The notes beneath the pieces were generated by a model. That model did no database searches, had not been told where the DNA came from, and saw only the letters and a list, made by a program, of their open reading frames with translations. A program made the translations under genes and the position numbers. From a virus: a stretch of DNA of 64,000 bases. Positions within the stretch are counted from its first letter, which is position 1; each line of letters begins with the position of its first letter. This document shows positions 1-64,000 of this stretch, in pieces. The DNA is taken from positions 29,665 to 93,664 of IMG/VR virus record IMGVR_UViG_3300034140_000002; one strand, 5' to 3'.

Positions 1-812
1 CTACGAATGGTGGGGATGTTAATGGGGAAGAAAAGCTTCCTACTCACTTAGTAATCTTTGACACTCAAGTACGTCCGGGGATTGATCTAGACTATCTACG
101 TTGGATTGGCGAATACATTGTCCGCAAGAAGCCTGATGTTATTGTTATGATTGGTGACCATGCAGATATGGAAAGCCTTAGCTCTTACGACAAGGGTAAG
201 CGTTCTGCTGAGGGTAAGCGTGTGCAGGAGGATATCAATGCTGCTATTGACGGTATGCGGGAGTTGCTTGTACCTATGTATAGCCTACAAGTAAAGCAAA
301 AGCTTGCTGGTGAGACTGTTTACAACCCCCGTATGGTGTTAACACTAGGTAACCATGAGCAAAGGGTTGAACGCCACGTAGATGCTAATCCAGAATTGTA
401 TGGGTTCTTAAGTATTGACGACTTGCAATACAAAGAGTTTGGATGGGAAGTATATCCTTTCCTCACTCCGGTAGAAATTGATGGTGTCTACTATTGCCAT
501 TATTTCCCTAACGTGATGACTGGCAAGCCTCTGGGCGGTACAGCAGCTAATATGCTTACTAAGATTGGCACCAGCTTCACTATGGGGCACCAGCAGCTTC
601 TGGACATCGCTGTGCGTACTCTGCAAACTACTGGGCAGCAGCAATGGGGTGTGAAGTGTGGTAGCTCCTATGTGCACGATGAAAGTTATAAGGGCGTGCA
701 GGGTAATAAGCATTGGAGGGGGATTATGGTTAAGCATAACGTTAAAGACGGGAGCTATGATCCTCTTATGATTTCCATGGATTGGCTTAAAAAGGAATAT
801 TCAAATGTATAA
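1..812 (+). CDS. Metallophosphoesterase (5' end outside window)
   Basis: The frame is open from base 3, so the start lies upstream and about 269 C-terminal residues are visible. Calcineurin-like phosphoesterase motifs appear in order: DTQ near the left edge (the family usually has DxH), GDHAD, LGNHE and a late GHQ. These correspond to the dinuclear metal ligands of the fold. The Gln in place of His in the first motif is a deviation. Phage members act on nucleic acid or phosphoester substrates; which one cannot be told here. The ATG at 147 lies after the first motif, so it is not the real start. Confidence 0.75.
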   Translation, partial: TNGGDVNGEEKLPTHLVIFDTQVRPGIDLDYLRWIGEYIVRKKPDVIVMIGDHADMESLSSYDKGKRSAEGKRVQEDINAAIDGMRELLVPMYSLQVKQKLAGETVYNPRMVLTLGNHEQRVERHVDANPELYGFLSIDDLQYKEFGWEVYPFLTPVEIDGVYYCHYFPNVMTGKPLGGTAANMLTKIGTSFTMGHQQLLDIAVRTLQTTGQQQWGVKCGSSYVHDESYKGVQGNKHWRGIMVKHNVKDGSYDPLMISMDWLKKEYSNV

Positions 813-981
813 AATTCACACCACAGATGTGGCTATCCGCGAAGCATTTAAGAAGTTCCATGAGAATGCTTTGGAGTTCCCAGAAGACTTTAACGAGGAC
901 TACGCTAACTATAATAGTGACCAATACTCAGAACTAGTAACTAACTATTTCTTAGAACTCTTGGAAGATGCGAGTACATAA
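805..981 (+). CDS. Hypothetical small acidic protein (58 aa)
   Basis: This frame overlaps the end of the phosphoesterase by 8 bases. It has an AAGGAA ribosome site about 8 bases before the ATG. The product is acidic and mostly helical in appearance, with no motif I recognise. Its TAA overlaps the next ATG (TAATG), so it is probably translationally coupled to the following gene. Confidence 0.6.
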   Translation: MYKIHTTDVAIREAFKKFHENALEFPEDFNEDYANYNSDQYSELVTNYFLELLEDAST

Positions 982-1157
982 TGACTGAAAAAGACTACAA
1001 CATCTGCATTGGCAGAATCCTCGCAGGGCAAGCGCTCTCTGAAGATACGGCACAGAGTTTCATTAGCGTTCTTAACGCTTTTGAGAACTTGCTTGATGAA
1101 GGTGATCAAGATGATTACTTTGGCACCGAAGGTTGGCGGCATCGTATTTGGGATTAA
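981..1157 (+). CDS. Hypothetical small protein (58 aa)
   Basis: The ATG overlaps the previous stop by one base, a typical phage operon junction. The product begins MTEKDYNICIGRIL and ends in a Trp-rich tail (GTEGWRHRIWD). No family is recognised. It is the last gene before a strong promoter and therefore closes the upstream transcription unit or reads on into it. Confidence 0.55.
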   Translation: MTEKDYNICIGRILAGQALSEDTAQSFISVLNAFENLLDEGDQDDYFGTEGWRHRIWD

Positions 1158-1169
1158 GTTAAATAGCCC

Positions 1170-1198
1170 TTGTCCTTTCCAGACACACTCTGTATAAT
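1170..1198 (+). promoter_or_regulatory. Sigma70 promoter for the mazG-nrd operon
   Basis: TTGTCC at 1170-1175 and a perfect TATAAT at 1193-1198 are separated by 17 bases, with a TG just before the -10. The ATG of the MazG-like gene follows about 39 bases downstream. Confidence 0.8.
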
Positions 1199-1236
1199 AG
1201 CTGCTGCAAGACAACAATTAATTAACAAGGAATCAC

Positions 1237-1758
1237 ATGAGCAATAATATTCAACAAGCGTATGAGCAAATCCGTAAGTGGTACAGCATCGCTGGCCGTC
1301 TCAATCATGCCAATCACGAAGCTGCCCTTGACGGTGTGCCACACCAATTAGAACTTATTGACGAAGAGTTGAAAGAAACTTTTACAGCATTTGAAGAACA
1401 GAATGTGGCAGAACTTGTAGACGGCACTTGCGACATGTTCTTTGTAGTGTGCGGAGAGATGCTTCGTCTAGAGGCGATGGGTGTAAATATCGAGAAAGCT
1501 CTTGCACGAGTTTGTGAGAATAATATGACTAAGTACCCATTGACCCATGAACATAAGCAAAATCCCGCTCTAGCCCCAGAAGGTTGTGAAGTGGTTTTTA
1601 CCGATTATGGGCATGTTGTATACAAGCGACCTCTTGATGGGAAAATCCTTAAGCCTACTAACTATACCCCTGTGAACCTTGTAGGTACATTCCCAGAAGA
1701 TCTTTTTGGAACTTCTTTGGATGACAACTTCTTCTTTCAGGTTGGAGAAGATAAATAA
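1237..1758 (+). CDS. MazG-like nucleotide pyrophosphohydrolase
   Basis: The product is 173 aa. Its N-terminal half has the all-alpha NTP pyrophosphatase signature: ELIDEELKE around residues 37-45 (E-x-x-E-E-type metal ligands) followed by ELVDGTCDM around residues 59-67 (E and D ligands). Family members hydrolyse (d)NTPs to NMP and pyrophosphate and so clean or balance nucleotide pools. The C-terminal 70 residues (from about 105) are an extra domain I do not recognise. The gene has an AAGGAA ribosome site and directly precedes nrdB/nrdA, fitting a role in dNTP metabolism. Confidence 0.75.
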   Translation: MSNNIQQAYEQIRKWYSIAGRLNHANHEAALDGVPHQLELIDEELKETFTAFEEQNVAELVDGTCDMFFVVCGEMLRLEAMGVNIEKALARVCENNMTKYPLTHEHKQNPALAPEGCEVVFTDYGHVVYKRPLDGKILKPTNYTPVNLVGTFPEDLFGTSLDDNFFFQVGEDK

Positions 1759-2306
1759 TGCGAGCCACAAGCCTCCGAGATATTTTGCTGGCCTTCCGTC
1801 CGGGGACTTTCCCTAACGAAGTTACAATGATCCACCCAGATAATGACGCTGCTATCGCCACTGTGCTAGAACAGATTGGCTATGACATCAATAAAGAGTG
1901 GGAGTACGTCCCCTCCAAACATCGTGATATGCAAGGTGTTGTAGCAATTGGTTTTATGGTGGTGGGAGAATACTCCCGAGAAGATAAGCATCGCCATTTC
2001 CTAGACGCTAATGACCGCATTATCCTTGCTGGACAAGATGATGCCTCTCTTGGTAAAGAATTGGCAGGGATGGCAGGACGTAGGAACACGTATAAGAACA
2101 ATGATGAAACTGAGAACACTCGGCATAAGCCTGATGATCCTCGTTATTATTCTGATGCTCAATTACTTGACTTAGGTTTCACCACTGGCAATGAGGAAGA
2201 GTGCGACCCTTTTGAGGGGGATTACATCGAGTCTGACTGGGAGGATAATCTTCGCGCCATTAAAGTTTTAGAAGAAATCTGTGCTGCAATTCGTAAAGGA
2301 AACTAA
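1758..2306 (+). CDS. Hypothetical protein (182 aa) of the nrd operon
   Basis: Start and stop overlap the neighbours by one base on each side (TAATG junctions), so it is co-translated with the MazG-like gene and nrdB. The product is hydrophilic and rich in Asp, Glu and Asn in its second half, with no membrane segment. I do not recognise the family. Its position suggests an accessory role in nucleotide metabolism, by location only. Confidence 0.6.
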   Translation: MRATSLRDILLAFRPGTFPNEVTMIHPDNDAAIATVLEQIGYDINKEWEYVPSKHRDMQGVVAIGFMVVGEYSREDKHRHFLDANDRIILAGQDDASLGKELAGMAGRRNTYKNNDETENTRHKPDDPRYYSDAQLLDLGFTTGNEEECDPFEGDYIESDWEDNLRAIKVLEEICAAIRKGN

Positions 2307-3301
2307 TGTCAAAACTACCGCGTATTAAAACGCCTACAGATAGTTACGTAGTACACTACCCTCAGTTCATTGAGATGGCTAACACTCAGCTTGAGAAGTG
2401 CTTTTGGACAAGTAGTGAGATTGCAATCGAAAAAGATAAGCAGGATATGCTTGTTAATATGACTGAGGCTGAGAAGCATGCTGTTACCACTGCGCTCAAG
2501 CTGTTCGTTAAATATGAAATCTTTGTTGGCACTGAGTATTGGTTGAACAAGGTATTGGTGCAATACCCTCGCCCAGAGATTCAGCGCATGGCATCTGTGT
2601 TTGGTATGATGGAGCTTGCAGTACATGCACCTTTCTATAATAAACTTAATGAAGTCTTGGGCCTTAACACTGAGGAATTTTATACTAGCTATGTCGACGA
2701 TCCTATTCTTAAGGCTCGTGTTGACTTTCTGGATAGTGCTGTGGATAGTGACGATGAGCTTTTGTCCCTAGCTGCTTTTAGTATCATTGAAGGTGCTGTG
2801 TTGTTTAGTAGCTTTGCTATGTTTAAGAATTTCCAGAGCAATGGTAACAATCTTATCAGCAACACTGTTCGCGGCATCAACCAGAGTGTTATTGATGAAG
2901 GTTTGCATCAGCAAGCAGGGGCTGCACTGTTTAAGGTAGTTCTTAAAGAGAGTAAGCTTAGCGCAGAAGATAAGGCTGCACTGTTTGAGCGTATTCAGGT
3001 TGTTGCTAAAGTTATTGGTGAGCATGAAGAACGTATCAATGATATGCTGTTTGAGAAGGGTGCTCCTCGTGGTGGCTATACTCTGGAGTCAGCCAAAGCG
3101 TTTGCCCGTAGCCGAGTTAATGTGTGCCTTAGCGATTTAGGAGTTGGACCTGTGTTCCCAGTTGAGCCTAATCCCGTAGCAGACTGGTTCTACACAAGTG
3201 TGCAAGGCTACCAGCAGATTGACTTCTTCACAGGAGTTGGTCGTGAGTACCAGCGTGGCTGGAATGAGAAGAATTTTGAGTGGAAGGTAGCGGATGAGTG
3301 A
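2306..3301 (+). CDS. nrdB: Ribonucleotide reductase class I small subunit
   Basis: The 331-aa R2-type ferritin-like protein would supply the radical for NDP reduction by NrdA. Diiron ligand regions are visible: EIFVGTEYW (first helix), MELAVHAPFY (second), IIEGAVLF (third) and DEGLHQQAG (fourth, E-x-x-H). The Tyr four residues after the His of HAPFY is in the place of the radical Tyr of E. coli R2. The second helix reads E-x-x-x-H rather than the usual E-x-x-H, so the ligand spacing should be checked. The gene overlaps nrdA by 8 bases; the order B then A is the reverse of E. coli. Confidence 0.9.
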   Translation: MSKLPRIKTPTDSYVVHYPQFIEMANTQLEKCFWTSSEIAIEKDKQDMLVNMTEAEKHAVTTALKLFVKYEIFVGTEYWLNKVLVQYPRPEIQRMASVFGMMELAVHAPFYNKLNEVLGLNTEEFYTSYVDDPILKARVDFLDSAVDSDDELLSLAAFSIIEGAVLFSSFAMFKNFQSNGNNLISNTVRGINQSVIDEGLHQQAGAALFKVVLKESKLSAEDKAALFERIQVVAKVIGEHEERINDMLFEKGAPRGGYTLESAKAFARSRVNVCLSDLGVGPVFPVEPNPVADWFYTSVQGYQQIDFFTGVGREYQRGWNEKNFEWKVADE

Positions 3302-5033
3302 TAATTTGTATGAGCAACTGAGCGAAGAACGTAAGCAGGGTCAGATTGACGGCACCATTCCAGATTGGATGAGTACTAGCGGTTATCAGATGTTCAAGCA
3401 GAAGTATCTGTATGAGGCTGCTAATCCTCGTGAGCAATTTATGAGAATTGCTAAGACGGCTGCTAAACATGCGCCAGCGCAAGCCCCTATGCACACCACC
3501 GAATTCATTGGTGACGAAGAACATCGTATTGCTTATTGGACGGAGGAGTTCTTTCATGTACTCTGGAATGGCTACGTAGCATGCTCAACTCCGGTGCTCG
3601 CTAACATGGGCACTCAACGGGGTTGCCCTGTAAGCTGCGCAGGCTCTGTTGTAGATGACAGCATTGAAGGCTTCTATGATGGCTACCGTGAGATTGCTAT
3701 CCTCACTAAGCAAGGCTTCGGAACTGCTACGGACTTGTCAGACATTCGCAAGCGTGGAAGTCCTATCAGTGCTGGAGGTAAGGCGTCTGGTGTGCTCCCA
3801 GTTATTAAGCACTTTGTGCAGGACATGCGCGATGTGGCACAAGGAACAGCACGCCGTGGTGCATGGGCAGGCTACCTTGACATCCAGCATGGAGATTTCT
3901 GGGAAGTTATTCAGTATCTTGAGGAGCAACCTGACGACTTGAACATTGGTTGGATTATCACTGACAAGTTTATTGCCAAGCTCCAAAAGGGTAACAAGGA
4001 AGCTATTAAGCGATACCAACGTGCCCTCAAGGCTAAGATGATTTTCGGTAAGGGGTATTTCTTCTTTATAGACAAGGTTAACCGCCAACGTCCTGAGATG
4101 TACAAAGACTTGGGGCTGATGGTTAAAGCCAGTCAGCTTTGTACAGAGATTTTCCTGCATAGCGATTTGGAGCACACCTACACTTGCGTACTGGCATGGA
4201 TGAATCTTACTAAGGCTCACTTGTGGGAAAATACTGATGCTGTGTTTGTGGCTACAGTGTTCCTTGACTGCGTTGTGTCAGAGTTCTTGGAGCAAGCTCG
4301 CAACATCCGTGGCATGGAGAAGGCTGTGAGGGCCACTGAGAAGGGCCGTGCTATTGGCCTTGGTGCGGGTGGTTTCCACACTTACTTGCAGGCTAACGGA
4401 TTTGAGTGGGGTGGGATTGACGCTCACTTGTTCAATGGGCGTGTCTTTAAGCACATTGATGAAGAGTCTTTGAAGGCGTCTCAGTGGCTTGCTAAAGAGC
4501 TTGGAGAGCCTGAGTGGTGTAAAGGATATGGCTTGCGCTTCACTCACCGGATGGCAGTGGCTCCTACAAAGAGCACGGCGCTTATCTACGGAGGAATTAG
4601 TGAGGGCATTAACCCAGATATTGCTATGAGCTTCACACAGCTTACAGCAGCCGGGGAAGTGGACCGTGTTAATCCTACTCTGCTTGCACTCATTAAGAGT
4701 AAAGGTCTTGACATAGAAGCTTGCATCAAAGATACTGTGCAGAGTCAGGGTAGTGTGCAGCATGTAGATTGGCTGACGGAAGATGAGAAGCGTGTGTTTA
4801 AGACGGCCTTTGAGATTAACCAGAGAGATATTCTCAGGTTGGCAGCAACCCGGCAACGCTACATCGATCAGGGGCAGTCCACCAATCTGTTCTTTGCAGG
4901 TAATGCTGATGAGAAGCTTATCTCTGAAATTCATCAGGAAGCTTTTGAGAATGAGAACATTCTTAGTTTGTATTATGTGTACAGTAGCAGAGGTGTAGTT
5001 AGTAGCAGTAGTGAGTGCGCTAGCTGTATGTAA
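3294..5033 (+). CDS. nrdA: Ribonucleotide reductase class I large subunit, no ATP cone
   Basis: The protein is 579 aa against about 760 for E. coli NrdA. It starts almost directly at the catalytic barrel, so the N-terminal ATP cone that gives dATP feedback inhibition is absent. Visible motifs are PVSCAG (first redox Cys), SQLCTEI (thiyl radical Cys and Glu), TYTCVL (second redox Cys), the GGISEGI loop, a C-terminal YY pair for radical transfer and a terminal CASC redox pair. The residue two before the radical Cys is Gln, where Asn is normally strictly conserved. It acts with the overlapping nrdB. Confidence 0.9.
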   Translation: MSDNLYEQLSEERKQGQIDGTIPDWMSTSGYQMFKQKYLYEAANPREQFMRIAKTAAKHAPAQAPMHTTEFIGDEEHRIAYWTEEFFHVLWNGYVACSTPVLANMGTQRGCPVSCAGSVVDDSIEGFYDGYREIAILTKQGFGTATDLSDIRKRGSPISAGGKASGVLPVIKHFVQDMRDVAQGTARRGAWAGYLDIQHGDFWEVIQYLEEQPDDLNIGWIITDKFIAKLQKGNKEAIKRYQRALKAKMIFGKGYFFFIDKVNRQRPEMYKDLGLMVKASQLCTEIFLHSDLEHTYTCVLAWMNLTKAHLWENTDAVFVATVFLDCVVSEFLEQARNIRGMEKAVRATEKGRAIGLGAGGFHTYLQANGFEWGGIDAHLFNGRVFKHIDEESLKASQWLAKELGEPEWCKGYGLRFTHRMAVAPTKSTALIYGGISEGINPDIAMSFTQLTAAGEVDRVNPTLLALIKSKGLDIEACIKDTVQSQGSVQHVDWLTEDEKRVFKTAFEINQRDILRLAATRQRYIDQGQSTNLFFAGNADEKLISEIHQEAFENENILSLYYVYSSRGVVSSSSECASCM

Positions 5034-5040
5034 ATAGTTG

Positions 5041-5069
5041 TTGACAACCCTTCGGTAGCAGAGTAAAAT
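5041..5069 (+). promoter_or_regulatory. Sigma70 promoter downstream of nrdA
   Basis: A perfect TTGACA at 5041-5046 and TAAAAT at 5064-5069 are separated by 17 bases. The start codon of the next gene is about 29 bases downstream with an AAGGAGG ribosome site. It drives the small-gene group 5098-6563 independently of the nrd promoter. Confidence 0.8.
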
Positions 5070-5097
5070 TCTGTTATCGAAGCTTAAGGAGGATGTG

Positions 5098-5457
5098 ATG
5101 TTTGAATGGTGGCACAATCTAGGTCTGAGTGAGCCTGTAATTACCCTGCGTGAAACGCTGCTTGAGGATGAGTGGGAGGCTTCTCTTGCAAATGGGCTAG
5201 TCCCCAACCCATTCTATCGTTCTTGTGAACTTAAAAGTTCAAAACACAAACTGATCTTAAGCTTTGACCAAGGAAGTAACTATTTTCAGCAGCGCATAGA
5301 CGGATTTCCTTGGATGACAGCACGAGAAGCTAAAGTTATCTACAAGTTAGCAGTCAAACGGTGGGATGGACTGCGCAAAGCTGAGAAAGACGCTAAACAT
5401 AAACAGCAACGTGCCGAATTTGCAAAGAAGATTGGAGCACCTAGTGGATTGGTATGA
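5098..5457 (+). CDS. Hypothetical protein (119 aa)
   Basis: A strong AAGGAGG ribosome site at 5086-5092 precedes both GTG 5095 and ATG 5098; the ATG is preferred. The product starts MFEWWHNLGLSEP and ends in a basic, charged helix (EKDAKHKQQRAEFAKKIG). No family is recognised. It is the first gene behind its own promoter. Confidence 0.7.
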   Translation: MFEWWHNLGLSEPVITLRETLLEDEWEASLANGLVPNPFYRSCELKSSKHKLILSFDQGSNYFQQRIDGFPWMTAREAKVIYKLAVKRWDGLRKAEKDAKHKQQRAEFAKKIGAPSGLV

Positions 5458-5593
5458 CAAAGCAGAGCAAGAGATTGACGACGATCTTGAGCGAGGATTT
5501 ATTACAGCAGCCGAGCATCGGCAAGCCTTACGAGAACTCCGTCAGGAATATCAAGAGCACGAACGTGAAGAGAGTGGCAATGACTTCTATTAA
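5444..5593 (+). CDS. Small charged helical protein (49 aa), GTG start
   Basis: The frame opens with GTG at 5444, six bases after a GGAG, and overlaps the preceding gene by 14 bases. The product (DWYDKAEQEIDDDLERGFIT... then a REEY-rich helix) resembles small SHOCT-like phage peptides with the pattern 'hydrophilic helix, G-x-I-T, hydrophilic helix'. That resemblance is by eye. The GTG start is inferred from the ribosome site, as no ATG is available. Confidence 0.6.
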   Translation: MDWYDKAEQEIDDDLERGFITAAEHRQALRELRQEYQEHEREESGNDFY

Positions 5594-5747
5594 ACACACG
5601 CTGCAAGCACTTCTCTATTTCTTCTGCTGCGTACTCCTCTTATGGATTGTACTCAGTGGCACAGTAGTAGTGGCAGCAATTATGATTCCGTTCTTGTGTG
5701 TGCAAGACGCAATGAAACTTTTTAACAATAAACAAAAGGGTAAATGA
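5580..5747 (+). CDS. Small membrane protein (55 aa)
   Basis: The ATG at 5580 lies inside the end of the previous gene. The product has a short charged N-terminus, then about 32 hydrophobic residues (about 12-43) wide enough for one long or two short transmembrane segments, and a basic Lys-rich tail. It sits in the metabolic operon rather than next to the lysis genes, so I do not call it a holin. Confidence 0.55.
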   Translation: MTSIKHTLQALLYFFCCVLLLWIVLSGTVVVAAIMIPFLCVQDAMKLFNNKQKGK

Positions 5748-6001
5748 TGAGCATCAAGCGTAACGAAGGTGAAAGCTTTGCAGACTTTAAAGAGCGTCGT
5801 ATCAGCGACAACGAGCAGACACGTTTGGCACTGAAGCCTAAGCTGTTTTGGAATAGCTATTATGATGGCACGTACACTAACGGTGAGCGGAATGAGGGTT
5901 TCAAGCGCTTGGTAGGTAGTCGTCAAGCTAAGAAGATGACTAAGATGGACAAACGTAATGGTAAGGCTAATATTTCTAAACTGAATGAGAAAGCACAATA
6001 A
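5744..6001 (+). CDS. Hypothetical basic protein (85 aa)
   Basis: The start overlaps the previous stop (ATGATGA); ATG 5744 and ATG 5747 are both possible after the AAAGGG ribosome site. The product is strongly basic (many Lys, Arg and Asn) with the segment LFWNSYYDGTYTNGERNEG. A nucleic-acid-binding role is conceivable from charge alone. The stop overlaps the next ATG. Confidence 0.6.
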   Translation: MMSIKRNEGESFADFKERRISDNEQTRLALKPKLFWNSYYDGTYTNGERNEGFKRLVGSRQAKKMTKMDKRNGKANISKLNEKAQ

Positions 6002-6360
6002 TGACTACACTAGTTGAATACAGCCGCGAGATTGCCCCTAAGGTACGCAAGCTTCTGGAACTGAAAGAAACTCTCAAGGATGGCGTAGCAGATGATGCTA
6101 AAGTGATTGAATTAAAAGAGGAGATTGCCGACATCAATGCACAGATTAAGCAACACATTGAAGACAACGAGTCTCAGCTTGTCCGAGAGATTAAAGACCT
6201 TGAGACGGATATTAAGCTCGCTATCAAGGCTGCTGCTAAGGGTACGGATTACAAGCCCGCTGAGTTGAAAGGTTTCTTTGAGGCTCGTGCTAAGGAGAAG
6301 GTAGCTGTGGTTGTAGATAAGGGTGCTCTGTTTGAGCAGCTTGAGAGTGAGTTGTCGTGA
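6001..6360 (+). CDS. Coiled-coil protein (119 aa)
   Basis: Residues 10-80 are a heptad-like helix rich in Leu, Ile, Glu and Lys (for example LKEEIADINAQIKQHIED). A short globular tail follows (GTDYKPAELKGFFEARAKEKV). No family is assigned. It starts immediately at the stop of the upstream gene, and its TGA overlaps the next ATG. Confidence 0.6.
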   Translation: MTTLVEYSREIAPKVRKLLELKETLKDGVADDAKVIELKEEIADINAQIKQHIEDNESQLVREIKDLETDIKLAIKAAAKGTDYKPAELKGFFEARAKEKVAVVVDKGALFEQLESELS

Positions 6361-6563
6361 TGGGTATGCCTATTATACCTGTGAGCAAGTACGATGGAAG
6401 TAGGGTTTTTCAGGTAAGCGAAGATTTGGTAGTCAGGGCTGTTTATACTGAGTGTATGGATGGTGTGCTGCGACCTATCAAATTCAAGCAACAAGATGAT
6501 CTTATTACAATTAAGATTGATCCAATTGGTAAGTTGTACTTTCGTTATAAAAACAACCAATAG
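6360..6563 (+). CDS. Hypothetical protein (67 aa), last of the plus-strand unit
   Basis: The ATG at 6360 overlaps the preceding TGA by one base; an in-frame GTG at 6357 is an alternative. The product looks like a small beta-rich domain (RVFQVSEDLVVRAVYTE, DLITIKIDPIGKLYFRY). It is the last plus-strand gene before the convergent late module. Confidence 0.55.
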   Translation: MGMPIIPVSKYDGSRVFQVSEDLVVRAVYTECMDGVLRPIKFKQQDDLITIKIDPIGKLYFRYKNNQ

Positions 6564-6564
6564 C

Positions 6565-6597
6565 AAAAAGCCCCTAATCCCGCAAAGGACTAAGGGC
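6565..6597 (-). terminator. Rho-independent terminator of the late module
   Basis: Read on the minus strand there is an 11-bp stem (arms 6587-6597 and 6570-6580, two G-U pairs) with a 6-base loop, followed by TTTTT. No T run follows on the plus strand, so it ends late transcription after Rz1 rather than the nrd unit. Confidence 0.8.
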
Positions 6598-6632
6598 ATA
6601 AAACCTCACACGAGGCTTCCTCTACCGGAGGA

Positions 6633-6908
6633 TTACTTTTGCGACTCTACAGCTTTGATGAGCTTATCCATCTTATCTGAGCAAGCCCAGAAGATAGTAG
6701 CATTATCTGTATGAGCCTTGATTTGTGCCTTCCCATCTAATCCTTCAACGGGCTGGATCGGAAGGCATTTCTGCGTCAGGTTTGGTGGGACTGGTTCCCG
6801 AGATGGCTTCGTTAATGATCCGCAACCCGTCATCATCGAGACAGATATTCCGGTAAACATCACGAGTAACAACTTTTTCAACTTGCTTAGTGATAACCCT
6901 TGCATCAT
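6633..6908 (-). CDS. Rz1: Outer-membrane spanin lipoprotein (Rz1-like)
   Basis: The N-terminus is a lipoprotein signal (basic KLKK, hydrophobic LLLVMFTGISVSM, lipobox MTGC with Cys near residue 29). The mature part starts with Pro-rich sequence (KPSREPVPPNL) as in Rz1 proteins. The gene starts inside the out-of-frame end of the Rz-like gene (6745-7107), the classical overlapping Rz/Rz1 layout. The pair would bridge inner and outer membranes and fuse them at lysis, which implies a Gram-negative host. The second Met is an equally possible start. Confidence 0.75.
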   Translation of the reverse strand: MMQGLSLSKLKKLLLVMFTGISVSMMTGCGSLTKPSREPVPPNLTQKCLPIQPVEGLDGKAQIKAHTDNATIFWACSDKMDKLIKAVESQK

Positions 6909-7107
6909 CCTGCCTCTTATTCTTTAGTTCTTCATATTCAATTGAAAGCTTGTTATATTCGGCGCGTTGCTTGCCGTCCAACTCACGTTGAATAACTTCT
7001 TGATCAGCCTTGTAAGCATCTACAGCCCTATCACCAATCTCTGCATACAGCCACCAGCATAAGCCAGTGACTACGATTGCAATTAGAATTTTAATCTGGA
7101 GTAACAT
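6745..7107 (-). CDS. Rz: Inner-membrane spanin (Rz-like)
   Basis: The 120-aa protein has an N-terminal transmembrane anchor (about residues 5-21, ILIAIVVTGLCWWLYA). A periplasmic coiled coil follows to about residue 85 (DQEVIQRELDGKQRAEYNKLSIEYEELKNKRQDD). This is typical of i-spanins. Its 3' part contains the start of the Rz1-like gene in another frame. It overlaps the end of the holin-like gene by 17 bases. Confidence 0.75.
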   Translation of the reverse strand: MLLQIKILIAIVVTGLCWWLYAEIGDRAVDAYKADQEVIQRELDGKQRAEYNKLSIEYEELKNKRQDDARVITKQVEKVVTRDVYRNICLDDDGLRIINEAISGTSPTKPDAEMPSDPAR

Positions 7108-7351
7108 TCTTTTCCTTAATAGTGTCTATCCCAAATTTGACCACTCGTGCAACGCCCACAAGGGCTGTAGCATAGGGCACCCAGTTTGGGGGCAACCATA
7201 GCACCATCTCCGGTACGTAGGCTTGTAAGCCCGCTAGGACGGTTATCACAGTGATTAGTTGCAGAGAGAGGAATTTGTAGGCTGTCTTAAAATCTGGAAT
7301 GAGTTTCACAGATACGACAGGCACTTTTACTACTTCGATTTCTTTGGTCAT
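7091..7351 (-). CDS. Putative holin
   Basis: The 86-aa protein has two hydrophobic stretches, about residues 30-53 (LQLITVITVLAGLQAYVPEM) and 57-73 (WVPYATALVGVARVV), separated by LPPNW. The overall look matches phage holins of the short two-segment type. It lies exactly between endolysin and Rz, overlapping both by a few bases, which is the strongest support. It would form the inner-membrane lesion that starts lysis. Confidence 0.7.
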   Translation of the reverse strand: MTKEIEVVKVPVVSVKLIPDFKTAYKFLSLQLITVITVLAGLQAYVPEMVLWLPPNWVPYATALVGVARVVKFGIDTIKEKNVTPD

Positions 7352-7764
7352 TTTATTTTAGCTCCGTTACGTAGTTGTTCTAGGGTTAGGCCACCCGTGT
7401 ATTGAAGGTGTGGTTTGTCGGGAAAGGAAGACCAGTCGCCACCCCATTCTAATCCCACTGTCTTAGCGATAGCGCCACAGCGATCAAATAGTTTAGTGTC
7501 GTTCCAATCAATCTTCCCGAACTTAAGTGGTGCGAAGTCGAAAGCGCATTTGAAATTGTGCCAGCTATACCCGCCCTTAGCGTTAGTAATACGCTTACCA
7601 GCAGTGGTGCGACCCTGAGCGTACAAAGCATTCTGCGATTCGATGTCACGATAGGTGGATGTGATAATAACATCAATGCCTTGGTCCTTGCATGCTGCAA
7701 TAAATTTAGTAGCCATCATCATCACTTTAGGATGGAGGTCCGAGAGGCTGCGCGAGTTAATCAT
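7348..7764 (-). CDS. Endolysin, L-alanyl-D-glutamate peptidase type (M15)
   Basis: The protein is 138 aa, the same size as the T5 endolysin. It has the LAS/VanY-type zinc motifs: SWHNFKCAFDFAP (H and D ligands) and KPHLQY (third ligand H). The N-terminal helix-rich part (YRDIESQNALYAQGRT) is the usual substrate-cleft region. The enzyme would cut the peptidoglycan peptide stem. It is preceded by an AAAGGAAAT ribosome site and followed, overlapping by 4 bases, by the holin-like gene. Confidence 0.85.
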   Translation of the reverse strand: MINSRSLSDLHPKVMMMATKFIAACKDQGIDVIITSTYRDIESQNALYAQGRTTAGKRITNAKGGYSWHNFKCAFDFAPLKFGKIDWNDTKLFDRCGAIAKTVGLEWGGDWSSFPDKPHLQYTGGLTLEQLRNGAKIK

Positions 7765-7790
7765 ATTTTATTTCCTTTAAGGTAGAATAG

Positions 7791-7820
7791 TGTGAAAAGC
7801 AGCCCGTCTTATAGCGGGCT
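7791..7820 (-). terminator. Terminator upstream of the endolysin gene
   Basis: On the minus strand AGCCCG (7815-7820) pairs with CGGGCT (7801-7806) across an 8-base loop and is followed by GCTTTTC. It lies between the 99-aa membrane protein and the endolysin and could lower lysis gene expression relative to upstream genes. Confidence 0.55.
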
Positions 7821-7845
7821 TGGTGTTTCTATTAGATGTTAAAAA

Positions 7846-8145
7846 TTATGGGTTATTCCCACGATGGTTACTGTTATCAATCTGGTTATTCAAACGTTGT
7901 TCCACTCGGATAATACCCGAAGAGACGTTTTCCAGAGTACGGTTGATGTTTTCTACAGCGTGCACTAAGGCACCGTTAGTCACATACTTCTCACTTGCTA
8001 CAAGTTTGTAGGCTAGCAACTCTTCGTATGTTTTGTCAGCTTTGGCTTGAACAGCATCTGTATCTGCTTTTAGTGCCCTGTAGAGATACGCGCCAACTGA
8101 TAGAACAACACCTATTGCTATTTGAATTACTACATTCCAATCCAT
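7846..8145 (-). CDS. Membrane-anchored coiled-coil protein (99 aa)
   Basis: One N-terminal transmembrane helix (about residues 5-22, VVIQIAIGVVLSVGAYLY) is followed by a coiled coil (ADTDAVQAKADKTYEELLAYKL and a second helix to the Asn-rich end). It sits just upstream of the endolysin. It could be a lysis accessory or antiholin-type protein, or a virion-associated membrane protein; position and topology are the only evidence. Confidence 0.6.
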   Translation of the reverse strand: MDWNVVIQIAIGVVLSVGAYLYRALKADTDAVQAKADKTYEELLAYKLVASEKYVTNGALVHAVENINRTLENVSSGIIRVEQRLNNQIDNSNHRGNNP

Positions 8146-8177
8146 TTTGAAACCCTTCTTTTTAACTACATTAAAGA

Positions 8178-8194
8178 ACTGCCAAAATAGCAGT
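8178..8194 (-). terminator. Weak hairpin terminator candidate
   Basis: On the minus strand ACTGC and GCAGT form a 5-bp stem with a 7-base loop, followed by TCTTTAATG. The stem is short and the T run imperfect. It lies in the 93-base gap between two late genes. Confidence 0.3.
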
Positions 8195-8238
8195 CCCTAC
8201 GCAAGCCCTCGGGTTCTGGGAGAGCCTGTCGCATCTGG

Positions 8239-8754
8239 TTAGTCCTGCACGTAATACAACCTCAAGCCTTTATTCAAAGCTTCCTTCAATACTGCTGCGG
8301 GAGTTGCCCTCCCACCTAAATCTAGCCCTGACAGACGCCTTGCTGTAATGACATACTCTGCACACTCCAACACATCATCTGCACCAATCTCCAGCTTATC
8401 CAAGTAAGCTAAGATAGCCTGCCACTTAGAATACTTGCCCTTGCCAATATGGGACATCAGATATTCCATCTCCACATCCTGCATAGGTGTACGAGTGGGA
8501 ACAATGTAGAAGCCATCCTTAGCGAAGTTGCTGAGTGGCACAAGCCTAGCTAGTGGGGATACACTTTCTGCAATAAACACCCTCCCAGCAATCTTCACCA
8601 CAACTCCTACATGGGTGTACTCCGTAAAAGAGAACAGCCGAACAAGCATAACCTGAGCATCATATAGCGATGCCCATTTATAATGACTAAAGAATACTAA
8701 ATCTCCAGACTCTAAGCTATCCCTACAATCTTCGTAAGTAACTTTTTCACTCAT
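8239..8754 (-). CDS. Permuted NlpC/P60-like papain-fold protein
   Basis: The 171-aa protein has SGDLVFFS near residue 16, THVGVVV near residue 47 (candidate catalytic His) and ECAEYV near residue 131 (candidate catalytic Cys). This order (His before Cys) is that of permuted YiiX/YaeF-type cysteine peptidases. In phage tail modules such proteins are usually cell-wall-active tail-tip components. It overlaps the next upstream gene by 4 bases, so it is part of the tail operon. Confidence 0.6.
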   Translation of the reverse strand: MSEKVTYEDCRDSLESGDLVFFSHYKWASLYDAQVMLVRLFSFTEYTHVGVVVKIAGRVFIAESVSPLARLVPLSNFAKDGFYIVPTRTPMQDVEMEYLMSHIGKGKYSKWQAILAYLDKLEIGADDVLECAEYVITARRLSGLDLGGRATPAAVLKEALNKGLRLYYVQD

Positions 8755-9587
8755 AGTGCCTCCACTTCTAGAGGCATGGCGTACACGCCAGCAGCATTAG
8801 CAGACAACACACTCACCTGACTAAACTTACCCCACACAGTGTTGGCTTGCTCTAAGTCTCTGTCAGTGTTGTCAGGATACCCGCTCATCCACACAGGGCT
8901 ACTAATTCCACAGTAGCTAACAATCTTCCACATGGCTTTCTGATCAACTGCCTTCAGAGCATTCATGTTCATAGTGAGCTTCTTGTACCTAGCACCTACG
9001 TCTGTGTGCAGGGTTCCAGAGTCACTGCGATAATTCTTGGACATGTCCTCCATGCTGAAACTAGCACCAATCTCTGCACCATAAGTTGGTTGGAAATATT
9101 CCCCAACCACAAGCTTCCATGCTTCTAAATATCCTTGTAGATTATTGGTATCTACAATATCTATTGTCACCCTGCGAGCACTCTTTACAGGGAAGAACAC
9201 ACGAGCCACAGAACCCCCTCCATAAGCGTAAGCAGACACACTCTGAGCCGCTGTTAGTCCGGCTACTTTAATTGCCATAGCGGGGCTGCAAATAGTGCTG
9301 GTGTGCGTGTAGATGAGCGTACTGCCTGCTGTGTCCGAATAACACTTAACGACCATAGTAGCTGTTGGGCTGAAGTTACCGAACATACTCACCATGTTCA
9401 CATTCTCAAGGTTGGTCCAAGAGGCTGTGACAGAGGCTGTAGTGACGGTGGCAACACTTCTCCACACTTCATTCTTACTGTTTGTGATAAGATTTGTCGC
9501 AGCTATTGCAGCGCTTGTTGCGGTGACTGTGGTGCCCACCCTGTCTACAATGTTGTCTGCTACGATTCTTAATACATTCTCGGCCAT
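8751..9587 (-). CDS. Tail protein, beta-rich (278 aa)
   Basis: The sequence alternates Thr/Val/Ala-rich beta strands with a jelly-roll-like look (TSWTNLENVNMVSMFGNFSP, then VKSARRVTIDIVDTNN). It ends in a helical part with SGYPDNTDRD. No family is named with certainty. It sits between the receptor-binding genes and the papain-like protein in the distal-tail region, so a tail-tip or fibre-associated role is inferred. Confidence 0.55.
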   Translation of the reverse strand: MAENVLRIVADNIVDRVGTTVTATSAAIAATNLITNSKNEVWRSVATVTTASVTASWTNLENVNMVSMFGNFSPTATMVVKCYSDTAGSTLIYTHTSTICSPAMAIKVAGLTAAQSVSAYAYGGGSVARVFFPVKSARRVTIDIVDTNNLQGYLEAWKLVVGEYFQPTYGAEIGASFSMEDMSKNYRSDSGTLHTDVGARYKKLTMNMNALKAVDQKAMWKIVSYCGISSPVWMSGYPDNTDRDLEQANTVWGKFSQVSVLSANAAGVYAMPLEVEAL

Positions 9588-9591
9588 ATAT

Positions 9592-10155
9592 TCATTCCCA
9601 TTTTATATTCGCCACTTCGGCTGCTGTTGTGGCGTCAGCCAATAGTTGTTTTAAGTTTTGTGCATGAGTGAAGTTTTGCTGACCTTGTTGCACCATAGCC
9701 ATGAACAATTGAATCCATGTGGCTTTGTCAGGGATAGGTACGTAAGTGTTGTCTATAGCTTTCCATTGGTTAATAGGGACAACGCCCAATAAGGAAACCA
9801 CTCCGTTCACAGCGTCTATATCAGAACGGGAGAGTTCGTCACAAGCTATCTGTTTTCCTTGGAAATTAAAATAGCTTCGATTAGCTTGCAACCTATTGGC
9901 GTTAATCTCAGCATTCTTACTCACTTTTAATTCAGATAAAGATGCAGTTTCTACCCACACAACAGCCCCGTCAACAATAGAAGGAACGGTTGTAGGTGAT
10001 GGGTGGTCACGAACAAATGGCGCTGGCAGTTCGACATGCGTGCATCCGTCGATCAGTGACGGAAAATCCGGCATAGGGCCTTCGTCCGGGATATCTCGCT
10101 GAAACCCAAACTGAATTACATTCTGAGCGTCAATCACTGCAAAGTATTTAATCAT
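9592..10155 (-). CDS. Tail fibre assembly/attachment protein, DUF4376-like
   Basis: The 187-aa product has an N-terminal domain found on fibre-assembly proteins (YFAVIDAQNVIQFGFQ). The C-terminal segment from about residue 85 (NRSYFNFQGKQIACDELSRSDIDAVNG) fits the DUF4376 pattern 'F-x-Y/F-x-G-K-x-I-x-x-D-x-x-S-x-x-D-I'. It overlaps the fibre gene by 4 bases, as fibre chaperones usually follow their fibre. Confidence 0.6.
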   Translation of the reverse strand: MIKYFAVIDAQNVIQFGFQRDIPDEGPMPDFPSLIDGCTHVELPAPFVRDHPSPTTVPSIVDGAVVWVETASLSELKVSKNAEINANRLQANRSYFNFQGKQIACDELSRSDIDAVNGVVSLLGVVPINQWKAIDNTYVPIPDKATWIQLFMAMVQQGQQNFTHAQNLKQLLADATTAAEVANIKWE

Positions 10156-12470
10156 GGTGCTGTCCCTGATCCGTGTCCAACATCGACGTTGAAAGATTGC
10201 GATGCAGTTTGCCCGTAAGCGTCACGCACTGTGCAAGTCACATAGCCAGAGGTAAAGCTATTCGTAGCTGCCTTGCCGCTGACCGTAACCGTTGCTCCAG
10301 TCAAGGCGCTGAGCTTCAAGCTGCCAAAGTAACTCTCTACTTGCCACGAGTATGTGAATGGCGCAGTGCCATTGCTCACAACGGCAGTCTTTGCTTCGTA
10401 ACCGACGTAACCGGCGCTGTTCGAAGCGCCATTGAAAGAAATGTTGCTGATAACAGCTAGGGTTGGCGGATTGGCAAGTGCAGTTGCAGCAGCAGCACCA
10501 GATGTCGCACCAGATGCAACCGTAGCTGCTGGTACTCCTGCTACGAGTGTTCCGGCTGGCGCGCCGACCGTTGCGCCATTAGCTGGCTTGTTCGGTCCGC
10601 CGACAGCATCGAAGTTGTTGCTTGCTAGCGGAACCAGCCTGATGTTTTTCAACGTTCCATTAATTATGGACGAGTCAAAACCGAGCGGAGCGGTTATGTT
10701 CGCGGACACAGTGCGCAGTATGGTCCGGTTCTTCATGTAGATAACAGTGCTGCCGTCATAAGTAACGGAACATGAATCTCCAGTAGCGTACCCTGAAAGA
10801 ATCACACTGTTTGTACTTCCCGACTCGTAGTAATACAGGTTGTTCCCTGTGCCGTAGAGCGCGTAGTCGATATTCTGGTAGCTACTATCTTGGGCCGGGT
10901 TGCTGTCCAGACCAGCCATCCAGTCCCCACCCGACAATGGCTCAAAGGATACAGACGCCCCTCCAGCAAAACCTTGATAGGTGAATGCGCCCCCGTCCCA
11001 GCCAACCTGACCTGTCCGAGATACTGAGTTACCTGTAATTACCGTTCCTGCGCCAGCGGCGATGAGAGTGATATCTGCTGTTGCGTTGTCAGCGGGCTTA
11101 TTAGAGCCGCCCACGGAACCCCAATTGTTGCTGCTCTGCGGCAGGAACCGGATACCATTTATAGCCCCGGAAAATATACTGGAGTCAAAGAACAAAACTA
11201 CGTTAGCGCCAAGATCAACCGTGACAGTGCGCATGACAGTAGTGCCGTTCATGTACACTACTTTTGAACCGTCATAGGATACGGATAGAACATCGCCCAC
11301 CGCGCAAGTCCCAATAGCCCCGCGATCTTGCCCGCTTTCATAACAATTAACCCCAGCGCTGCCGGTGCAGTACATCGCAAAGTCAATTGAGTTGTAAGAC
11401 GAGTCTGTCGTTGGATCAGTGTTCAGCCCAAACATGAAGATATGGCTAGTAGACTCAACCACAATACTGGCGCAGCTACCTCCACGGAAACCGTTCTTAC
11501 TGTAGACATCTGAGTCCCATCCAGAGGATGAAGTGCGAACTGCTCTATTCCCGTTAAGCACTATCCCGCCGCCGCGAGCCAGCAAAGTCACATCCAAGGA
11601 AGCGTTAAGGTCGCCCGTGTACGCATTGCGGTCAAGGTCTTGCACCCATGCCGTCCATGCACCAGCGCTAGTATTAGCAGATTGTGTGGTAAAGCGACGG
11701 AAAGTCAGACCGTTGATATAGGCATACTGATACGCCCCACCGCCTGTGTTGTCTTGGTACTGCTTGACAGTCTCAAGGACAAAATATGTATAAAGCGAGT
11801 AGACTTCCGAGCCGAAGAAAGTGATCGTAGTCTTGAATTGTCGAGTTGTCCCCACCGGGTAATCGGAAGGCGGGTCATTCCGGTTGCGTGCACCGAAAAA
11901 CGTTCCGTTCCCAAGATCGATAGTAGGCAGGGCAGTCATTTGACCTTGCGCACCGCCCGGTCCGGTAAGAACTCCTGTTGCACCGAGTGTCAGTCCTGTC
12001 GCGGTGGTCGCCGACTTTGCCGCAATGGCATTCAGCAGCAGGGTCTTGGCGTCGTAGTACAACTTGAATGCGGCACGGAAAGTCGTGCCCGTGATGGCGG
12101 TGTCTACGGTGAGCGTATTCCACGTTGGATTATTCGTATAGAGCAGCGTGTTGAGGTCAACCTTGCTGTTGTAGTAGGCATCCCGGTTCACGCCCAGTGC
12201 GTCGGCTTTGGCAATGATGTCGTTGAACTCACCATCCATCACGGCGACCTTAAGGATCACTTCCGGCTTTTCATCTCTCGACAGGATATTGTCGTTGAAA
12301 ACAATAGCTAATGCATCATTGGCAAGCTGAGCTGATGTAGCAGCATTATTCGCTGTCTGCTGAGCAGCCTGAGCAGCAGCTAAAGCCGCAGCAGCCGTTC
12401 CGTAACTCGGTAGCAAACGTGGAGACGCAGCTTGCAACAATACATCTCTAGCATTCACTGGTGCTGTCAT
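10152..12470 (-). CDS. Tail fibre / receptor-binding protein with duplicated domain (772 aa)
   Basis: The N-terminal part is Ala-rich and helical (about residues 20-50). Two tandem copies of a beta-sandwich-like unit of about 165 residues follow, roughly 290-460 and 465-625. Each copy has GWD...GF.GG, DSSYxxIDxAxY, YESG, VTYDG/VSYDG, VYM and an end SSNN..VGG.NKPA.NAT. A Gly/Ala-rich linker and an Ig-like C-terminal domain follow (TYSWQVESYFGSLKLSALTGATVTVSG). The fold resembles concanavalin/laminin-G carbohydrate binders, by eye. Host binding is inferred from place and architecture. The coding DNA is visibly richer in GC than neighbours, suggesting recent domain acquisition. Confidence 0.7.
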   Translation of the reverse strand: MTAPVNARDVLLQAASPRLLPSYGTAAAALAAAQAAQQTANNAATSAQLANDALAIVFNDNILSRDEKPEVILKVAVMDGEFNDIIAKADALGVNRDAYYNSKVDLNTLLYTNNPTWNTLTVDTAITGTTFRAAFKLYYDAKTLLLNAIAAKSATTATGLTLGATGVLTGPGGAQGQMTALPTIDLGNGTFFGARNRNDPPSDYPVGTTRQFKTTITFFGSEVYSLYTYFVLETVKQYQDNTGGGAYQYAYINGLTFRRFTTQSANTSAGAWTAWVQDLDRNAYTGDLNASLDVTLLARGGGIVLNGNRAVRTSSSGWDSDVYSKNGFRGGSCASIVVESTSHIFMFGLNTDPTTDSSYNSIDFAMYCTGSAGVNCYESGQDRGAIGTCAVGDVLSVSYDGSKVVYMNGTTVMRTVTVDLGANVVLFFDSSIFSGAINGIRFLPQSSNNWGSVGGSNKPADNATADITLIAAGAGTVITGNSVSRTGQVGWDGGAFTYQGFAGGASVSFEPLSGGDWMAGLDSNPAQDSSYQNIDYALYGTGNNLYYYESGSTNSVILSGYATGDSCSVTYDGSTVIYMKNRTILRTVSANITAPLGFDSSIINGTLKNIRLVPLASNNFDAVGGPNKPANGATVGAPAGTLVAGVPAATVASGATSGAAAATALANPPTLAVISNISFNGASNSAGYVGYEAKTAVVSNGTAPFTYSWQVESYFGSLKLSALTGATVTVSGKAATNSFTSGYVTCTVRDAYGQTASQSFNVDVGHGSGTAP

Positions 12471-13972
12471 AACAATACTCCAAATGTAGACGTAGCCGCA
12501 AGCCAGTCTGTTACTTTATTAATAATCTGTCCCCTAACTCCTGCGCTCAACTGGAAGCGAGCGTGCTGTATTGTCTGAGGGTTTCCAAGTTGTTCTAGGA
12601 TGAGGTGAGGAAGGCCGTCATAAACTACTACCCTGCGCTGCACACTCCAGAGATTAGTAAGGCGTGTCGCCTCAGCAAGCGCTGCTGATTGAGTAATCAG
12701 GAGGGTGTCAATAGGGGTCGGGTCTGAGAACAACTTATATTTAGTGGCTACGGCAGTAGCTGCATATGTCTCACTCAACCACTCTTGCCCAAATAGCTCA
12801 ATGTGATTGGCTGGGATACCTGTCTGCAAAGCTTCTTGCACACTCCAATTCTTACAGTAGTTAATCTTGGTAGATGCGAAAACGTCAGTCATTTCAGAAA
12901 CACTAATACTCTTATCCTTCATGTCATCTGCGGTCACTGTTGTACCTGCGGACGCTTGAGGAAGATCAAGCTTGATGATTTTCATCTTACCTGCAATGGT
13001 CATAGCCACACGGGAGCCAATGCTAGACACAAGCCTATTGCAAACTTCCAGCACATTGGCCTTCTCTGTCAAGTAGATACCTAGAGGTTGTGTGTCAGCT
13101 GCTGCAAAAGTAGCTAAGCTTGTCAAATCTAGGTCACTATCTGTAAACCTCTGCCCAACCAATCCATAATCCTTTACAAGGCGCTTTACAAGCCCTACAG
13201 CGTCGTTGGAATAGGTGGTTGGCTTATCCCCTTGAGCAGAGCATGTAATCGTACCTACGGGCGCTTGGTTAAGCCTAAACTTCCCTGTGGTTTCGTAACG
13301 AGTAACAGCGCTCCATCCCATTATGTCATTCGCTAGAGGGACACCGTTGTCTCGTATTTCAATGAAGCCGTTGATAGGCCCATTGTGAATTTGGTACTCA
13401 TGTACACTGAGGTCCACTAGTAGAGGTGCTACGTTATGGCACTCTCCGAATAGTAGAGGTAGCAGCTTATCCTTGTTCGGACCACTACCGCCTAGCTTAA
13501 CTTCACTCACTGTTGTATTAAGGCGTTGAAGTTTATCGCTCAACACCAATGTAAATTTGTCTCGGGTATTGCAATCAGCCTTAGCTACAATACCATCGAA
13601 GATTTGATAGAAATCTGTCCGAGGCCAACCGTAGTCACCAATGAACAGTTTGACACTTCTACCTTGCCATACATCATTTTGCCAGCTATCTAAAGCTCCG
13701 CTGAAGTTATCAAACTCCACAACTCCAACTGAAAGGGATGCCTCCCCGGTTAAGGAAAGGCTCTCTGTAAATTGCACACCAGCAGAAATAACTGGCAGAT
13801 AGGAAGTGGATGCAGGGGTTTCTCCTGCCAAGGTGATATACCCTCTGTCTGATAAATACCTTGTAGTTTCACTGCCCAAGGCTGTATCAAACACACTCAC
13901 TTCCATCAAGATACGCCGTTTGGCTGTACCACTTTTAAGCCATGCAACCAACTGCGTATCTGTCACTGCCAT
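12467..13972 (-). CDS. Tail tip / baseplate hub-like protein (501 aa)
   Basis: It follows the tape measure gene directly, the position of the distal tail and hub proteins in long-tailed phages. The sequence has beta-rich N-terminal strands (RILMEVSVFDTALGSETTRYL, VVEFDNFSGALDS), a central region with VLSDKLQRLN and a C-terminal part with LWSVQRRVVVYDGLP. I recall this organisation from phage tail proteins annotated only as 'tail protein'. A precise homologue cannot be named without a profile search. Confidence 0.6.
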   Translation of the reverse strand: MAVTDTQLVAWLKSGTAKRRILMEVSVFDTALGSETTRYLSDRGYITLAGETPASTSYLPVISAGVQFTESLSLTGEASLSVGVVEFDNFSGALDSWQNDVWQGRSVKLFIGDYGWPRTDFYQIFDGIVAKADCNTRDKFTLVLSDKLQRLNTTVSEVKLGGSGPNKDKLLPLLFGECHNVAPLLVDLSVHEYQIHNGPINGFIEIRDNGVPLANDIMGWSAVTRYETTGKFRLNQAPVGTITCSAQGDKPTTYSNDAVGLVKRLVKDYGLVGQRFTDSDLDLTSLATFAAADTQPLGIYLTEKANVLEVCNRLVSSIGSRVAMTIAGKMKIIKLDLPQASAGTTVTADDMKDKSISVSEMTDVFASTKINYCKNWSVQEALQTGIPANHIELFGQEWLSETYAATAVATKYKLFSDPTPIDTLLITQSAALAEATRLTNLWSVQRRVVVYDGLPHLILEQLGNPQTIQHARFQLSAGVRGQIINKVTDWLAATSTFGVLL

Positions 13973-13992
13973 GTTATTCCTTTTAGTTTATT

Positions 13993-16900
13993 TTAGTTCA
14001 GGCCAATTATGGCCGTTTTGCGGTTGAGTTTACTCACAGACTCGTCAAAGCCCTCTATAGTGTTTTCAGCATTAGCTAACGAAGCCGTGAAGGTTGCACC
14101 TACAACTGCACTTGTACCCTCTTTAGACTCTGCACGAAGCGAATCAACACTAGCAACAACTCGCTCAACTGTGCCCACTAACGCAGCGATTGTGGAAGGT
14201 GCTACAGCGCCACTGGTTGGTGCCATCACTTGGATGTCATTAGCCGTTGGGATGTACGTAGTTTCCATTTGCTTGTTAGTAAGTCCTGCTGCACTACCGA
14301 GAATGATTGCTTGCTTCAGTTCGAAGATAGCTTGTGTTACAGACATCACAGAATCGTTGAGGGTCAGTAGACCTTCTACTTGCTTATTAAGAGCATTCAA
14401 ACTAGCGGTTGCTACATCCACTTGTGACGTTGCACTGCCAATCATTTGATCCAACATTGTTTGCACAAGATTGAAGTCAGATGTATAGCCTTCGCCGGAA
14501 GCGTTAATCACCTTAGATGCTGCCAGCAATGCACCAGAGGCTGTTGTCAGCTTGTCCTTCGCAGCTTGATCACCACCCTTAGCAGCCATAACAGTTGCAT
14601 CGAATTGCTTACGAGCTTCTGCATACTTCTGCATATTGGTGAGAGGGCTGTCAGCACCGAGCTTGAGGCTGTCCTGATAATTCTTCAGCGTGGTTATGAA
14701 TGCTTTAGTTTTATCAATCACACCTTGCAGAGCACCAGACTCTTTGTCATAAGCCTTCTGGAGATTGTCCTTAGCCTTGTTCACAGCATCCAACGCTTTC
14801 TGCTGCGCGTTGCTGAGTTTAACCACTCCGTTAGCCAAGTCTGCTGCATAATCAGCCGCCTCCTTGAAAGCAGGAGCTAATTCCAACATAGCTGCATACA
14901 ATTGCTGATCAGCTTTATTCGTCAGATCGAGAGCACGAATCTTCTTGTTGAACAGTTCTATGGTTTTCACTTCGCCAATGTTTAATTCTGCGAGACGCTT
15001 ATTAACTGAGTTGGTAATTGGCCCCATGCGTTCCATCTCCGAGAGGAAATTGTCAACATAGAATTTCGTACCTTCTGTCAGTTTATCTAAGCCGCCTGCT
15101 GCTGCAATCAAACCTTCGCTAACTGTGATAGTTGCAACACCTGTCAAATCAAAACTCTTGCCAAGAACGGCAAATACATCCTTAACTTGGATGAGGCTGT
15201 TTGCAACACGCATGACAGTTTCCAGATAACCTTCACCAATCTTTTGGAATTGGCTTAAGCCTACTATGGAGAACTTAGCCATGTCGTCACCAACCTTGCT
15301 AAACACTGCTTCCAGTTCTTTTTGAACTGCATCCCCAGACAGCCCTTTCAAGCTGATTCTACCTATGTCAACTACAAAGCTGGAGAGTCGCTTGTTAAAC
15401 TCACTACCACCCAGTCCAAGATTCTTGCTGGCTGCTTTAATACTTTCAGCCATACTCTCAATAATCTTAGTGAATTGGACATTCGTTTCACCACCAAGCG
15501 CGCTGGTTTGAGTGCTTGTCTTATCACTACGGAACCAACCCCCATCTTTCTTTACATCAGCATACTGATTAGCCCTCAAGCCACCGTTCAGAACAGATTG
15601 CAAAGAGGCGCTGTTAGCCATGATACCGCTATCAGTTGTGGTACGATTGCCACCGAAGACACTGTTGTTAAGTTTCCCGCCAAGCGTTGTTGCAATCTTG
15701 TCGGCAGGCCCAGAAGTTATCCCAGTGTTACGACCCACTACAACTGCGGCTAGTCCAGAGATGTTCTCAGATACAATTTTCAGGTAGTTAACCATCGAGC
15801 TACCTTGAGCTAATCCTAAGCCAGAGTTCTTGGAAAGGATTTCAATACTGTTTGCAATGGAATTACTCTTCTCATCGCTACCCAATACAGAGCCTGTCCC
15901 TTGAGATTTCTGACGGCTTGCAGCATTCTCACCACCACCTCCGCTGCCACCAAACGCTGCTACGCCAATTGCTGCAATAGCGGCTGCGCCTGCTGCCATA
16001 CCCCACGGACCCATTTGCGCCATAAACTCCATCAGCACAGTAGGAACTTTGAAAGCTTGCTTACCAGCTTCTGTGGTGCCTGTCATAATCAAAGACTTAA
16101 TCATGCCAGCTATTTCAATAGCACGAAAAGCCTTCTCAGCACCCTCTAAGATTTTGTAGCCAGTCGTACCTTCTTTGAAGAAATTCTTAGCTGCGCCTGC
16201 TGCATCGCCATAAGCTTTAACACGAGCGCTACCAGATTTATTTTCAAGGTTGTTGTAGTTCTGGGCAATCTTAAACAAGTCTGCTGCTGCCTTACCACCC
16301 TTACCGAAAGCATTCTCAAGAGAGGCTGAAATCGACTCACCAACACCTCCCCACATTTTCTTCTGTGTTTCAGCTAGGTTGGTCATACGAGCTTGAGCTT
16401 CTTCGATATCCTTTGGGTTGGTGAGCTTGGACATAGCTTCACGCAGGATAGGCAAGTCAGCTAGATATTTAGCAGAGGCTGCCTGAGCGGCTTCCCACAT
16501 ACCAGCCAAGCCTTGACCTTCAGAACCAGTTTGAATGCCCTTCATGGCGTTCTTAGTGGCATCCGCTAGGAGATTGAAAGATGCCTCAGCTTCCTTGTTA
16601 GCTGCTACTTTGATGCCTGCTGCTTTGGCCTCTTCGTTAGCAAATACCAACATCATAATATTGAAACGCTCAGCCTCGTCAGTTGTACGGTTGTATGAGT
16701 CAATAAGTTGATTACTACGCAGTTCATGCTTGCGAGCTTCATCAGCCTTAAACGCTTCTACAAACTGCCCGTTAGCTAAGTAAGCCTCGGCCTGAGCTTT
16801 GTATGTCTCTATTAAGATGCGGGAATTAAACTCTGCGCGTTTGTTGGTTGCGTCTTGCTTAGCGTCTTTACTTGCTTCGATGGCTGCAAGTACTGCGGCT

Positions 16901-19362
16901 TGCTCTTGGGCTATAGCACTCTCTTGATTTGCATATTTGCGGAGGATATTGATCTTTTCAATAGATGCCAAACCCGTAACTGCTTGGCGCTCAAGCTCTG
17001 CATCACGGATTCGCTCGATCATTGCAAGCTCACCTATATTGCCTTGTTTGAAAGCACTTTGAGCGTCTTCTTTAGCTTGATTAGCAGCCTTTTTGGCAGC
17101 TTCAACCTGTGCTTGAACACGGGATAATTCCTTGTTCATTGCATCGTTAATAGCCGCCTTCTTAGCTACTTCTGCAATCGTGTCAGTGCCACCGGGCATG
17201 CGGCCTGCTTCTTTAGCTTTGGCATCAGAGATAATTGCCAATTCCTTATTAAGCTCCACACTTCTTGCCAACGACTTCGCTGTGGCTTCCTCTTTTGTTT
17301 TGACTTCATCCTTAACACGAGCTAGGTTTTTAGCCAGAACAGTCAGTTCCTTAAGTGCGGTTATCTGCTGGCCGTCATACTTGTCAATATCGTTGTCGCC
17401 AGCATTCCAGCGATTGATACCTGCTAATTGATTAGGAGTAAATTGAGCCATTTTCTTATTCACGGCTGTTTCGGCATCGCCAATAGCGGAAGCCCCCTGC
17501 TCTTTCACTTTCTGCATTTGCAGATTTTGTAGCGCAGTGGTGTAGGCTTCCGTAGCAGTGGCCCCCTGACGCATTAGCTTGATTTGCTCCTCTAACTGCT
17601 TATTACCATCGTCTAACTTCTCTTTGAAGTCATCCATGTAATTGAGAGCAGCTTGTTGTTTAGGTCCGAAAGCTTCTTCTTTCTTAGTCGCCCACCAAAC
17701 AAGTAGCGCTGCGCCTGCTGCTAGTGCTAAACCAATTAGACCTAACGAAGCCTGAAAGGCAATTGCAGAAATACGAGCAAGGTCCATAGCGGTTTTCAGA
17801 ACTACGAATGCTTGCGCAAGACCTGTCAACAAACCTAGTACCATAGCCGCAGCTTTGAATGCTAAGAACGCCCTTACAACTTGCCACACTGCATCAGCAT
17901 TATTGACCAAGAATACTGCGAAGTTTGCTACAGCCATTGCAGCACGTTGCACACCAGAAATAAACTCAGGGGAATTGAACGCTGCCTTCAGGCTACGTGC
18001 TACCAGTGATAATTGTGGTTGTATGTCCTGAAATGCCTTGATCAAGCTAGTTTCCAGAGTGTTCTTAACAGATTTAAACTGTGAGTCAACTGTCAACGCC
18101 ATAGCTGCTGCACCTTGGGCCATGAAACCATAGCTCTCGTTGATGGCGGTGTTCATCTGCTCCAGTTTATTCTTAAAGCCAGTAGAACCATCTTCCGATT
18201 CCTTCAGCTTTTGCCGGTACAAAGATAAAATCTCTACTAAAGACTTCATACCACGTTCGTTAGCCATACGTGCTAGTAATGTCTTTTGTTCGGCTGCTGT
18301 GTACTTACTAAGTGCGCCGTCCAAGGTGCTGAACAACTCCAGCATAGGTTTGAAATTACCTTCTACATCTTTAAGATTCTGTGGCTTCAGCCCAATCAGA
18401 TTGAGCGTGTTCTTAAGCTTGTCACTATCAGCAGCAAGCTCTTTGTACATATTCTTGAGGGAAGTACCAGCAGCGCTACCACGAATACCTAAGTTGGACA
18501 AGGCAGCAAAAGCTGTACCAATATCCACAATACTTGCTCCGTATAGCTTACCAACCACTGAACCTGATTTGAATGCTTCAGACAGCGATTCTACAGAGGA
18601 CATAGAAACAGCAGCAGTTTTAGCAATGACGTCACCAATACGGCTATAGCCCTCTGCGGTGTATCCTAAAGCAGTACCTACTTGCACCAAAGTGAATGCA
18701 GCTTTCTCAACTGTTGTGCCACCGATCAGAGCGAGGTTAAGAGCATCCTTCATTGCAACCATAGCCTGCTGTGCATTCAAGCCAGCCATAACCAGAGTGT
18801 CAAATGCCTTCGCAACCTCTTGCGGACCGTAGATACCTGAGCCAAGGTCTAAAATAGCCTCACGCATCTTGTTGATGGAATCTACCGACTCCATACCCTT
18901 GACACGGATACCTTCAAGTGTGTGTTCAATGTCTTTGCCGAGAGTGAAGATAGCCTTCATACCAGCACCTACTGCAAGGCCAGCCATCATCCCTGCTAAG
19001 TTACCGTAAGTGAGCCACAAAGCTCCCATAGAACCTGAAAGGCCCCGAGCTAAGCTGTGAGCTTCACGCATACCTTCGTTGTGGCGGCGTTGTGAAGTAT
19101 CAGCCTGAGTGGTACGCTGATTAAGAGTACCAAGGGTATTGTTAAGCGCATTTAAAGCTGCTGTAAGGGCTGCTGTGGAACCTGTGGTAGCATTCACTGT
19201 GGCAGACATCCCGTTAAGCTTTTTCATAGCTTCTGCTAGGGCCAACACCCTCTTCTCTGCGTTACCAGCAGTCGTGGACAAGCCTCCAAGTTGACTGGAT
19301 GCCTCTTTAATACCAATACTTTCTACTCTAATGCTTAGCGCAGTGACATCTACAGCAGCCAT
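13993..19362 (-). CDS. Tail tape measure protein (1789 aa)
   Basis: This is the longest gene, directly after the G/GT chaperones. Residues of about 130-330 match the TP901-type tape measure core (DLGSGIYGPQEVAKAFDTL, IRGSAAGTSLKNMYKEL). A hydrophobic block lies around 490-560 (LGLLTGLAQAFVVLK, LGLIGLALAAGAALLVWW), followed by long helices. At about 0.15 nm per residue it predicts a tail near 270 nm. It sets tail length, is assembled with the chaperones and is ejected on infection. Confidence 0.9.
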   Translation of the reverse strand: MAAVDVTALSIRVESIGIKEASSQLGGLSTTAGNAEKRVLALAEAMKKLNGMSATVNATTGSTAALTAALNALNNTLGTLNQRTTQADTSQRRHNEGMREAHSLARGLSGSMGALWLTYGNLAGMMAGLAVGAGMKAIFTLGKDIEHTLEGIRVKGMESVDSINKMREAILDLGSGIYGPQEVAKAFDTLVMAGLNAQQAMVAMKDALNLALIGGTTVEKAAFTLVQVGTALGYTAEGYSRIGDVIAKTAAVSMSSVESLSEAFKSGSVVGKLYGASIVDIGTAFAALSNLGIRGSAAGTSLKNMYKELAADSDKLKNTLNLIGLKPQNLKDVEGNFKPMLELFSTLDGALSKYTAAEQKTLLARMANERGMKSLVEILSLYRQKLKESEDGSTGFKNKLEQMNTAINESYGFMAQGAAAMALTVDSQFKSVKNTLETSLIKAFQDIQPQLSLVARSLKAAFNSPEFISGVQRAAMAVANFAVFLVNNADAVWQVVRAFLAFKAAAMVLGLLTGLAQAFVVLKTAMDLARISAIAFQASLGLIGLALAAGAALLVWWATKKEEAFGPKQQAALNYMDDFKEKLDDGNKQLEEQIKLMRQGATATEAYTTALQNLQMQKVKEQGASAIGDAETAVNKKMAQFTPNQLAGINRWNAGDNDIDKYDGQQITALKELTVLAKNLARVKDEVKTKEEATAKSLARSVELNKELAIISDAKAKEAGRMPGGTDTIAEVAKKAAINDAMNKELSRVQAQVEAAKKAANQAKEDAQSAFKQGNIGELAMIERIRDAELERQAVTGLASIEKINILRKYANQESAIAQEQAAVLAAIEASKDAKQDATNKRAEFNSRILIETYKAQAEAYLANGQFVEAFKADEARKHELRSNQLIDSYNRTTDEAERFNIMMLVFANEEAKAAGIKVAANKEAEASFNLLADATKNAMKGIQTGSEGQGLAGMWEAAQAASAKYLADLPILREAMSKLTNPKDIEEAQARMTNLAETQKKMWGGVGESISASLENAFGKGGKAAADLFKIAQNYNNLENKSGSARVKAYGDAAGAAKNFFKEGTTGYKILEGAEKAFRAIEIAGMIKSLIMTGTTEAGKQAFKVPTVLMEFMAQMGPWGMAAGAAAIAAIGVAAFGGSGGGGENAASRQKSQGTGSVLGSDEKSNSIANSIEILSKNSGLGLAQGSSMVNYLKIVSENISGLAAVVVGRNTGITSGPADKIATTLGGKLNNSVFGGNRTTTDSGIMANSASLQSVLNGGLRANQYADVKKDGGWFRSDKTSTQTSALGGETNVQFTKIIESMAESIKAASKNLGLGGSEFNKRLSSFVVDIGRISLKGLSGDAVQKELEAVFSKVGDDMAKFSIVGLSQFQKIGEGYLETVMRVANSLIQVKDVFAVLGKSFDLTGVATITVSEGLIAAAGGLDKLTEGTKFYVDNFLSEMERMGPITNSVNKRLAELNIGEVKTIELFNKKIRALDLTNKADQQLYAAMLELAPAFKEAADYAADLANGVVKLSNAQQKALDAVNKAKDNLQKAYDKESGALQGVIDKTKAFITTLKNYQDSLKLGADSPLTNMQKYAEARKQFDATVMAAKGGDQAAKDKLTTASGALLAASKVINASGEGYTSDFNLVQTMLDQMIGSATSQVDVATASLNALNKQVEGLLTLNDSVMSVTQAIFELKQAIILGSAAGLTNKQMETTYIPTANDIQVMAPTSGAVAPSTIAALVGTVERVVASVDSLRAESKEGTSAVVGATFTASLANAENTIEGFDESVSKLNRKTAIIGLN

Positions 19363-19373
19363 AGGATTTCCTT

Positions 19374-20362
19374 TTATTTGTTGTGGACAACCTCCACTGA
19401 TGTATCATGTTCTCTATTACCAAACTGTGCTATCATAGCGTCCCTAATTGCGTCAGCATTTTGTACAGCCTGTTCTTCTGGAATGTCTTCCACGAATATC
19501 TTAATAGGGCATTCCCGATTAGGATCATTAGCTGCTGCATACTCTGAAGAATACTCGCAACTCAATCTGTAAATCATTTCAATCTCTTGGTCTAGTAATG
19601 TGCTTTGCTCAACTACTAGAGGTGTAAATATCGTACTTCCGTCTAATGCTTTGTTTGGGTGCTCCACCCACTCTACATAAGACTCTTTATAAAATCTATT
19701 TGCCCAAGAAGTAATCTGAGGCCATGACAGAGGTATAAGGCCACCAGCACCTTGCCCAACAGTGCCTGCCTGATGCCACATATCTACTAACCACTCTTCA
19801 TACGAAGAAAGGGGAGCCATGTCTAAGTATGGACTCCCCTTCGTATAATTATCTCTGCGTGATTTTTCAGCATCTTTAGGAGTGGCATTGAGCCAAGCTT
19901 GGTGCCTAACATACACGCAGAGATTAGTGATTACTTCTTGACGAAGTTTCCCAGCTTGTTCATGAACTCAGTAACTTGGTCACCAATCCATGCCAGATTG
20001 TGAGTAGCATAAAGCTTCTTGAAATCTTCTTTCGATTGCGGCTGAATCTTAACTTCGTCTTTCCCTTCGCCAACTGCAAATTCCAGATTGGCCGAGCTAA
20101 CGCTCACTGCTGCCAAGAACTCTGCATTCTCATCCATCATTTCATCGAGAGACTTAGACTTCTTGTTATTCTTTTGTGCTTCTTGTTTGCGGAGTTGTGC
20201 AGCCATGTAGTTGCGGTATTGCTTCGAACTACGACCGTACAGGGTGATCGTTACAGCTTCCTTTTCGTCTTCATCTGCGTACAGATAAGCGCCGGATTCT
20301 GGATCGGTGATATGCATGTCAACTACATCGACGAGGGCACGAGTGGAGAGATTAAATGCCAT
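19374..20362 (-). CDS. Tail assembly chaperone GT fusion made by -1 frameshift
   Basis: Reading the short chaperone frame to the heptamer at 19946-19952 and then shifting by -1 joins it to the open frame that ends at 19374, giving about 329 aa. The second frame has no ATG and no ribosome site at its left end (first in-frame start would be a GTG at 19914-19916), so it is reached only by the shift. In lambda-like phages the GT fusion binds the tape measure protein and recruits tube subunits. The C-terminal part is acidic and Trp-containing (SYEEWLVDMWHQAG). Confidence 0.8.
19931..20362 (-). CDS. Tail assembly chaperone (G-like)
   Basis: The 143-aa product lies between tail tube and tape measure genes. 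It has features of this protein class: a beta start with ITDPESGAYLY, a Lys-rich helix (QLRKQEAQKNNKKSKSLDE) and a C-terminal helix ending MNKLGNFVKK. The slippery heptamer sits five codons before its stop. The unshifted product is made in excess over the fusion in related phages. Confidence 0.8.
   Translation of the reverse strand: MAFNLSTRALVDVVDMHITDPESGAYLYADEDEKEAVTITLYGRSSKQYRNYMAAQLRKQEAQKNNKKSKSLDEMMDENAEFLAAVSVSSANLEFAVGEGKDEVKIQPQSKEDFKKLYATHNLAWIGDQVTEFMNKLGNFVKK
19946..19952 (-). promoter_or_regulatory. Programmed -1 ribosomal frameshift site GGGAAAC
   Basis: In the zero frame the codons read ctG GGA AAC, an exact X-XXY-YYZ heptamer. The lambda G-T site is GGGAAAG at the same place in the gene. 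After the slip the frame continues without a stop into the downstream chaperone frame for 190 codons. Confidence 0.85.
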
Positions 20363-20383
20363 AATATTTGTTCCTTTGGTAGA

Positions 20384-21346
20384 TTAAATTTGAGCGGCTT
20401 GTGCCACTTCTGGGGTTGCTAGGGGTTTCTCTGTTGCCAGAGGTGTTACGAATGATAGTAGTGCTGGTAAGTCAACGTTGAGGAAACATTCTGTACTTCC
20501 GTTATAAATTGCATCAACCTGCTTGTAATTCTGCTTGAGGTAGGTATGGCAGGCTTGTTCTAAGTTCCACACAAGTTGTCCATCATCGAAGTAGAAAGCA
20601 GCAATGATGTCCAGTTTAGGGCCACCTGTGCGTATAACTTCTTTGACACGTATCTCAGGCTTACGGTTAGTGATTCCAACTTTGGTAGTGTTGTTATCAG
20701 AGAGGATATATAAGTAACCTGCCTTGTTTTTACGAAAGCCGGTCTCAGCACACTTAGGACAACCTTGTCCTTGTAGGAAGTTGCTAGGTATGGCTGAGAA
20801 ATCCCCATGATGCTTACAGTGAATAGTTACTTTAACTTTGTCACCTTGATACACAGTATCTGGAAAGGTATAGTTATCGTTACTAAGCGACTCGCACTCG
20901 TTAATGAATTCCTCTTGCGTTTTGGTCTGTTTTAGGTTTCTTACAAGTTGTGCGCATTTAGGACACTGCTTACCTTTCATCCTATTAGTTGGGGACATAG
21001 AGAACACCCCATGATCTTCGACATTGCAGATAATGTCGACCTTAGTATCTTTATTCTTATATTTGACTAGGCTATGATCGTAGTGTGGCTTAGTGGCAAG
21101 GCTACGATTTATGAATTCTTGTGTTGTCAGACGTTGCGTATCCGCAGCATTTTCCTTTCCACAAGTCGGGCATCCGTTTCCTCCGCTATGAGAATTTGGG
21201 GACTGCCAAAAGAAGGTTCCATGTTTTACACAACCTATTTCTACTTTATTTTTAGAGTCTAGGTAGACAAGTTTGGAATAATCATGTTTAATTTTGTGCT
21301 GCTCTGGCACAGTTGCCAGCCATGTTTCTGTGTTAAGTCTTTTCAT
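20384..21346 (-). CDS. Free-standing homing endonuclease, zinc repeats plus GIY-YIG-like domain
   Basis: The 320-aa protein has three repeats of the type 'V-x-I-x-C-x-x-H-G-x-F ... G-C-P-x-C' ending near residues 61, 132 and 197. The C-terminal domain begins GYLYILSDNNTTKVGITN, a T5orf172/GIY-YIG-like catalytic start. Its gene separates tail tube from chaperone, an otherwise conserved adjacency, so it is an insertion. It is a distant paralogue of the gene at 36792-37742. Such enzymes spread themselves by cutting the uninterrupted site in related phages. Confidence 0.75.
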   Translation of the reverse strand: MKRLNTETWLATVPEQHKIKHDYSKLVYLDSKNKVEIGCVKHGTFFWQSPNSHSGGNGCPTCGKENAADTQRLTTQEFINRSLATKPHYDHSLVKYKNKDTKVDIICNVEDHGVFSMSPTNRMKGKQCPKCAQLVRNLKQTKTQEEFINECESLSNDNYTFPDTVYQGDKVKVTIHCKHHGDFSAIPSNFLQGQGCPKCAETGFRKNKAGYLYILSDNNTTKVGITNRKPEIRVKEVIRTGGPKLDIIAAFYFDDGQLVWNLEQACHTYLKQNYKQVDAIYNGSTECFLNVDLPALLSFVTPLATEKPLATPEVAQAAQI

Positions 21347-21370
21347 GTGTACCTTCGTGGCACACTAGAT

Positions 21371-21397
21371 GGGTGGTGGGTAAAAGCCCACACACCC
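21371..21397 (-). other. Strong hairpin between tail tube gene and homing endonuclease
   Basis: GGGTGGTGGG (21371-21380) pairs with CCCACACACCC (21387-21397) around a TAAAAG loop. It is extended outward by CACTA/TAGTG after small internal loops. No T run follows on either strand. It may be an mRNA processing or stability structure ending the abundant tail tube message, or part of the inserted element. Confidence 0.5.
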
Positions 21398-21411
21398 GTA
21401 GTGCTATTTAA

Positions 21412-21855
21412 TTATACGACTACCAAATCACCCGAAAGGGCGGCGTTAGCTTCCATACCTGTAATCTGCGATTGTCCGCCAACAGTTACTTTGAAACCTG
21501 TGATCAGCGCTTGGGAATAAAAAATAGTGCCATTTTGCAGAACCATTTTAATGCAGTAAGTATTAGGGGATACGTCCGCAGCTTTCAAAAGGATTTGACC
21601 CGGATCAGTTGGTGCATAAGCGCCCTTAAGCGATAATGATCCTGGGTCACGACTACCTTTCAGTTTATACGTAGTATTCTCAGCGACAGGGTTATGATTG
21701 ATAATCGAAGTGTCACCGCCGATAACACCAATGTCGGTAAGGTCTTTTACCAAAGTGTAAGTAAGGGCAGCAAAACCTGCTGCATTAAATGTAGCTGGAA
21801 CACCAGCCGAGATAGATAGGGTAGAACCAACAGACGAGAAGGCCAATGTAGGCAT
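21412..21855 (-). CDS. Major tail tube protein
   Basis: The 147-aa product is beta-rich. It lies between tail terminator and chaperone genes, the place of lambda V. Segments KGSRDPGSLSLKGAYAPTDPGQ and FYSQALITGFKVTVGGQSQITGMEANAALSGDLV have the layout of phage tube proteins (decoration loop, then C-terminal strands). Its subunits would stack around the tape measure. Confidence 0.75.
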   Translation of the reverse strand: MPTLAFSSVGSTLSISAGVPATFNAAGFAALTYTLVKDLTDIGVIGGDTSIINHNPVAENTTYKLKGSRDPGSLSLKGAYAPTDPGQILLKAADVSPNTYCIKMVLQNGTIFYSQALITGFKVTVGGQSQITGMEANAALSGDLVVV

Positions 21856-21873
21856 TTTATATTTCCTTTAAGA

Positions 21874-22236
21874 TTAGTAAGGTGTTACGATTGCGGCACG
21901 AACTACTGCACCAGTTGCTGCGGTGATTGCTACGGTGCCGTTCAGGTAAGCCTTAGCTTTATCCAGAGCTACCATTGCGAAACTATTAGCTGCTACAGTT
22001 ACTGCCAAACCAGAGGCTACCGAGAGGGTGGCACCAGCCGTATCAGGAACTGTAATAGTAGTGCCAGCAGAGCCGTCAATAGTGACTACCACTGGGGAAG
22101 CCGACGTATTGCAAAGAATAAGTTCTTGGCCTTGATCTGCTGTGTAAACAAGAGTGTCTCCCGATACTGCCAACAAGATACTGGCAGGGGTTACAGGGGC
22201 CAAAGCATTTTTAGATGTTACTGCTACAACTGCCAT
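21874..22236 (-). CDS. Small beta-sandwich virion protein (120 aa)
   Basis: The sequence is almost entirely Ala/Thr/Val/Gly beta strands with no charged patches (SPVVVTIDGSAGTTITVPDTAGATLSVASG). It lies between tail terminator and tail tube. It could be a tail decoration or Ig-like ornament. No family is assigned. Confidence 0.55.
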   Translation of the reverse strand: MAVVAVTSKNALAPVTPASILLAVSGDTLVYTADQGQELILCNTSASPVVVTIDGSAGTTITVPDTAGATLSVASGLAVTVAANSFAMVALDKAKAYLNGTVAITAATGAVVRAAIVTPY

Positions 22237-22247
22237 GTTATTTCCTT

Positions 22248-22661
22248 TTAATTAGATTCATCCATACGGTATGGAATAATGATGGGAATGATTCGCCAGC
22301 CCGAATCAAGCATCGCGCTCTTAGCGCTAGCAGGGGCTTCAACGGATACGGGTAAGAGTGTCTTAGGGAACACAGGAAACAACTGTGCAATTTCTTCTGC
22401 AATGGCTTCACCCTGCCCAGCGCCCTTACTATCTTCACACCACACGTTCACTTGAAAGTCACCATAAAAACGTCTCTTAGAGCCGTCTAGGGTAGCTACA
22501 ATAGTGTTTGCAGGAGTGAAGAATGCCTCTAAGAAGGGTGCGTTATCAAGAGGCTTAGAAAAGGACTCACCTTCACGGGAAATCTTAAGGGGTGGGGAGT
22601 AGCTGGAAGCGAAGGCTGCGAGGGCTGTCATAAACTTTGCACGAATAATCGTTTGGGACAT
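22248..22661 (-). CDS. Tail terminator protein (lambda U-like, DUF4128-like)
   Basis: The 137-aa product has the pattern of this family: a helical start (RAKFMTALAAFASS), GDFQVNVWCEDSKGAGQGEAIAEEIAQLFP in the middle, and the end VSVEAPASAKSAMLDSGWRIIPIIIPYR. It would cap the finished tail and join it to the head. It overlaps the next upstream gene by one base. Confidence 0.7.
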   Translation of the reverse strand: MSQTIIRAKFMTALAAFASSYSPPLKISREGESFSKPLDNAPFLEAFFTPANTIVATLDGSKRRFYGDFQVNVWCEDSKGAGQGEAIAEEIAQLFPVFPKTLLPVSVEAPASAKSAMLDSGWRIIPIIIPYRMDESN

Positions 22662-23107
22662 TAGATATATTTTCCTTTCAGATTATTAATAGCTTTGCCA
22701 GTGAACCCGTAAGCCTTAACTTTTCCACTCCACTTCCATCCGTTTGTACTTTCTTCAGCAGGCCAGCCAAGCTTGTCTGCACGATAACTATACCCCATTG
22801 CGTTCGTAAGGTAGATTGTGTTATCCTTAGTGTAAAATAGGGACAAGTGCTGCACACCCCGGATACGCATCAAACTTTCGCTGCCTGTGAGGTCGGGGCC
22901 GTTAGGGACGGGAACAACAACTTGTCCAATAGAGACATGCCAGTTATTAGCAATGTCCCCGTTGGAGAAGCCGCCGTAGTTGATGTTTTTATAGCCTGTC
23001 AGTGTAACTAGCTCTGTGCCAAGGTATTCAAAAGCTTTGCACACACTAGTATTCATGCCTAAATTAGCCTTGTGTTCAAAGGCCCTAATCTGAGCTTCAA
23101 AATTCAT
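22661..23107 (-). CDS. Neck / tail completion protein (lambda Z or HK97 gp10 position)
   Basis: The 148-aa protein is the first gene behind the promoter at 23133-23161. It has a helical N-terminus (FEAQIRAFEHKANLGMNTSVCKAFEYLGTELV) and a Trp/Gly-rich second half with NNWHVSIG and WPAEESTNGWKWSGK. The N-terminal pattern is that of HK97 gp10-like proteins. Assignment rests mostly on gene order before the tail terminator. Confidence 0.6.
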   Translation of the reverse strand: MNFEAQIRAFEHKANLGMNTSVCKAFEYLGTELVTLTGYKNINYGGFSNGDIANNWHVSIGQVVVPVPNGPDLTGSESLMRIRGVQHLSLFYTKDNTIYLTNAMGYSYRADKLGWPAEESTNGWKWSGKVKAYGFTGKAINNLKGKYI

Positions 23108-23132
23108 AGGTATGCTTTCTCAATTAAAATCC

Positions 23133-23161
23133 ATTATAGCACATAAGTGCGTAAAAGTCAA
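23133..23161 (-). promoter_or_regulatory. Late-module promoter with operator in the spacer (neck/tail genes)
   Basis: On the minus strand TTGACT (23156-23161) and TATAAT (23133-23138) are separated by 17 bases. The spacer ends with GCACTTATGTGC (23139-23150), an inverted repeat directly touching the -10. The same layout recurs at 35217-35245 before the portal gene, and the leader after the -10 is also similar. Confidence 0.8.
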
Positions 23162-23194
23162 GTGTTTCCAGCCTTACGCTGGATGATGTTTAGC

Positions 23195-23515
23195 CTATTT
23201 AGTAATGTCTTGAACATAATTATAAGCGTCCTTGACAAGCGTCCTGACAGCCCCGTTAGCTTCAGTAAGCTGGATATCATAGTAGAAAAATCCTACTTGA
23301 TTGGCCTGCTCAGCCGTGGGGGAGAAAGAGATGCTACTGTCAAACAAGCTGATAACACCCGGCACCTGATAAATCTGCGAGGTCGTGTCTACAGGGTTGC
23401 GGAGAGTGTTGAGAGTCATCACAGCAGTGCAACCTGCCAAGTCTACTGGAAGCGTATTGTAAGACACTGTGATCACATCAGCGGATGTATCTCCGCGAGT
23501 TCTGTTTAGTTGCAT
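23195..23515 (-). CDS. BppU-N-like beta domain protein (106 aa)
   Basis: The start RTRGDTSADVITVSYNTLPV and the end VRTLVKDAYNYVQDIT match the common pattern of small phage adaptor domains related to the N-terminal domain of the baseplate upper protein (R-x-G-D-T ... D-L-x-G ... Y-D-I/L-Q ... T-L-x-x-x-x). It probably attaches neighbouring repeat or fibre proteins to the virion. It overlaps no other gene and ends 87 bases before the neck gene. Confidence 0.6.
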   Translation of the reverse strand: MQLNRTRGDTSADVITVSYNTLPVDLAGCTAVMTLNTLRNPVDTTSQIYQVPGVISLFDSSISFSPTAEQANQVGFFYYDIQLTEANGAVRTLVKDAYNYVQDITK

Positions 23516-23517
23516 AT

Positions 23518-24393
23518 TTACTCTCGCTTAAATGTGATTTTGTACTTAGGGTTTTTGAATCTAACTTTTAAATTGGCAGGTATTGCAGACACACTTCCCG
23601 GAAGGGTTGTAAGAATATAATAGGAATCATTTGCTTCAATCCAATTAATGCTTCCATACGCTGGTTGAACTACGGAACCAAGTATGTGCATGATGTCATT
23701 GACCTCGGACCAATACACACCAGCAGATGCAGGCTGATGTAATGTAACCTGAATATTAAGACCGTCATCAGCCTCCAGCCACGAAACCATTCCAGTATTT
23801 ACGCCTAATATACTGGCCGAGATGTTGTGGCTGTCTGGCTCCTCAGTATACGATGTGTTGGTAGTTACCTGCAAGAAGCTTAGTAGGGACGTAACATCGT
23901 CCGCTTCTGTCCAACTTACAACACCTACATTTACCCCTGTAAGCTCGGCAACCACTAACACTACATCATCAGCTTCTGCCCAGTTTATGCTGCCATTCAA
24001 AGGGATTGTTATTGCTGCTGACATTGACATGATGTCGCTAGATTCTGTCCATGCCATTATACCAGTACAATCTTGTGACATGTTCAATGTTACAGTTTGT
24101 GTACCTAAATCAACTCCATCTTCTCTAAGCCTGTACGTAAAAAAGGATGTAGGTCCATCATAAGAAAAACTACCATCCTCGTAGGCAAAGAATGTACCAA
24201 TTCCGGGGGGAGTCTCCACAAAGCCTGAGTACTCTTTGTTGGCGTCATCAGGTAGGTTAAGGTCATTATATAAGTAGCTAGGCCCGTTGTCTCCTACTGA
24301 TGGGACAGCAGAGCCTAGTACACCAAGTCCCCTATTCCCGAAATGAAAAGAGGATGCAATAAGAGGTGTATCGAAACGGAAGCTCATTGTCAA
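23518..24393 (-). CDS. Repeat protein with W-x-E-x-x-D beta repeats (291 aa)
   Basis: Residues of about 105-265 contain six or seven repeats of about 27 residues. Each is centred on W/Y-[TASLI]-E-[AVSP]-[DN]-D after a small beta strand (for example INWAEADDVVLVV, VSWTEADDVTSLL, VYWSEVNDIMHIL, INWIEANDSYYIL). The same repeat occurs in the next gene upstream. The N-terminal 100 residues form a separate domain (FRFDTPLIASSFHFGNRG). A virion surface or fibre role is inferred. Confidence 0.6.
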   Translation of the reverse strand: MTMSFRFDTPLIASSFHFGNRGLGVLGSAVPSVGDNGPSYLYNDLNLPDDANKEYSGFVETPPGIGTFFAYEDGSFSYDGPTSFFTYRLREDGVDLGTQTVTLNMSQDCTGIMAWTESSDIMSMSAAITIPLNGSINWAEADDVVLVVAELTGVNVGVVSWTEADDVTSLLSFLQVTTNTSYTEEPDSHNISASILGVNTGMVSWLEADDGLNIQVTLHQPASAGVYWSEVNDIMHILGSVVQPAYGSINWIEANDSYYILTTLPGSVSAIPANLKVRFKNPKYKITFKRE

Positions 24394-25865
24394 ACCGCCG
24401 TATATTTCTCAACACCTAGTACACCAGCGGCGTTTGACACTACTACTACATATTGCACGCCCGGAGTAAAACCCGCATTTGAGATAGTCAACACCCCTGA
24501 TGCATCCGTAGTTCTGGCTGTAAAATTACTCACATAAGTAAGTGTAGTAATATTTAACACAGTGACTGTTAAAGATGTCAAGTTGGCTAGCACACTCCCT
24601 GTGTTATTTTTAAAAGGTGCTGTGGTTATCGTGGTGACTGTTGTGACACTCCCTGTAATAGAGGATGTATCATTGACTTCGGCCCAAGACACAGTAGAAG
24701 ATATAGAAGAACTTCCCGAAACAGTGTGTGTGTCATTAGCTTCTGTATAGGACACAGAACTTGTAATTGATGTTACAACCACATTAGTGGAAATGATATG
24801 AACATCATCTACTTCAGTATATGTGCAACTCGCTGAGACAGTAGAAAAATATATACTAGCCGTCACACTTGTTACGTCAACATCTTCTGTGTACGTAATA
24901 GTTGCTGATGGCGTACTAGCAGCAGACTCCCACGCACCAACATCATATGCTGCGCCTTGCGGGCGGGTAGTTCCAACAATATCAGCAGACGCATTGCTGA
25001 CATCCGTTGTACCCACATTAAGTAAGGGGGATGTTGTAGCAAGACGCAGATCGTGAGTACCAATACTGATGTTTTGAAAAGTACCAGTTGACAGTGCAGC
25101 GACTGAGTAATTCGTTGCCGTAGCATTGCTGTAGCATGCTGTTTTTGTAGCGGCAATAACCCCATCTTCAGGAGCAACTACACCGCCCACATAACAGTTC
25201 TTCATAATCGCGCTGATCGAGCCGGTTATGATTCCGTAAGTCAGTGGGGTAGCGCCCAAATTGACGAGTGTGCAATTAACTACCGTCGTCCCGTTCGTGA
25301 ACGCCGCGATGACAGCAGCGGCGTCGTTTTTAAGCTGGGCGATATAGCAGTTCCGCACAAAACTCGCGGCAGTGGTCATCCGGAATGCGGCTTTGATTGA
25401 GGTGTTAACCCCGTAGCTTTCAAAGATGCAGTTATCGGTAGTGATATTTGTAACGCCTGCGCCAGAAGTATAAAAAGCAGGTTGCGCAGTGCTGCCCGTA
25501 TTAGTATTGGCAACCTGTAGCTTCGTAATCCGCATGAAAGACTGCTGGACGTTGATTGTCGCACCCGCCGCCGTGCATCGGATTGCCGCCCCGACTGATG
25601 CGTTGTATCGCCCCGGATTCGTGGCGCGGTTCGCGTGGTCCATAAACGAGCAGCCCGGAGCGGCGGTCAATTCAGGGTAGCGTGTGGCGTCAGCGGTCTT
25701 TCCACTAAAAACGATGCTTGCGGTAATTACGAATTCCTGATTAAGCAACAAGCCACGGTGAACTTGGTCAGCCGTAATCATATTGGTAGGGACAGAAGCC
25801 CACCATGTAGGGATGTCTGGGTAAGCCCCTCCAGAGCCAATAGTCGATTCAATAATGGTTGCCAT
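24390..25865 (-). CDS. Beta-helix plus repeat virion protein (491 aa)
   Basis: Residues of about 60-300 look like a parallel beta-helix (CIFESYGVNTS, VRNCYIAQLKNDAA, VVNCTLVNLG, MKNCYVGG). They end in VGTTRPQGAAYDVGAWE, as in pectate-lyase-like surface proteins. Residues of about 320-410 have four W/Y-[TA]-E-x-[DN]-D repeats shared with the gene downstream. The last 80 residues are a beta domain resembling the C-terminus of the 809-aa protein. GC content rises in the beta-helix part. It may be a depolymerase or a decoration fibre. Confidence 0.6.
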   Translation of the reverse strand: MATIIESTIGSGGAYPDIPTWWASVPTNMITADQVHRGLLLNQEFVITASIVFSGKTADATRYPELTAAPGCSFMDHANRATNPGRYNASVGAAIRCTAAGATINVQQSFMRITKLQVANTNTGSTAQPAFYTSGAGVTNITTDNCIFESYGVNTSIKAAFRMTTAASFVRNCYIAQLKNDAAAVIAAFTNGTTVVNCTLVNLGATPLTYGIITGSISAIMKNCYVGGVVAPEDGVIAATKTACYSNATATNYSVAALSTGTFQNISIGTHDLRLATTSPLLNVGTTDVSNASADIVGTTRPQGAAYDVGAWESAASTPSATITYTEDVDVTSVTASIYFSTVSASCTYTEVDDVHIISTNVVVTSITSSVSYTEANDTHTVSGSSSISSTVSWAEVNDTSSITGSVTTVTTITTAPFKNNTGSVLANLTSLTVTVLNITTLTYVSNFTARTTDASGVLTISNAGFTPGVQYVVVVSNAAGVLGVEKYTAV

Positions 25866-25879
25866 TGAGATGCCTTATA

Positions 25880-27055
25880 TTATACTGTGAAAGAGGCTGA
25901 CACCCAAGTGTTAGCTGATGGTATGGTCACTAATTGAGGGGTTACGGTAGCCAAAAACACGTCACTAATAGGTTCCACCATAACTGTGCGAGAACCTAGC
26001 TTACTCGTGACCTCGCAAGACCAGCCAGAAGATGTTTCTACCACATTTCTGAAGCTCAGCCCGATATTAATGCCCCCCACCAAGTCCACATTAGGGTCTT
26101 GATCCCCAGAGTGCTCCGTGAAGAGTGGGTATCCTTTACCTATCGTGAAAGTGCCGTAAGGGTAGCTGCCAGTAATCTCAGCCATAATAGAGCCAGTACT
26201 ATGATCGCCATTATTCCAAGCAAACGCAAAACCGCGCTTAGCTGTACGTAGAGCATTCACAGCATCAATGTTCTCTTGGAACACAACAAAACCATCTTGC
26301 CTTCCGCAGCACCAGCCTAACCACGGAATTTTATTGCTTGTGTTACTAACGTATGCTATACAATCTTGTAGCACAGATACTTTACCACCTCCGTCCTCAG
26401 GGGATAAAAACGGTGAATTTGCCACAGGTACAGTTTCAAGAGCGCCTAACCAGTTTGCCACTGCCACGTTACCAATTGTACTGTACCTCCAACGGGGGCG
26501 GTCAGGGTAGATAGCAGCAAAGAGATGCTTACGGCGAATGCCAAAAGTCATAGTCCCCCACCCGCCCATAGAACCTCCAGTTAGGCAGGTTTTGTTAGGT
26601 AGACAAGGCACGTTTGTGCTTGCCCACTTCATTAATGACTCTAGACGACGTTGTGTCACAAGAGCTACGTCTGACCCATAATTAGGTGTGTTTTTAAACC
26701 CCATCCACATGCTTTCACGGCGAGCGGAATTCGTTACATTTAGGCCGTATTGGTCCACTGGCCTGAGTAACACGATAGAGGTATCAGTGCTGTTGACCAA
26801 ACTAAACCTAAATGTGTTGTAAGTACCAACAGCAAGGTCATTACTAACTATTGCGTCGTATTGACGACCTGTGCTAGTGTTCTGTCCGCCACTACCGTGA
26901 AGTTGCAATATCAGAATTTTAGACGCTGTGGCTCCGGGGGTTCCACTACCTTCTAGTGCAACACTTACTGAATCGAAGGGGGCAATTTTATAACGGCCAC
27001 CCTTCATTACTGTGCCGGAGGCTCCGTTGTAGATTTTAGCTACCGGCGATGCCAT
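25880..27055 (-). CDS. Alpha/beta-hydrolase esterase, virion-associated
   Basis: Starting at the ATG whose A overlaps the previous stop (TAATG at 27053-27057), the product is 391 aa. It has a nucleophile elbow GGSMGGWG (Ser in G-x-S-x-G), LILQLHGSGG near residue 50 (oxyanion region) and NNGDHSTG late in the chain (candidate His). It resembles poly-ester or acetyl-esterase type alpha/beta hydrolases. Its place inside the structural operon suggests a virion enzyme that deacylates a host surface polysaccharide. The extension to 27082 lacks its own ribosome site. Confidence 0.7.
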   Translation of the reverse strand: MASPVAKIYNGASGTVMKGGRYKIAPFDSVSVALEGSGTPGATASKILILQLHGSGGQNTSTGRQYDAIVSNDLAVGTYNTFRFSLVNSTDTSIVLLRPVDQYGLNVTNSARRESMWMGFKNTPNYGSDVALVTQRRLESLMKWASTNVPCLPNKTCLTGGSMGGWGTMTFGIRRKHLFAAIYPDRPRWRYSTIGNVAVANWLGALETVPVANSPFLSPEDGGGKVSVLQDCIAYVSNTSNKIPWLGWCCGRQDGFVVFQENIDAVNALRTAKRGFAFAWNNGDHSTGSIMAEITGSYPYGTFTIGKGYPLFTEHSGDQDPNVDLVGGINIGLSFRNVVETSSGWSCEVTSKLGSRTVMVEPISDVFLATVTPQLVTIPSANTWVSASFTV

Positions 27056-27447
27056 TAGGCGTTTCCGCGAGTGGCAGTCCAAGCTGTTACAGCAACAGTT
27101 ACACCTACTGTGATAGATGCTGTATTCAGAATCATATCCGTGCCAGCAGTGCCAGCCGAGCCATCAATAACATGAGTCGTACCGTCTGCCTTAGTCACAC
27201 GGAACCATGTAGCAGTTCCTACGGCTGCACCAGTAGTGTTAGCAGGAAGTGTAGGGGACAGTACAGCCGCAGATGCCGCAGGGGCGAATGGGCTACCTAG
27301 AGTAAACTCTGCAAGCAGATTGGTAGCAGTGCCACCAGTTGCTGGGCGAGCACCGTCATAAATACGCAGTTTAGCACCAGCACCTGCAAAAGTTGTAATT
27401 GCATCCATTTGCGCGTTGCGCAGTGTTACGTTATAGCCAGTTGCCAT
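27055..27447 (-). CDS. Small beta-rich virion protein (130 aa)
   Basis: The product reads MATGYNVTLRNAQMDAITTFAGAGAKLRIYDGARPATGG, followed by Ala/Thr/Val strands. The pattern 'LRIYDGxRPA' followed by 'LLAEFTLGSPF' is one I recognise from small phage structural proteins of unknown function. It lies between the esterase and the 809-aa protein and is co-translated with the esterase. Confidence 0.6.
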   Translation of the reverse strand: MATGYNVTLRNAQMDAITTFAGAGAKLRIYDGARPATGGTATNLLAEFTLGSPFAPAASAAVLSPTLPANTTGAAVGTATWFRVTKADGTTHVIDGSAGTAGTDMILNTASITVGVTVAVTAWTATRGNA

Positions 27448-27468
27448 TTTTGTTTCCTTTAATTAAAT

Positions 27469-29898
27469 TTAGATTACTATCACAGGGTGTATCGAGCCAA
27501 CAATCTCACCGTTACTATTAAAAATCACTGCGGTGTACTTCGCACCACTTGTCAAGGAGTTGTCTACAATTTCAATTACTCCGGCTGAATCACTTTGTAA
27601 ATTAGAATAAAACTTAGTGTTGCTCTCGCTACTCAAGGTAACTGTCAGCCCCTTTAAATCTCTAAAGTGAATATTCGTAATCAGCATTTTTGCAATTGGT
27701 GTTACAGGTGGTGGTGGAACAACTACCACAGGGGGTAATGTCTCACTAGGAGGTTGCGGGGGTGTTACAACTGCCGAGGTGCGAGGAACAATAGCAAACT
27801 GAGGGCTAGTATTGTAGTCAGGTTTAGTCTTGCGACTCATAAATAGTGCCCAAGCCTTGCTGCCACCTTCATATCCACTGTCTGTTGCATAGGCCAAGGC
27901 AGGTTGGTAATTAGATGGAAAGCCCGCTGTAGCCCCCGGATAGCCTGTAAGTTCAACCACAGGGCTGCAAACAAGCTCTGCTACCTCTTTAGTATTATCC
28001 CAACATTGCTTTAGGGTTTTGTAAAAAGGTTGTGCCAGCTTAGCGGTTGTATCAACCGCAGCGGAGTCTTTAACTCGGATAACGTACATTGCCGCATCAT
28101 TGGGGCAATACCCATCTGCAATCATCCTACCTACTTGAAACTTAGCTTTCCACTTAAGCAGTCTGCCAGCCTCTTCACAACCTAGTTCTGCTGCATGCCC
28201 TACTCCTTGCGTAAAGAAGTCATCCATATAAAGTGACATGCCAACTCCTGCGATACCTTTAACTGCATAAGGTAAGCCCGGCGCTGCATCCAAAATCATG
28301 CCCAACTCGTTGTGTACAACTGGGTCAACTACTGTTACTCTGCGCTCTACAACCTTTACACCGCTGGACGAACCATCCGTAAAGTTAATCCGGTAGTACT
28401 CCATAGTGTTATCCAGCCAATACTTGAAAGCGGTCTTTTGAGGGTGGCTGTCTGGAGTGATATAAGCAGCTTCTGCTAAAGTCCTAATAGACCACCCTTG
28501 GCCCCTTATTTGGTCAGACTTAACCCAGCCTTTTTCAAACATCCTGTAATACGGGTTGCTTCGGTAGGCATTATAATTGCACCAGAATAGAAGTTCCTCT
28601 AGGTAGAAATAATCTCCTGTGAGCAAGTAGGGTATATAGGCAAAGGCAGGTTGATGTGATGTATCATTCTCTAATTTGCTAGCAGTGACTACAGGAGGTA
28701 ATTTCTCATACTGCTTAGTGGCAGGGTTGAGGGTGTCACCCGGATTTCCAAGTATAGTCGCGTAAGGATACTTGATAACATCCAGCATAGTGTCGTCAGG
28801 GAGGCGTCTGTGAGCAGCCCAACTTCCTGCAACGTTTGCTGATTCTAGCATCAAGGCTTTAGCACGTTTATCCCCACTAATAATAGTGGCTGCGTAACAA
28901 TCGGGTGCCAAGCCAATATCGGGACGACCGCCCGGAGCGGACATTACAGGTTGAAAACGCCCTGTAGCCATAGGCTCGAATGAGAACTTTTTCAAATCGG
29001 CTGCATAGCTTGCAAGAGTTATCTCCGACATTACAATAGACGGGTCGTAGTTAGGAACAGCTTTGGTAGCTATGAAGTATGCCGAATTATGCTTAACATG
29101 CAGACTAGGTTTGCCACCTTGCCAGAAAGTCTTCTTCCAACGAGCGCCGGGAAAATGCACCAGCCCTAACTTACTGTAGACTTCTACACCGTCTGAAATA
29201 ATCTTCACATCGTAGGTGATGTCAACTTGGGCCGGGATCGGTGCTGGATTAGGTACGGCTTCTGTAGGGGCTAGGAATTTGAAACCGTTAGTGGTGTAGG
29301 TGTTAGTGTGCTCTAACGTTACGTCGAACTTGGCTTGACCTGTTGAATACGTACGCTCGTTAATCTGCACCCTGAGGAAAGGATGTTTATCGCCTCTTGC
29401 AGAAATCAAATCTTCAAATCCAATAAGCTCCACTGCAACCGGGCCAAGTAACCAACCCTTACTGTTATGGGCTTGAGCACGATATTCTATTCCTGCCTCA
29501 ACCACCACGACCTCTACGTCTTTTGCACGTAACTGGTGATCTGGGGCTTCCGTCTTCAAAGATCGGATAAGGAACATTTCTCCGTTTTTATGAGTAACAC
29601 CACTGATAATGCCGTGACGTACCGAGCCATCTTTGTGGGTAGCTTTAACATCTAATTGGAGGGGGATATCTTCAATCCCTGTGATACGTCCTACAAGAGT
29701 ATCCGTAGGAGCTAACTCGCCAATCTTGAACACTTGCCCGAATGTGAATGGAGATACCTCTGCCACATCTTCAAAAACTACTGTTGTAATTGCTCCGCCA
29801 ACAGGTACACTGGGGGATGTGAAAACAGGGGCAACATACTCGGGTAATTTAATAGCTGGGGTGCCGGGTGTTTGCAAAGGGGTTGGTGTAATTGCCAT
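27469..29898 (-). CDS. Putative polysaccharide lyase/hydrolase, virion-associated (809 aa)
   Basis: The N-terminal 300 residues are beta-rich. Residues of about 370-690 are helical with aromatic-rich repeats typical of an (alpha/alpha)n toroid (FAYIPYLLTGDYFYLEELLFW, GQGWSIRTLAEAAYITPD, AELGCEEAGRLLKWKAKF). This is as in glycoside hydrolases and lyases such as heparinase- or alginate-lyase-like enzymes. A Pro-rich linker near 725-750 leads to a C-terminal beta domain also seen in the 491-aa protein. Catalytic residues cannot be assigned by eye. Together with the esterase it suggests attack on a host capsule or exopolysaccharide. Confidence 0.55.
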   Translation of the reverse strand: MAITPTPLQTPGTPAIKLPEYVAPVFTSPSVPVGGAITTVVFEDVAEVSPFTFGQVFKIGELAPTDTLVGRITGIEDIPLQLDVKATHKDGSVRHGIISGVTHKNGEMFLIRSLKTEAPDHQLRAKDVEVVVVEAGIEYRAQAHNSKGWLLGPVAVELIGFEDLISARGDKHPFLRVQINERTYSTGQAKFDVTLEHTNTYTTNGFKFLAPTEAVPNPAPIPAQVDITYDVKIISDGVEVYSKLGLVHFPGARWKKTFWQGGKPSLHVKHNSAYFIATKAVPNYDPSIVMSEITLASYAADLKKFSFEPMATGRFQPVMSAPGGRPDIGLAPDCYAATIISGDKRAKALMLESANVAGSWAAHRRLPDDTMLDVIKYPYATILGNPGDTLNPATKQYEKLPPVVTASKLENDTSHQPAFAYIPYLLTGDYFYLEELLFWCNYNAYRSNPYYRMFEKGWVKSDQIRGQGWSIRTLAEAAYITPDSHPQKTAFKYWLDNTMEYYRINFTDGSSSGVKVVERRVTVVDPVVHNELGMILDAAPGLPYAVKGIAGVGMSLYMDDFFTQGVGHAAELGCEEAGRLLKWKAKFQVGRMIADGYCPNDAAMYVIRVKDSAAVDTTAKLAQPFYKTLKQCWDNTKEVAELVCSPVVELTGYPGATAGFPSNYQPALAYATDSGYEGGSKAWALFMSRKTKPDYNTSPQFAIVPRTSAVVTPPQPPSETLPPVVVVPPPPVTPIAKMLITNIHFRDLKGLTVTLSSESNTKFYSNLQSDSAGVIEIVDNSLTSGAKYTAVIFNSNGEIVGSIHPVIVI

Positions 29899-29912
29899 AT
29901 TTGCCTCAATAA

Positions 29913-30308
29913 TTATTTACGGATGTACATTTCGTACAGGATATTATCTTCGGCTGATGTGTTGTACTCTTTGACTGCTACAATTTTCCAGCGTGCATTA
30001 TTAATTATTACGTAATCGCCTGTAGGATTTGCCAACACAGCGTCTGCAAATACATCTGCTTTTTCAGTTGGACGAATGTACAGGAGTTGGTCACCCTCTA
30101 GTATTTGTGAATTAGCATTGCTGGTAATTCCGTTAGTAGGGCGTGGAAGTTCTAGCTTGATCGCTTGTACAGAGATTTCTGTAGTGGGGGTGGATATAGT
30201 TCCATTGGAATCATCTGCCACAGGCTCACCAATAGAGTAGTAAGTAGTAGTGAATCCAAAGTCTGAGAAGAACTCCCCAATCATATTGTGGAAGTCACTG
30301 AATCTCAT
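29913..30308 (-). CDS. Head closure / neck protein (131 aa)
   Basis: It lies directly after the connector gene and overlaps it by 4 bases. The product starts MRFSDFHNMIGEFFSDFG and ends with GDYVIINNARWKIVAVKEYNTSAEDNILYEMYI. This is the beta-barrel pattern of head-closure proteins (lambda FII / HK97 gp7 type). Gene order capsid, connector, head closure supports the call. Confidence 0.6.
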   Translation of the reverse strand: MRFSDFHNMIGEFFSDFGFTTTYYSIGEPVADDSNGTISTPTTEISVQAIKLELPRPTNGITSNANSQILEGDQLLYIRPTEKADVFADAVLANPTGDYVIINNARWKIVAVKEYNTSAEDNILYEMYIRK

Positions 30309-30745
30309 GTTGCAAACCCTGTCCGGCTGTTATCGTTAGGAGATAGGTCAGCATTGAAAGAGAGTTGCTGAGCTTCCGTCCCATTAGTGAAATTGCAGTT
30401 CCAAGCCTTTTGGAATTCTAAGATAGGGCTGTACTCTGCTGCACTCATATAAGGGAGTGGGGAATAGTCTAGGAAGGCTGGGTTAGTGTGGGCAAGCATC
30501 AGAAACTGCTTGTATGCTGTGAAAGCCTCAGCCCCCCATACTTCCAACTGAGCCATCTTACGGTGTGTTTTGTGAGAAAGCATGCCAAGAATATACATAG
30601 CGCATATCTTTGCAGCGAGCTTCACATTGTTGCCATTCTCAGAGAGAGTCGTCTGAATAACGTCATCACTCAGGTAGGGTAGGTCACTTACATCAGCAAT
30701 ACGAAGTCTTACTTTGCCGAGATTTGAGGATGGGTCAATAATCAT
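30305..30745 (-). CDS. Head-tail connector (adaptor) protein (146 aa)
   Basis: The ATG at 30745 has an AAAGGAGAAATT ribosome site; the longer frame to 30805 has none. The start VRLRIADVSDLPYLSDDVIQTTL followed by helices (AKICAMYILGMLSHKTHRKMAQLEVWGAEAF) fits HK97 gp6-like adaptors, which dock under the portal. It overlaps the head-closure gene by 4 bases. Confidence 0.65.
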   Translation of the reverse strand: MIIDPSSNLGKVRLRIADVSDLPYLSDDVIQTTLSENGNNVKLAAKICAMYILGMLSHKTHRKMAQLEVWGAEAFTAYKQFLMLAHTNPAFLDYSPLPYMSAAEYSPILEFQKAWNCNFTNGTEAQQLSFNADLSPNDNSRTGFAT

Positions 30746-30785
30746 AATTTCTCCTTTGTTGTTTATGAATACTAGAATATAATAC

Positions 30786-30816
30786 TCATAAAGAACAAGC
30801 CCCACGAGGGGGCTTG
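30786..30816 (-). terminator. Terminator after the major capsid gene
   Basis: On the minus strand an 8-bp stem (arms 30809-30816 and 30796-30803, CAAGCCCC/GGGGCTTG) with a 5-base loop is followed by TTCTTTATG. It would leave the capsid message in excess over the downstream neck genes, which need read-through. Confidence 0.7.
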
Positions 30817-30831
30817 GATAATACTCAACTA

Positions 30832-31866
30832 TTAGTTAGTCGAGAACACACGGATAACAGCTTGTGGGCGCAGCAGGGCCGAGATGTGGTTCGACTCTGT
30901 TTCGATTTCGATCTTGGTGCCGTTTGCAGCAGCAGTCTCAAAAGCGTACATCTTTTCACCGGCTGTGTTGACCAGACCAAAACGCTCTGCTGGGGCAAAG
31001 TAGGTTTTGAAGGTATCACTACCTTGTGGAACTGCAACGCCTTCGCCAGCAGTAACAATCGATACACCGTTGTACGAGTCGCGGACTTCACGGAACGTAA
31101 CACCACCGAACGAGAACTCACGACCATTTTGCATAGCCGTACCACCATTCGACAGACGGCTGCGGATTGGATCGTTACCCGAGTTCATTGCTTGAGCATT
31201 GCTGTAAGCAGCTTTAACCGAAGCGTGGGTAATCAGCTTGTTGAAGAAAGTTGTGTCGCAAGGGATGATGATGCCACTGAAAACGCCATTACCGCCCATA
31301 CCATCATGAACAGCTTGAATAATCAGCTCGATCTTTGCCAGAACTTCAGTACTAGTGGTGCCGAGAACCATGTCAACTTGCGTACGGGTGACGCCGAATT
31401 CAGTGTTCCAGTCTTGCACAACGGTACCGCTAGGTGCGTAAGCAGTACCCGAGAACAGAGCCTGAGCACGAGCTTTATTCAGCGTCCAGTCGTGGTTCTG
31501 ACGCATACGGAACAGCTTTGCTTCGCGGACTTTCGCCAGTTGTTCAACTTCGTTAAAGTTATCGTAAGCCGATTTAGCTACGAGGTCTTTTGGCGAAATG
31601 AAGTCGTCATGTGGGAAGTGAGGAACAGCAAAGGTGTGCAGCTTGCGCGTACCCATCTTACCAACCGTATTTTTCTCACCACGTACGCGGTCAACCAGCA
31701 GAGCGCCATTGATCGTGGACTCTTCAAACATAACGGTGTCAGCAGCAACTGGCTCTTCCGAGAAGATGCCCATCTGGTTGAACGAACCGTATTGGATAGG
31801 GATGTTACGTACTGCCGATGTCAGGTCGACAATATCATAAACATTAGTAGGGCTGCGAGTCAGCAT
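30832..31866 (-). CDS. Major capsid protein (lambda E-like)
   Basis: The 344-aa protein has the E-type pattern: VGKMGTRKLHTFAVPHFPHDDFISPKDL (E-loop region), VREAKLFRMRQNHDWTLNKARAQALFSG, and the C-terminal PAERFGLVNTAGEKMYAFETAAANGTKIEIETESNHISALLRPQAVIR segment. It follows the decoration protein, scaffold, protease and portal in canonical order. It forms the icosahedral head. Confidence 0.9.
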   Translation of the reverse strand: MLTRSPTNVYDIVDLTSAVRNIPIQYGSFNQMGIFSEEPVAADTVMFEESTINGALLVDRVRGEKNTVGKMGTRKLHTFAVPHFPHDDFISPKDLVAKSAYDNFNEVEQLAKVREAKLFRMRQNHDWTLNKARAQALFSGTAYAPSGTVVQDWNTEFGVTRTQVDMVLGTTSTEVLAKIELIIQAVHDGMGGNGVFSGIIIPCDTTFFNKLITHASVKAAYSNAQAMNSGNDPIRSRLSNGGTAMQNGREFSFGGVTFREVRDSYNGVSIVTAGEGVAVPQGSDTFKTYFAPAERFGLVNTAGEKMYAFETAAANGTKIEIETESNHISALLRPQAVIRVFSTN

Positions 31867-31884
31867 TATATATTTCCTTAATTA

Positions 31885-32301
31885 TTAGTAAGTGGTGAGA
31901 ACGTCAATGCCAGCAGCGGCAAGTTGTTCGTAGGCTGCGGTAGTCAGAGCACCGGCAGTAACCGAAGCACCCATCGTCAGGGACGAGTCCGAAACAGCGC
32001 AGATACCACGATAGAGGACGAGAAACTTAGTGTCGGTGGTAGCGGCCATTACGGTTGGGTTAGCTTGACCAAAGGCGTTGCCAACAACAACAGCAGCAGC
32101 AACTTGCGAGCCGTCACCAGCCGAAGCTTCAAGCACTTTGTATTTACCAGTGGCGGTAACTTTACCGAGGACGGTGCCGATTTGAATAGTGGCTGCTGGA
32201 CCATTAACGGTAACAACCTTTTTGCATTGACCCCACTCTTGACCCTCTTCACGCTTGACAACGTTAGAGTAGCGCTGGGTTTCAGTAGCGATAACTGTCA
32301 T
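31885..32301 (-). CDS. Head decoration protein (lambda D-like)
   Basis: The 138-aa product just before the capsid gene has the pattern of this family: an N-terminal arm (MTVIATETQRYSNVVKREEGQ), then GTVLGKVTATGKYKVL and a beta-tulip-like core with VLYRGICAVSDSSLTMGA. It would stabilise the expanded capsid at threefold sites. Confidence 0.8.
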   Translation of the reverse strand: MTVIATETQRYSNVVKREEGQEWGQCKKVVTVNGPAATIQIGTVLGKVTATGKYKVLEASAGDGSQVAAAVVVGNAFGQANPTVMAATTDTKFLVLYRGICAVSDSSLTMGASVTAGALTTAAYEQLAAAGIDVLTTY

Positions 32302-32314
32302 TTTATTTCCTTAA

Positions 32315-32848
32315 TTATTTAGTTGGGAATTGTGCGGCGATGCTAGCTGCCAATTGGGATACTACTGGGTTTACTTCAGCATCGACCTCTTTGGCCTCCG
32401 CAGCAGCGCCCGTCTCAGTGAACATCTCACTTTTCTCTTCAGCTTCAAACGAAGCTACATAGCCGCTCAGTACGGTAGCAAACGTGGTATCGTCAAGCGA
32501 CTCCAGAGATGCTGCCATTTGTGCGCCTTTAACATCGCCCATTACAGCCGACAGCGAAGCTGTACGGGATGCTAGGGCAGTAGCTTTAGCGTTTGCTACT
32601 AGGGTAGCTTGAGCTTCTGCCGATTGTGCAAGGGCTGCTTCTGCTGCTTCATATTTAGTTTTGAGTTCTGCGAAGGCAGTCTCTTTTTCAGCAAGAGTGT
32701 TCGTAACTGTTTCCAGTTGAGCGCTCAGTTCTGCCGTCTTATCGGCAAGCGCTGTGGCTTGCTCAGTTGGGTCAATCATCGTGATTACTTCCTCTTGTTG
32801 TTCGGCTTCCACCGAGTTAAAAACCTTCTTAAAATATTCTTTAAGCAT
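32315..32848 (-). CDS. Capsid scaffold protein (177 aa)
   Basis: The ATG at 32848 is used because AAGGA precedes it by 8 bases; longer frames lie inside the protease gene. The product is an Ala/Glu-rich coiled coil (residues 30-100, LADKTAELSAQLETVTNTLAEKE) with a C-terminal capsid-binding-like end. It overlaps the protease gene by 8 bases. In lambda the scaffold is the C-terminal part of the protease gene, whereas here it is a separate, shifted frame. Confidence 0.7.
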   Translation of the reverse strand: MLKEYFKKVFNSVEAEQQEEVITMIDPTEQATALADKTAELSAQLETVTNTLAEKETAFAELKTKYEAAEAALAQSAEAQATLVANAKATALASRTASLSAVMGDVKGAQMAASLESLDDTTFATVLSGYVASFEAEEKSEMFTETGAAAEAKEVDAEVNPVVSQLAASIAAQFPTK

Positions 32849-33689
32849 TTCGTTTATCCTTCTTGTCAGCCAACCAATTGGCAAATTCAGTGTGGTCCAT
32901 TACCATATTCGCTAAACCGTTTTCCAGAGCTTCATCGGAATGAAACATCTTAGCGTCCATGCCAGCAATATCTTCTAGAGAAATACCTGTATGAAGTTGT
33001 ACATGAGCAGCGAAGTTGTCACCTAAGCGAGTCACATCTGTCTGCATGTCCTCTAGAAACTTATCAGAAAATGCACCATCATTCTTGAATGGAGTTTTAC
33101 CCGGAGTAGATGCAATGTAGTGAATCTTAACGCCAGCCATGTCCAAAGCTTTGCTAGTATCTGCAACAGCACATACACATCCGATTGACCCTACCTTAGC
33201 TTCTGGGTGCATGACAACAAGGTCAGCAACACAAGCAATCAGGTAGCTGGCACTGGCACTGTATGTATCTACATAAGAGATAAGCTCTACTCCAGCTTCA
33301 TCGCACATGTTGCGGAGAGTTTTAGCACAACTGAAAGCATGCATAGCCTCACCACCCGGAGACGAATGTGTCATCACAATAGTGTCAACACCCATTTTGA
33401 TAAGCTCACGAGCTTCACGGAGAATACTCATGTAGCTTACACCCTCCGGAGCACATTCAGCCTTGATAGGCTTTGCAGTGAGAGCGCCATCAATCAGAAT
33501 CTCGCCCACACCACCAATCTTCTCTTGTTGTTTAGGCGCCCGTTTAGTGTCTGCTACAACAGCGAACACTGGTGAGACACCTTGATTACGGCTTGACAGG
33601 TATTCAAGGATAGGAGACAATGCTTCCTGTGTGATAAGATGGGGCACAGAAAATGCCGATGCAGCTAACCTACGTAATTCATGCGACAT
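32841..33689 (-). CDS. S49 family head maturation protease (lambda C-like)
   Basis: The 282-aa protein has SppA/S49 motifs: SSPGGEAMHAF (oxyanion loop), SYVDTYSASASYLIAC (nucleophile Ser within SASASY) and HPEAKVGSIGCVCAV (conserved G-S-I-G). It lies between portal and scaffold. It is expected to trim scaffold and portal during prohead maturation. Confidence 0.85.
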   Translation of the reverse strand: MSHELRRLAASAFSVPHLITQEALSPILEYLSSRNQGVSPVFAVVADTKRAPKQQEKIGGVGEILIDGALTAKPIKAECAPEGVSYMSILREARELIKMGVDTIVMTHSSPGGEAMHAFSCAKTLRNMCDEAGVELISYVDTYSASASYLIACVADLVVMHPEAKVGSIGCVCAVADTSKALDMAGVKIHYIASTPGKTPFKNDGAFSDKFLEDMQTDVTRLGDNFAAHVQLHTGISLEDIAGMDAKMFHSDEALENGLANMVMDHTEFANWLADKKDKRNA

Positions 33690-33698
33690 TTTCGCTCC

Positions 33699-35189
33699 TT
33701 ATTTATTATTGGCGTTAGCCGTTGATGGATCAACTCCACCGGGCTTCTTAGCCGTACCCGGCCCAGCAGTTTTCATACCCTCGCCAGCCATCGTAGCCTT
33801 GCCTGTCATAACAGGGGTGAGCTTTTCCACATCTACAGGCTGATCATCTGGCAGCGGTGCAACACCAAAGAACTTACGAACTCGGTTATAAACAGCCCTG
33901 TCACCTTCAATAGCACCAACACTGAATGCCTGCTGGATAAATTTGCCCATTGCTTCCATGTCGATGTCTTCGATATCTTTATAGACAAACTGAGCCATCT
34001 TTCCAGTAGACCAGCCATTCATCTGATAGATAGTTTTCATCAAATCGTTATTTAGAACTCCAGCCATCTCACGTAGACGATAGTCAATTGCTAGAGCAAG
34101 TACAGAAGTTTTAGCGCTAGCTAAACTAAAGCTACCAGCCCCTTGACTCCCGAGCTTTACTATGTCACAATTAAGTGCTGACAAAATATCGTCTTGGAGG
34201 CGAGTAATAATCTTTTCTACATCGTAACGAGCACTGCCTTTAGCTTCCATCAGTTCATACGAGAAAAGTTGGTTGTTTTGCTCATCGTACATATTTGGAA
34301 CTAGCAAACCCCGCTGCGTCCCATTGTTGTAGGCGTCAATAATAGCTTGGAAAGCTTTGACAGTAGCTTTATCCTCTGCACTAGCGTCTGGGGACATATA
34401 CTTGGGAGGGATTGCAATCTTTAACAGCCCTTGCATATCCTTAGCAACACCCACAAGTTCATTTTCTTGCAGAAGGGTGAGCATCTTGTAAGACAAGTAG
34501 ATTGCCTTGTAAATACTGTTACCTTGGGGATTACCACGGTTACCGGAAGCTGTGAAGAGTAGAAACTTCTCACGAGGAATTGGAATCAATCCATTTTCAT
34601 TCTTTTTATTGATAAAACGGTAGGAGTTCTCAATGTTTGAGATGTTCTGTTGAACACCAATTAAGTCAGCACCGTCTAGGGAGAAATCCCACTTTTCAAT
34701 GGTGTCTTGGTTCCTTGGAGCTAATCGCTTAATACCTACTAGGCCATCATTATATGCACTGCCGTTGCGAAGCAAACGCCTACGAAGAACTTTCTCATGA
34801 ATACCAAAACCATACTCAAGATAAGGAATAGCTTCCTCAATAAAGTTACTCCAGCTTTGCCCTTCCATATCGTCCATCATTGTGCGTACGATATTTGCAC
34901 GAGCCTTATCTGTTTCGTCCGCATCCTTGTGCGGCTCTACATCCCAATTAACCCGACTAATAAACATACGATAAACATTCATAGCCGAACCAACCGTAGG
35001 GTTGTGGCGAATCTCGTTTACTGTTTTGTTAAAGTGGGGGTAATTAAATGCTGAATTGCTTTCTGGAAACACTCTACCACCAGACGTACGTAAGCCCACG
35101 AAGCCCTGTTCTTGTAGGGAGATTCGCGGGATAGTAACACCTTCGTCTGAGTTGAGTGCTTCGCCCGTAGGCTGATTTGTTTCTGCCAT
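33699..35189 (-). CDS. Portal protein (496 aa)
   Basis: It is the first gene behind the late promoter at 35217-35245, between terminase and head protease. It has portal features: VGSAMNVYRMFISRVNWDVEPH (N-terminal), RFINKKNENGLIPIPREKFLLFTASGNRGNPQGNSIYKAIYLSYKM (clip/wing) and QDDILSALNCDIVKLGSQGAGSFSLASAK (the Ser/Ala-rich segment of this portal type). Twelve copies form the DNA channel. Confidence 0.85.
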   Translation of the reverse strand: MAETNQPTGEALNSDEGVTIPRISLQEQGFVGLRTSGGRVFPESNSAFNYPHFNKTVNEIRHNPTVGSAMNVYRMFISRVNWDVEPHKDADETDKARANIVRTMMDDMEGQSWSNFIEEAIPYLEYGFGIHEKVLRRRLLRNGSAYNDGLVGIKRLAPRNQDTIEKWDFSLDGADLIGVQQNISNIENSYRFINKKNENGLIPIPREKFLLFTASGNRGNPQGNSIYKAIYLSYKMLTLLQENELVGVAKDMQGLLKIAIPPKYMSPDASAEDKATVKAFQAIIDAYNNGTQRGLLVPNMYDEQNNQLFSYELMEAKGSARYDVEKIITRLQDDILSALNCDIVKLGSQGAGSFSLASAKTSVLALAIDYRLREMAGVLNNDLMKTIYQMNGWSTGKMAQFVYKDIEDIDMEAMGKFIQQAFSVGAIEGDRAVYNRVRKFFGVAPLPDDQPVDVEKLTPVMTGKATMAGEGMKTAGPGTAKKPGGVDPSTANANNK

Positions 35190-35216
35190 GAGCGTAGTTT
35201 CCTCTAATTAAAATAC

Positions 35217-35245
35217 ATTGTAGCACAGTAGTGCGTAAAAGTCAA
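35217..35245 (-). promoter_or_regulatory. Late-module promoter with operator in the spacer (portal and head genes)
   Basis: On the minus strand TTGACT (35240-35245) and TACAAT (35217-35222) are 17 bases apart. The spacer carries GCACTACTGTGC (35223-35234), an inverted repeat touching the -10. Outside the four central bases of the repeat, the stretch from -35 to -10 is identical to 23133-23161 except for one base in the -10. Confidence 0.8.
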
Positions 35246-35287
35246 GCTATATTTAATACAATTTAACTATCTTTTTACGCAGATATG

Positions 35288-36808
35288 CTATATAGTAGGG
35301 ATTGGGGAGGCTTGTGTCATGCTGGGGATTGAGAAAGACGGAATTTGGACTTGTCTAGCCAAAACTGAAAAGCAGTCCGAAACAGCATCTACCATGTCAT
35401 CTTTATTCTGCTTCTGCACTTTCAAATCGGCTGAGAATGCTTCAAGCTCTTTGAAAAAATCCTCGTTCCAGTCCCCCCGGAGTACCTTAACAGCCCCAGC
35501 CTCGGCAATTGAGCAAAAGGGTAAGTAACGGACTAATTTACCTTTACCTGCTGTAGTGGGTGCTGTTTTGACGGGGATACCGTCCTCAGCTAGAACAGTT
35601 CGGTAGAAGTAGTTTGCTGTCTTGCCCGCTGCCGCAGGATCAACTGGGATACATACAGAACAATCCTCTACTCCATCTTCGTGGGCAGTCTGTGCTACCA
35701 ACTTCAATACCCTATCTGTGGTAAGGCGTTCTCTCACAACATCTTCAATATAGTAAGTACCGAATTTGTCACGACTCATTCTGACGCCTGCTGTCCAGTC
35801 GGGGTTATTAGTCTTAGTTTTTTCTTCGGACGCAAAATCCCAAGCTCTACAACGGGCCACAACATTAGCAGGAATTTCGTCTACAATCTTTACCCACTCT
35901 CGGTTAAAAAACATAGACCCTTGCTCGCGAGCGGTCCATGATCCGTGGAGATATTTTAACTGGTTAACATAAGGCTGCGCCAACAAACTTGCAAGATAAC
36001 TATTATTCTTGGGGGGGAGTAGGTAGGGATTATCAAACACATTGGTAGGAACAAACCTGAAACTCTTGGGCATAAACAAACGAAGGCGCTCCTCGTTAGT
36101 AAAGGCATTCATTTGAGCTTCTGTCATCTTGTGGGCATAGATAAGACCCTTCTCACGACCATACAACTCATAGCACTCTTCGGGGCTGTCTGCCCAACGA
36201 GCTTTGTTATCTTCTACACAGAACCAACGAATACGGTGCTCAGTACCTTCTACTGGGACGCCTGTATCTGGGTCCAAACAAAAGTCTACCCATTCTTTGA
36301 GAAATGAGTTAATATCTGGGTTGCATGTGAGGATTAACTGAGGGTGAATTTTGGAACCAGCAGTGCGCATGCGAGATTGTAGAAATAGTACCTGCTTCTC
36401 AGACCATTTGTCCGCAGCTTCATCCACCATGACACGAGTAAACTGACTACCTTGCCAAGAGCCTAAGTCCTCGTCACAGGAAATAGCACCAAAAGATATT
36501 TCAGCGCCACTTGGAAATTGCCAAACTTTGGCTTGCGTCTTATAGGGAATCTTAGTAAAATCGTTGTAGATGTTTTTTGATTCATCTATTAGCGCTCCAC
36601 CCTTTTTAAGCTCAGGCTCGTACCTTCTCAAAATTACGCAGCGGAACTCCTTGTCCTTAATGCCATCAAGGTTTTTAGTGAGACAGATGCGGGACTTGCC
36701 GCCCCCTGCCCCGCCTCCCATGAGAATCACATCCGTGGTATTGTCCTGCAAAATAAGCCGCTGCTTCTCCGAACAGGGGCCGTATGTTTTCTTAGGTGAT
36801 TTCGTCAT
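35288..36808 (-). CDS. terL: Terminase large subunit
   Basis: The 506-aa protein has a Walker A motif GGGAGGGKS at residues 31-39 and a Walker B region TRVMVDEAADKW near 125. The C-terminal RNase H-like nuclease shows RAWDFASEE (first Asp) and KQNKDDMVDAVSDCF (last Asp cluster). It pumps DNA into the prohead and cuts the concatemer. It overlaps the homing endonuclease gene upstream by 17 bases. Confidence 0.9.
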   Translation of the reverse strand: MTKSPKKTYGPCSEKQRLILQDNTTDVILMGGGAGGGKSRICLTKNLDGIKDKEFRCVILRRYEPELKKGGALIDESKNIYNDFTKIPYKTQAKVWQFPSGAEISFGAISCDEDLGSWQGSQFTRVMVDEAADKWSEKQVLFLQSRMRTAGSKIHPQLILTCNPDINSFLKEWVDFCLDPDTGVPVEGTEHRIRWFCVEDNKARWADSPEECYELYGREKGLIYAHKMTEAQMNAFTNEERLRLFMPKSFRFVPTNVFDNPYLLPPKNNSYLASLLAQPYVNQLKYLHGSWTAREQGSMFFNREWVKIVDEIPANVVARCRAWDFASEEKTKTNNPDWTAGVRMSRDKFGTYYIEDVVRERLTTDRVLKLVAQTAHEDGVEDCSVCIPVDPAAAGKTANYFYRTVLAEDGIPVKTAPTTAGKGKLVRYLPFCSIAEAGAVKVLRGDWNEDFFKELEAFSADLKVQKQNKDDMVDAVSDCFSVLARQVQIPSFSIPSMTQASPIPTI

Positions 36809-37742
36809 TGAAATCCTTTATTTTTGTTTTTATCTTATTTAGCAACTCCGCTAAATTTACATCGTAAAATGACTCTGAATAACCTTTAAATTTGTGGGTA
36901 GGCTGGTTGTAGACTAACCTCAATTCCCGTAGCATCTCAGTCTCAAGTTTATTGATAAGCGAGCCATTACTGTGCTTATACACTTTAAGTAGTTTAAATA
37001 CCTTACCATAACTCCTATTCAATACCTTATTCCTCTTATCCACTTGAGTGTTTGTAATACCCACCTTTGTGATGGAATCAGCTTCACAGTGCATGACATA
37101 AAAGAGTGCTGGCCTGTTACAAGAGAATCCAGATTCGGAGCAGTCTGGACAACCAGACCCAAGCCAGTGGTTGTCTGGGTATGTTGGAAAATCTCCGTGC
37201 TCTACACAGGTAATAGTCACAACCGTTTTAGCATTTTTATAATCTAGCTTTTTGTAAGTGAAAAGGTCTGGACCGTGCTGAGCCACTGACCTAGATATAA
37301 AGTGGTCGTTATCTGCCTTACGGTGTGCAGCTTGTCTATCATTGGCGCATAGCTTACACCCTTTACCATTTAAGTGGGTGTGCGGTGGCTGTTCAAAAAT
37401 GGTATCATGAGTTTTACACTTGATTTTTACTTTTATTCTAGCTGTTTTGTAGTCTGCAAAGGAGTAGTCATACTTTTCTCCGTGCACTTCTAAAGCGAGC
37501 TTAATAAATTCGCCTAGGCTCATAGTTTGATTGTCAGTTCGCCTTTGAAGGGAGCATTGCTGACACTCGTAACCTTTACTCTTAGCCTTTTTGAATAAAC
37601 CATGTACAGGGCATACGATTTGAATAGGAATCTTACTACTTAAGTAGCAAACATGAGTACAGTCATATTGCGGAAATTCTTCTAAAATTTCTGATATAAT
37701 AGTTGTAGTTGTCTTGCGGTTCCAAGCTATCCGTCCAGCCAT
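36792..37742 (-). CDS. Free-standing homing endonuclease, zinc repeats plus GIY-YIG-like domain
   Basis: The 316-aa protein contains repeats of the type 'V-x-I-x-C-x-x-H ... G-x-x-C-x-x-C' (GEKYDYSFADYK, IKCKTH, GKGCKLC, ITCVEHGDF, GSGCPDC). The C-terminal domain begins ALFYVMHCEADSITKVGITN. It is paralogous in layout to 20384-21346 but well diverged. It is inserted next to terL. Its GAGGAGG ribosome site lies inside an RNA hairpin (37747-37802), which should keep translation low. Confidence 0.75.
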   Translation of the reverse strand: MAGRIAWNRKTTTTIISEILEEFPQYDCTHVCYLSSKIPIQIVCPVHGLFKKAKSKGYECQQCSLQRRTDNQTMSLGEFIKLALEVHGEKYDYSFADYKTARIKVKIKCKTHDTIFEQPPHTHLNGKGCKLCANDRQAAHRKADNDHFISRSVAQHGPDLFTYKKLDYKNAKTVVTITCVEHGDFPTYPDNHWLGSGCPDCSESGFSCNRPALFYVMHCEADSITKVGITNTQVDKRNKVLNRSYGKVFKLLKVYKHSNGSLINKLETEMLRELRLVYNQPTHKFKGYSESFYDVNLAELLNKIKTKIKDFNDEIT

Positions 37743-37746
37743 GCGT

Positions 37747-37802
37747 CCTCCTCAGGATGTTATAAAATTGTCTTAAGGGAGCACACCAGACGCCTGAGGA
37801 GG
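37747..37802 (-). promoter_or_regulatory. RBS-sequestering hairpin of the homing endonuclease
   Basis: A perfect 10-bp inverted repeat (CCTCCTCAGG at 37793-37802 on the minus-strand RNA and CCTGAGGAGG at 37747-37756) has a 36-base loop. The 3' arm contains the GAGGAGG Shine-Dalgarno, four bases before the ATG at 37742. In long read-through transcripts the ribosome site would be base-paired. Confidence 0.75.
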
Positions 37803-37835
37803 GACCATCCAATATGCTTTCTTAAAACAACAATA

Positions 37836-37861
37836 GGCAGAGTGCCTTGTAGCACCCCGCC
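37836..37861 (-). terminator. Hairpin terminator candidate after the tRNA array
   Basis: On the minus strand a 10-bp stem with three G-U pairs (arms 37852-37861 and 37836-37845) has a 6-base loop and is followed by TATTGTTGTTTT. It would end the tRNA-array transcript before the homing endonuclease. Confidence 0.5.
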
Positions 37862-38191
37862 GAAAATTGTGCGTATCTAGCACGCTTCCTTCCGATACGC
37901 TTAGCGCCCAGTTGACGCTCTCTCCACAGTTCCAATCGCTTGCAATCTGAACCCGCAAGGGATTATGGAATTCTTAAATAGGGTGATAGCTTACCTATCA
38001 GCACTCCCTTGCTTTCTCAAAGGGCAGACTAACGTGCTTCCGACTTTAACGGCTGACTAATTTCCTGCCTCGCTAATGACAGTGCAGTGGTCTCTTGGTA
38101 GCGATACTCAAGATTCTTTAACGCGAGGTGCAGTCTGAACGGCTTACACGTCCTCACTGGCAATCTATCCTGCAATTGGCGTTATTCTGGC

Positions 38192-38262
38192 GAGGGATGA
38201 TGGAATCAAACCACCGTTGCGAGGATTTGGAGTCCTGCCGAATATCTCTATCTTAATCCCTC
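38192..38262 (-). tRNA. tRNA-Trp (CCA), divergent D arm
   Basis: The acceptor GAGGGAT/ATCCCTC is perfect. The anticodon loop CTCCAAA gives CCA on a 4-bp stem. The T arm GGTGG-TTTGATT-CCATC is intact, with T in place of the usual loop C. The D arm lacks the normal GG loop. CCA is not encoded. The erosion makes function uncertain. Confidence 0.65.
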
Positions 38263-38349
38263 ATATTCTTGGAGGAAGCTTTTGCGGTGCCTCCACCGTA
38301 TCATCCGTCTAGTTGTAACTGACCATGAAAAACTAGCAAACATTATGGT

Positions 38350-38402
38350 GGCGACTAGAAATGAAATAGTTTTCTATCCATGTAAACTATTTCGCATTCG
38401 CC
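38350..38402 (-). other. Closed structured RNA element in tRNA spacer
   Basis: A 5-bp closing helix (GGCGA/TCGCC) surrounds a 10-bp perfect hairpin (GAAATAGTTT/AAACTATTTC, arms 38363-38372 and 38384-38393). It lies between tRNA-Trp and tRNA-Met and has no tRNA motif. Confidence 0.4.
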
Positions 38403-38412
38403 TTGATTGGTT

Positions 38413-38483
38413 GCGGAGGGCCGAGTCGAACAGCCACGTAGCGGCTTATGAGGCCACCATTCTACCAATTGAATTTACCCCGC
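38413..38483 (-). tRNA. tRNA-Met (CAT)
   Basis: Acceptor GCGGGG/CTCCGC, D arm ATTC-AATTGGTA-GAAT, anticodon arm GTGGC-CTCATAA-GCCGC (anticodon CAT) and T arm GGCTG-TTCGACT-CGGCC are all visible. An initiator or a lysidine-modified Ile tRNA with the same anticodon cannot be excluded. Confidence 0.85.
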
Positions 38484-38509
38484 CATTGTTATCGCTCCGT
38501 GTCCACCTT

Positions 38510-38582
38510 GGAATTGTGCCGTTTTTCAGGTCACGCCAGAGGGTAGCACTCCGAAGACTTTATAGGGCGTCCCCTAATTTCC
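38510..38582 (-). other. Closed structured RNA element in tRNA spacer
   Basis: The outer helix GGAAATT/AATTCC (one bulge) and an inner GGCGT/ACGCC pairing enclose a loop with TCTTCGGAGTGC. It lies between tRNA-Met and tRNA-Asn. No canonical tRNA arms are found. Confidence 0.35.
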
Positions 38583-38589
38583 ATTTGGC

Positions 38590-38661
38590 TGTGAAGATTG
38601 GGCTTGAACCACTGACCTGATGATTAACAGTCATCTGCTCTGCCAACTGAGCTACAACACA
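38590..38661 (-). tRNA. tRNA-Asn (GTT)
   Basis: The D arm GCTC-AGTTGGCA-GAGC and anticodon arm GATGA-CTGTTAA-TCATC (anticodon GTT) are clear. The T arm centres on TTCAAGC with one mismatch. The acceptor TGTGTTG/CTTCACA has two mismatches. CCA is not encoded. Confidence 0.8.
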
Positions 38662-38696
38662 ATTGTTCTTGACTTATCGGAACGGCCAGTCTGCCG

Positions 38697-38757
38697 GTTG
38701 AATTCTCGACTCCGACTGTGATTCAACAGACCTTTCTGTTGCACAGGAATTCACAAC
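38697..38757 (-). other. Closed structured RNA element in tRNA spacer
   Basis: A 9-bp closing helix with a two-base bulge (GTTG-AATTC arms) surrounds a long hairpin made of CTGTG/CACAG plus CAACAG/CTGTTG at 38716-38746. It lies between tRNA-Asn and tRNA-Thr. Confidence 0.4.
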
Positions 38758-38762
38758 TTGGT

Positions 38763-38834
<72 letters not shown>

Positions 38835-38851
38835 TAAATCTACAAAACACT

Positions 38852-38941
38852 TTCGGAGTGACCTGTATTACGGTTCAGAACCTACAGGATTGTAGCCACG
38901 ACAGCTACGCGAGTATTGTCCTCGCAAGCACCCACTCCGAA
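38852..38941 (-). ncRNA. 90-nt four-way-junction RNA, not a canonical tRNA
   Basis: A 9-bp perfect closing helix (TTCGGAGTG/CACTCCGAA) encloses three hairpins in a row on the minus strand: GCGAG-GACAATA-CTCGC, GTAGC-TGTCGTG-GCTAC (both 5 bp with 7-base loops) and a longer arm CCTGTA/TACAGG with inner GGTTC/GAACC. It has cloverleaf geometry but no T-loop, no U33 and no D-loop signature. It sits between tRNA-Thr and tRNA-Leu. Confidence 0.5.
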
Positions 38942-38952
38942 AATATTCTGGT

Positions 38953-39039
38953 ACGAGAGGTGGGAATTGAACCCACGATGTCTCTTAAGTGTGTCAGATT
39001 TTAAGTCTGATGCGTTTCAACCAGCTTCGCCACTCTCGC
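38953..39039 (-). tRNA. tRNA-Leu (TAA)
   Basis: The type II tRNA has acceptor GCGAGAG/CTCTCGT, anticodon arm TCAGA-CTTAAAA-TCTGA (anticodon TAA), a long variable arm (CACTTAAGAG) and T arm GTGGG-TTCAATT-CCCAC. It is followed by ACC. Confidence 0.85.
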
Positions 39040-39050
39040 TTATTTTTGGT

Positions 39051-39131
39051 AGGAGCGGAGAGACTTGAACTCTCAATCCTTGCGGCGCTGGCTTCTAAAA
39101 CCAGAGTGTATGCCAATTCCACCACGCCCCC
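39051..39131 (-). tRNA. tRNA-Leu (TAG)
   Basis: Acceptor GGGGGCG/CGCTCCT, D loop with AATTGG, anticodon arm CTGGT-TTTAGAA-GCCAG (anticodon TAG), a long variable arm and T arm GAGAG-TTCAAGT-CTCTC are visible. ACCA is encoded at 39047-39050. Confidence 0.85.
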
Positions 39132-39140
39132 TTAATTCTT

Positions 39141-39211
39141 GACGGCTTATTCTTCACAAGGAGCGCATGGAGTCTAATGCTTTCGCAGCACCTCCTGCCA
39201 TCTCTACCGTC
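39141..39211 (-). other. Closed structured RNA element in tRNA spacer
   Basis: A 6-bp closing helix (GACGGT/GCCGTC) encloses a hairpin GGAG-TGCT...AGCA-CTCC on the minus strand. It lies between tRNA-Leu(TAG) and tRNA-Pro. It is 71 nt long, tRNA-sized, but has no T or D arm. Confidence 0.4.
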
Positions 39212-39243
39212 GCCCTGTCTGCTCTTTACTACTACATTCTGGT

Positions 39244-39317
39244 CTGAGAGGCTGGATTTGAACCAGCGGCTTCCCGCATCCAAGGCGGGCTGTCTAACCG
39301 GGCTGACCTACACTCAG
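39244..39317 (-). tRNA. tRNA-Pro (TGG)
   Basis: Acceptor CTGAGTG/CTCTCAG (one mismatch), anticodon arm CCCGC-CTTGGAT-GCGGG (anticodon TGG) and T arm GCTGG-TTCAAAT-CCAGC are clear. ACCA is encoded at 39240-39243. It is the first tRNA of the array after the small-terminase-like gene. Confidence 0.9.
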
Positions 39318-39336
39318 GTAATTCTATCTTACTAGT

Positions 39337-39666
39337 CTACTTGGCGTCAATGATTTCTAGAAAATTAATCTCAGGAGTATCGTCGTCATCTACTTCAAGC
39401 TGCTTAGGACCGCCAAACTTCACATTACTGATAAGCCGCTGCATCTCGTCATTATTGATATCTTGAGCCACTTCGCGCTGCAAGTCAAGAAGTTTCGAAG
39501 CTGCTTGCAAAACAATTTTATCGTCTTGGTCTTTCTTGTTCATGAGGTACACTAAGATTTCTACAGCGCTGTCAGACTCTGCATTAAGCTTCTTAAGTAG
39601 CGCTGTTAGTTCATGCTTATTCTTTCGGGCAAAGCCCCGTTCTGTCACTTTTAGGTGCCTTGCCAT
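39337..39666 (-). CDS. Possible terminase small subunit (109 aa)
   Basis: The promoter at 39698-39726 puts the mRNA start near 39691, so the ATG at 39664-39666 (GGAG nine bases upstream) is the start; the longer frame overlaps the promoter. The product is basic at the N-terminus (MARHLKVTERGFARKNKHE), helical, with an acidic C-terminus (LEVDDDDTPEINFLEI). Size and place at the head of the tRNA/terL/portal strand fit a small terminase subunit, but no helix-turn-helix is obvious. Low certainty on function. Confidence 0.5.
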   Translation of the reverse strand: MARHLKVTERGFARKNKHELTALLKKLNAESDSAVEILVYLMNKKDQDDKIVLQAASKLLDLQREVAQDINNDEMQRLISNVKFGGPKQLEVDDDDTPEINFLEIIDAK

Positions 39667-39697
39667 AAAATACTGCTCCGTTTCTCTAATAACAGCC

Positions 39698-39726
39698 ATC
39701 ATATCATAAGAGTGCGAATTTGTCAA
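39698..39726 (-). promoter_or_regulatory. Sigma70 promoter for the small-terminase-like gene and tRNA array
   Basis: On the minus strand TTGACA (39721-39726) and TATGAT (39698-39703) are 17 bases apart. It is divergent from the plus-strand promoter at 39820-39848. Confidence 0.75.
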
Positions 39727-39819
39727 GCACTTTTTATCTTGCATAGATAATTAATATGCTATCCTATTGATTTTAAACAACAAACTTCTATTTTGAATAG
39801 ATTTGTGAATAGAAAAGAC

Positions 39820-39848
39820 TTGACAGCGGTACACTTGTGTGTTATAGT
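39820..39848 (+). promoter_or_regulatory. Sigma70 promoter of the phoH operon
   Basis: TTGACA (39820-39825) and TATAGT (39843-39848) are 17 bases apart. The spacer contains ACACTTGTGT, a small inverted repeat similar in place to the operators of the late promoters. Confidence 0.8.
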
Positions 39849-39955
39849 TATTTGTTGCAGTACCCAATCTGGGTGCTATCATACCCAAAAATAGTCCTTG
39901 CATTCCTGTTTCCTCTCAGATACACTTTAGATTCACATCAACGAAAGGAATACCA

Positions 39956-40171
39956 ATGCCTGCATACTACTCAGAAGAACGCTTACCAGATGAAATGGGC
40001 TTACATGTCTACTACCGCCTGCCCGGAGGTAAACTGACACAATACTTAGTAAGTTGCCCTGTGCAGCCCATGGAAGCTGCTATTGAATTTTGCACGAAAG
40101 CTGTACGAGACACTGTTCCCAATGCTTACAATCTTGCTGTTCTGGCTGTTATCCCCGGAGGTAAGGTTTGA
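39956..40171 (+). CDS. Hypothetical protein (71 aa)
   Basis: It is the first gene behind the 39820 promoter, with a GAAAGGAA ribosome site. The product has the look of a small alpha/beta domain (MGLHVYYRLPGGKLTQYLVSC). No family is known to me. Its stop overlaps the TTG start of the next gene. Confidence 0.65.
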   Translation: MPAYYSEERLPDEMGLHVYYRLPGGKLTQYLVSCPVQPMEAAIEFCTKAVRDTVPNAYNLAVLAVIPGGKV

Positions 40172-40278
40172 GCGAATTAGACAAATTTATCCTTGAGTAC
40201 GAAGCTGAAGAGGAAGCATCTGATATGCACTTTAGTCTCTACTCTATCCCATCCACCTACAACGAAGAGGAAGCCTGA
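40168..40278 (+). CDS. Small acidic peptide (36 aa), TTG start
   Basis: The frame from TTG at 40168 follows GGAGG by six bases and overlaps the previous TGA. It ends with TGATG, the ATG of the next gene. The product is very acidic (LEYEAEEEASDMHF, YNEEEA). The tight junctions on both sides support it as a real gene in spite of its length. Confidence 0.55.
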   Translation: MSELDKFILEYEAEEEASDMHFSLYSIPSTYNEEEA

Positions 40279-40469
40279 TGACCCTTGAAAATACTATCCT
40301 TATTAACCCCAATCTGTACGTACTGTGTCAAGAAGCACAAGAACTTATCCAAGATGGCTGGACCTTCAAAGAGGGATATCCTGTGCAAATTTCATGGCAA
40401 TTCCACGCCATCCTTGAGCGTGAGCCTCCTAAGAAAGCTGGTCGTCCTCCTAACAGCGCAGCTAAATAA
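40278..40469 (+). CDS. Hypothetical protein (63 aa)
   Basis: The ATG overlaps the previous stop by one base. The product has a helical middle (YVLCQEAQELIQDGWTFKEGYPVQIS) and ends in a basic AT-hook-like motif KKAGRPPNS (G-R-P core). It may bind DNA through that tail; the rest is unassigned. Confidence 0.6.
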   Translation: MTLENTILINPNLYVLCQEAQELIQDGWTFKEGYPVQISWQFHAILEREPPKKAGRPPNSAAK

Positions 40470-40489
40470 CATTTTTAACAGGGAACTTA

Positions 40490-41287
40490 ATGACTAAGCG
40501 TGCACCCATTACACGTAAGAAAAAGATTGAGGCTGAAATGCCTAAGCCTTCCGCTAAGGACAAATTCTTTGCAGATATTGCGGAGGAAGAAGTCATGCGA
40601 CAAGCCCCTGTAGCCAAGTTTGTACCTGCTACACAGAATCAAAAGAAGGCTGTTGCCATGCTCCGAGACGGTGTGCGCGTCTTGTTCCTACAAGGTTCGG
40701 CTGGTACAGGCAAGAGTATGCTTGCTGCTTGGTGGGCTGCTACTCTCATGAAAGAAAAGAAGATTGAGAAGATTTATCTTGTCCGTCCTAACGTTGCCAC
40801 TGGACGCTCTGCTGGATCACTCCCCGGAACAGAGGAAGAGAAGCTTGCCCCATTCTTTGCACAAACAGTGAGCCACCTATCCACATTCATGGGCGCTGGA
40901 TTTATGAACTACTGCCTGCGTAACGAACTCATTGAGTACAAAAGCGCCGAGTATATGCGGGGACGCTCCTTTGAGAATGTTGCCATCTTGGCCGAAGAGG
41001 TTCAGAATTTCGATGCTAGTGATATGGAGATGCTGCTTACTCGCCTTGGCAAGGGCACCACCTACCTTATGACTGGCGATGGCAAACAAAACGATATGCG
41101 CGGCAACAGTGGTCTTGAACAGACTATCGCCCTTATCAACCGTATGGTAGATGATCAACCAGACTACCTCAGTGACGAAGACCTTGACAACCTGCAAAAC
41201 CTCGTCGGCAGCGTCACCTTCCTGCCTGAAGATTGTGTTAGAGATGGTATTACTCGCTCTTTTGTAAAAATGTATTATCATAATTAA
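40490..41287 (+). CDS. phoH: PhoH-like ATPase
   Basis: The 265-aa protein has Walker A GSAGTGKS near residue 69, the PhoH motif RPNVATGRSAGSLPGTEEEKLAP, a Walker B-like NVAILAEEVQN and the late motif MTGDGKQND. These are characteristic of the PhoH P-loop family common in phages. The N-terminus is basic. Its role in phages is unsettled (RNA helicase-like or nuclease-associated). It is followed after two bases by an inserted HNH endonuclease. Confidence 0.85.
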   Translation: MTKRAPITRKKKIEAEMPKPSAKDKFFADIAEEEVMRQAPVAKFVPATQNQKKAVAMLRDGVRVLFLQGSAGTGKSMLAAWWAATLMKEKKIEKIYLVRPNVATGRSAGSLPGTEEEKLAPFFAQTVSHLSTFMGAGFMNYCLRNELIEYKSAEYMRGRSFENVAILAEEVQNFDASDMEMLLTRLGKGTTYLMTGDGKQNDMRGNSGLEQTIALINRMVDDQPDYLSDEDLDNLQNLVGSVTFLPEDCVRDGITRSFVKMYYHN

Positions 41288-41289
41288 CT

Positions 41290-42057
41290 ATGCCAAGAAT
41301 TTATAATAGGAAAAGCTACGTAGGTGAGAAGTTTGGTAGACTCACCGTCCTTACCGATCTGGAAGATATCAAAAAAGGTAATTTGAATATACGTTTAGTG
41401 GCTACTTCTTGTGACTGTGGTGCTCGACATACTGTTCGTTTACATTCTCTAACAAATAGCACAATAGAATCTTGTGGTTGTCTCCGTTTGGAAAAAGCTA
41501 AACAAACTTGTATCGACCGTAACACAACTCACAATGATAGCGGAACTAAAGAGCATGTAGCTTGGAAAGCTATGGTGAAGAGGTGCTATAACGATACCGG
41601 CCCAACTTATAAGTATTACGGTGAGCGGGGTATTAAGGTCCACGAAAACTGGCTTAATAACTACAAGCAATTTTTATTAGACATGGGTCGTGCGCCAGAT
41701 GATTCCTCCGATTGGTCTGTTGGCAGAAAAGACAACAACGCTGATTACTCTGCAAGTAATTGTGTTTGGGAGGTCTGGGATAACCAAGCCCGTAACAAAG
41801 GAATGCAGACGAACAACACATCAGGTTTTACAGGTGTGTCAAAAAGATTTAAGAGAGGTATTCTACACTTTCAAGCTTACTGGGTAGACTCTGGAGTGCG
41901 CCATGAGCGTCTATTTTCTGCTCAAAAGTATGGTACAGAAGAAGCTTTAGCGTTGGCAGTAGAGTGCAGAAATACTATGATTAACGAAATGAATACAAGA
42001 GGTGCTGGGTATTCGCCTGAGCACGGATTGCCACGTAAAGTAAAGGGTCTGCTATGA
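41290..42057 (+). CDS. HNH-type homing endonuclease with AP2-like domain
   Basis: The 255-aa protein has an N-terminal zinc-ribbon-like part (CDCGARHTVRLHSL, ESCGCL) and a WxxMxxRCYN segment (AWKAMVKRCYND) typical of this phage HNH family. It also has GRKDNNADYSASNCVWEVWDNQARNKG, where the HNH catalytic core lies, and an AP2-like C-terminal domain (SGFTGVSKRFKRG). It separates phoH from the ClpP-like gene. It has almost no ribosome site, overlaps the next ATG by 4 bases, and is low in GC. Confidence 0.75.
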   Translation: MPRIYNRKSYVGEKFGRLTVLTDLEDIKKGNLNIRLVATSCDCGARHTVRLHSLTNSTIESCGCLRLEKAKQTCIDRNTTHNDSGTKEHVAWKAMVKRCYNDTGPTYKYYGERGIKVHENWLNNYKQFLLDMGRAPDDSSDWSVGRKDNNADYSASNCVWEVWDNQARNKGMQTNNTSGFTGVSKRFKRGILHFQAYWVDSGVRHERLFSAQKYGTEEALALAVECRNTMINEMNTRGAGYSPEHGLPRKVKGLL

Positions 42058-42731
42058 CTTCTATTAAAATTGAACATCCTTTCGGTGCTCGTGCTGGTTC
42101 TGGGGATTCTGAAATGTGTTACCCGTTCGATGTATCCTACATTCCCGTTCGCTGTGGGACGTATATCATCAACCTGAATCGTGCTATTGAGGAAGTGGCA
42201 CAATTTGACTACGCCATTCAAGCGATGAACATGGCTAACGAAGACGACGAGATTGAGATTCGTTTACAGTGCCCCGGAGGCTCTTTGGACGCAACTGACG
42301 CCCTGATTCATGCCATGCGAAGCTGCAAAGCACCAATTCACACTGTAGCCACAGGTAATTGCTCTAGTGCTGCCAGTGCTATTCTCCTTGAGAGCCATTC
42401 TTTTGAATTGTCAGATGGATTTTCTAGCCTCATCCATTGTGGCTCTCTTGGGGCTGGAGGTGCGTTTAACGAGTTCAATGCGTCTACTAAGTTCCATCAA
42501 GAGTTCATGCCATCTTGGATGCGAAAGACTTATAATGGCTTCCTAACGGACGAAGAGATTGAAGGTCTTATTAAGGGTCAGGATATTTGGTTAAATGCAG
42601 AGCAGTGGGGGGAGCGTTACAACAAACGTAACGAGTGGGCCGCTAAGATTATGGAAGAAGCTATGAAGCCTGCTGCTAAGCCTCGTAAGAGTCGTGTTAA
42701 GAAAGCTGTTGACACAGCACAAGAGACGTAG
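42054..42731 (+). CDS. ClpP-like serine protease
   Basis: The 225-aa protein has crotonase/ClpP-fold motifs: LQCPGGSLDATDALIHAM (oxyanion loop) and GNCSSAASAILLESH (nucleophile Ser within SSA), followed by LIHCGSLGAGG with candidate His. It lies outside the head module and is not the S49 maturation enzyme. It may cut host or phage regulatory proteins. The C-terminus is basic (KPRKSRVKKA). A promoter and a terminator overlap its end. Confidence 0.75.
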   Translation: MTSIKIEHPFGARAGSGDSEMCYPFDVSYIPVRCGTYIINLNRAIEEVAQFDYAIQAMNMANEDDEIEIRLQCPGGSLDATDALIHAMRSCKAPIHTVATGNCSSAASAILLESHSFELSDGFSSLIHCGSLGAGGAFNEFNASTKFHQEFMPSWMRKTYNGFLTDEEIEGLIKGQDIWLNAEQWGERYNKRNEWAAKIMEEAMKPAAKPRKSRVKKAVDTAQET

Positions 42732-42737
42732 TACTAT
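42709..42737 (+). promoter_or_regulatory. Promoter at the end of the ClpP-like gene
   Basis: TTGACA (42709-42714) and TACTAT (42732-42737) are 17 bases apart. The expected transcription start, near 42744, falls inside the left arm of the terminator at 42739-42772. Confidence 0.65.
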
Positions 42738-42738
42738 A

Positions 42739-42772
42739 GACCCATCGGCTCAAGAGGCTCATGGGTCTTTTT
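42739..42772 (+). terminator. Rho-independent terminator after the ClpP-like gene
   Basis: GACCCAT (42739-42745) pairs perfectly with ATGGGTC (42761-42767) and is followed by TTTTT. It ends the phoH-clpP transcript, while RNA started at the promoter just upstream lacks most of the left arm. Confidence 0.85.
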
Positions 42773-42788
42773 AATTAGGGATAGAGTT

Positions 42789-43241
42789 ATGAAAATTATC
42801 TACAAGAGGGGCGACTTACTCTCCTGCGAGGAGCCTTGGATATTGCATGGCTGCAACGCTCAAGGTAAGATGGCTAGCGGAGTTGCTAAGCTTATTCGTG
42901 CCAAGTATCCTAGTGCTCACACAGTTTATATGTGGCAATACGATAATGAGGAGATGCAGCTTGGGCGAGTGACTTACGCACAACAAGACGATGGGAAGAC
43001 AATATTCAATGGCATTACTCAAGAGTTCTATGGCAAAGATGGTAGGAAATACGTCAGCTACAAAGCTATCGAGGATGTGCTATGGTGCCTAGATCAGACA
43101 GCAGCGGCGCAAGACAAGATTGGCATCCACGTAGCAATGCCTATGATTGGTGCAGGGTTGGGCGGAGGTGATTGGGATGTCATTGAAGCCTTAATTGAAG
43201 AAAATAGTTTTAACTTTCAACCAGTGGTGTATGTATTATGA
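42789..43241 (+). CDS. Macro-domain (ADP-ribose-binding) protein
   Basis: The 150-aa protein is a single macro domain: KRGDLLSCEEPWILHGCNAQGKMASGVAK (the N-A-Q-G and M-x-x-G-V substrate loops) and AMPMIGAGLGGGDWDVI (the G-A-G-x-G-G-G loop). Such domains bind ADP-ribose or hydrolyse ADP-ribose-1''-phosphate or ADP-ribosyl adducts. It starts a new transcription unit that also carries a SLOG-like gene, so a role in NAD-derived signalling or repair is likely. Confidence 0.8.
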   Translation: MKIIYKRGDLLSCEEPWILHGCNAQGKMASGVAKLIRAKYPSAHTVYMWQYDNEEMQLGRVTYAQQDDGKTIFNGITQEFYGKDGRKYVSYKAIEDVLWCLDQTAAAQDKIGIHVAMPMIGAGLGGGDWDVIEALIEENSFNFQPVVYVL

Positions 43242-43408
43242 AAATCTACTTAGTGGTAGAAGAATACAAGCAAGTCAAGTCAGTGATCACTTGTTGGGAA
43301 GATTACGATAGAGTTGACTACTCCTACGAGGGTGCTAAGAAATTATGCGACAGGTGGAACGAAGCTTACCCGCATATTAAATACTCCATCAAAGAGGTGG
43401 AGCTATGA
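43238..43408 (+). CDS. Hypothetical protein (56 aa)
   Basis: The ATG overlaps the macro gene stop (ATGA) and its own TGA overlaps the next ATG. The product (MKIYLVVEEYKQVKSVITCW...) looks like a short alpha/beta peptide common in phage early operons. Function is unknown. Confidence 0.65.
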   Translation: MKIYLVVEEYKQVKSVITCWEDYDRVDYSYEGAKKLCDRWNEAYPHIKYSIKEVEL

Positions 43409-43596
43409 GCCACGGTAAAACATTCTTAGTGTTCCCAAAGTCCACAGAACAAATCATGTGGGAGAGTATTCGTCACGAGCTTTCTCGGCAGTATGTTGTG
43501 CCAGAACATATGTCAGCAGCGGATATGGCAGAATTCATTGTAAAGCTCAGCGGAGTTAAGCTACACACTGTAGGAGTTAGTTATGAAGGCTCTTAA
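43405..43596 (+). CDS. Hypothetical protein (63 aa)
   Basis: It is coupled to both neighbours by overlaps of 4 and 14 bases. The product (KTFLVFPKSTEQIMWESIRHELSRQY) has no recognised motif. Confidence 0.6.
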   Translation: MSHGKTFLVFPKSTEQIMWESIRHELSRQYVVPEHMSAADMAEFIVKLSGVKLHTVGVSYEGS

Positions 43597-43801
43597 ACGC
43601 CTCTGGCAAACAATCGAAGCTTGGTATAATCACGGCATGCACTGGAAAGACTTCTGGTTTTATGTACAGGATGACGACGACAACGAGCTTAGCTCAGAGT
43701 TTATCGAGTGCTACAAACAGTCTGACATTGTGGCTTATTGCACACGTGTAGATGGTAGCAAATATTATTTATTGTCCAGTGGACGAAAGGTGGAAGTGTG
43801 A
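43583..43801 (+). CDS. Hypothetical protein (72 aa)
   Basis: The N-terminal half is Trp-rich (LWQTIEAWYNHGMHWKDFWFYVQ) and is followed by an Asp-rich loop. It overlaps the previous gene by 14 bases and the next by 4. No family is recognised. Confidence 0.6.
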   Translation: MKALKRLWQTIEAWYNHGMHWKDFWFYVQDDDDNELSSEFIECYKQSDIVAYCTRVDGSKYYLLSSGRKVEV

Positions 43802-44157
43802 GCTATTGCCGATGGAGCAGCAACAATTGGAAGTGTGACCTATACATATACCAAACCACTAACGGCTACTACACCACACATGTAGCTCGTAATCGCGTTG
43901 TCGGGGAAGTACCTTTCTCAGATTGGAGTAGTCCTGAAACACTATACGCTTCGGAGAAGGCTCAGGCTGACTTCTTAGACACATGTAGGCGGGAGCCTAT
44001 TGGCCTCCCTTGCGATGGCATGACATTTGAGTATGACTCTCTGACAGACTTGTGTGCCAGTGTTGTAAAACTGCAAGCTATGGGGTATATTGTGCCGCAG
44101 TGGGTGGTGGATGGTATTTTGGATGAGTTAGAGGATTTAGATGATGAGTGTGAATGA
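43798..44157 (+). CDS. Conserved phage protein, MSYCRWSS family (119 aa)
   Basis: The GTG start gives MSYCRWSSNNWKCDLYIYQTTNGYYTTHVARNR. I recognise this N-terminus from a widespread phage family of unknown function with paired Cys and Trp residues. The C-terminus is helical and acidic. It is coupled to both neighbours. Confidence 0.7.
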   Translation: MSYCRWSSNNWKCDLYIYQTTNGYYTTHVARNRVVGEVPFSDWSSPETLYASEKAQADFLDTCRREPIGLPCDGMTFEYDSLTDLCASVVKLQAMGYIVPQWVVDGILDELEDLDDECE

Positions 44158-44347
44158 TATTACAGGCGACCCGATTCGCACGGATGTGCCTTCTAAGAAA
44201 TACAAGGGTGGCTGGGAGTTGATTTGGGGAGATAACGGCCCCTCCTCTGGTGCTAGTGATGAGGAGCTTATTGAAAAGATTGTTGAGCGTGATAGCAAAG
44301 AGCCTATGCCAGAAAGCTGCACCCGTTCTACTATGGTGGCATCGTGA
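44141..44347 (+). CDS. Hypothetical acidic protein (68 aa)
   Basis: ATG 44141 or 44144 lies within the end of the previous gene. The product (KYKGGWELIWGDNGPSSGASDEELIEKIVERD) has a helical acidic second half. It overlaps the SLOG-like gene by 4 bases. Confidence 0.55.
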   Translation: MMSVNDITGDPIRTDVPSKKYKGGWELIWGDNGPSSGASDEELIEKIVERDSKEPMPESCTRSTMVAS

Positions 44348-44868
44348 GCACAATAACAATCCTAGAACATTCCTCAGCCAGCTACGCCCCTCGCACATAC
44401 GCTAATGCTGCCAAGGGTGATGTTACTATTGCGCTTGCTGTGGACTACACTACAGCAGGAGAGAGGCTTACGCACAAGGCTGCTGGGGATAAGTATTTGA
44501 AGCTTGATCCTTGGGATAAACGTGAGCACAATGCTGCACTGCTAGACGAATGGCTTTATGCTATTGATGGTAAAGTAATCAATGTGGCAGGTAACGGTAT
44601 TTACACACTTATGAAATACAGAGTCTCACAAGCTAAGGTGAATCAGTATCTTTTGGATGTACTCACCATCGTCCATAGCGCTACACCAATCACTAAGATT
44701 GTCTCCGGTGGACAGACTGGTGTAGACATTGCAGGAGGATGGGCAGGAGTGAAGCTGGGCATTGATGTTGAGCTTTTGCTGCCCAAAGGGTTCAAGCAGC
44801 GTCATGAGGATGGGATTGATGTGACGCATACACGAGAGGAAATAATGGAGCAATTATATGCTGACTAA
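44344..44868 (+). CDS. SLOG-like (YpsA/'molybdenum carrier'-type) protein
   Basis: From a GTG start the product is 174 aa. The N-terminal half has VTIALAVDYTTAGERLTHKAAGDKYL. The C-terminal half has IVSGGQTGVDIAGGWAGVKLGI and LLPKGFKQRHEDGIDVTHTREE, the Rossmann-like motif S-G-G-Q-T-G-V-D of the SLOG superfamily. SLOG domains bind nucleotide or ADP-ribose-derived ligands. The macro-domain gene of the same operon acts on related molecules. Confidence 0.7.
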   Translation: MSTITILEHSSASYAPRTYANAAKGDVTIALAVDYTTAGERLTHKAAGDKYLKLDPWDKREHNAALLDEWLYAIDGKVINVAGNGIYTLMKYRVSQAKVNQYLLDVLTIVHSATPITKIVSGGQTGVDIAGGWAGVKLGIDVELLLPKGFKQRHEDGIDVTHTREEIMEQLYAD

Positions 44869-45130
44869 AGACGGCTGGAAGCTCTCTGCAAGTGTCCAAT
44901 GGGAGCCATTAGAATATGATGAGGAGGTTACTTGCCTAATTTGCAGAGGTAGTGGTAAGGGCTTTTCTTGGGATGAGTACAATCGACCACCTTGTTATTC
45001 ATGCGAAGGGATTGGTTTTCGATACACCAACCACCCTCGTGGGCAGCAGCCCCCTGTAGACCCGGAGCTTATGAGAATGCTCCAAGCCGCTTATCAGGAA
45101 TGGCTTAAGCTGTCTTCTTCCTCTCCTTAG
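44858..45130 (+). CDS. DnaJ-type zinc-finger protein (90 aa)
   Basis: The product contains two C-x-x-C-x-G repeats, CLICRGSGKGF and CYSCEGIGF, as in the DnaJ zinc domain. One zinc ion would be held by the four Cys. J and substrate domains are absent. It is the last plus-strand gene and its 3' end overlaps the convergent recombinase gene by 26 bases. Confidence 0.7.
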   Translation: MLTKDGWKLSASVQWEPLEYDEEVTCLICRGSGKGFSWDEYNRPPCYSCEGIGFRYTNHPRGQQPPVDPELMRMLQAAYQEWLKLSSSSP

Positions 45131-45752
45131 CCTGCTTCTCCTGCTTCTCCCACAGTTCCTTGTAGGCTGGCAACTCATCCTTCCACTTCTTGACAGCTTG
45201 CAGGATGGTGTTGCGGTCATACCCCCACTTGGAGGACAGGCTGTCCAGCACCACGCCTGCTGCTCGCTCCTCACAAATCTTAGCTAGATGTGGGTATGGA
45301 ATACGGAGGGGCCTCCCTAGACGAGTCCCTTGTGCCTTGGTGCGAGCAAGGCCATCCTTAGTACGCTCTACAATACTGTCCCTCTCATTCTCAGCGAAGA
45401 TGGCAAACACCCCCAACATCACCTTACCCATTGGGGAGGACAGGGGGACATTCCCAAGCTGGAGAATAATCACCTCAATCCCCTGCTCCAACAATCCCTC
45501 CACCATCGTCAGTACATCAGACGCCTTCCTACCAATCCTATCTACCCTTGTAAATACGATAGTGTCTCCTGCCATTACAGTGGCTAGCATATCTGCAAAT
45601 GCAGGACGGCTGCGAGCTTTCATCTTCCCGCTTACAGCGTGCTCCTCAAACCATTTGTCCACTGGCACCTTCTGCTGAAGCTCGATAACCTGACGCTGAT
45701 TATCGCTCGTCTGCTCGTCCCTACTCACGCGCCCATATCCGTAAATTGCCAT
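45105..45752 (-). CDS. Serine recombinase (resolvase/invertase family)
   Basis: The 215-aa protein has the N-terminal catalytic domain: YGRVSRDEQTSDNQ (Ser nucleophile in V-S), FTRVDRIGRKASD (Arg residues), GKVMLGVFAIFAENERDSIVERTKDGLARTKAQG (E helix). A C-terminal helix-turn-helix follows (LDSLSSKWGYDRNTILQAVKKW). It lies next to the candidate origin and may resolve genome multimers or invert DNA. It has its own promoter at 45817-45845. Confidence 0.85.
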   Translation of the reverse strand: MAIYGYGRVSRDEQTSDNQRQVIELQQKVPVDKWFEEHAVSGKMKARSRPAFADMLATVMAGDTIVFTRVDRIGRKASDVLTMVEGLLEQGIEVIILQLGNVPLSSPMGKVMLGVFAIFAENERDSIVERTKDGLARTKAQGTRLGRPLRIPYPHLAKICEERAAGVVLDSLSSKWGYDRNTILQAVKKWKDELPAYKELWEKQEKQAKERKKTA

Positions 45753-45772
45753 TTTGTTGCTCCTTATTTATA

Positions 45773-45817
45773 TACAACTCTCAGGTTGTAAATGTGTTTT
45801 ACAGCTTATGGGTTGTA
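45773..45817. promoter_or_regulatory. Heptamer repeats upstream of the recombinase gene
   Basis: GGTTGTA occurs at 45784-45790 and 45811-45817, and the inverse core TACAAC lies at 45773-45778. Together the first two form ACAAC-N6-GTTGT. A TGTAAA/TTTACA inverted repeat lies at 45787-45803. This could be the recombinase's own binding site. Confidence 0.4.
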
Positions 45818-45845
45818 GAATATCACGAGTATGCAAAACGGTCAA
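45817..45845 (-). promoter_or_regulatory. Promoter of the serine recombinase gene
   Basis: On the minus strand TTGACC (45840-45845) and TATTCT (45817-45822) are 17 bases apart. Confidence 0.6.
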
Positions 45846-46076
45846 GCACTATTTTCATATGCGTGAATTTAGGCGGGATTCTTCCTATATTTTTGGTCTG
45901 ATAACGCGCTCAGACAACGCGCAATCGTCAGGCACGAATACTTGTCAGAGAGTAAATATGGGGGCAATTATTACTACTTTATGGCGAGGGTAATTTTAGG
46001 ATAAAAATTTTTAGGAAAAGGGCGTATTTCAACACTATCTGTAGTAGGCTTGGGAGGGAATATTTGGCAGAAGATT

Positions 46077-46109
46077 GGTAGGATATTTGTAGGCTATTTG
46101 TAGGGAAAT
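46077..46109 (+). repeat. Three tandem 11-bp iterons
   Basis: The units GGTAGGATATT, TGTAGGCTATT and TGTAGGGAAAT follow each other without gaps, one helical turn each. AT-rich DNA follows directly. Confidence 0.55.
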
Positions 46110-46642
46110 TATATTTATTTTAGGGGTATTCAGGAGGGAGTGGGGTGTTTCTGATAAGGATTAGGAGGCACAAAGGGTGTTTAACTGCCCCGGCCTGCCC
46201 TGATTTGTGCGTTCTAAGCCGTTAAAATATGCCTAGGAGACGCGTTCATTGGGTGCCTGCTACCTACCCCTACCCCACATTTGAACGCCTTATACGTCCT
46301 CTAATCGCTTCCTATGAATTGGTATTACATCCCTATCTGTATGGATAACGACTGATTGCCATACTCTGTCACCCTCTGCCCCTGTGTGCGTATGTCATTG
46401 ATTGGTAAGGGAATGGGGCATCTGTAAGGGTGCATAGGCTCACATAGATAGGCTGCTGTAGGCAGGCTTGCCCCTGTAGAAAGGGGGCTTTTGGCGAGGC
46501 TATGATGCCCTCTGTGTGTATGTTGCTGCGAAGAAACATCTGCTCATTATGTGTTGCTTGTGTGCAATACTTACACTCACCAGTGTACTTTATACAAAGA
46601 AGAATGACGCGATGAGCGGTGTAACCCATCGGTTACTAATAG

Positions 46643-46761
46643 TTATCCACAGCCCACCCTAGTTATCCACAGAGTTATCCACAGGCAGAATAAAGTTATC
46701 CACAGGTGTAATACTCTACCAATACACCCCCACCCTAGAGATGATTGTCTACTTGTCCACA
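46643..46761 (+). repeat. DnaA box cluster
   Basis: TTATCCACA occurs at 46643-46651, 46663-46671, 46675-46683 and 46696-46704, all in the same orientation. A near match TTGTCCACA lies at 46753-46761. The first four are exact matches to the E. coli consensus box. Confidence 0.85.
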
Positions 46762-46863
46762 TATAAGCCTCCCCTAAGCCCCTCCCTCACAACACCCTAC
46801 CTTACCTACTGCCTCCTGTGCTAGCGTCGCTCTGTGCCCCTCCTATAGCCTCTGTAGGGACGT

Positions 46864-46886
46864 AAAAAAGCCGTCTCTAGGACGGC
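46864..46886 (-). terminator. Terminator of the early minus-strand arm
   Basis: GCCGTC (46881-46886 on the minus strand) pairs with GACGGC (46870-46875) across a 5-base loop and is followed by TTTTTT. It closes the long run of minus-strand early genes and protects the origin region from transcription. Confidence 0.85.
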
Positions 46887-47041
46887 CCCTCATGTGCTAC
46901 TTTCTTTGCCTGCTGCCTTGCTGCTTTCCTCTTTGCCTTATCCACTACATACCGGCACCACTTCTTACTCCCACTCTTACCAGTGCAACATCCCCACCTG
47001 CACTCTAACTTATCCCTTCGGCTATGCCCGTATGCCTTCAT
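46877..47041 (-). CDS. Small basic Cys-rich protein (54 aa)
   Basis: The ATG at 47041 has an AAGGGGGTG ribosome site and starts one base after the previous stop. The product (MKAYGHSRRDKLECRWGCCTGKSGSKKWCRYVVDKAKRKAARQQ) resembles short phage proteins with C-x-x-x-C-C and a basic helix. A zinc- or RNA-binding role is possible but unproven. Confidence 0.6.
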   Translation of the reverse strand: MKAYGHSRRDKLECRWGCCTGKSGSKKWCRYVVDKAKRKAARQQAKKVAHEGPS

Positions 47042-47042
47042 A

Positions 47043-47168
47043 TCACCCCCTTGCATCCATCCAACCATCATACCATGCGTCATAGTCATTACTAGCCCAT
47101 GCATAAGGATTATCATCCCTACTCACCCCCCTACCATACGCCTTATGTCCCTGCTCGTATGCTGTCAT
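47043..47168 (-). CDS. RMF-like mini-protein (41 aa)
   Basis: The frame MTAYEQGHKAYGRGVSRDDNPYAWAS...WYDGWMDARG has the ribosome-modulation-factor-like pattern A-Y-x-x-G-x-x-A-Y-x-x-G ... N-P-Y ... W-x-x-G-W. It overlaps the end of the next upstream gene. RMF binds ribosomes in resting E. coli; phage versions are uncharacterised. Three other genes in this arm share the pattern. Confidence 0.65.
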   Translation of the reverse strand: MTAYEQGHKAYGRGVSRDDNPYAWASNDYDAWYDGWMDARG

Positions 47169-47325
47169 AACCTACCCTCCCCAATAACCCCTTAAGCAAC
47201 GTATGCCGCTCTACCAACTCCTGTTTCCTCTCTTGTTCCACCTGTGCGGGAGACTTCATCCATAGTGGGAGCTTATAGAGATGCTCATAAGGATTAATCT
47301 CTACTTGGAATAACTGTCCGCTCAT
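47143..47325 (-). CDS. Hypothetical protein (60 aa)
   Basis: AAGGGGCC precedes the ATG. The product (MSGQLFQVEINPYEHLYKLPLWMKSPAQVEQERKQELVERH) has a helical, charged second half. It overlaps the upstream gene by 4 bases. Confidence 0.6.
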   Translation of the reverse strand: MSGQLFQVEINPYEHLYKLPLWMKSPAQVEQERKQELVERHTLLKGLLGRVGYDSIRAGT

Positions 47326-47558
47326 AATGGCCCCTTATTCACCGTCGCTGCACTACCTACCCTAGCCACTTCTGTACCATCCATGTTCAAGCAGCGTATA
47401 GCCACTGTATCAGGATTAATCTGTTTGTATAAGGCCCACTCTTCAGAGTACCAGCGCATCTCGTAATCATGCATAGGGGTCTTAGTAGCCACGCTCAAGG
47501 GCTGCCATACGTTACCCTTATCCTGCTTGCACTCGTATTTGTATTTGTAGATACTCAT
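47322..47558 (-). CDS. Hypothetical protein (78 aa)
   Basis: It is coupled to both neighbours by 4-base overlaps. The product (KYKYECKQDKGNVWQPLSVATKTPMHDYEMRWYSEEWALY) has no recognised motif. Confidence 0.6.
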   Translation of the reverse strand: MSIYKYKYECKQDKGNVWQPLSVATKTPMHDYEMRWYSEEWALYKQINPDTVAIRCLNMDGTEVARVGSAATVNKGPL

Positions 47559-47812
47559 TTCATTTCCTCAACTTTACTCACAACGATATTTCTTACTTTC
47601 ACAAGCAATGTATTCACAGCTTGGATATCGTCAACCGAACAAGTTACAATAAGCTGTGGACCAAAATGCCCGTTCCACTCTAGGCTGTCAATTCCAATTT
47701 CCTTTGGAAACCAACTCAATATTACTTCGTAATCCTGCGCATCCATAATCAAGAATTCTTCGACGGTCATCACAACACCAAAAGTAATACTGTGCAATTC
47801 TGTATACATCAT
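47555..47812 (-). CDS. Hypothetical protein (85 aa)
   Basis: The gene is part of the same overlapping series. The product has an alpha/beta appearance (LSWFPKEIGIDSLEWNGHFGPQLIVTCSVDD) with a basic C-terminus. No family is assigned. Confidence 0.6.
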   Translation of the reverse strand: MMYTELHSITFGVVMTVEEFLIMDAQDYEVILSWFPKEIGIDSLEWNGHFGPQLIVTCSVDDIQAVNTLLVKVRNIVVSKVEEMK

Positions 47813-48024
47813 TTCATTCCCTCAATACGCGCCCTGTGCGCCTCGACATCCTGCATAGTTAAAATGCTAGCTTTGCTAATCCTGTACTCCCCTGTTGCAA
47901 GCAAATTGGACAGCCATTGCAAGGAATACCACTCACTAGGGAAAGCACAGCCCCGCTGCTTACCAATGTAGGGCACCCAATCTGTATATTCAGTGGCACG
48001 AATACTGATGGCTTGTTTTCTCAT
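47809..48024 (-). CDS. Hypothetical protein (71 aa)
   Basis: The ATG at 48024 follows GGGGGTGAA; the longer frame overlaps the upstream gene without a ribosome site. The product (MRKQAISIRATEYTDWVPYIGKQRGCAFPSEWYSLQ) is unassigned. Confidence 0.6.
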   Translation of the reverse strand: MRKQAISIRATEYTDWVPYIGKQRGCAFPSEWYSLQWLSNLLATGEYRISKASILTMQDVEAHRARIEGMK

Positions 48025-48206
48025 TTCACCCCCGCGCATGTCATCCCTAAACAAAACCCGATAAATGCGCTGTCTGTATCACTGTCCGTATAGTGATGGA
48101 ATTGCCCGTTTAGTTCAACAATACCTAAAGGGAAATTAACATGCTTCAGTACATCTTGACTAGTGACAACACGTTCAAATAGAATTCTCTTTTCTTGCCT
48201 GTTCAT
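48021..48206 (-). CDS. Hypothetical protein (61 aa)
   Basis: AGGAG precedes the ATG by nine bases. The product (MNRQEKRILFERVVTSQDVLKHVNFPLGIVELNGQF) is unassigned and overlaps the downstream gene by 4 bases. Confidence 0.6.
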   Translation of the reverse strand: MNRQEKRILFERVVTSQDVLKHVNFPLGIVELNGQFHHYTDSDTDSAFIGFCLGMTCAGVK

Positions 48207-48218
48207 TTCGCCATACTC

Positions 48219-48476
48219 CTAAGAATAATCCGCGTTCGCGGCTTTGCGCAGCAAGAATTCATTAGCCTTAAACATGACACATGCTTCGGCCTCCTCTTTT
48301 GTCAAGCCTGCTGCAACGCAAGTACAAATAACTTCATACCCCAATCCTTGACGTTGGCTCACCACATAGCAACCGCTCTGAGGATTATGCCACATAAAGA
48401 AAGGCGAATACTGCTCAGCCTGTTCTACGTCGGAAACGAATGTTACTCTCTGATTCTTAAGCATTTGGAGGTACAT
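48219..48476 (-). CDS. Hypothetical protein (85 aa)
   Basis: The product has a beta-like N-terminal half (RVTFVSDVEQAEQYSPFFMWHNPQSGCYVVS) and a helical Cys-containing second half (TCVAAGLTKEEAEACVMFKANEFLL). It overlaps the upstream gene by 20 bases. Function is unknown. Confidence 0.6.
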   Translation of the reverse strand: MYLQMLKNQRVTFVSDVEQAEQYSPFFMWHNPQSGCYVVSQRQGLGYEVICTCVAAGLTKEEAEACVMFKANEFLLRKAANADYS

Positions 48477-48657
48477 TGTGTTTCTCCTTATCCATCACTC
48501 TAAACGACTCTTGCACCCCTAACATCCACTGCTTTGCATCTTCTGTGCCATAATCGTAGGGGTTCCCGTCCCACCAGCAGTACCACGAGTCCCGGCCCCT
48601 GTCATATGCAGTTCTGTACAAGGGGTCAAAAGAGAAATCGTAATCTATCATAATCAA
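48457..48657 (-). CDS. RMF-like mini-protein (66 aa)
   Basis: The segment YRTAYDRGRDSWYCWWDGNPYDYGTEDAKQWMLGVQ shows the A-Y-x-x-G ... N-P-Y ... W-x-x-G pattern of RMF-like phage proteins. It overlaps the upstream gene by 4 bases. Confidence 0.6.
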   Translation of the reverse strand: MIMIDYDFSFDPLYRTAYDRGRDSWYCWWDGNPYDYGTEDAKQWMLGVQESFRVMDKEKHNVPPNA

Positions 48658-48953
48658 CCCCTGTTAGTGGTGTGCCACCTCGACCGCAAGCTATCCATAG
48701 GCAAGCCATTCTTCCGAATCAATGCATGATGCTCTTGCACCTTGGCAATACGTGCATCCTCTTCTGCTTCGTGACGCGCCTTGACAATAGCCACAGCCTT
48801 GGCAATCTTCTCTGCCGACATACCTTCCAACACATCGCTGATATGGTCAACGAATGGTTTACGCTCCAAGTCTGCCAGTTCGCCCATGCTAGGCTCAAAG
48901 CGGTATTTACTGCCGTTGATGTAGCGGATTCCGGTGAAGTAGGCTTTGGACAT
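48654..48953 (-). CDS. Hypothetical protein (99 aa)
   Basis: It is the first gene behind the promoter at 48986-49028. The product has a beta start (MSKAYFTGIRYINGSKYRFEPS) and a long charged helix (SAEKIAKAVAIVKARHEAEEDARIAK). No family is assigned. Confidence 0.65.
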   Translation of the reverse strand: MSKAYFTGIRYINGSKYRFEPSMGELADLERKPFVDHISDVLEGMSAEKIAKAVAIVKARHEAEEDARIAKVQEHHALIRKNGLPMDSLRSRWHTTNRG

Positions 48954-48985
48954 TTTAGGCTCCTGAGTGGTTAGTTGATGTATTG

Positions 48986-49028
48986 ATTATGGGCCTCCAC
49001 TCAGGCCCTGTCAAGCTTATTTCAAGCT
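48986..49028 (-). promoter_or_regulatory. Early promoter with palindromic upstream box
   Basis: On the minus strand TTGACA (49009-49014) and CATAAT (48986-48991) are 17 bases apart. The box AGCTTATTTCAAGCT (49014-49028) abuts the -35, and the spacer carries GGGCCT/AGGCCC. Confidence 0.8.
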
Positions 49029-49246
49029 AATCTCATCTTGAGGATTTTATACAACAAATCAATCTCGTCCTTGTCTTCCACATACTTACCACCTACAGGC
49101 CATGCGTAGTAAACAACCTTACCATCACGCACAAGCTGCCCTATCATCTTCTGAGCCACTTGCTCCCTGCGCTGCAACACTTCATCGGCTTTGGCTTCCA
49201 ATGTGAAGCGGCGTTTCTCGCGTGCATTGAGTTGAATTTCGTTCAT
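49022..49246 (-). CDS. Hypothetical protein (74 aa)
   Basis: The product has a charged helical N-terminal half (NAREKRRFTLEAKADEVLQRREQVAQKMIG) and a short beta part (DGKVVYYAWPVGGKYVE). Its last codons overlap the upstream box of the next promoter, so coding and control sequence are superimposed. Confidence 0.6.
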   Translation of the reverse strand: MNEIQLNAREKRRFTLEAKADEVLQRREQVAQKMIGQLVRDGKVVYYAWPVGGKYVEDKDEIDLLYKILKMRLA

Positions 49247-49248
49247 GA

Positions 49249-49395
49249 TCAGTTGCTCCAGAAAAACACACGAACATCACGATTGTCCAACTCTACCACT
49301 ACAGCGTTAAAGCCACGTGCGCGGTGAAACTCTGCCTCACTGGTTGCCATACCCATTGCAGAGAATTGGCCGGAGATGTGCATTTGCTTGTTCAT
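49249..49395 (-). CDS. Hypothetical protein (48 aa)
   Basis: The frame MNKQMHISGQFSAMGMATSEAEFHRARGFNAVVVELDNRD... runs from 49395 to a TGA two bases before the next ATG. It is the first gene behind the promoter at 49434-49476. No motif is recognised. Confidence 0.6.
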   Translation of the reverse strand: MNKQMHISGQFSAMGMATSEAEFHRARGFNAVVVELDNRDVRVFFWSN

Positions 49396-49433
49396 GATGT
49401 TTTCCTTTAGTGGGGTTCGCTTGGTATGTATGA

Positions 49434-49476
49434 ACTATAGCAAGCCTAAAACACCATGTCAAGCTTATTTTAAGCT
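49434..49476 (-). promoter_or_regulatory. Early promoter with palindromic upstream box
   Basis: TTGACA (49457-49462) and TATAGT (49434-49439) are 17 bases apart on the minus strand. The box AGCTTATTTTAAGCT (49462-49476) is a perfect 6-bp palindrome with a 3-base centre. Confidence 0.85.
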
Positions 49477-49591
49477 AATTTCTATCGTTGTAAATTATCA
49501 ACACCATCAACCATATTGGACCTGTGAGAATAAATATAGGAAACAACACTGGCATTGCAACGAATGCCACAGCCCTCAATAAATTCAGCAT
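49475..49591 (-). CDS. Small membrane protein (38 aa)
   Basis: The ATG at 49591 overlaps the end of the upstream gene, and the stop lies at the edge of the promoter box. Residues 4-34 are hydrophobic (LLRAVAFVAMPVLFPIFILTG, PIWLMVLIIY), enough for one or two membrane passes. Function is unknown. Confidence 0.5.
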   Translation of the reverse strand: MLNLLRAVAFVAMPVLFPIFILTGPIWLMVLIIYNDRN

Positions 49592-49818
49592 TTCACACCC
49601 TTCTTAGCGGCCTTATAAGCTGCCATAAAATCAGCCTTCCAATTCCTGTCAATAACATACCCTTCCGAATAAGCGTCATCATCTGGGCAACCATCGTTCT
49701 TAAACTCTTTGTCAAGGATGGCGCACACTGCCTTTACTTCTGCCTCATCGCCCTCTACAATCATCCAGACCATACCGCGTTGGAAGCTGCCTTCTTTCTT
49801 CTGCTCGTATGCTTTCAT
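49585..49818 (-). CDS. Hypothetical protein (77 aa)
   Basis: It is the first gene behind the promoter at 49860-49901. The product (MVWMIVEGDEAEVKAVCAILDKEFKNDGCPDDDAYSEGYVID) looks like a small alpha/beta domain with a basic C-terminus. Function is unknown. Confidence 0.65.
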   Translation of the reverse strand: MKAYEQKKEGSFQRGMVWMIVEGDEAEVKAVCAILDKEFKNDGCPDDDAYSEGYVIDRNWKADFMAAYKAAKKGVKC

Positions 49819-49859
49819 GATTTGTTCTCCGCTATGTGTTTGCCTACTCGATGTAATGA

Positions 49860-49901
49860 ATTATACACCCTTCAACGAAGCATGCAAGCTCTTTTTAAGC
49901 T
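49860..49901 (-). promoter_or_regulatory. Early promoter with palindromic upstream box
   Basis: TTGCAT (49882-49887) and a perfect TATAAT (49860-49865) are 16 bases apart on the minus strand. The box AGCTCTTTTTAAGCT lies at 49887-49901. Confidence 0.75.
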
Positions 49902-49971
49902 AACTCCACAAATAAACCAACAATCCCACCATGATAGCCACAGAGAGGGCTTCCACCATTAGCCGCTTCAT
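49900..49971 (-). CDS. Tiny membrane peptide (23 aa)
   Basis: The frame MKRLMVEALSVAIMVGLLVYLWS starts inside the ATGA overlap with the upstream gene and ends at the promoter box. It is a basic start plus one transmembrane helix. Coupling and composition support it, but it is near the limit of what can be called. Confidence 0.4.
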   Translation of the reverse strand: MKRLMVEALSVAIMVGLLVYLWS

Positions 49972-50234
49972 CCCCAATACTCTTCCTGACTTCCAAACGT
50001 CATCCACCCTACTGTCTGAAGCTCTTTCAACGTATCTTGAATGATGTATCCGGCATACCCTCTGTCTGTGCCCAAACTCGCAATACCATTGTTGCCAATT
50101 TCAAGGAAACAAGCTATTGCAGCTATCTCCAAAGCTTTAGGAAGATTGATTACTTCCCGATTTTGGTTCGCTGCCCTGAACGACGGCACAAACTCATACA
50201 CAGCTTTCCATACTAATCTTTGACTGAATTTCAT
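49968..50234 (-). CDS. Hypothetical protein (88 aa)
   Basis: The product (FSQRLVWKAVYEFVPSFRAANQNREVINLPKALEIAAIACFLE) is helical with a GYAGYIIQDTLKEL segment. No family is known. Confidence 0.6.
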   Translation of the reverse strand: MKFSQRLVWKAVYEFVPSFRAANQNREVINLPKALEIAAIACFLEIGNNGIASLGTDRGYAGYIIQDTLKELQTVGWMTFGSQEEYWG

Positions 50235-50259
50235 TTATAATACTCCTAAAGAACAAGGT

Positions 50260-50685
50260 TCACCCTGAAATCACAATACCATTCGGCGTCAGCTTTACCA
50301 TGTACACCACATCAGGCGCATACAGCGTCGTCCCATTAATCCCGCTCGTTCCCACACTAGCACCAAAAATTGTCACCTTTAGCCCTGCATCACTGAGCAT
50401 CAATCCATAGAATTCTGCAAACTTGGCGGGGTCAGAAGTGACAGCACGCGCTACGGCTTCAGCACAGGCTCTAGGAGACGCGCAAACGATGTAGCCTAGG
50501 CTTTGCCCTTGGACGGACATAAAAGCGCCTGTAAAGGGCTTAGAATGCGTCTGAGGCACATTGGCTGCTATTCCGGGGATGGCTGCATTTACTGTGGCGC
50601 TGTGGTCTTGGATTGGTTCGCTAGAACCTCCTCCGCAAGCACTAAGCGTTAGCGTGATGGCTGCTGCGATGAGAGTGGATTTCAT
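50260..50685 (-). CDS. Lipoprotein (141 aa)
   Basis: The N-terminus MKSTLIAAAITLTLSACGGGSSEP is a lipoprotein signal with lipobox LSAC. The mature part has paired Cys (VCASPRACAEAVARA) and a beta-like C-terminus. Early phage lipoproteins often block the receptor or superinfection, as T5 Llp does; that is a possibility, not shown. It lies just downstream of a tRNA-like element. Confidence 0.65.
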   Translation of the reverse strand: MKSTLIAAAITLTLSACGGGSSEPIQDHSATVNAAIPGIAANVPQTHSKPFTGAFMSVQGQSLGYIVCASPRACAEAVARAVTSDPAKFAEFYGLMLSDAGLKVTIFGASVGTSGINGTTLYAPDVVYMVKLTPNGIVISG

Positions 50686-50706
50686 GTCAAGCCTTTATGT
50701 TGTTAG

Positions 50707-50824
50707 GTGCTAGCGGTAGATATCGAAGTCTACAATGCCGCCGGTTTCGGGTGATAGGCTTTGGCGTCCTATTCTAAGCTTTCGCCCCCTAGCCAGTGCG
50801 TCTACCAATTCCGCCACGCTAGCG
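50707..50824 (-). ncRNA. tRNA-Leu-like RNA with aberrant middle
   Basis: On the minus strand a perfect 7-bp acceptor (GCTAGCG/CGCTAGC) is followed by A-CC. The D arm GCG-GAATTGGTAGA-CGC is that of a Leu tRNA. The 3' part GTAGA-CTTCGATA-TCTAC is a T arm with one extra loop base. The roughly 60 bases between do not give a normal anticodon arm but can form GGCT...GGCG/CGCC...AGCC. It is 118 nt: a degraded, interrupted or repurposed tRNA. Confidence 0.5.
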
Positions 50825-50909
50825 TTAATCATTTAGAACATTCAGGCTAACACATCATTTCATTCTTGTCTGTTGTATTTATGCAAATCAGTCTGTTTTT
50901 GTGCACATG

Positions 50910-51059
50910 TTACCCTCGACCTACATTAATCGCCATCAAGCCATACTCTACACCATCACAGTACAGATTGGCAACTCTTGTTACAGCCTCGCCCTTAGTC
51001 TCAGCAGTCACTGTGGCAAAGTATTCGCCGTATCTGTACACTTTGTAAGTTTTAATCAT
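50910..51059 (-). CDS. Hypothetical protein (49 aa)
   Basis: The ATG at 51059 follows GGGGAC; the longer frame has no ribosome site. The product (MIKTYKVYRYGEYFATVTAETKGEAVTRVANL) is a small alpha/beta peptide of a type common in phage early regions. Confidence 0.55.
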   Translation of the reverse strand: MIKTYKVYRYGEYFATVTAETKGEAVTRVANLYCDGVEYGLMAINVGRG

Positions 51060-51143
51060 ACTGTCCCCTGTGTGGCCTAGCGGCCTGTGTTGTCTCTCAA
51101 CCGATGCAATCAGTGTGGCACAATAAAAATTACAATGCAACGT

Positions 51144-51986
51144 TTATTTACATAAAAGATTGTACCAACTCAACAACACAGACCCGCTTTTATGTTCAAT
51201 CGTTGCCTGTCTGCAAGTGCGTCTAGTTGTGCGCCAGCGGAAGATTTCCCACACATCCTTAACAGACATTAGATTAGTACTGTACTCTGTCACCCCCGAC
51301 CTGTCAACCCATTTTACCAGATAATTGTTGCAAATAATAGGTGCTGTTATTACGGGCTGTGTTTTAATAATGACATACTCCCACGTAAAACTGTAAGCAC
51401 TTTTTGTTTTACCTTTACAACAACCCACAATACAACTCTTTGATGCTTTAGGATACCCATTTTCTCTGCACCACAAAGTAGCTGCTGTTATGCTTTCAAA
51501 TACTTTACTGTTGGAGCATAACACAGATTTTTTCTTAGTTCTGCGCTCTTTAATAATAGAAAGCCTCCTGCCACGCTTTGCTAATAATTTGCTTTCCTCG
51601 GATTTGGGTACACCTTTGTTAAGCACACTTAGTTTCTCTTTAGTTGCCTCTGATGCCTTCTTACCTGTTCTTGCGGCTGAAACTTTCTTTCTAGTTTCTG
51701 ACGATGCGAAAGTCGTATTACCCCCTCCGTGTGTCAAATTACAAAGATCATGCTTACAATCTCTGTAGAATTTTATTGTTTCGGCCTCTAACTCTATTGC
51801 ATCATCTGATGTAAGTTTGGATTCTATAATCTCAACTGTGAAGCCGTAATTCTCTGCAATGCATCTCCAGTGGACATTTCTTCCTTGCGATAGCCATGCC
51901 CGCTTATTGCAACCCTTACCCACATAAAAAACTTCATTGTTATCTTTACGCCTGTGCAAATATACATAGTAGTGCTTGTATTCCAT
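51144..51986 (-). CDS. GIY-YIG homing endonuclease with NUMOD repeats
   Basis: The 280-aa protein starts with a GIY-YIG domain (HYYVYLHRRKDNNEVFYVGKGCNKRAW; Glu in ELEAETIKFY). Residues of about 95-135 are NUMOD3-like repeats (SSETRKKVSAARTGKK, SEATKEKLSVLNKGVPKSEE). A NUMOD1/IENR1-like DNA-binding segment follows (FESITAATLWCRENGYPKASKSCIVGCCKG). GC is lower than in neighbours. It is free-standing, 16 bases after a terminator hairpin. Confidence 0.8.
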   Translation of the reverse strand: MEYKHYYVYLHRRKDNNEVFYVGKGCNKRAWLSQGRNVHWRCIAENYGFTVEIIESKLTSDDAIELEAETIKFYRDCKHDLCNLTHGGGNTTFASSETRKKVSAARTGKKASEATKEKLSVLNKGVPKSEESKLLAKRGRRLSIIKERRTKKKSVLCSNSKVFESITAATLWCRENGYPKASKSCIVGCCKGKTKSAYSFTWEYVIIKTQPVITAPIICNNYLVKWVDRSGVTEYSTNLMSVKDVWEIFRWRTTRRTCRQATIEHKSGSVLLSWYNLLCK

Positions 51987-52002
51987 ATTCTTATTCTACC
52001 CC

Positions 52003-52045
52003 TATAAACAATAAAGGCCAGCTTACCCGTAAGGATAGCCAGCCT
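52003..52045 (-). terminator. Terminator upstream of the GIY-YIG gene
   Basis: On the minus strand a 9-bp stem with two G-U pairs (arms 52037-52045 and 52015-52023) is followed by TTTATTGTTTAT. It would end the RNA started at 52316-52344. Confidence 0.65.
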
Positions 52046-52309
52046 ATTCTATATATCATTCTGTGTCTAACTACTGCATTCTTTATTACTTACTGCTATA
52101 TACTACTATCAACCTTGTTCGAATATTTCATCTTCAGTCATAAGCCCCCTTACCCCCATAGCTCAATAAAGAGGCAATGAAAGTAAAGATGACCTATGCT
52201 GAGGATGAAACACCGAACAAGAGAAAGAAGCTGTTAAGCTCCCATCAACCCCGTCCCGAATGATTCCACGCACTCCAGCCCGTCGCCCCGCCCGAGCTTT
52301 CACTCGAAT
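52003..52309 (-). ncRNA. Possible 0.3-kb non-coding transcript
   Basis: A strong promoter (52316-52344) and a terminator (52003-52045) bracket about 305 bases. No convincing gene is seen on the minus strand; the longest option is a 46-codon GTG frame (52304-52164) without a clear ribosome site. A 28-codon frame on the plus strand near 52177 is also unsupported. It may be an untranslated regulator or leader RNA. Confidence 0.4.
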
Positions 52310-52315
52310 ACAGCC

Positions 52316-52344
52316 ATTATACGCCTAGTGTGCAGATTTGTCTA
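52316..52344 (-). promoter_or_regulatory. Strong promoter before a gene-free segment
   Basis: On the minus strand TAGACA (52339-52344) and a perfect TATAAT (52316-52321) are 17 bases apart. Confidence 0.7.
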
Positions 52345-52347
52345 CGA

Positions 52348-52417
52348 TAAGTAGTGCGCTATCTAATATTTATTTCTACTGTAACGATACAGTAGTTTAA
52401 GTAGTGCACGATCTAAT
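52348..52417. promoter_or_regulatory. Operator-like repeats upstream of the 52316 promoter
   Basis: Two 20-bp direct repeats (52348-52367 and 52398-52417, differing at four positions) flank a perfect 8-bp inverted repeat CTACTGTA-ACGA-TACAGTAG (52376-52395). The set begins four bases upstream of the -35. Confidence 0.6.
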
Positions 52418-52513
52418 TGCTCACTATTGTACAGGTTGACAGCCGTATCACTACGTCCAATGCTGCGCTCTGCTTGCCTTCTGCTTAGCTACAGGTTTAT
52501 TAGGGTAAGCTCA

Positions 52514-52906
52514 TCACACCCCCTTCGTGACGCTAGTCACAATCTTATGCCATTCCTCTCCAGCTTCATAACCAGAAATACTAATCCACTGGTAATCCCT
52601 AATCTCCAGCCATTCTGTCACGCTGTCAAGGTTATTGTCAAGTATCCACCCTTGCACCTCTAGCACACAATGCCCCTCTCCGTGTGCAGCACAGAACACC
52701 AGCCGTGAAGGTATGCCAGCCTTCCGACACAGTGCCCGACAAGCAAGGGCAAAATCTTCGCAATCCCCTTTGAACGGAGTCACACCAGCATATACCGGAC
52801 ATTGCCAATGTTCAATGTCTTTGTATTGGTCAATATCTGTGATGTATGTAAAATTACGCTTCACTTGCTTGTGGATGGCGTCAAGCTGTTGTTTTAGGCT
52901 AGGCAT
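52514..52906 (-). CDS. Transglutaminase-like cysteine peptidase
   Basis: The ATG at 52906 follows AGGGGG by seven bases. The 130-aa product has GDCEDFALACRALCRKAGIPSRLVFC (nucleophile Cys), GHCVLEVQGWILDN (His and Asp), the C-H-D arrangement of bacterial transglutaminase-like cysteine peptidases. Targets of phage members are unknown. The next upstream gene, a lipoprotein, overlaps its start. Confidence 0.75.
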   Translation of the reverse strand: MPSLKQQLDAIHKQVKRNFTYITDIDQYKDIEHWQCPVYAGVTPFKGDCEDFALACRALCRKAGIPSRLVFCAAHGEGHCVLEVQGWILDNNLDSVTEWLEIRDYQWISISGYEAGEEWHKIVTSVTKGV

Positions 52907-53067
52907 TAACAATCCCCCTTTGGATTAGCTTTCCGAAGCTCCACACAGCCCACAGGAGGCGTTACAACCTCTCCAATGCTAAAAGGGATGGGCGTAGGCT
53001 CTGGAAGGCGTGGCGGTGCCTCGCAAGCCGTTAGAATGGCTGCTGCAACTAATAGCGATAGTTTCAT
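52906..53067 (-). CDS. Small Pro-rich lipoprotein (53 aa)
   Basis: From ATG 53067 (AGGG six bases upstream) the product is MKLSLLVAAAILTACEAPPRLPEPTPIPF and more, with lipobox LTAC. The Pro-rich mature start is similar in style to Rz1 o-spanins, but no i-spanin partner is adjacent, so this is only a resemblance. It shares one base with the cysteine peptidase gene. Confidence 0.6.
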   Translation of the reverse strand: MKLSLLVAAAILTACEAPPRLPEPTPIPFSIGEVVTPPVGCVELRKANPKGDC

Positions 53068-53069
53068 CT

Positions 53070-53249
53070 TCATCCCTGCAACTCCTCCACATATGTAACC
53101 CAAGCATCATGGGCCAAAACTTGCAACATATCAGCATCTTGCTCTTCATAATCTTTTCCAAACTCAACAGCCCATGATAGATGGCTGTCAGCATCCCGAA
53201 GCGTTGTTACAAGCTCTAACAGCTTGTCTGCCTGCTCTTTAGTTATCAT
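53070..53249 (-). CDS. Hypothetical helical protein (59 aa)
   Basis: The ATG at 53249 follows GGGGTG. The start MITKEQADKLLELVTTLRDAD resembles MDKLTKEQADVVLEAVNKIA of the gene at 54561-54740, so the two are paralogues. Function is unknown. Confidence 0.6.
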   Translation of the reverse strand: MITKEQADKLLELVTTLRDADSHLSWAVEFGKDYEEQDADMLQVLAHDAWVTYVEELQG

Positions 53250-53376
53250 CCCACACCCCATTTTCAACTAACACAGCTTTAGCGTATTCTTGCACGCCAT
53301 CTGTACCTGTACTAACTGCAATCTCTGTTAGTGCCTCAATTAGAGCATTCGCAAGGCTTTCCACTGAATCATACAT
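53239..53376 (-). CDS. Hypothetical protein (45 aa)
   Basis: The ATG at 53376 follows AAAGAGG by six bases. The product (MYDSVESLANALIEALTEIAVSTG) is a short helical peptide. The frame extends upstream without a ribosome site. Confidence 0.55.
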   Translation of the reverse strand: MYDSVESLANALIEALTEIAVSTGTDGVQEYAKAVLVENGVWDDN

Positions 53377-53533
53377 TCCGTGCCTCTTTCGTCTCAACAC
53401 AAACCATTGCACAAAATGTCTCAACAGCGTAGAAATAATTTAAGCTGCGAACGTGTCGGCTTTTAATATAGCTGCGGAAGTCTTTACGCACTCTGCCGGA
53501 GTAGTGCCCCTCTCTTATGTTTCGACTAAGCAT
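53369..53533 (-). CDS. Hypothetical basic protein (54 aa)
   Basis: The frame MLSRNIREGHYSGRVRKDFRSYIKSRHVRSLNYFYAVETF fills the gap between two called genes and overlaps both by 8 bases. It is basic, and no family is recognised. I call it from the tight overlaps; there is no strong ribosome site. Confidence 0.45.
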   Translation of the reverse strand: MLSRNIREGHYSGRVRKDFRSYIKSRHVRSLNYFYAVETFCAMVCVETKEARNV

Positions 53534-53714
53534 TCCGCGCCCTCTCTTCCCGATCCAGCATCACAGCCTTGGCTGCATTCACTTCGTCATAGCCGACATT
53601 GTAGCAGTGTGTGAGTATGTCCGCATCAAGATTGTTGATAGGGGTTTGCCCACCATGTAACAAGCAATCAGAGACAGCATAGACGTAGCTGTCCCATGTA
53701 TAAGCCGTATTCAT
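53526..53714 (-). CDS. Hypothetical protein (62 aa)
   Basis: The ATG at 53714 follows GGAGGTGAAGGA. The product (MNTAYTWDSYVYAVSDCLLHGG...THCYNVGYDEVNAAKAVMLD) is unassigned and coupled to the upstream gene by 4 bases. Confidence 0.6.
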   Translation of the reverse strand: MNTAYTWDSYVYAVSDCLLHGGQTPINNLDADILTHCYNVGYDEVNAAKAVMLDREERARNA

Positions 53715-53968
53715 TCCTTCACCTCCAAAGCACGGCACACACCAGACACCAATACATGTTGATTCAGTCCCAAATTCTTATATGCAAAATAAGCAATGAT
53801 GGCAGCTTGCACACTGTTATAGCTCGCATGCAATTCCTCAATGTGAAATGACGGCTTTGTTTCTGTCACACCTTGGAACGTACCAATGTATTTCACCACC
53901 TCGATTGCATCGCCATCAAAATCATATTGGAAGCGGTCAATCACCTTGCCCCATGGAAATTTGTTCAT
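53711..53968 (-). CDS. Hypothetical protein (85 aa)
   Basis: The ATG at 53968 follows GGGAGGATATT. The product (MNKFPWGKVIDRFQYDFDGDAIEVVKYIGTFQ) has an alpha/beta look and a hydrophobic helix (QAAIIAYFAYKNLGL). Function is unknown. Confidence 0.65.
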   Translation of the reverse strand: MNKFPWGKVIDRFQYDFDGDAIEVVKYIGTFQGVTETKPSFHIEELHASYNSVQAAIIAYFAYKNLGLNQHVLVSGVCRALEVKE

Positions 53969-54082
53969 AATATCCTCCCACCTCATTAGAGGCTCTGTAA
54001 GCCCTCGTAACCACGTTTGGCTACGCTGCTATACCTTTGTGTCTGTTATGGCCTTGTAGGCCCCTTAAAACGCTTCCTAGAG

Positions 54083-54238
54083 CTATTGTTTGTAAGTGTA
54101 CAGCACCAAATACCCATCTGAATCTTTTTGTACGTCCTTTACCTCACTCAATTCGTCATTACCTCCGGCATATTCCCAGAAATAGACACTTTCATCTGGC
54201 ATCTCTAGCAACGCCCTTGCTAATTCGTGCGCGGTCAT
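54083..54238 (-). CDS. Hypothetical protein, MT-[AS]-HELA family (51 aa)
   Basis: The frame MTAHELARALLEMPDESVYFWEYAGG... is coupled to the upstream gene by a 4-base overlap. It is a paralogue of 54406-54564 (same N-terminal helix MTxHELAxxLLxxPD). Function is unknown. Confidence 0.6.
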   Translation of the reverse strand: MTAHELARALLEMPDESVYFWEYAGGNDELSEVKDVQKDSDGYLVLYTYKQ

Positions 54239-54396
54239 TTGTCAAGCCTCAACACTTCAATAATTTCCTTAGCATACAGGTAATCCGCATGCTCTGTAGT
54301 GTCACAGTCGCGCATTATCTCTAATGCCCTAATGATGACGTTAAGCTCATTCGTATTCATCTGCACATTGTGTGTTGTTTCTAACATAGTAATCAT
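54235..54396 (-). CDS. Hypothetical helical protein (53 aa)
   Basis: The frame MITMLETTHNVQMNTNELNVIIRALEIMRDCDT... lies between the two HELA paralogues. It is mostly helical and unassigned. Confidence 0.55.
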   Translation of the reverse strand: MITMLETTHNVQMNTNELNVIIRALEIMRDCDTTEHADYLYAKEIIEVLRLDK

Positions 54397-54405
54397 TTTA
54401 TTCTC

Positions 54406-54564
54406 CTAGTCAACATCATTATATAATGTTACCTCTGAACCCGGCCCACCATCGCCGTAAGTGAATCCCGTAACATCTTCCCATCCCTCAGCATCTGGGC
54501 ACCAGCTTAGAATAGGTTGATCAGGCGTATTCAATAGCATGTGTGCTAATTCGTGGCTTGTCAT
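54406..54564 (-). CDS. Hypothetical protein, MT-[AS]-HELA family (52 aa)
   Basis: The frame MTSHELAHMLLNTPDQPILSWCPDAEGWEDVTG... overlaps the upstream gene by 4 bases and is paralogous to 54083-54238. The C-terminal half is acidic and beta-like. Confidence 0.6.
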   Translation of the reverse strand: MTSHELAHMLLNTPDQPILSWCPDAEGWEDVTGFTYGDGGPGSEVTLYNDVD

Positions 54565-54740
54565 TTTGTAATCCCCACACCGATAGCGCGTAAGCTGTCT
54601 ACGGCCTCATTCTTGTAGACTAAAAATTTGGCGTATCTTACATCATTCTCGTCTGTGAGGCACATTACAGCCATAGCTGCCGCAATCTTATTAACAGCTT
54701 CCAATACCACATCTGCCTGCTCTTTTGTAAGCTTGTCCAT
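54561..54740 (-). CDS. Hypothetical helical protein (59 aa)
   Basis: The ATG at 54740 follows GAGGAGG. The start MDKLTKEQADVVLEAVNKIA is shared with 53070-53249. Function is unknown. Confidence 0.6.
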   Translation of the reverse strand: MDKLTKEQADVVLEAVNKIAAAMAVMCLTDENDVRYAKFLVYKNEAVDSLRAIGVGITK

Positions 54741-54741
54741 A

Positions 54742-54930
54742 TCAATCCTCCTCATCAAATTTGTAAGCGGCGCTCTCAAGAGCAAAATTAAGCGCTCGGC
54801 ACACCTCGTAAGCCTCCTGTGTGTCTACGCCTTTGTGCACCAGCGTATTTACACCTTTAAGATTTCGATTACTCATGCGCACATTGTTTTTGTTGTCTAC
54901 AAAAAATCTCACTAACAAATGTTGTACCAT
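54742..54930 (-). CDS. Hypothetical protein (62 aa)
   Basis: AGGGGAT precedes the ATG at 54930. The product (MVQHLLVRFFVDNKNNVRMSNRNLKGVNTLVHKG, then an acidic helix) is unassigned. An internal ATG (MSNRN) is a weaker alternative. Confidence 0.55.
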   Translation of the reverse strand: MVQHLLVRFFVDNKNNVRMSNRNLKGVNTLVHKGVDTQEAYEVCRALNFALESAAYKFDEED

Positions 54931-54966
54931 TATATATCCCCTAATCTTCCACTTTAGATGAAGACT

Positions 54967-55158
54967 TTAGTCTTCCACAATAATAAAATCACGCTCCAAC
55001 ACTTCCGCATTTACCCAATCCCGCACACCATCTGAATCTATCACAGTATATTGTCGCTCCTGCTTGTCAAAGTTAAAAATACGCCCCACTACTAACAACC
55101 GTGGCTCATTCTCTGCGCGAGCAATGCGAGAATACAGAGGGAAAAGGAATTCTGTCAT
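54967..55158 (-). CDS. Hypothetical beta-rich protein (63 aa)
   Basis: The ATG at 55158 follows GGAG by six bases. The product (LLVVGRIFNFDKQERQYTVIDSDGVRDWVNAEVLERDF) is similar in layout to 55769-55978 (VVVGRLLDADENNKPMYLV...WYTAKALEDCF), so the two are paralogues, probably small SH3-like beta barrels. Confidence 0.6.
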   Translation of the reverse strand: MTEFLFPLYSRIARAENEPRLLVVGRIFNFDKQERQYTVIDSDGVRDWVNAEVLERDFIIVED

Positions 55159-55159
55159 G

Positions 55160-55330
55160 TTATGCTCCATCATCTATAGGCCAATCATCATTTGACATTT
55201 CGTCAATCTGTGCATCTCTGCGGCCAACACGCCATGCGCTAGCGAATATGTACGTAGTAAATGGGCACTCTGCATCAAAATCAGAATCATACCCTTGTTT
55301 GTAAGCTATGTCGAATTCTGCATCAGTCAT
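55160..55330 (-). CDS. RMF-like mini-protein (56 aa)
   Basis: The ATG at 55330 follows GGGAG. The product MTDAEFDIAYKQGYDSDFDAECPFTTYIFASAWRVGRRDAQ shows a weaker form of the RMF-like pattern (A-Y-x-x-G ... P-F ... W-x-x-G). It is called with the other three members. Confidence 0.5.
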   Translation of the reverse strand: MTDAEFDIAYKQGYDSDFDAECPFTTYIFASAWRVGRRDAQIDEMSNDDWPIDDGA

Positions 55331-55331
55331 G

Positions 55332-55574
55332 TTATGCTCCCGCCAGCACATTATACGTATTCTTAAGCAAAGCCTCAACAACAGCCTCAGCACTCCAGCC
55401 GCGAGCCTTCAGGTAGCTAATGGCATTCTTAAGGCCAAAGGTTTTCATAGTGTTACGTGCCCGTTCCATTTGCGTACGCTTCTGCTTAGCATCCATGTTG
55501 GTACCCCGCTTGTAGGAACAATTTGGGTTGACAATTTCACTATCTGCAAAGAATTTGGTGTCAGACATGTTCAT
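55332..55574 (-). CDS. Hypothetical protein (80 aa)
   Basis: The ATG at 55574 follows GAGG by seven bases; ATG 55568 is possible. The product has a basic helix (DAKQKRTQMERARNTMKTFGLKNAISYLKARGWSAEAVVEALL) that looks nucleic-acid binding. It directly follows the tRNA-like RNA at 55601-55725 on the same transcript. Confidence 0.55.
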   Translation of the reverse strand: MNMSDTKFFADSEIVNPNCSYKRGTNMDAKQKRTQMERARNTMKTFGLKNAISYLKARGWSAEAVVEALLKNTYNVLAGA

Positions 55575-55600
55575 TTTATGGCCTCGTTGTGTTATGTTTA

Positions 55601-55725
55601 AAAGCACTTATAACCGCTAGTTGGAATCGAACCAACCCTTGATTCTTAAGCAACTGGAATCGCTTTAGTCTCTGTCCGCCCTAAGATGTTCCAGCATCCC
55701 TTGCAGTAGCGGTTATAAGTGCTTT
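55601..55725 (-). ncRNA. tRNA-like RNA closed by a 19-bp perfect helix
   Basis: AAAGCACTTATAACCGCTA at 55601-55619 and its exact complement at 55707-55725 enclose 87 bases. On the minus strand the 3' part is a perfect tRNA T arm (GTTGG-TTCGATT-CCAAC) joined directly to TAGCGGT. The 5' part has a small GCA/TGC arm, then TGGAA...TTCCA. No normal anticodon arm is seen. The promoter 55738-55780 starts RNA about 6 bases before it. Confidence 0.6.
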
Positions 55726-55737
55726 GTTAGTGAGTTC

Positions 55738-55780
55738 ATTATCAGGCATCTTGCGACACCTGTCAAGCTTATTTTGAGCT
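55738..55780 (-). promoter_or_regulatory. Early promoter with palindromic upstream box, driving the tRNA-like RNA
   Basis: TTGACA (55761-55766) and GATAAT (55738-55743) are 17 bases apart on the minus strand. The box AGCTTATTTTGAGCT lies at 55766-55780. Confidence 0.8.
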
Positions 55781-55978
55781 ATCGCCATGTAAAACAACAA
55801 TATCAAAACAATCTTCCAGTGCTTTCGCTGTGTACCAAGTGATGTTACCCCGGCGATTGACAAGGTACATAGGTTTGTTGTTCTCGTCAGCATCAAGCAA
55901 GCGGCCCACCACTACAACCTCATCGAAAATTTCTTTGTCTTTGATGATTGCGCCAAGGGGGAATTTGAAATTGTGCAT
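55769..55978 (-). CDS. Hypothetical beta-rich protein (69 aa)
   Basis: It is the first gene behind the promoter at 56030-56072. The product (MHNFKFPLGAIIKDKEIFDEVVVVGRLLDADENNKPMYLV) is the paralogue of 54967-55158. Its 3' end contains the box of the next promoter. Confidence 0.6.
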   Translation of the reverse strand: MHNFKFPLGAIIKDKEIFDEVVVVGRLLDADENNKPMYLVNRRGNITWYTAKALEDCFDIVVLHGDSSK

Positions 55979-56029
55979 TTTGTGATTTCCTTAGATATTT
56001 GAGTTAGTCTTTTGCAAGACAGTGAAGCT

Positions 56030-56072
56030 ATTATGGCACAGCTTGTTAGGCTGTGCAAGCTTTATTTAAGCT
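56030..56072 (-). promoter_or_regulatory. Early promoter with palindromic upstream box
   Basis: TTGCAC (56053-56058) and CATAAT (56030-56035) are 17 bases apart on the minus strand. The box AGCTTTATTTAAGCT lies at 56058-56072. Confidence 0.75.
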
Positions 56073-56295
56073 AAACGCCAATCTGGAATTCCACACGCAT
56101 ACCGCTAGGATGCACAGCGATATAGCCCCACTCCTCCCGAGGATAGCACAGCGATTGAATGTTGGCTTGCTCCTCTGCTTCCTCTTTCGCCCATTCGAAC
56201 GTCTCACCCTCACCAAAGCCGATTTCAGCACCGAAGCAAACGATTGTGTATGTGTAGAGGGACCCCTCCGGGGCGCTACCTTTGGTAGTGGACAT
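56071..56295 (-). CDS. Hypothetical protein (74 aa)
   Basis: The product (MSTTKGSAPEGSLYTYTIVCFGAEIGFGEGETFEWAKEEAEEQ) has an acidic helix in the middle and a beta-like end. It is the first gene behind the promoter at 56342-56383; its stop touches the next box. Confidence 0.6.
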   Translation of the reverse strand: MSTTKGSAPEGSLYTYTIVCFGAEIGFGEGETFEWAKEEAEEQANIQSLCYPREEWGYIAVHPSGMRVEFQIGV

Positions 56296-56341
56296 GATAT
56301 TCTTTCGTTAGGAGGCTGCGCCGTTCGCTGCCAATAAACAC

Positions 56342-56383
56342 AGTATACAGGGTTTTTCAGAACATGCAAGCTCTTTTTAAGCT
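56342..56383 (-). promoter_or_regulatory. Early promoter with palindromic upstream box
   Basis: TTGCAT (56364-56369) and TATACT (56342-56347) are 16 bases apart on the minus strand. The box AGCTCTTTTTAAGCT lies at 56369-56383. Confidence 0.7.
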
Positions 56384-56398
56384 AAATTGTGTTGTATC

Positions 56399-56668
56399 TT
56401 ATCCACAAACCCCGTCCACCTGAAACGGCATATCAAGATAGTACAAAACTGTGCCTAACTTTTCGTGCACGTAAACATCGTCTGGCTCATCTCGGCTGTA
56501 CTCCTGAGAATTACGGAAGTCATCAAAATACGTTTTGTCATAGATGCTCAGGGACGGATCACCGATTGTGAAGGCTCCTAGACGCTCGCTAGGGCATTTA
56601 TCTAGCAAGGCTTGCAGTTTGTCCAGCCATTTGGTTTCTGCTGCTGTGAGGGGTTTTACGGGCTTCAT
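56399..56668 (-). CDS. Hypothetical protein (89 aa)
   Basis: The product (MKPVKPLTAAETKWLDKLQALLDKCPSERLGAFTIGDPSLSIYD) has an N-terminal helix of the type seen in phage proteins that begin 'LTxxExKWLxxLQxxLxxCPS' and an acidic second half. Function is unknown. Confidence 0.65.
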   Translation of the reverse strand: MKPVKPLTAAETKWLDKLQALLDKCPSERLGAFTIGDPSLSIYDKTYFDDFRNSQEYSRDEPDDVYVHEKLGTVLYYLDMPFQVDGVCG

Positions 56669-56671
56669 ATC

Positions 56672-56872
56672 TTAATAACCTTTAAATTCTGCATTGCCAT
56701 ACAACCACATAAGCACCTCTTGCGCGTTTTCAATAGTGTACCCACGGTCGGCGCAAGCTGCAAGGCAGTAATTAAGCGTTGAGCTAATTATCAATTCGTC
56801 CGCGCATGTCACATCGGCATACACTATTTCCGGACGGCTATTATTTGATTTGCATGTAATTTTGACTCGCAT
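56672..56872 (-). CDS. Hypothetical protein (66 aa)
   Basis: The ATG at 56872 follows AAGGGG. The product (MRVKITCKSNNSRPEIVYADVTCADELIISSTLNYCLAACADRG) has five Cys and a helical C-terminus. Function is unknown. Confidence 0.6.
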   Translation of the reverse strand: MRVKITCKSNNSRPEIVYADVTCADELIISSTLNYCLAACADRGYTIENAQEVLMWLYGNAEFKGY

Positions 56873-56873
56873 A

Positions 56874-57224
56874 TCATTTCCCCTTAACAATCTTGTTAAT
56901 CTCGTCCAACCTAGCTTGCAAAGCTGCTTTTTCCTCTTGTAAAGCTCTAAACTTGTCGGCGCTATGTTCGTCTACAGGTTCTATATGAACCTCTTTGAAG
57001 TCTCCACCACCGCCCCATTGCCAAAAGTGTGGAAGATTTACAGCTAGCGTAATCACATCTGACAGCTTCCCTGTGAAAAACCCGAGTGTAGGTTGATGAT
57101 GACTCCCGCCCATGTCGCAATTAGGGTCTTCGCCTAACACTTGCCAAGTGGCTACTTTTTCCAATTGCGCTTTAGTGAGCCTTTTACCTGTCCATGTTTT
57201 CAGGTAGTCGTTAAGTGTTTTCAT
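56874..57224 (-). CDS. Hypothetical protein (116 aa)
   Basis: The product has a globular N-terminal part (YLKTWTGKRLTKAQLEKVATWQVLG, FFTGKLSDVITLAVNLPHFWQWGGGGDF) and a C-terminal coiled coil (DKFRALQEEKAALQARLDEINKIV). The layout is common in phage early genes; role unknown. Confidence 0.65.
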   Translation of the reverse strand: MKTLNDYLKTWTGKRLTKAQLEKVATWQVLGEDPNCDMGGSHHQPTLGFFTGKLSDVITLAVNLPHFWQWGGGGDFKEVHIEPVDEHSADKFRALQEEKAALQARLDEINKIVKGK

Positions 57225-57227
57225 GAT

Positions 57228-57398
57228 TTATTGTCCAATAAATACAGGTTCAAAAGGGTGAAAATTATCTGTCCACTCTTCACCGTATTGGGCGCGGATT
57301 GCACAATTTTCAGAAATCTTAACATAGAAAAAATCATCATCCTCCATGTTCTTAAACTTTGTGTTCAAAGCAATATCTTTAAATTTTACTGATTGCAT
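57228..57398 (-). CDS. Hypothetical beta-rich protein (56 aa)
   Basis: The ATG at 57398 follows GGGGAAT. The product (MQSVKFKDIALNTKFKNMEDDDFFYVKISENCAIRAQYGEEWTD) looks like a small beta barrel. The frame extends upstream into the antisense of codons of the next gene, without start signals. Confidence 0.6.
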   Translation of the reverse strand: MQSVKFKDIALNTKFKNMEDDDFFYVKISENCAIRAQYGEEWTDNFHPFEPVFIGQ

Positions 57399-57399
57399 A

Positions 57400-57924
57400 T
57401 TATTCCCCAAACCAAAATTGATTGCAATACTCCAGCAACACACTATGATCGATATGCATGCTGTCAAGCATCGTCCAAGGAGTACCCCAGTCTTGGTATT
57501 CAATCCATGCGCGGCAAGGATAACCATCTTCGTCAAGCTCGCCCATGATTCGGACAGCGGGGCCACCTGTGCAGAGGAGGATATAGAATTCTGATACACC
57601 CATATCCGCGCCTACAGTGTGCCAGTCCCCGCGCACCTGTACGTCTAAGGCATCCTCTTGGATACGATCGCGTGCTTCGTCAGCGTCTTTGCAATTGCCT
57701 GCTGCTGCTTCCAGTTCTGTGAGTTCGCCAGCCTCTTCCGGGTAGAGATTATCCCCATTACAGCGTGCTTCCTCCTCCATCTCCCGCAATTCATTTAAGC
57801 GTTCATAGTTGACCGATAGGGCAACAACCATAACGGCAATGCTGCTGTATTGTGCAAGGGCTTGATCCTTGGCGTTGCTAGTGCCAGCAATAAATTCTTT
57901 TGGGTAGCTTTTGTTATAGGACAT
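57400..57924 (-). CDS. Conserved phage protein (174 aa)
   Basis: It is the first gene behind the promoter at 57952-57980. The helical N-terminal half leads to a segment VRGDWHTVGADMGVSEFYILLCTGGPAVRIMGELDEDGYPCRAWIEYQDWGTPWT. I recognise that segment from a widespread phage early family of unknown function. This is the most conserved-looking gene of the arm. Confidence 0.7.
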   Translation of the reverse strand: MSYNKSYPKEFIAGTSNAKDQALAQYSSIAVMVVALSVNYERLNELREMEEEARCNGDNLYPEEAGELTELEAAAGNCKDADEARDRIQEDALDVQVRGDWHTVGADMGVSEFYILLCTGGPAVRIMGELDEDGYPCRAWIEYQDWGTPWTMLDSMHIDHSVLLEYCNQFWFGE

Positions 57925-57951
57925 TTTATTCTTTCAAGAGTTGATGAGCTA

Positions 57952-57980
57952 ATTATGAGCTAACTTATGATGTAATGCAA
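57952..57980 (-). promoter_or_regulatory. Early promoter, variant without the upstream palindrome
   Basis: TTGCAT (57975-57980) and CATAAT (57952-57957) are 17 bases apart on the minus strand. Instead of the usual box, two copies of TTAGCTCA overlap the spacer and -10. Confidence 0.6.
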
Positions 57981-57983
57981 GAA

Positions 57984-58148
57984 TTAAATCCAACTATTTA
58001 CAGATTCTTCTAAATCCTGCTCGTTGAGATTGTACACATGATGATACATTTTGGACTCAATATCGGTTGCCCACCCCTCCCGCACCATCTTTTGCAAATG
58101 TTCAACTTCTTCATCTGACAACACCACAATACAGACATTCTTTTTCAT
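57984..58148 (-). CDS. Hypothetical protein (54 aa)
   Basis: The ATG at 58148 follows AAGGAGA. The product (MKKNVCIVVLSDEEVEHLQKMVREGWATDIESKMYHHVYNL) is a short strand followed by helices. Function is unknown. Confidence 0.6.
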   Translation of the reverse strand: MKKNVCIVVLSDEEVEHLQKMVREGWATDIESKMYHHVYNLNEQDLEESVNSWI

Positions 58149-58159
58149 AACGTTTCTCC

Positions 58160-58687
58160 TTAATTGACCCTGAAAATCCAATATCCCGCTGCTTCCTCTT
58201 CGCTGCCATCATATCCGCTAAACTGGTGCCCGTAGCCATCCACATAGGCGTTCTGTGCAGTTTTCTCCCAATCAATCGACACAGCAATAAAGGATGGCAT
58301 TTTATCTAGGTTAATAACATCGGAGTAGCAATCCTCTACCGTTTCTTTGATGGCGTCAACGTAGATTTCCCAAATTTCACTGTCTTTAATCAAGCGGTAT
58401 TCGTTGCCGTCAAAGTCGAGCGTAAAATCGTCTGTGCCAATGTTGGCTTCCAGTTCTTCCAGAGCGTCAAAGATATCAGACACTTGCTCGCTAACGTTCT
58501 CTTGATTTTCTTCTAACGTAGCATCATTGTCATAATCATCTGGAAAAGGGATAGTGTGCGACTGACTATCACAAATCATTTGCAGGATTTCCACAGCACG
58601 GCCCATGTCGCTATCTTCGTGAGGGATGTCTTTGCCGGTTGCAGTGAACAGCGCGAGGATTTCAGCGTTACGAGTGGCGAATGTCAT
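58160..58687 (-). CDS. Very acidic protein (175 aa)
   Basis: Asp and Glu dominate throughout (DSDMGRAVEILQMICDSQ, TLEENQENVSEQVSDIFDALEELEANIGTDDFTLDFDG). The end GYGHQFSGYDGSEEEAAGYWIFRVN is a motif I have seen in phage early proteins. DNA mimicry, as in some antirestriction proteins, is suggested only by charge. Confidence 0.6.
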   Translation of the reverse strand: MTFATRNAEILALFTATGKDIPHEDSDMGRAVEILQMICDSQSHTIPFPDDYDNDATLEENQENVSEQVSDIFDALEELEANIGTDDFTLDFDGNEYRLIKDSEIWEIYVDAIKETVEDCYSDVINLDKMPSFIAVSIDWEKTAQNAYVDGYGHQFSGYDGSEEEAAGYWIFRVN

Positions 58688-58720
58688 TTTGTGCTTTCTG
58701 TTTGTTGAGTTGATATACGT

Positions 58721-58762
58721 ATGATACAGGGTTTTTAGGAATGTGCAAGCTTATTTTAAGCT
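58721..58762 (-). promoter_or_regulatory. Early promoter with palindromic upstream box
   Basis: TTGCAC (58743-58748) and TATCAT (58721-58726) are 16 bases apart on the minus strand. The box AGCTTATTTTAAGCT lies at 58748-58762. Confidence 0.75.
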
Positions 58763-58775
58763 ATTTGCAGATAAA

Positions 58776-59033
58776 TTAATCGGGCCATTGCCTGTTATGA
58801 TTGTGCAACCAATTACCGGATGATACCAAACGTTCTGCCCAGTTCTTAGCTTGCGCCAGCGTATCAAAGAATTCCAGTTCCCCGCCACCGTCATCACCCT
58901 CCAAGAATACGCAACCGAAGTAATCCCCCGCAGCGGATTTTTCCACTTTGACGTAATAATCTTTAGTTTCATCGGGCTGCTCGATATCTAACCAATGAAT
59001 CCAACCTATATCTGTCCGCTCTTTTGCCCACAT
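58776..59033 (-). CDS. Hypothetical protein (85 aa)
   Basis: The product (WIHWLDIEQPDETKDYYVKVEKSAAGDYFGCVFLEGDDGGGELEF, then a helix AQAKNWAERLV) looks like a small alpha/beta domain. Function is unknown. Confidence 0.6.
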   Translation of the reverse strand: MWAKERTDIGWIHWLDIEQPDETKDYYVKVEKSAAGDYFGCVFLEGDDGGGELEFFDTLAQAKNWAERLVSSGNWLHNHNRQWPD

Positions 59034-59042
59034 ATCAACCCC

Positions 59043-59180
59043 CTAGAAAATGTGAATTTCTTTAACAGCCGACATACTCAAGCCACAGAAACGCGCCATC
59101 TTCAGCGCCTCATCATAGCTATCATAAAAGAACGTCCGACCTGCCTTGTTAATCATGCTCCACTTATATTGCATCTTCAT
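59043..59180 (-). CDS. Hypothetical protein (45 aa)
   Basis: The frame MKMQYKWSMINKAGRTFFYDSYDEALKMARFCGLSMSAVKEIHIF is behind the promoter at 59232-59275 and ends 10 bases before the next ATG. It is too short for family assignment. Confidence 0.6.
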   Translation of the reverse strand: MKMQYKWSMINKAGRTFFYDSYDEALKMARFCGLSMSAVKEIHIF

Positions 59181-59231
59181 TTTATAGTCCTCTGTCATTT
59201 GCTGGCCTGCGAGTGCAGAGCCGATAGACAG

Positions 59232-59275
59232 ATAGTACAGGCGTGTTTGATCCTTGTCAACGCCTATTTTAAGCT
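59232..59275 (-). promoter_or_regulatory. Early promoter with half upstream box
   Basis: TTGACA (59255-59260) and TACTAT (59232-59237) are 17 bases apart on the minus strand. The distal arm TAAGCT is intact and the proximal arm is degenerate (ACGCCTATTTTAAGCT). Confidence 0.7.
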
Positions 59276-59305
59276 AAATCAATTTGTTGCTTCGTTACCA
59301 CATCC

Positions 59306-59488
59306 TTACAAATGAGCATGCGTAAAATTATCCACCCTCCAGAAATCCTCTGTGTACGCCCTCAGCCAACCATTGTGCCATGCATTAAACTCTTTGCTCT
59401 TAGGCTTGCAAGGGTTCTCAACCTCCCGAGCATGCCCCGCATAGGCTGTGTACCCTGCTAGAAAGCTTTCTTGCTCTGACTTGTTCAT
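59306..59488 (-). CDS. RMF-like mini-protein (60 aa)
   Basis: The product FLAGYTAYAGHAREVENPCKPKSKEFNAWHNGWLRAYTE carries the RMF-like pattern G-Y-x-A-Y-x-G ... N-P ... W-x-x-G-W. It is the fourth such gene in the arm. Confidence 0.6.
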   Translation of the reverse strand: MNKSEQESFLAGYTAYAGHAREVENPCKPKSKEFNAWHNGWLRAYTEDFWRVDNFTHAHL

Positions 59489-59490
59489 TT

Positions 59491-59697
59491 TTAGTAGCCC
59501 TCATTTGAAGAGAAATATTCACAAATCTGCTCACCGTTGACAAAATGAAGCGGTGCAACTGTAAACCACGATTGCCGGTATTCGTTCTGCACGGCTGTAT
59601 GCCTGTAGCACTGATGACGTTTTGCACAGATGCGTACAATTGTCCCGTTAGTTGTCGGGGTTTCTGATCTGCCCTCACACATTGCGACATCGGCCAT
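59491..59697 (-). CDS. Hypothetical Cys-containing protein (68 aa)
   Basis: The ATG at 59697 follows AGGAG. The product (MADVAMCEGRSETPTTNGTIVRICAKRHQCYRHTA) has three Cys and two His in the first 35 residues and may bind zinc (C-x-x-x-x-x-C spacing is irregular). Function is unknown. Confidence 0.6.
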   Translation of the reverse strand: MADVAMCEGRSETPTTNGTIVRICAKRHQCYRHTAVQNEYRQSWFTVAPLHFVNGEQICEYFSSNEGY

Positions 59698-59882
59698 TAT
59701 TTGCACTCCTGTGGATGTTCTTGTGCATGCCCTGCAACACGCTCGTAATAATCCGTACTTGTTTCGATGCCATCAGAGGCGCACAAAGACGCCTTAGCGG
59801 CTCTATTGCCGTGAATAGCTACCATTGCCAGCCCTGCGAGGAATAACAGCGCTACAAGACCTTGTATGATGTATTGTCGCAT
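59697..59882 (-). CDS. Small membrane protein (61 aa)
   Basis: From ATG 59882 the product begins MRQYIIQGLVALLFLAGLAMVAIHG, one transmembrane helix with a short cytoplasmic start. An exported tail with two Cys follows (ASLCASDGIETSTDYYERVAGHAQEHPQEC). Function is unknown. Confidence 0.6.
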   Translation of the reverse strand: MRQYIIQGLVALLFLAGLAMVAIHGNRAAKASLCASDGIETSTDYYERVAGHAQEHPQECK

Positions 59883-59883
59883 G

Positions 59884-60081
59884 TTAGAACCCGTTGTTAT
59901 AGAATACTTCGGAAAGCTCAGACGGATAGACATCGAATTCCCCGAAAGAATATCCACATTCGTGAGTAGCTACAATCCCTATAGGAGAAGTTAGGCGGCG
60001 GTCAGACATGAAATTTTTTAGGGATGAGAAACCCACACCGGGTGTGTGCGTCAACTTTGCGAAATCTTCGTTTGTGAACAT
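59884..60081 (-). CDS. Hypothetical protein (65 aa)
   Basis: The ATG at 60081 follows AGGGGGATGAC. The product (MFTNEDFAKLTHTPGVGFSSLKNFMSDRRLTSPIGIVATHECG) is unassigned. Confidence 0.6.
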   Translation of the reverse strand: MFTNEDFAKLTHTPGVGFSSLKNFMSDRRLTSPIGIVATHECGYSFGEFDVYPSELSEVFYNNGF

Positions 60082-60082
60082 G

Positions 60083-60337
60083 TCATCCCCCTTTCTTGGG
60101 AAGCTGCATAATTTCAAATACTGTTTGCATAGGAACATCGTTAGCTAAAAGCTGCTGACGAAATGTCTTGGCTTCATCAGAGAGAGGATTAAGTCTCACA
60201 TGGCGCAATACATCGCCGCGCTTAGCTTCCATTCGTGCCACCCATACACCTTCTGGAGAGCGAACCCGGACGCTTGCCGGGCGGGTTCCTGTGCCATGAG
60301 AGGATGTTACTTTGTAGCCATTGTATGTGTTTTTCAT
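60083..60337 (-). CDS. Hypothetical basic protein (84 aa)
   Basis: The product (MKNTYNGYKVTSSHGTGTRPASVRVRSPEGVWVARMEAKRGD) has a basic beta-like N-terminal half and a helical end. It lies one base before the next gene downstream. Confidence 0.6.
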   Translation of the reverse strand: MKNTYNGYKVTSSHGTGTRPASVRVRSPEGVWVARMEAKRGDVLRHVRLNPLSDEAKTFRQQLLANDVPMQTVFEIMQLPKKGG

Positions 60338-60559
60338 TTATTCGCCTCGCATGCGTTTGTTAATATAGCTATTAGGATCAATTGCAGATGCTAAAATTTT
60401 ACCAAATGTTTCCTGATGGTGCGCCAACTCTTGATGCATGTTTGCACGATACTTTTCAACTTCCATTTCCAGTTCTACGCACCGCTGGCGCAAACTTGAG
60501 AGTTCTTCCTGTTGGTCTAGGAGTTGATAGGCAAAGTCTGTAAGGTTAAAATCACTCAT
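60338..60559 (-). CDS. Coiled-coil protein (73 aa)
   Basis: The ATG at 60559 follows GGAG by eight bases. Residues 12-50 are a coiled coil (LLDQQEELSSLRQRCVELEMEVEKYRANMHQ). Function is unknown. Confidence 0.6.
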   Translation of the reverse strand: MSDFNLTDFAYQLLDQQEELSSLRQRCVELEMEVEKYRANMHQELAHHQETFGKILASAIDPNSYINKRMRGE

Positions 60560-60674
60560 CGCTAGCACTCCAATAAAAACCATTAGCCTTCATGTTGAAA
60601 ATAAACTCTTTATACGATAATGGCGACTCGCTGTCAATCCATTGCTTGCGTGCTGCGAGAGTGATGATAGACAT
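60552..60674 (-). CDS. Hypothetical peptide (40 aa)
   Basis: The frame MSIITLAARKQWIDSESPLSYKEFIFNMKANGFYWSASDE overlaps both neighbours (TAATG upstream, 8 bases downstream). Called from coupling; unassigned. Confidence 0.5.
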   Translation of the reverse strand: MSIITLAARKQWIDSESPLSYKEFIFNMKANGFYWSASDE

Positions 60675-60760
60675 TATACTTCCTCCAACAGAAAATGAAC
60701 ACTTTCGACACCCCTCTTGCCCACTGCGATGACGTGAAATTTCTTAAAGATGTCATGCAT
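60674..60760 (-). CDS. Hypothetical peptide (28 aa)
   Basis: The frame MHDIFKKFHVIAVGKRGVESVHFLLEEV starts one base after the stop of the upstream gene and ends in a TAATG junction. It is short but conserved in style with its neighbours. Confidence 0.45.
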   Translation of the reverse strand: MHDIFKKFHVIAVGKRGVESVHFLLEEV

Positions 60761-60761
60761 T

Positions 60762-60962
60762 TTATTCTCCCTGTAAGCGGTTTTTAAGGTTGTTGATAGC
60801 TGCTTGCAATTCCTCATTGCTTTTCATCTCCGCCAATCCGTCTGAGTCGTTCAAGTGGTCAAAGTAGATATTTCGTACCCTTACGCCTTGATGGCCTTTT
60901 GGCCTCACCATCAAAGCATTTCGCAGGCTGATAAATTCTTGCTGGAGTTGTTCGCGTGTCAT
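60762..60962 (-). CDS. Hypothetical protein (66 aa)
   Basis: The ATG at 60962 follows AGAGG. The longer frame crosses the promoter at 60993-61035, so it is rejected. The product starts with a helix (MTREQLQQEFISLRNALMVRPKG) and ends with another (NEELQAAINNLKNRL). Function is unknown. Confidence 0.6.
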   Translation of the reverse strand: MTREQLQQEFISLRNALMVRPKGHQGVRVRNIYFDHLNDSDGLAEMKSNEELQAAINNLKNRLQGE

Positions 60963-60992
60963 TTTGTGCCTCTTTGTTTGTTCGATGAGTTC

Positions 60993-61035
60993 AGTATCTT
61001 CTAGTCCGAAGCGTCTGTCAAGCTCTTTTTGAGCT
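60993..61035 (-). promoter_or_regulatory. Early promoter with palindromic upstream box
   Basis: TTGACA (61016-61021) and GATACT (60993-60998) are 17 bases apart on the minus strand. The box AGCTCTTTTTGAGCT (61021-61035) has perfect AGCTC/GAGCT arms. Confidence 0.8.
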
Positions 61036-61294
61036 AAATATTTGTAATACATACAGGGTGGCGAACGTCACTCTTAAAAGCAACACGCATGTTTTCGCCC
61101 ATGTGGTATGTCACCACTAGCAGCAGTTCGGCTGTCCCCTCGTCCACTACCTCAGCCACTACCGCGCCGTAATCGTTGTTTGTCATGTGCCTGCACACAT
61201 TCGGCAAGGCTTCGTCTCGGCGCGAGGAGCGGTTAATTTTTACTATAGGGCGTGCTTTGCCGGGGCCGTAATATGTTGTTATGATGGTGCGCAT
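61034..61294 (-). CDS. Hypothetical protein (86 aa)
   Basis: The product is beta-rich (MRTIITTYYGPGKARPIVKINRSSRR, YGAVVAEVVDEGTAELLLVVTYHMG). Its stop codon lies at the edge of the next promoter box. Function is unknown. Confidence 0.6.
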   Translation of the reverse strand: MRTIITTYYGPGKARPIVKINRSSRRDEALPNVCRHMTNNDYGAVVAEVVDEGTAELLLVVTYHMGENMRVAFKSDVRHPVCITNI

Positions 61295-61301
61295 AGGTGC
61301 C

Positions 61302-61562
61302 TTAAATAAATTTGTCAGTTAAGTCTAAATTAACCCAAGCAACCCGGCCTGTTACATCTAAGCCCATACTGTAGTCAATCCAATAGTCATAGTCTGTGTC
61401 TGATAACACTTTGTTGCAAAGCTTGTTTAGTGCCGGTTCGTTCACTTTTTCACTAATGAAGTAGCGCCCTGTATGATGTACCAGATAGTAGCCAATGCGC
61501 GAATGGTTTTGTTCTGCCTCTTCGTTACGTTGCTTGCGAATAGTGTTGAGTACTTTAGACAT
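61302..61562 (-). CDS. Hypothetical protein (86 aa)
   Basis: The product (MSKVLNTIRKQRNEEAEQNHSRIGYYLVHHTGRYFISEKVNEPAL) has a basic helix at the start and an alpha/beta remainder. It is the first gene behind the promoter at 61599-61626. Confidence 0.6.
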   Translation of the reverse strand: MSKVLNTIRKQRNEEAEQNHSRIGYYLVHHTGRYFISEKVNEPALNKLCNKVLSDTDYDYWIDYSMGLDVTGRVAWVNLDLTDKFI

Positions 61563-61598
61563 GGCTTACTCCGGTTGAATTGCTGTTTCGATGTGATG

Positions 61599-61626
61599 AT
61601 TCTACACCGTCGCAAGCTGAAAGCAA
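61599..61626 (-). promoter_or_regulatory. Early promoter, TTGCTT type
   Basis: TTGCTT (61621-61626) and TAGAAT (61599-61604) are 16 bases apart on the minus strand. TAGCTTGCTTTCAGCTTG resembles the start of the repeated promoters at 62294 and 62979. Only a half box (TAGCT) is present. Confidence 0.5.
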
Positions 61627-61780
61627 GCTATTTTGTAATTTATTTTGTGTGGTAACGAAGCAACAGAGATTAAAATGGTTGTTGCAATGTGTTTGTGAAG
61701 GTACTAATATAGTTACATAGCGCGCTCAGTGGAGGCGGCTCTAAGTGGGGGGTGGGTGATTGGTTTTATGACACCATAAA

Positions 61781-61802
61781 AGAAAAAGCGCCCGAAGGCG
61801 CT
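61781..61802 (-). terminator. Rho-independent terminator
   Basis: AGCGCC (61797-61802 on the minus strand) pairs perfectly with GGCGCT (61787-61792) across TTCG and is followed by a run TTTTTCTTTT. It directly follows the stop of the gene at 61803. Confidence 0.9.
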
Positions 61803-62060
61803 CTATCTGGCACGATTAGCTAAACTGCTATTTGCACGGTCTGTATAGTATTGCGTAACACAATCCACATTACCCGGTAGAATGTAAACATCGTACCCTA
61901 AGCAATTTATAATCATCCTGTGCTTACCTTTGCACATATCAATATTGCCGTTTGGAAGTGTTGCAAGAATCTCGTAACCATCCCTCAAACGACACTCAAC
62001 AACAATTTGCTGAGTGCCTGTAAGGAATCCCGGCTTGCTTGCGGGATCGTTGGTTGTCAT
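61803..62060 (-). CDS. Hypothetical protein (85 aa)
   Basis: The product (TNDPASKPGFLTGTQQIVVECRLRDGYEILATLPNGNIDMCKG) is beta-rich with three Cys. It shares one base with the upstream gene and ends at a strong terminator. Function is unknown. Confidence 0.65.
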   Translation of the reverse strand: MTTNDPASKPGFLTGTQQIVVECRLRDGYEILATLPNGNIDMCKGKHRMIINCLGYDVYILPGNVDCVTQYYTDRANSSLANRAR

Positions 62061-62251
62061 TAGTAAGCTTTCAAGAATTTATTCAGTTCGTTGTAATCCA
62101 TTGCGCGCACTTCAATTTTGATTAACAAACGTTGCTCTTTATCCGTCACAGCAGAAAGTTTGATAGCCTTCACTTGTTCGCGCATGGCGTTTGCATCTTT
62201 TACCATCCAGTTGCAATCCATTTTTACGCGGCTGATATTTTGAACGTTCAT
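62060..62251 (-). CDS. Hypothetical protein (63 aa)
   Basis: It is the first gene behind the promoter at 62294-62322. The product (MNVQNISRVKMDCNWMVKDANAMREQVKAIKLSAVTD) is basic and unassigned. Confidence 0.6.
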   Translation of the reverse strand: MNVQNISRVKMDCNWMVKDANAMREQVKAIKLSAVTDKEQRLLIKIEVRAMDYNELNKFLKAY

Positions 62252-62293
62252 GATTTTTTCCTTTGTGTGGTTAGTTGCTGCTGGTATGACTTC

Positions 62294-62322
62294 ACTATAG
62301 CAAACCTAAAACCTGAAAGCAA
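62294..62322 (-). promoter_or_regulatory. Early promoter, copy 1 of a 33-bp repeated promoter
   Basis: TTGCTT (62317-62322) and TATAGT (62294-62299) are 17 bases apart on the minus strand. The 33 bases from 62294 to 62326 are identical to 62979-63011. Confidence 0.75.
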
Positions 62323-62346
62323 GCTACTTCTACAAATTATTTTGTA

Positions 62347-62622
62347 ACCTGCAATAATTTGCAACCCTCATAGCAAGTCTCTTTACCTGTTGTCATGAGG
62401 GATACTATAGGGCCATACAGACCCTTAAAAATTTTTTTACCTTCTTAGTAATGCCCCGTATAGTAAAATTTTTAGGAATTTTTTCGCGTAAATTAAAAAA
62501 TTAAGGGATTTTTTGTTGAAATAATTTTTCAAAAGCTGAAAATTTTTATGCCGCCGAATTTTTTCACCCTCAAAACAAAAACGGACATGAAATTTTCACA
62601 GGGGCGGGTTTTCATATCCTTG
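62347..62622. other. AT-rich non-coding stretch
   Basis: No convincing gene is present. It contains a 7-bp inverted repeat CCCTCAT...ATGAGGG around 62366-62403 and a long run of A- and T-tracts from 62430 to 62580. It lies just upstream of the promoter at 62294. Confidence 0.5.
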
Positions 62623-62793
62623 CTATGCGGGCACCACAGCATACCGAATAGCACCAAACGCATTATCAAGCTTGTCAGCAGCGCGAGAGGCGCTAGCACG
62701 CGTCTTGTATACAGTGCGAGTGGCATACTCTCCTGTACGGTTGTCAATAACTCTGTAGGAGACGGCAGGCTTAGCGAGGTTGATTGTGTTCAT
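62623..62793 (-). CDS. Conserved small phage protein (56 aa)
   Basis: The frame MNTINLAKPAVSYRVIDNRTGEYATRTVYKTRASASRAADKLDN... matches a pattern I recognise in many phages (Y-R-V-I-D-x-R-T-G ... Y-K-T-R-x-x-A-x-x-x-A-D-K-L-D-N). Function is unknown. It lies antisense to a longer but implausible frame. Confidence 0.65.
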   Translation of the reverse strand: MNTINLAKPAVSYRVIDNRTGEYATRTVYKTRASASRAADKLDNAFGAIRYAVVPA

Positions 62794-62795
62794 GA

Positions 62796-62933
62796 TTATT
62801 TGCCCTCAAGGGTTGAAAAATATTTGTTCCTAGCACGGTCAAACTCTACACTATTCGCGCCGTACTTCCTCATTGCGCGCAGCATAGCTTTCTGAAGCTT
62901 TATCACCAGCTTGGCACGCTCTGCATCTGTCAT
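62796..62933 (-). CDS. Hypothetical helical peptide (45 aa)
   Basis: The ATG at 62933 follows GGAG by eight bases. The product (MTDAERAKLVIKLQKAMLRAMRKYGANSVEFDRARNKY) is a basic helical peptide behind the promoter at 62979-63007. Confidence 0.6.
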   Translation of the reverse strand: MTDAERAKLVIKLQKAMLRAMRKYGANSVEFDRARNKYFSTLEGK

Positions 62934-62978
62934 GTTGTTTGCTCCGGTAAGTTTCAATGTGTGTGTTCGACAGAACAA

Positions 62979-63007
62979 ACTATAGCAAACCTAAAACCTG
63001 AAAGCAA
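62979..63007 (-). promoter_or_regulatory. Early promoter, copy 2 of a 33-bp repeated promoter
   Basis: TTGCTT (63002-63007) and TATAGT (62979-62984) are 17 bases apart on the minus strand. The 33 bases 62979-63011 repeat 62294-62326 exactly. Confidence 0.75.
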
Positions 63008-63200
63008 GCTAATTTGAAAATAAATTTATCCGAGCTACGCGCAAGCTAACTTTCGTAGGTAAGCTTCATTCCATCGGATCAGAACAGCACTGCTAGACAT
63101 AAGGAACACTATGTTCCCGCCTCGGATGTCTCCAAAGCGTTGCAGGAATGAGACGAAAACAATCTATTTTCGATATTTTGAAGATTTTTTCAGAATTCGC

Positions 63201-63229
63201 TTGACTCGTCGCGGAAAGCATGCGATACT
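63201..63229 (+). promoter_or_regulatory. Plus-strand promoter inside the minus-strand arm
   Basis: TTGACT (63201-63206) and GATACT (63224-63229) are 17 bases apart. A terminator follows about 100 bases downstream on the same strand. Confidence 0.6.
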
Positions 63230-63235
63230 AGGTCC

Positions 63236-63332
63236 ATCAGTGACCCGAGGCCGATTGATTAATCGAACGCTGCCCGAACGGTTTTTCGATGCATCCGGAG
63301 CAACATTCCACCCTCGCGGGGGAGGGGTTTTT
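63236..63332 (+). ncRNA. Candidate small RNA (about 97 nt)
   Basis: The segment is bracketed by a promoter (63201-63229) and a terminator (63309-63332) on the plus strand. All genes within several kilobases are on the minus strand. It can form CGATT-GATT-AATCG near 63261-63274 and the terminator stem. No credible gene is present on either strand from 63012 to 63412. Confidence 0.45.
63309..63332 (+). terminator. Plus-strand rho-independent terminator
   Basis: CCCTC (63311-63315) pairs with GAGGG (63322-63326) across a GC-rich loop and is followed by TTTTT (63328-63332). Confidence 0.65.
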
Positions 63333-63412
63333 ACTATAAAGCGAGCCAAATTTTCGAGGACAATTTGAAATTATTTGGCTTTCAAACCTAAGGTGAAATC
63401 TGAGAATTACCT

Positions 63413-63670
63413 CTAGCAAAATTCCTTAAGATACTCTTTACGATATTTTAGGCGAGTCATGGTCAACCAAACATCTGTGGAAAACAATTCGCAGTGAGTG
63501 CACATCCGCACTCCTTTGAACCATCCTGAATAATAGCCTTCACGCTTATTACGACTTGGCGTCACCTTCGGCAGCAACTCCAGACCAAAAGACTTAGCCA
63601 ACATGCGCATTTCGTCATTAGAATATGCGTTGATACGGGCCATACATTCTTTCACCATCTGATCGTTCAT
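63413..63670 (-). CDS. Hypothetical protein (85 aa)
   Basis: The product has a helical start (MNDQMVKECMARINAYSNDEMRMLAKSFGLELLPK) and a basic middle with CTHC (MCTHCELF), a possible half zinc knuckle. It shares one base with the upstream gene. Confidence 0.65.
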   Translation of the reverse strand: MNDQMVKECMARINAYSNDEMRMLAKSFGLELLPKVTPSRNKREGYYSGWFKGVRMCTHCELFSTDVWLTMTRLKYRKEYLKEFC

Positions 63671-63861
63671 CAGTAATCCTCATCAGGTTCATCACGCTCT
63701 AGAAAATCATTCTCATAAAGCCGTTCTTGGAAATCGTCATAGTCCTCACCTTCGTTAATCTCATTGCCACAGGCATACCAACCTTTGTAGAAGGCATCAC
63801 GCATAGATTCTGGCAAGCCTGCCGAGGCAAAGCGTTGTTCTTTAGTTCGATGACTTTTCAT
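63670..63861 (-). CDS. Hypothetical acidic protein (63 aa)
   Basis: The product (FASAGLPESMRDAFYKGWYACGNEINEGEDYDDFQERLYEND) has an F-Y-x-G-W segment faintly like the RMF-like group and a very acidic tail. It overlaps the upstream gene by 4 bases. Confidence 0.6.
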   Translation of the reverse strand: MKSHRTKEQRFASAGLPESMRDAFYKGWYACGNEINEGEDYDDFQERLYENDFLERDEPDEDY

Positions 63862-64000
63862 TCCTCTACCTCTCGCACAAAAAACTCATCCGTATTCATG
63901 TTACGGAGGAGGCCACGCAGGACAAGCTCAGCTTGCTTCTCGGATTTGTTCTCTACAGATATGCGTGACACAACTTCACTAGAGGACATTTCAACTACTT
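63858..64000 (-). CDS. Hypothetical protein, may continue past the window edge
   Basis: The frame is open from the right edge to the TGA at 63858-63860. An ATG at 63989 would give 43 aa (MSSSEVVSRISVENKSEKQAELVLRGLLRNMNTDEFFVREVEE), but no clear ribosome site is visible and the frame also continues outward. Function is unknown. Confidence 0.5.
   Translation of the reverse strand, partial: VVEMSSSEVVSRISVENKSEKQAELVLRGLLRNMNTDEFFVREVEE

Follow-up and report, generated by a model that had tools for sequence, protein, structure and literature searches.

A promoter unit carrying a pair of AGCT words, the second of which runs into the -35, is repeated along a 19-kb arm of a 93.7-kb virulent phage of the Felix O1/PAK_P1 type, known from IMG/VR record IMGVR_UViG_3300034140_000002. 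Judged from their sequence, these units appear on balance to be early-promoter cassettes read by the host sigma70 RNA polymerase, with the distal arm of the box as a dispensable addition and possible operator. Most of the box is an ordinary strong-promoter design that is also used by relatives, and the AGCT mirror pair, confined to the phage studied, may be a switch for a candidate protein. The early timing of the promoters is suggested by synteny and promoter type. The window analysed is a stretch of 64,000 nucleotides (positions 29,665 to 93,664 of the record), to which the coordinates of this phage refer.

The boxed promoters

An earlier note had described nine minus-strand promoters with a repeated box, and all nine are real: eight contain an exact TAGCT-N7-AGCTTG, while the promoter at 59232 keeps the distal arm alone (Table 1). 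Each of the nine coordinates noted is the final base of the -10 hexamer of a sigma70-type promoter; three were taken by direct reading of the sequence and the remaining six matched exactly. In the eight exact boxes the second AGCT ends in the T that opens the -35, so the proximal arm does overlap that hexamer as proposed, and the 16-17 base spacer holds for all nine promoters, 16-18 being expected of host-sigma70 promoters. The -35 is TTGACA in five cases and TTGCAY in the other four, and the -10 hexamers are good. The near-constant position was likewise borne out, with a fixed register in the eight; at 59232 the distal arm is intact, the proximal arm is degenerate (AGGCG) and the box lies 1 bp farther from the -35. 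All nine promoters have the TAGCT distal arm in a fixed place, and the stop codon of the upstream gene often falls inside or beside the box, also as noted. Transcription would start at a CAYYGA motif; taking its A as the start, the box is centred at about -43.

Three extra copies of TAGCT-N7-AGCT lie out of register in the arm, two of them at about -9 and -32 relative to the predicted starts, and at least five promoter-like sites (61630, 62326, 63022, 51140 and 57980) have no in-register box.

Table 1. Boxed promoters, out-of-register copies and unboxed promoters of the arm
Feature	Position	Strand	AGCT...AGCT 15-mer	Remarks
Box TAGCTTGAAATAAGCTTG + TTGACA-N17-CATAAT	48986..49029	-	49014-49028	TGA stop of upstream ORF in box; spacer hairpin GGGCCT/AGGCCC
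Box TAGCTTAAAATAAGCTTG + TTGACA-N17-TATAGT	49434..49477	-	49462-49476	TAG is upstream ORF stop; ortholog G002 4344-4441, box there TAATTTAAAATAATG
Box TAGCTTAAAAAGAGCTTG + TTGCAT-N16-TATAAT	49860..49902	-	49887-49901	TAG is upstream ORF stop; spacer hairpin
Box TAGCTCAAAATAAGCTTG + TTGACA-N17-GATAAT	55738..55781	-	55766-55780	Spacer hairpin CAGGTGTC-GCAA-GATGCCTG; orthologs G002 7103, G003 12244; tRNA-like structure after
Box TAGCTTAAATAAAGCTTG + TTGCAC-N17-CATAAT	56030..56073	-	56058-56072	Spacer hairpin GCACAGC/GCTGTGC; 5' leader hairpin; ortholog G002 11002-11068, 79% identity
Box TAGCTTAAAAAGAGCTTG + TTGCAT-N16-TATACT	56342..56384	-	56369-56383	
Box TAGCTTAAAATAAGCTTG + TTGCAC-N16-TATCAT	58721..58763	-	58748-58762	Precedes ArdA-like gene 58160-58687
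Degenerate box TAGCTTAAAATAGGCG + TTGACA-N17-TACTAT	59232..59276	-		Distal arm only, 1 bp farther from -35
Box TAGCTCAAAAAGAGCTTG + TTGACA-N17-GATACT	60993..61036	-	61021-61035	TAG is upstream ORF stop
Out-of-register AGCT-N7-AGCT AGCTCATAATTAGCT	57947..57961	-		Spans -10 (CATAAT 57952-57957) of predicted TTGCAT-N17-CATAAT promoter, upstream of gene 57400-57924
Out-of-register AGCTTGCTTTCAGCT	61615..61629	-		Over -35 and spacer of promoter TTGCTT-N16-TAGAAT (61599-61626)
Out-of-register AGCTTGCGCGTAGCT	63033..63047	-		Centre ~69 bp upstream of predicted start of next unboxed promoter
Unboxed promoter TTGCTT-N17-TATAGT	62979..63007	-		TAGC precedes; no distal arm
Unboxed promoter TTGCTT-N17-TATAGT	62294..62322	-		TAGC precedes; no distal arm
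Unboxed promoter-like TTGCAT-N17-CACACT	51112..51140	-		AAATAAACG precedes; ortholog G003 13799-13889

Statistics and internal structure of the box

A motif-model scan of the whole genome, as suggested earlier, set the eight sites apart, with position weight matrix (PWM) scores of 30-33 bits and at most 14.3 bits in the rest of the 93.7 kb; the matrix was built from the eight sites, so their match is by construction, and its maximum in ten Markov genomes was 10.5-18.2 bits. Without recourse to the PWM, TAGCT-N8-GCTTG ranks as the top over-represented 5+5 dyad of the arm, with 9 observed and 0.09 expected. TAGCT-N7-AGCTTG occurs 9 times in the 19 kb against 0.007 expected from 300 Markov shuffles, the ninth exact match being the out-of-register copy at 61615-61629, and TAGCT-N7-AGCT occurs 11 times against 0.09 expected, the other spacings from 0 to 24 giving two or fewer.

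The two AGCT words are the sole invariant parts of the box. Of the inner pairs 9/24 match, which equals the expectation from column composition, and there is therefore no covariation of the inner arms. Moreover, an inverted repeat and a direct repeat with an 11-bp period look alike here, because AGCT is its own reverse complement. The AGCTTA-N3-TAAGCT palindrome of the earlier description survives in its AGCT words but not in its inner pairs, which are at chance level. Between about -46 and -38 the boxed promoters have an A-rich tract (90% A/T, 64% A), preceded at -50 to -47 by the AGCT word with its G and C in 9/9 promoters.

Comparison with related phages

Promoter orthology, assigned by flanking similarity, was established with two relatives, G002 and G003. 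The palindrome does not persist at the same promoters: it is gone from G002 (49477 vs 4347; 56073 vs 11001; 55781 vs 7103) and re-spaced to N6 at G003 12244, the ortholog of 55781, while the predicted promoter, with its A-rich tract, GCTTG -35, leader and some spacer hairpins, is retained. This is in large part the outcome that the earlier note had named as refuting its proposal. The upstream tract of the relatives is 73-93% A/T. They have uniform boxes of their own, one per genome (TAATTTAAAATAAGCTTG; TAAGAAARRGCTTG), and since these are equally uniform and non-palindromic, a uniform box in one genome is not in itself a sign of a dimeric regulator. The consensus is ttagcTtaAAa..agcTTG in the phage studied,.taa.t.aAA..A..cTTG in G002, TaAGAAAg.GCTTG in G003 and aa..aA.g.TTGACa in PAK_P2, and the palindromic pairs in the 15-mer average 4.8, 3.3, 1.4 and 2.3 of 7, respectively. 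PAK_P2 (Pakpunavirus) has a comparable repeated cassette, with near-identical sigma70 promoters along the early arm, an A-rich stretch before TTGACA and an inverted repeat in the promoter. Unlike the units described here, its uniform part extends from -35 to +20, its inverted repeat lies over the -10 and no AGCT palindrome is found at the -35.

The TAGCT distal arm is so far known only from the phage studied. Queries with the ArdA-like protein and gene 188 yielded no usable closer early arm beyond G002, a terminase search of bacterial genomes gave no relative, and Felix O1 has no comparable box in its 1-13.5 kb. Exact searches of IMG/VR returned 17 matches for TTAGCTTNAAANNAGCTTG, of which just one resembles a promoter (on an unrelated 30-kb contig), and 0 for AGCTTAAAATAAGCTTG; AGCTTAAAATAAGCTTGNCA had 0 matches in the genome collection searched, and thus no host operon with an identical box was seen there.

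Small genes are separated by the repeated sigma70 promoter units in the variable region, and box and spacer types combine as mosaics: the promoter at 49477 has a spacer and -10 like those of the unboxed 62326 and 63022 and a box like the other boxes. Among the few genomes compared, two cases of module gain or loss, both bounded by cassettes, separate the phage studied from G002. Spacer hairpins occur in 4/9 boxed promoters at p<0.025 and lack a sense-strand U-run, the single terminator-like one being on the opposite strand.

How the box may be read

The shared unit looks like a host RNA polymerase early promoter with a UP-like A-tract, because the relatives keep the A-tract, -35 and leader and not the palindrome, and the PAK_P2 cassette is comparable. 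Such a cassette would begin at or beside the preceding gene's stop codon, and its A-rich tract could act as an UP-element proximal subsite contacted by the alpha-CTD. A (G)CTTGac-type -35, the spacer with its occasional hairpin, the -10 and the CAYYGA motif would follow, the whole presumably being recognised through sigma70. The unit would be common to the relatives and copied through the shuffling region of small genes, whereas the TAGCT arm that completes the palindrome would be unneeded for basic promoter function and may be an operator. The orthologous promoters without a palindrome, the A/T-rich tract, the lack of inner-arm covariation, the spacer hairpins and the cassette-bounded gene gain and loss all support this cassette reading. 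The UP proximal consensus used for comparison is A/T-only and does not predict the AGCT at -50 to -47, and the three out-of-register copies suggest that the dyad as such is recognised; both count against a plain UP element. The design is expected from phage T4, whose early promoters, read by host RNA polymerase, are of the 'uber' UP/-35/TGn/-10 kind (PMC2988021). These too are numerous, strong and sigma70-type, with A/T-rich DNA ahead of the -35 and a consensus beyond the core, but here the invariant AGCT at -50 contains G and C, the extended -10 is rare and the phage belongs to the Felix O1/PAK_P1 type.

It is also possible, though less probable than the cassette, that the box is primarily a repressor operator. 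A phage or host protein would bind AGCT-N7-AGCT through two major-groove contacts 11 bp apart, cover the -35 or -10 region and close the early promoters, the relatives having other specificities. The invariable TAGCT and its preferred spacing fit a sequence-specific factor, as do the out-of-register copies, of which 57947 lies across a -10, 61615 over a -35 and spacer, and 63033 ahead of an unboxed promoter. To that extent the proposal of one dimeric regulator is sustained, but the site is missing or re-spaced at the relatives' orthologous promoters with no other dyad in its place, the arm is broken at 59232 and several promoters have no in-register box. A precedent is the host XRE protein SrpA, a positive regulator that in the PAK_P1-like phage K5 binds a palindrome ahead of the RNA polymerase gene (PMC5945682); its site, NTATC-N(0-9)-GATAN, differs from TAGCT-N7-AGCTTG and is not found in the box. 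The L5 operators and stoperators of cluster A mycobacteriophages are also comparable, as one site recurs many times within a single phage, at its promoters and in the short gaps between genes, and specificity differs from lineage to lineage. Those sites, however, are 13 bp, asymmetric and bound by the monomer of a known temperate-phage repressor (PMC9283540), whereas here there is a dyad in a virulent-type phage with no repressor gene found. The earlier note had identified no regulator gene, and none was detected with Pfam and PHROGs at E<=0.01, for HTH or other regulators, among 150/189 predicted proteins (large proteins of known type and structural proteins being left out); the HTH protein gp150 of PAK_P2 has no homologue in the phage studied. 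It is doubtful, though conceivable, that each lineage of these virulent phages has its own operator at about -43, read by a putative lineage-specific protein that later shuts off early genes or keeps out co-infecting relatives, which would amount to an immunity-like code without lysogeny.

The class II activator that had been offered as the other option is very improbable. A dimer at about -43 would recruit RNA polymerase much as Mor does at Mu Pm, where a 16-bp element centred at -43.5 serves in place of an absent -35 hexamer and Mor is needed (PMC4390567). The two sites share an inverted repeat, a length of 15-16 bp and nearly the same centre, but here a TTGACA or TTGCAY -35 is intact in 9/9 promoters, and no Mor-like protein was found. 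Activation is unlikely because five of the -35s are TTGACA and because a factor bound at about -9 or -32 could not act as an activator; the out-of-register sites and the G/C-containing distal arm would suit a repressor better. Nor is it likely that the box serves chiefly as a stretch of homology at which promoter units recombine, shuffling the genes of a hyperplastic early region, as in the PeSL cassettes. In the T4-type phages RB49 and phi1 these reportedly (Arbiol et al. 2010) have stem-loops that are terminators. Repeated sigma70 promoter units, hairpins and intervening small early genes are common to both systems, as may be the gene gain and loss between units, and the boxes adjoining stop codons, the mosaic of spacer and box types, the modules that come and go between orthologous promoters and leaders and the inverted repeat of the PAK_P2 cassette agree with this. 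In contrast to PeSL, the hairpins here sit in the -35/-10 spacer and do not look like sense-strand terminators, and recombination alone leaves 20 uniform bp beside diverging spacers unexplained.

Implications and further observations

The arm is packed with small genes of unknown function, the type that take over the host, and repeated genome-specific promoter cassettes offer a way to locate transcription units, and the borders of gene shuffling, in uncultured members of the clade. If the lineage-specific AGCT dyad binds a protein, it would give a testable route to early-gene turn-off in virulent phages of this type, of which no description was found in the literature searched.

A winged-helix guess for the gene at 49968-50234 was dropped, as it had no PHROG, no PDB relative and an AlphaFold pLDDT of 54 (low confidence). 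That the palindrome serves the upstream gene as a hairpin or terminator was ruled out by its A/T-rich stem and a sense strand without a T-run. A terminator scan gave no excess (19 vs 15 in shuffles), and 5' leader hairpins, present in three related leaders, were overall not significant (p 0.17). The spacer motif GTTTTWGGYTTGCTATA has chiefly chance coding matches in IMG/VR, with true promoters in only three contigs, which belong to another phage group.

The phage and its early arm

The virus record is 93,664 bases long (the window being its bases 29665-93664), with a gene order of terminase, portal, capsid, tail genes (including a 1789 aa tape measure), tRNA cluster, DNA polymerase, primase-helicase and ribonucleotide reductase. 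This order, together with a terminase 39% identical to those of PAK_P1-group phages, indicates a virulent myovirus belonging to the Felix O1/PAK_P1 group. The boxed promoters sit in an arm on the minus strand (window 45105-64000) that comprises some 55 small genes, nearly all without assignable function, which would be early as judged by its host-type promoters and its synteny with the hypervariable regions of PAK_P2, a Pakpunavirus of Pseudomonas, and Felix O1. The arm also encodes ribosome-modulation-factor (RMF)-like small proteins (Pfam E 2e-4) and a transglutaminase-like cysteine proteinase (Peptidase_C93; 52517-52906, minus strand), the likely source of Pfam matches at E 4.5e-16 and 7e-11, which were tied to it by its sequence and not by the tool.

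A box fused to the -35 element

Nine promoters, called by consensus, had been described as carrying a palindromic box that runs into the -35. Eight of them contain TAGCT-N7-AGCTTG, with the -35 starting on the final T of AGCT; at the ninth, 59232 by its -10 end, the distal TAGCTTAAAAT is kept, AGGCG replaces AAGCT and the box lies one base further out. The 16-17 base spacers hold throughout, and the stop codon of the preceding gene is indeed often supplied by the box. Several tests were picked after the sequences had been inspected. Run with a PWM, the motif scan proposed in the earlier note separates the eight boxed sites (30-33 bits) from the best other site in the genome (14.3), with Markov genomes giving 10.5-18.2. 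In an unbiased count of 5+5 dyads, TAGCT-N8-GCTTG ranks first in the arm (9 vs 0.09), and TAGCT-N7-AGCTTG is observed 9 times against 0.007 expected.

The invariant part of the box consists only of two AGCT words. The three inner pairs match in 9 of 24 cases in the eight intact boxes, which is the number expected from column composition, and the inner arms are therefore without covariation. Since AGCT is its own reverse complement, the box can equally be read as a direct repeat whose period is 11 bp, and the claim of dyad symmetry therefore comes down to one four-base word that occurs twice.

Possible UP element or regulator site

The part common to this phage and the relatives described below is an A-rich tract abutting (G)CTTGac, whose position (-46 to -38) and composition would fit a proximal UP subsite; T4 early promoters combine UP, -35 and -10 elements (PMC2988021). 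The promoter starts share CAYYGA about 6 bases past the -10, and the start predicted within it puts the box centre near -43. The Estrem UP consensus is reportedly A/T only, and such a sequence leaves unexplained the AGCT found at -50 to -47 in all nine promoters. The arm has 11 copies of TAGCT-N7-AGCT where 0.09 would be expected, and no other spacing from 0 to 24 gives more than 2. Three sites are out of register, the Poisson probability of at least three extra sites being about 0.001, a rough value computed after the sites were seen. A dimeric regulator had been proposed as either a repressor or a class II activator; if the out-of-register sites are real, their variable positions over RNA polymerase contacts would fit the repressor and not the activator. 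A scan with Pfam and PHROGs, covering 150 of the 189 predicted proteins, found no candidate regulator; the only recognised type of DNA-binding protein that it gave for the arm is a serine recombinase (45105-45752). Any regulator may have an unknown fold, whether the phage or the host encodes it.

Beside the recombinase gene lies a cluster of DnaA boxes (TGTGGATAA; 46640-46706, minus strand). The arrangement is the same in the related phage G002 (L083), with nine such boxes within 190 bases (17263-17449), and has the look of an origin of replication or a DnaA trap. Among the genes of G002 is one for an O-like replication initiator (14020-14589).

Promoters, stop codons and out-of-register sites (window promoters named by upstream end; orthologues from DNA alignment)
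Feature	Position	Strand	Detail
Stop codon of preceding gene, from box	49477, 49902, 56073, 61036	minus	TAG, read from sequence
Stop codon of preceding gene, inside box	49029	minus	TGA, read from sequence
Stop codon of preceding gene, inside box	55781	minus	TAA, read from sequence
Out-of-register site	57947-57961		across a -10
Out-of-register site	61615-61629		over -35 and spacer
Out-of-register site	63033-63047		~69 bp upstream of a start
G002 early promoters	4347, 4681, 5323, 10782, 11001		type AATAATTTAAAATAAGCTTG
G002 early promoters	5997, 9569, 16298, 16418		type AAAATAATCCTTG
G003 promoters	8771, 9898, 11054, 11872, 17673		box (A)TAAGAAARRGCTTG
Orthologous promoters	49477		G002 4347
Orthologous promoters	56073		G002 11001
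Orthologous promoters	55781		G002 7103, G003 12244
Orthologous promoters	51140		G003 13799

Orthologous promoters in relatives

Terminase searches led to the related phages G002 (48 kb), G003 (93.6 kb), G006, G008 and G009, plus fragments. Only G002 has a clearly syntenic early arm, sharing five early-arm genes at 35-89% identity, so that the syntenic comparison involves one relative, itself a fragment. Loss of the box in relatives at promoters that stay active had been named as a refuting check, and the sequences largely go that way: the -35 region and leader align at every orthologous promoter, and the distal AGCT arm is missing from the G002 orthologues and is present at G003 12244 with N6 spacing. 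Spacer hairpins, whose p-values come from mononucleotide shuffles, are retained with altered stems in the G002 orthologues of 56073 (GCACAGC/GCTGTGC vs CACGG/CCGTG) and 55781 (CAGGTGTC/GATGCCTG vs CAGGG/CCCTG). In PAK_P2, six promoters at record positions 53-68 kb are nearly identical, combining an A-rich stretch ahead of TTGACA with an inverted repeat, GGCCATTC/GAATGGCC, over the -10; others there diverge more. Each phage of this clade has its own uniform sequence in its repeated early promoters (G003 8771-17673; G002 4347-16418; PAK_P2 record 55.9-67 kb). An 18-bp palindromic repeat, AAGTGARATYTCACATTT, occurs in seven copies in another phage early arm (L158, IMGVR_UViG_3300025030_000312, 3763-10700), mostly directly ahead of the ribosome-binding sites of small genes.

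Possible module shuffling at promoter borders

In G002 the 56073-type promoter and leader stand directly ahead of a homologue (30% identity) of gene 55332-55574; in the same interval of the window, gene 55769-55978, the 55781 promoter and a tRNA-like RNA lie between the two. The leader tail ACAGAAAGCACAAAATGAC, which in the window precedes an ArdA-like gene, stands in G002 ahead of the gene homologous to 57400-57924. These module differences between the two phages fall at promoter borders and resemble the PeSL shuffling described for T4-type phages.

The protein at 58160-58687 (minus strand), behind a boxed promoter, has weak similarity to ArdA antirestriction proteins (Pfam E 0.007). The RNA at 55604-55722 (minus strand), right after box promoter 55738 (-10 end), is strongly folded (MFE -53 kcal/mol for 181 bases) and tRNA-like: its acceptor-like stem spans some 16 bp (GCACTTATAACCGCTA...TAGCGGTTATAAGTGC), and its T-arm reads GTTGG TTCGATT CCAAC; ARAGORN makes no call and Rfam gives only a weak tRNA-Sec match (E 0.24). 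A tRNA-Leu-like sequence at 50708-50823 (minus strand; GCTAGCGTGGCGGAATTGGTAGACGCA...GTAGACTTCGATATCTACCGCTAGCACC), likewise without an ARAGORN call, may be a further RNA of this kind in the early arm.
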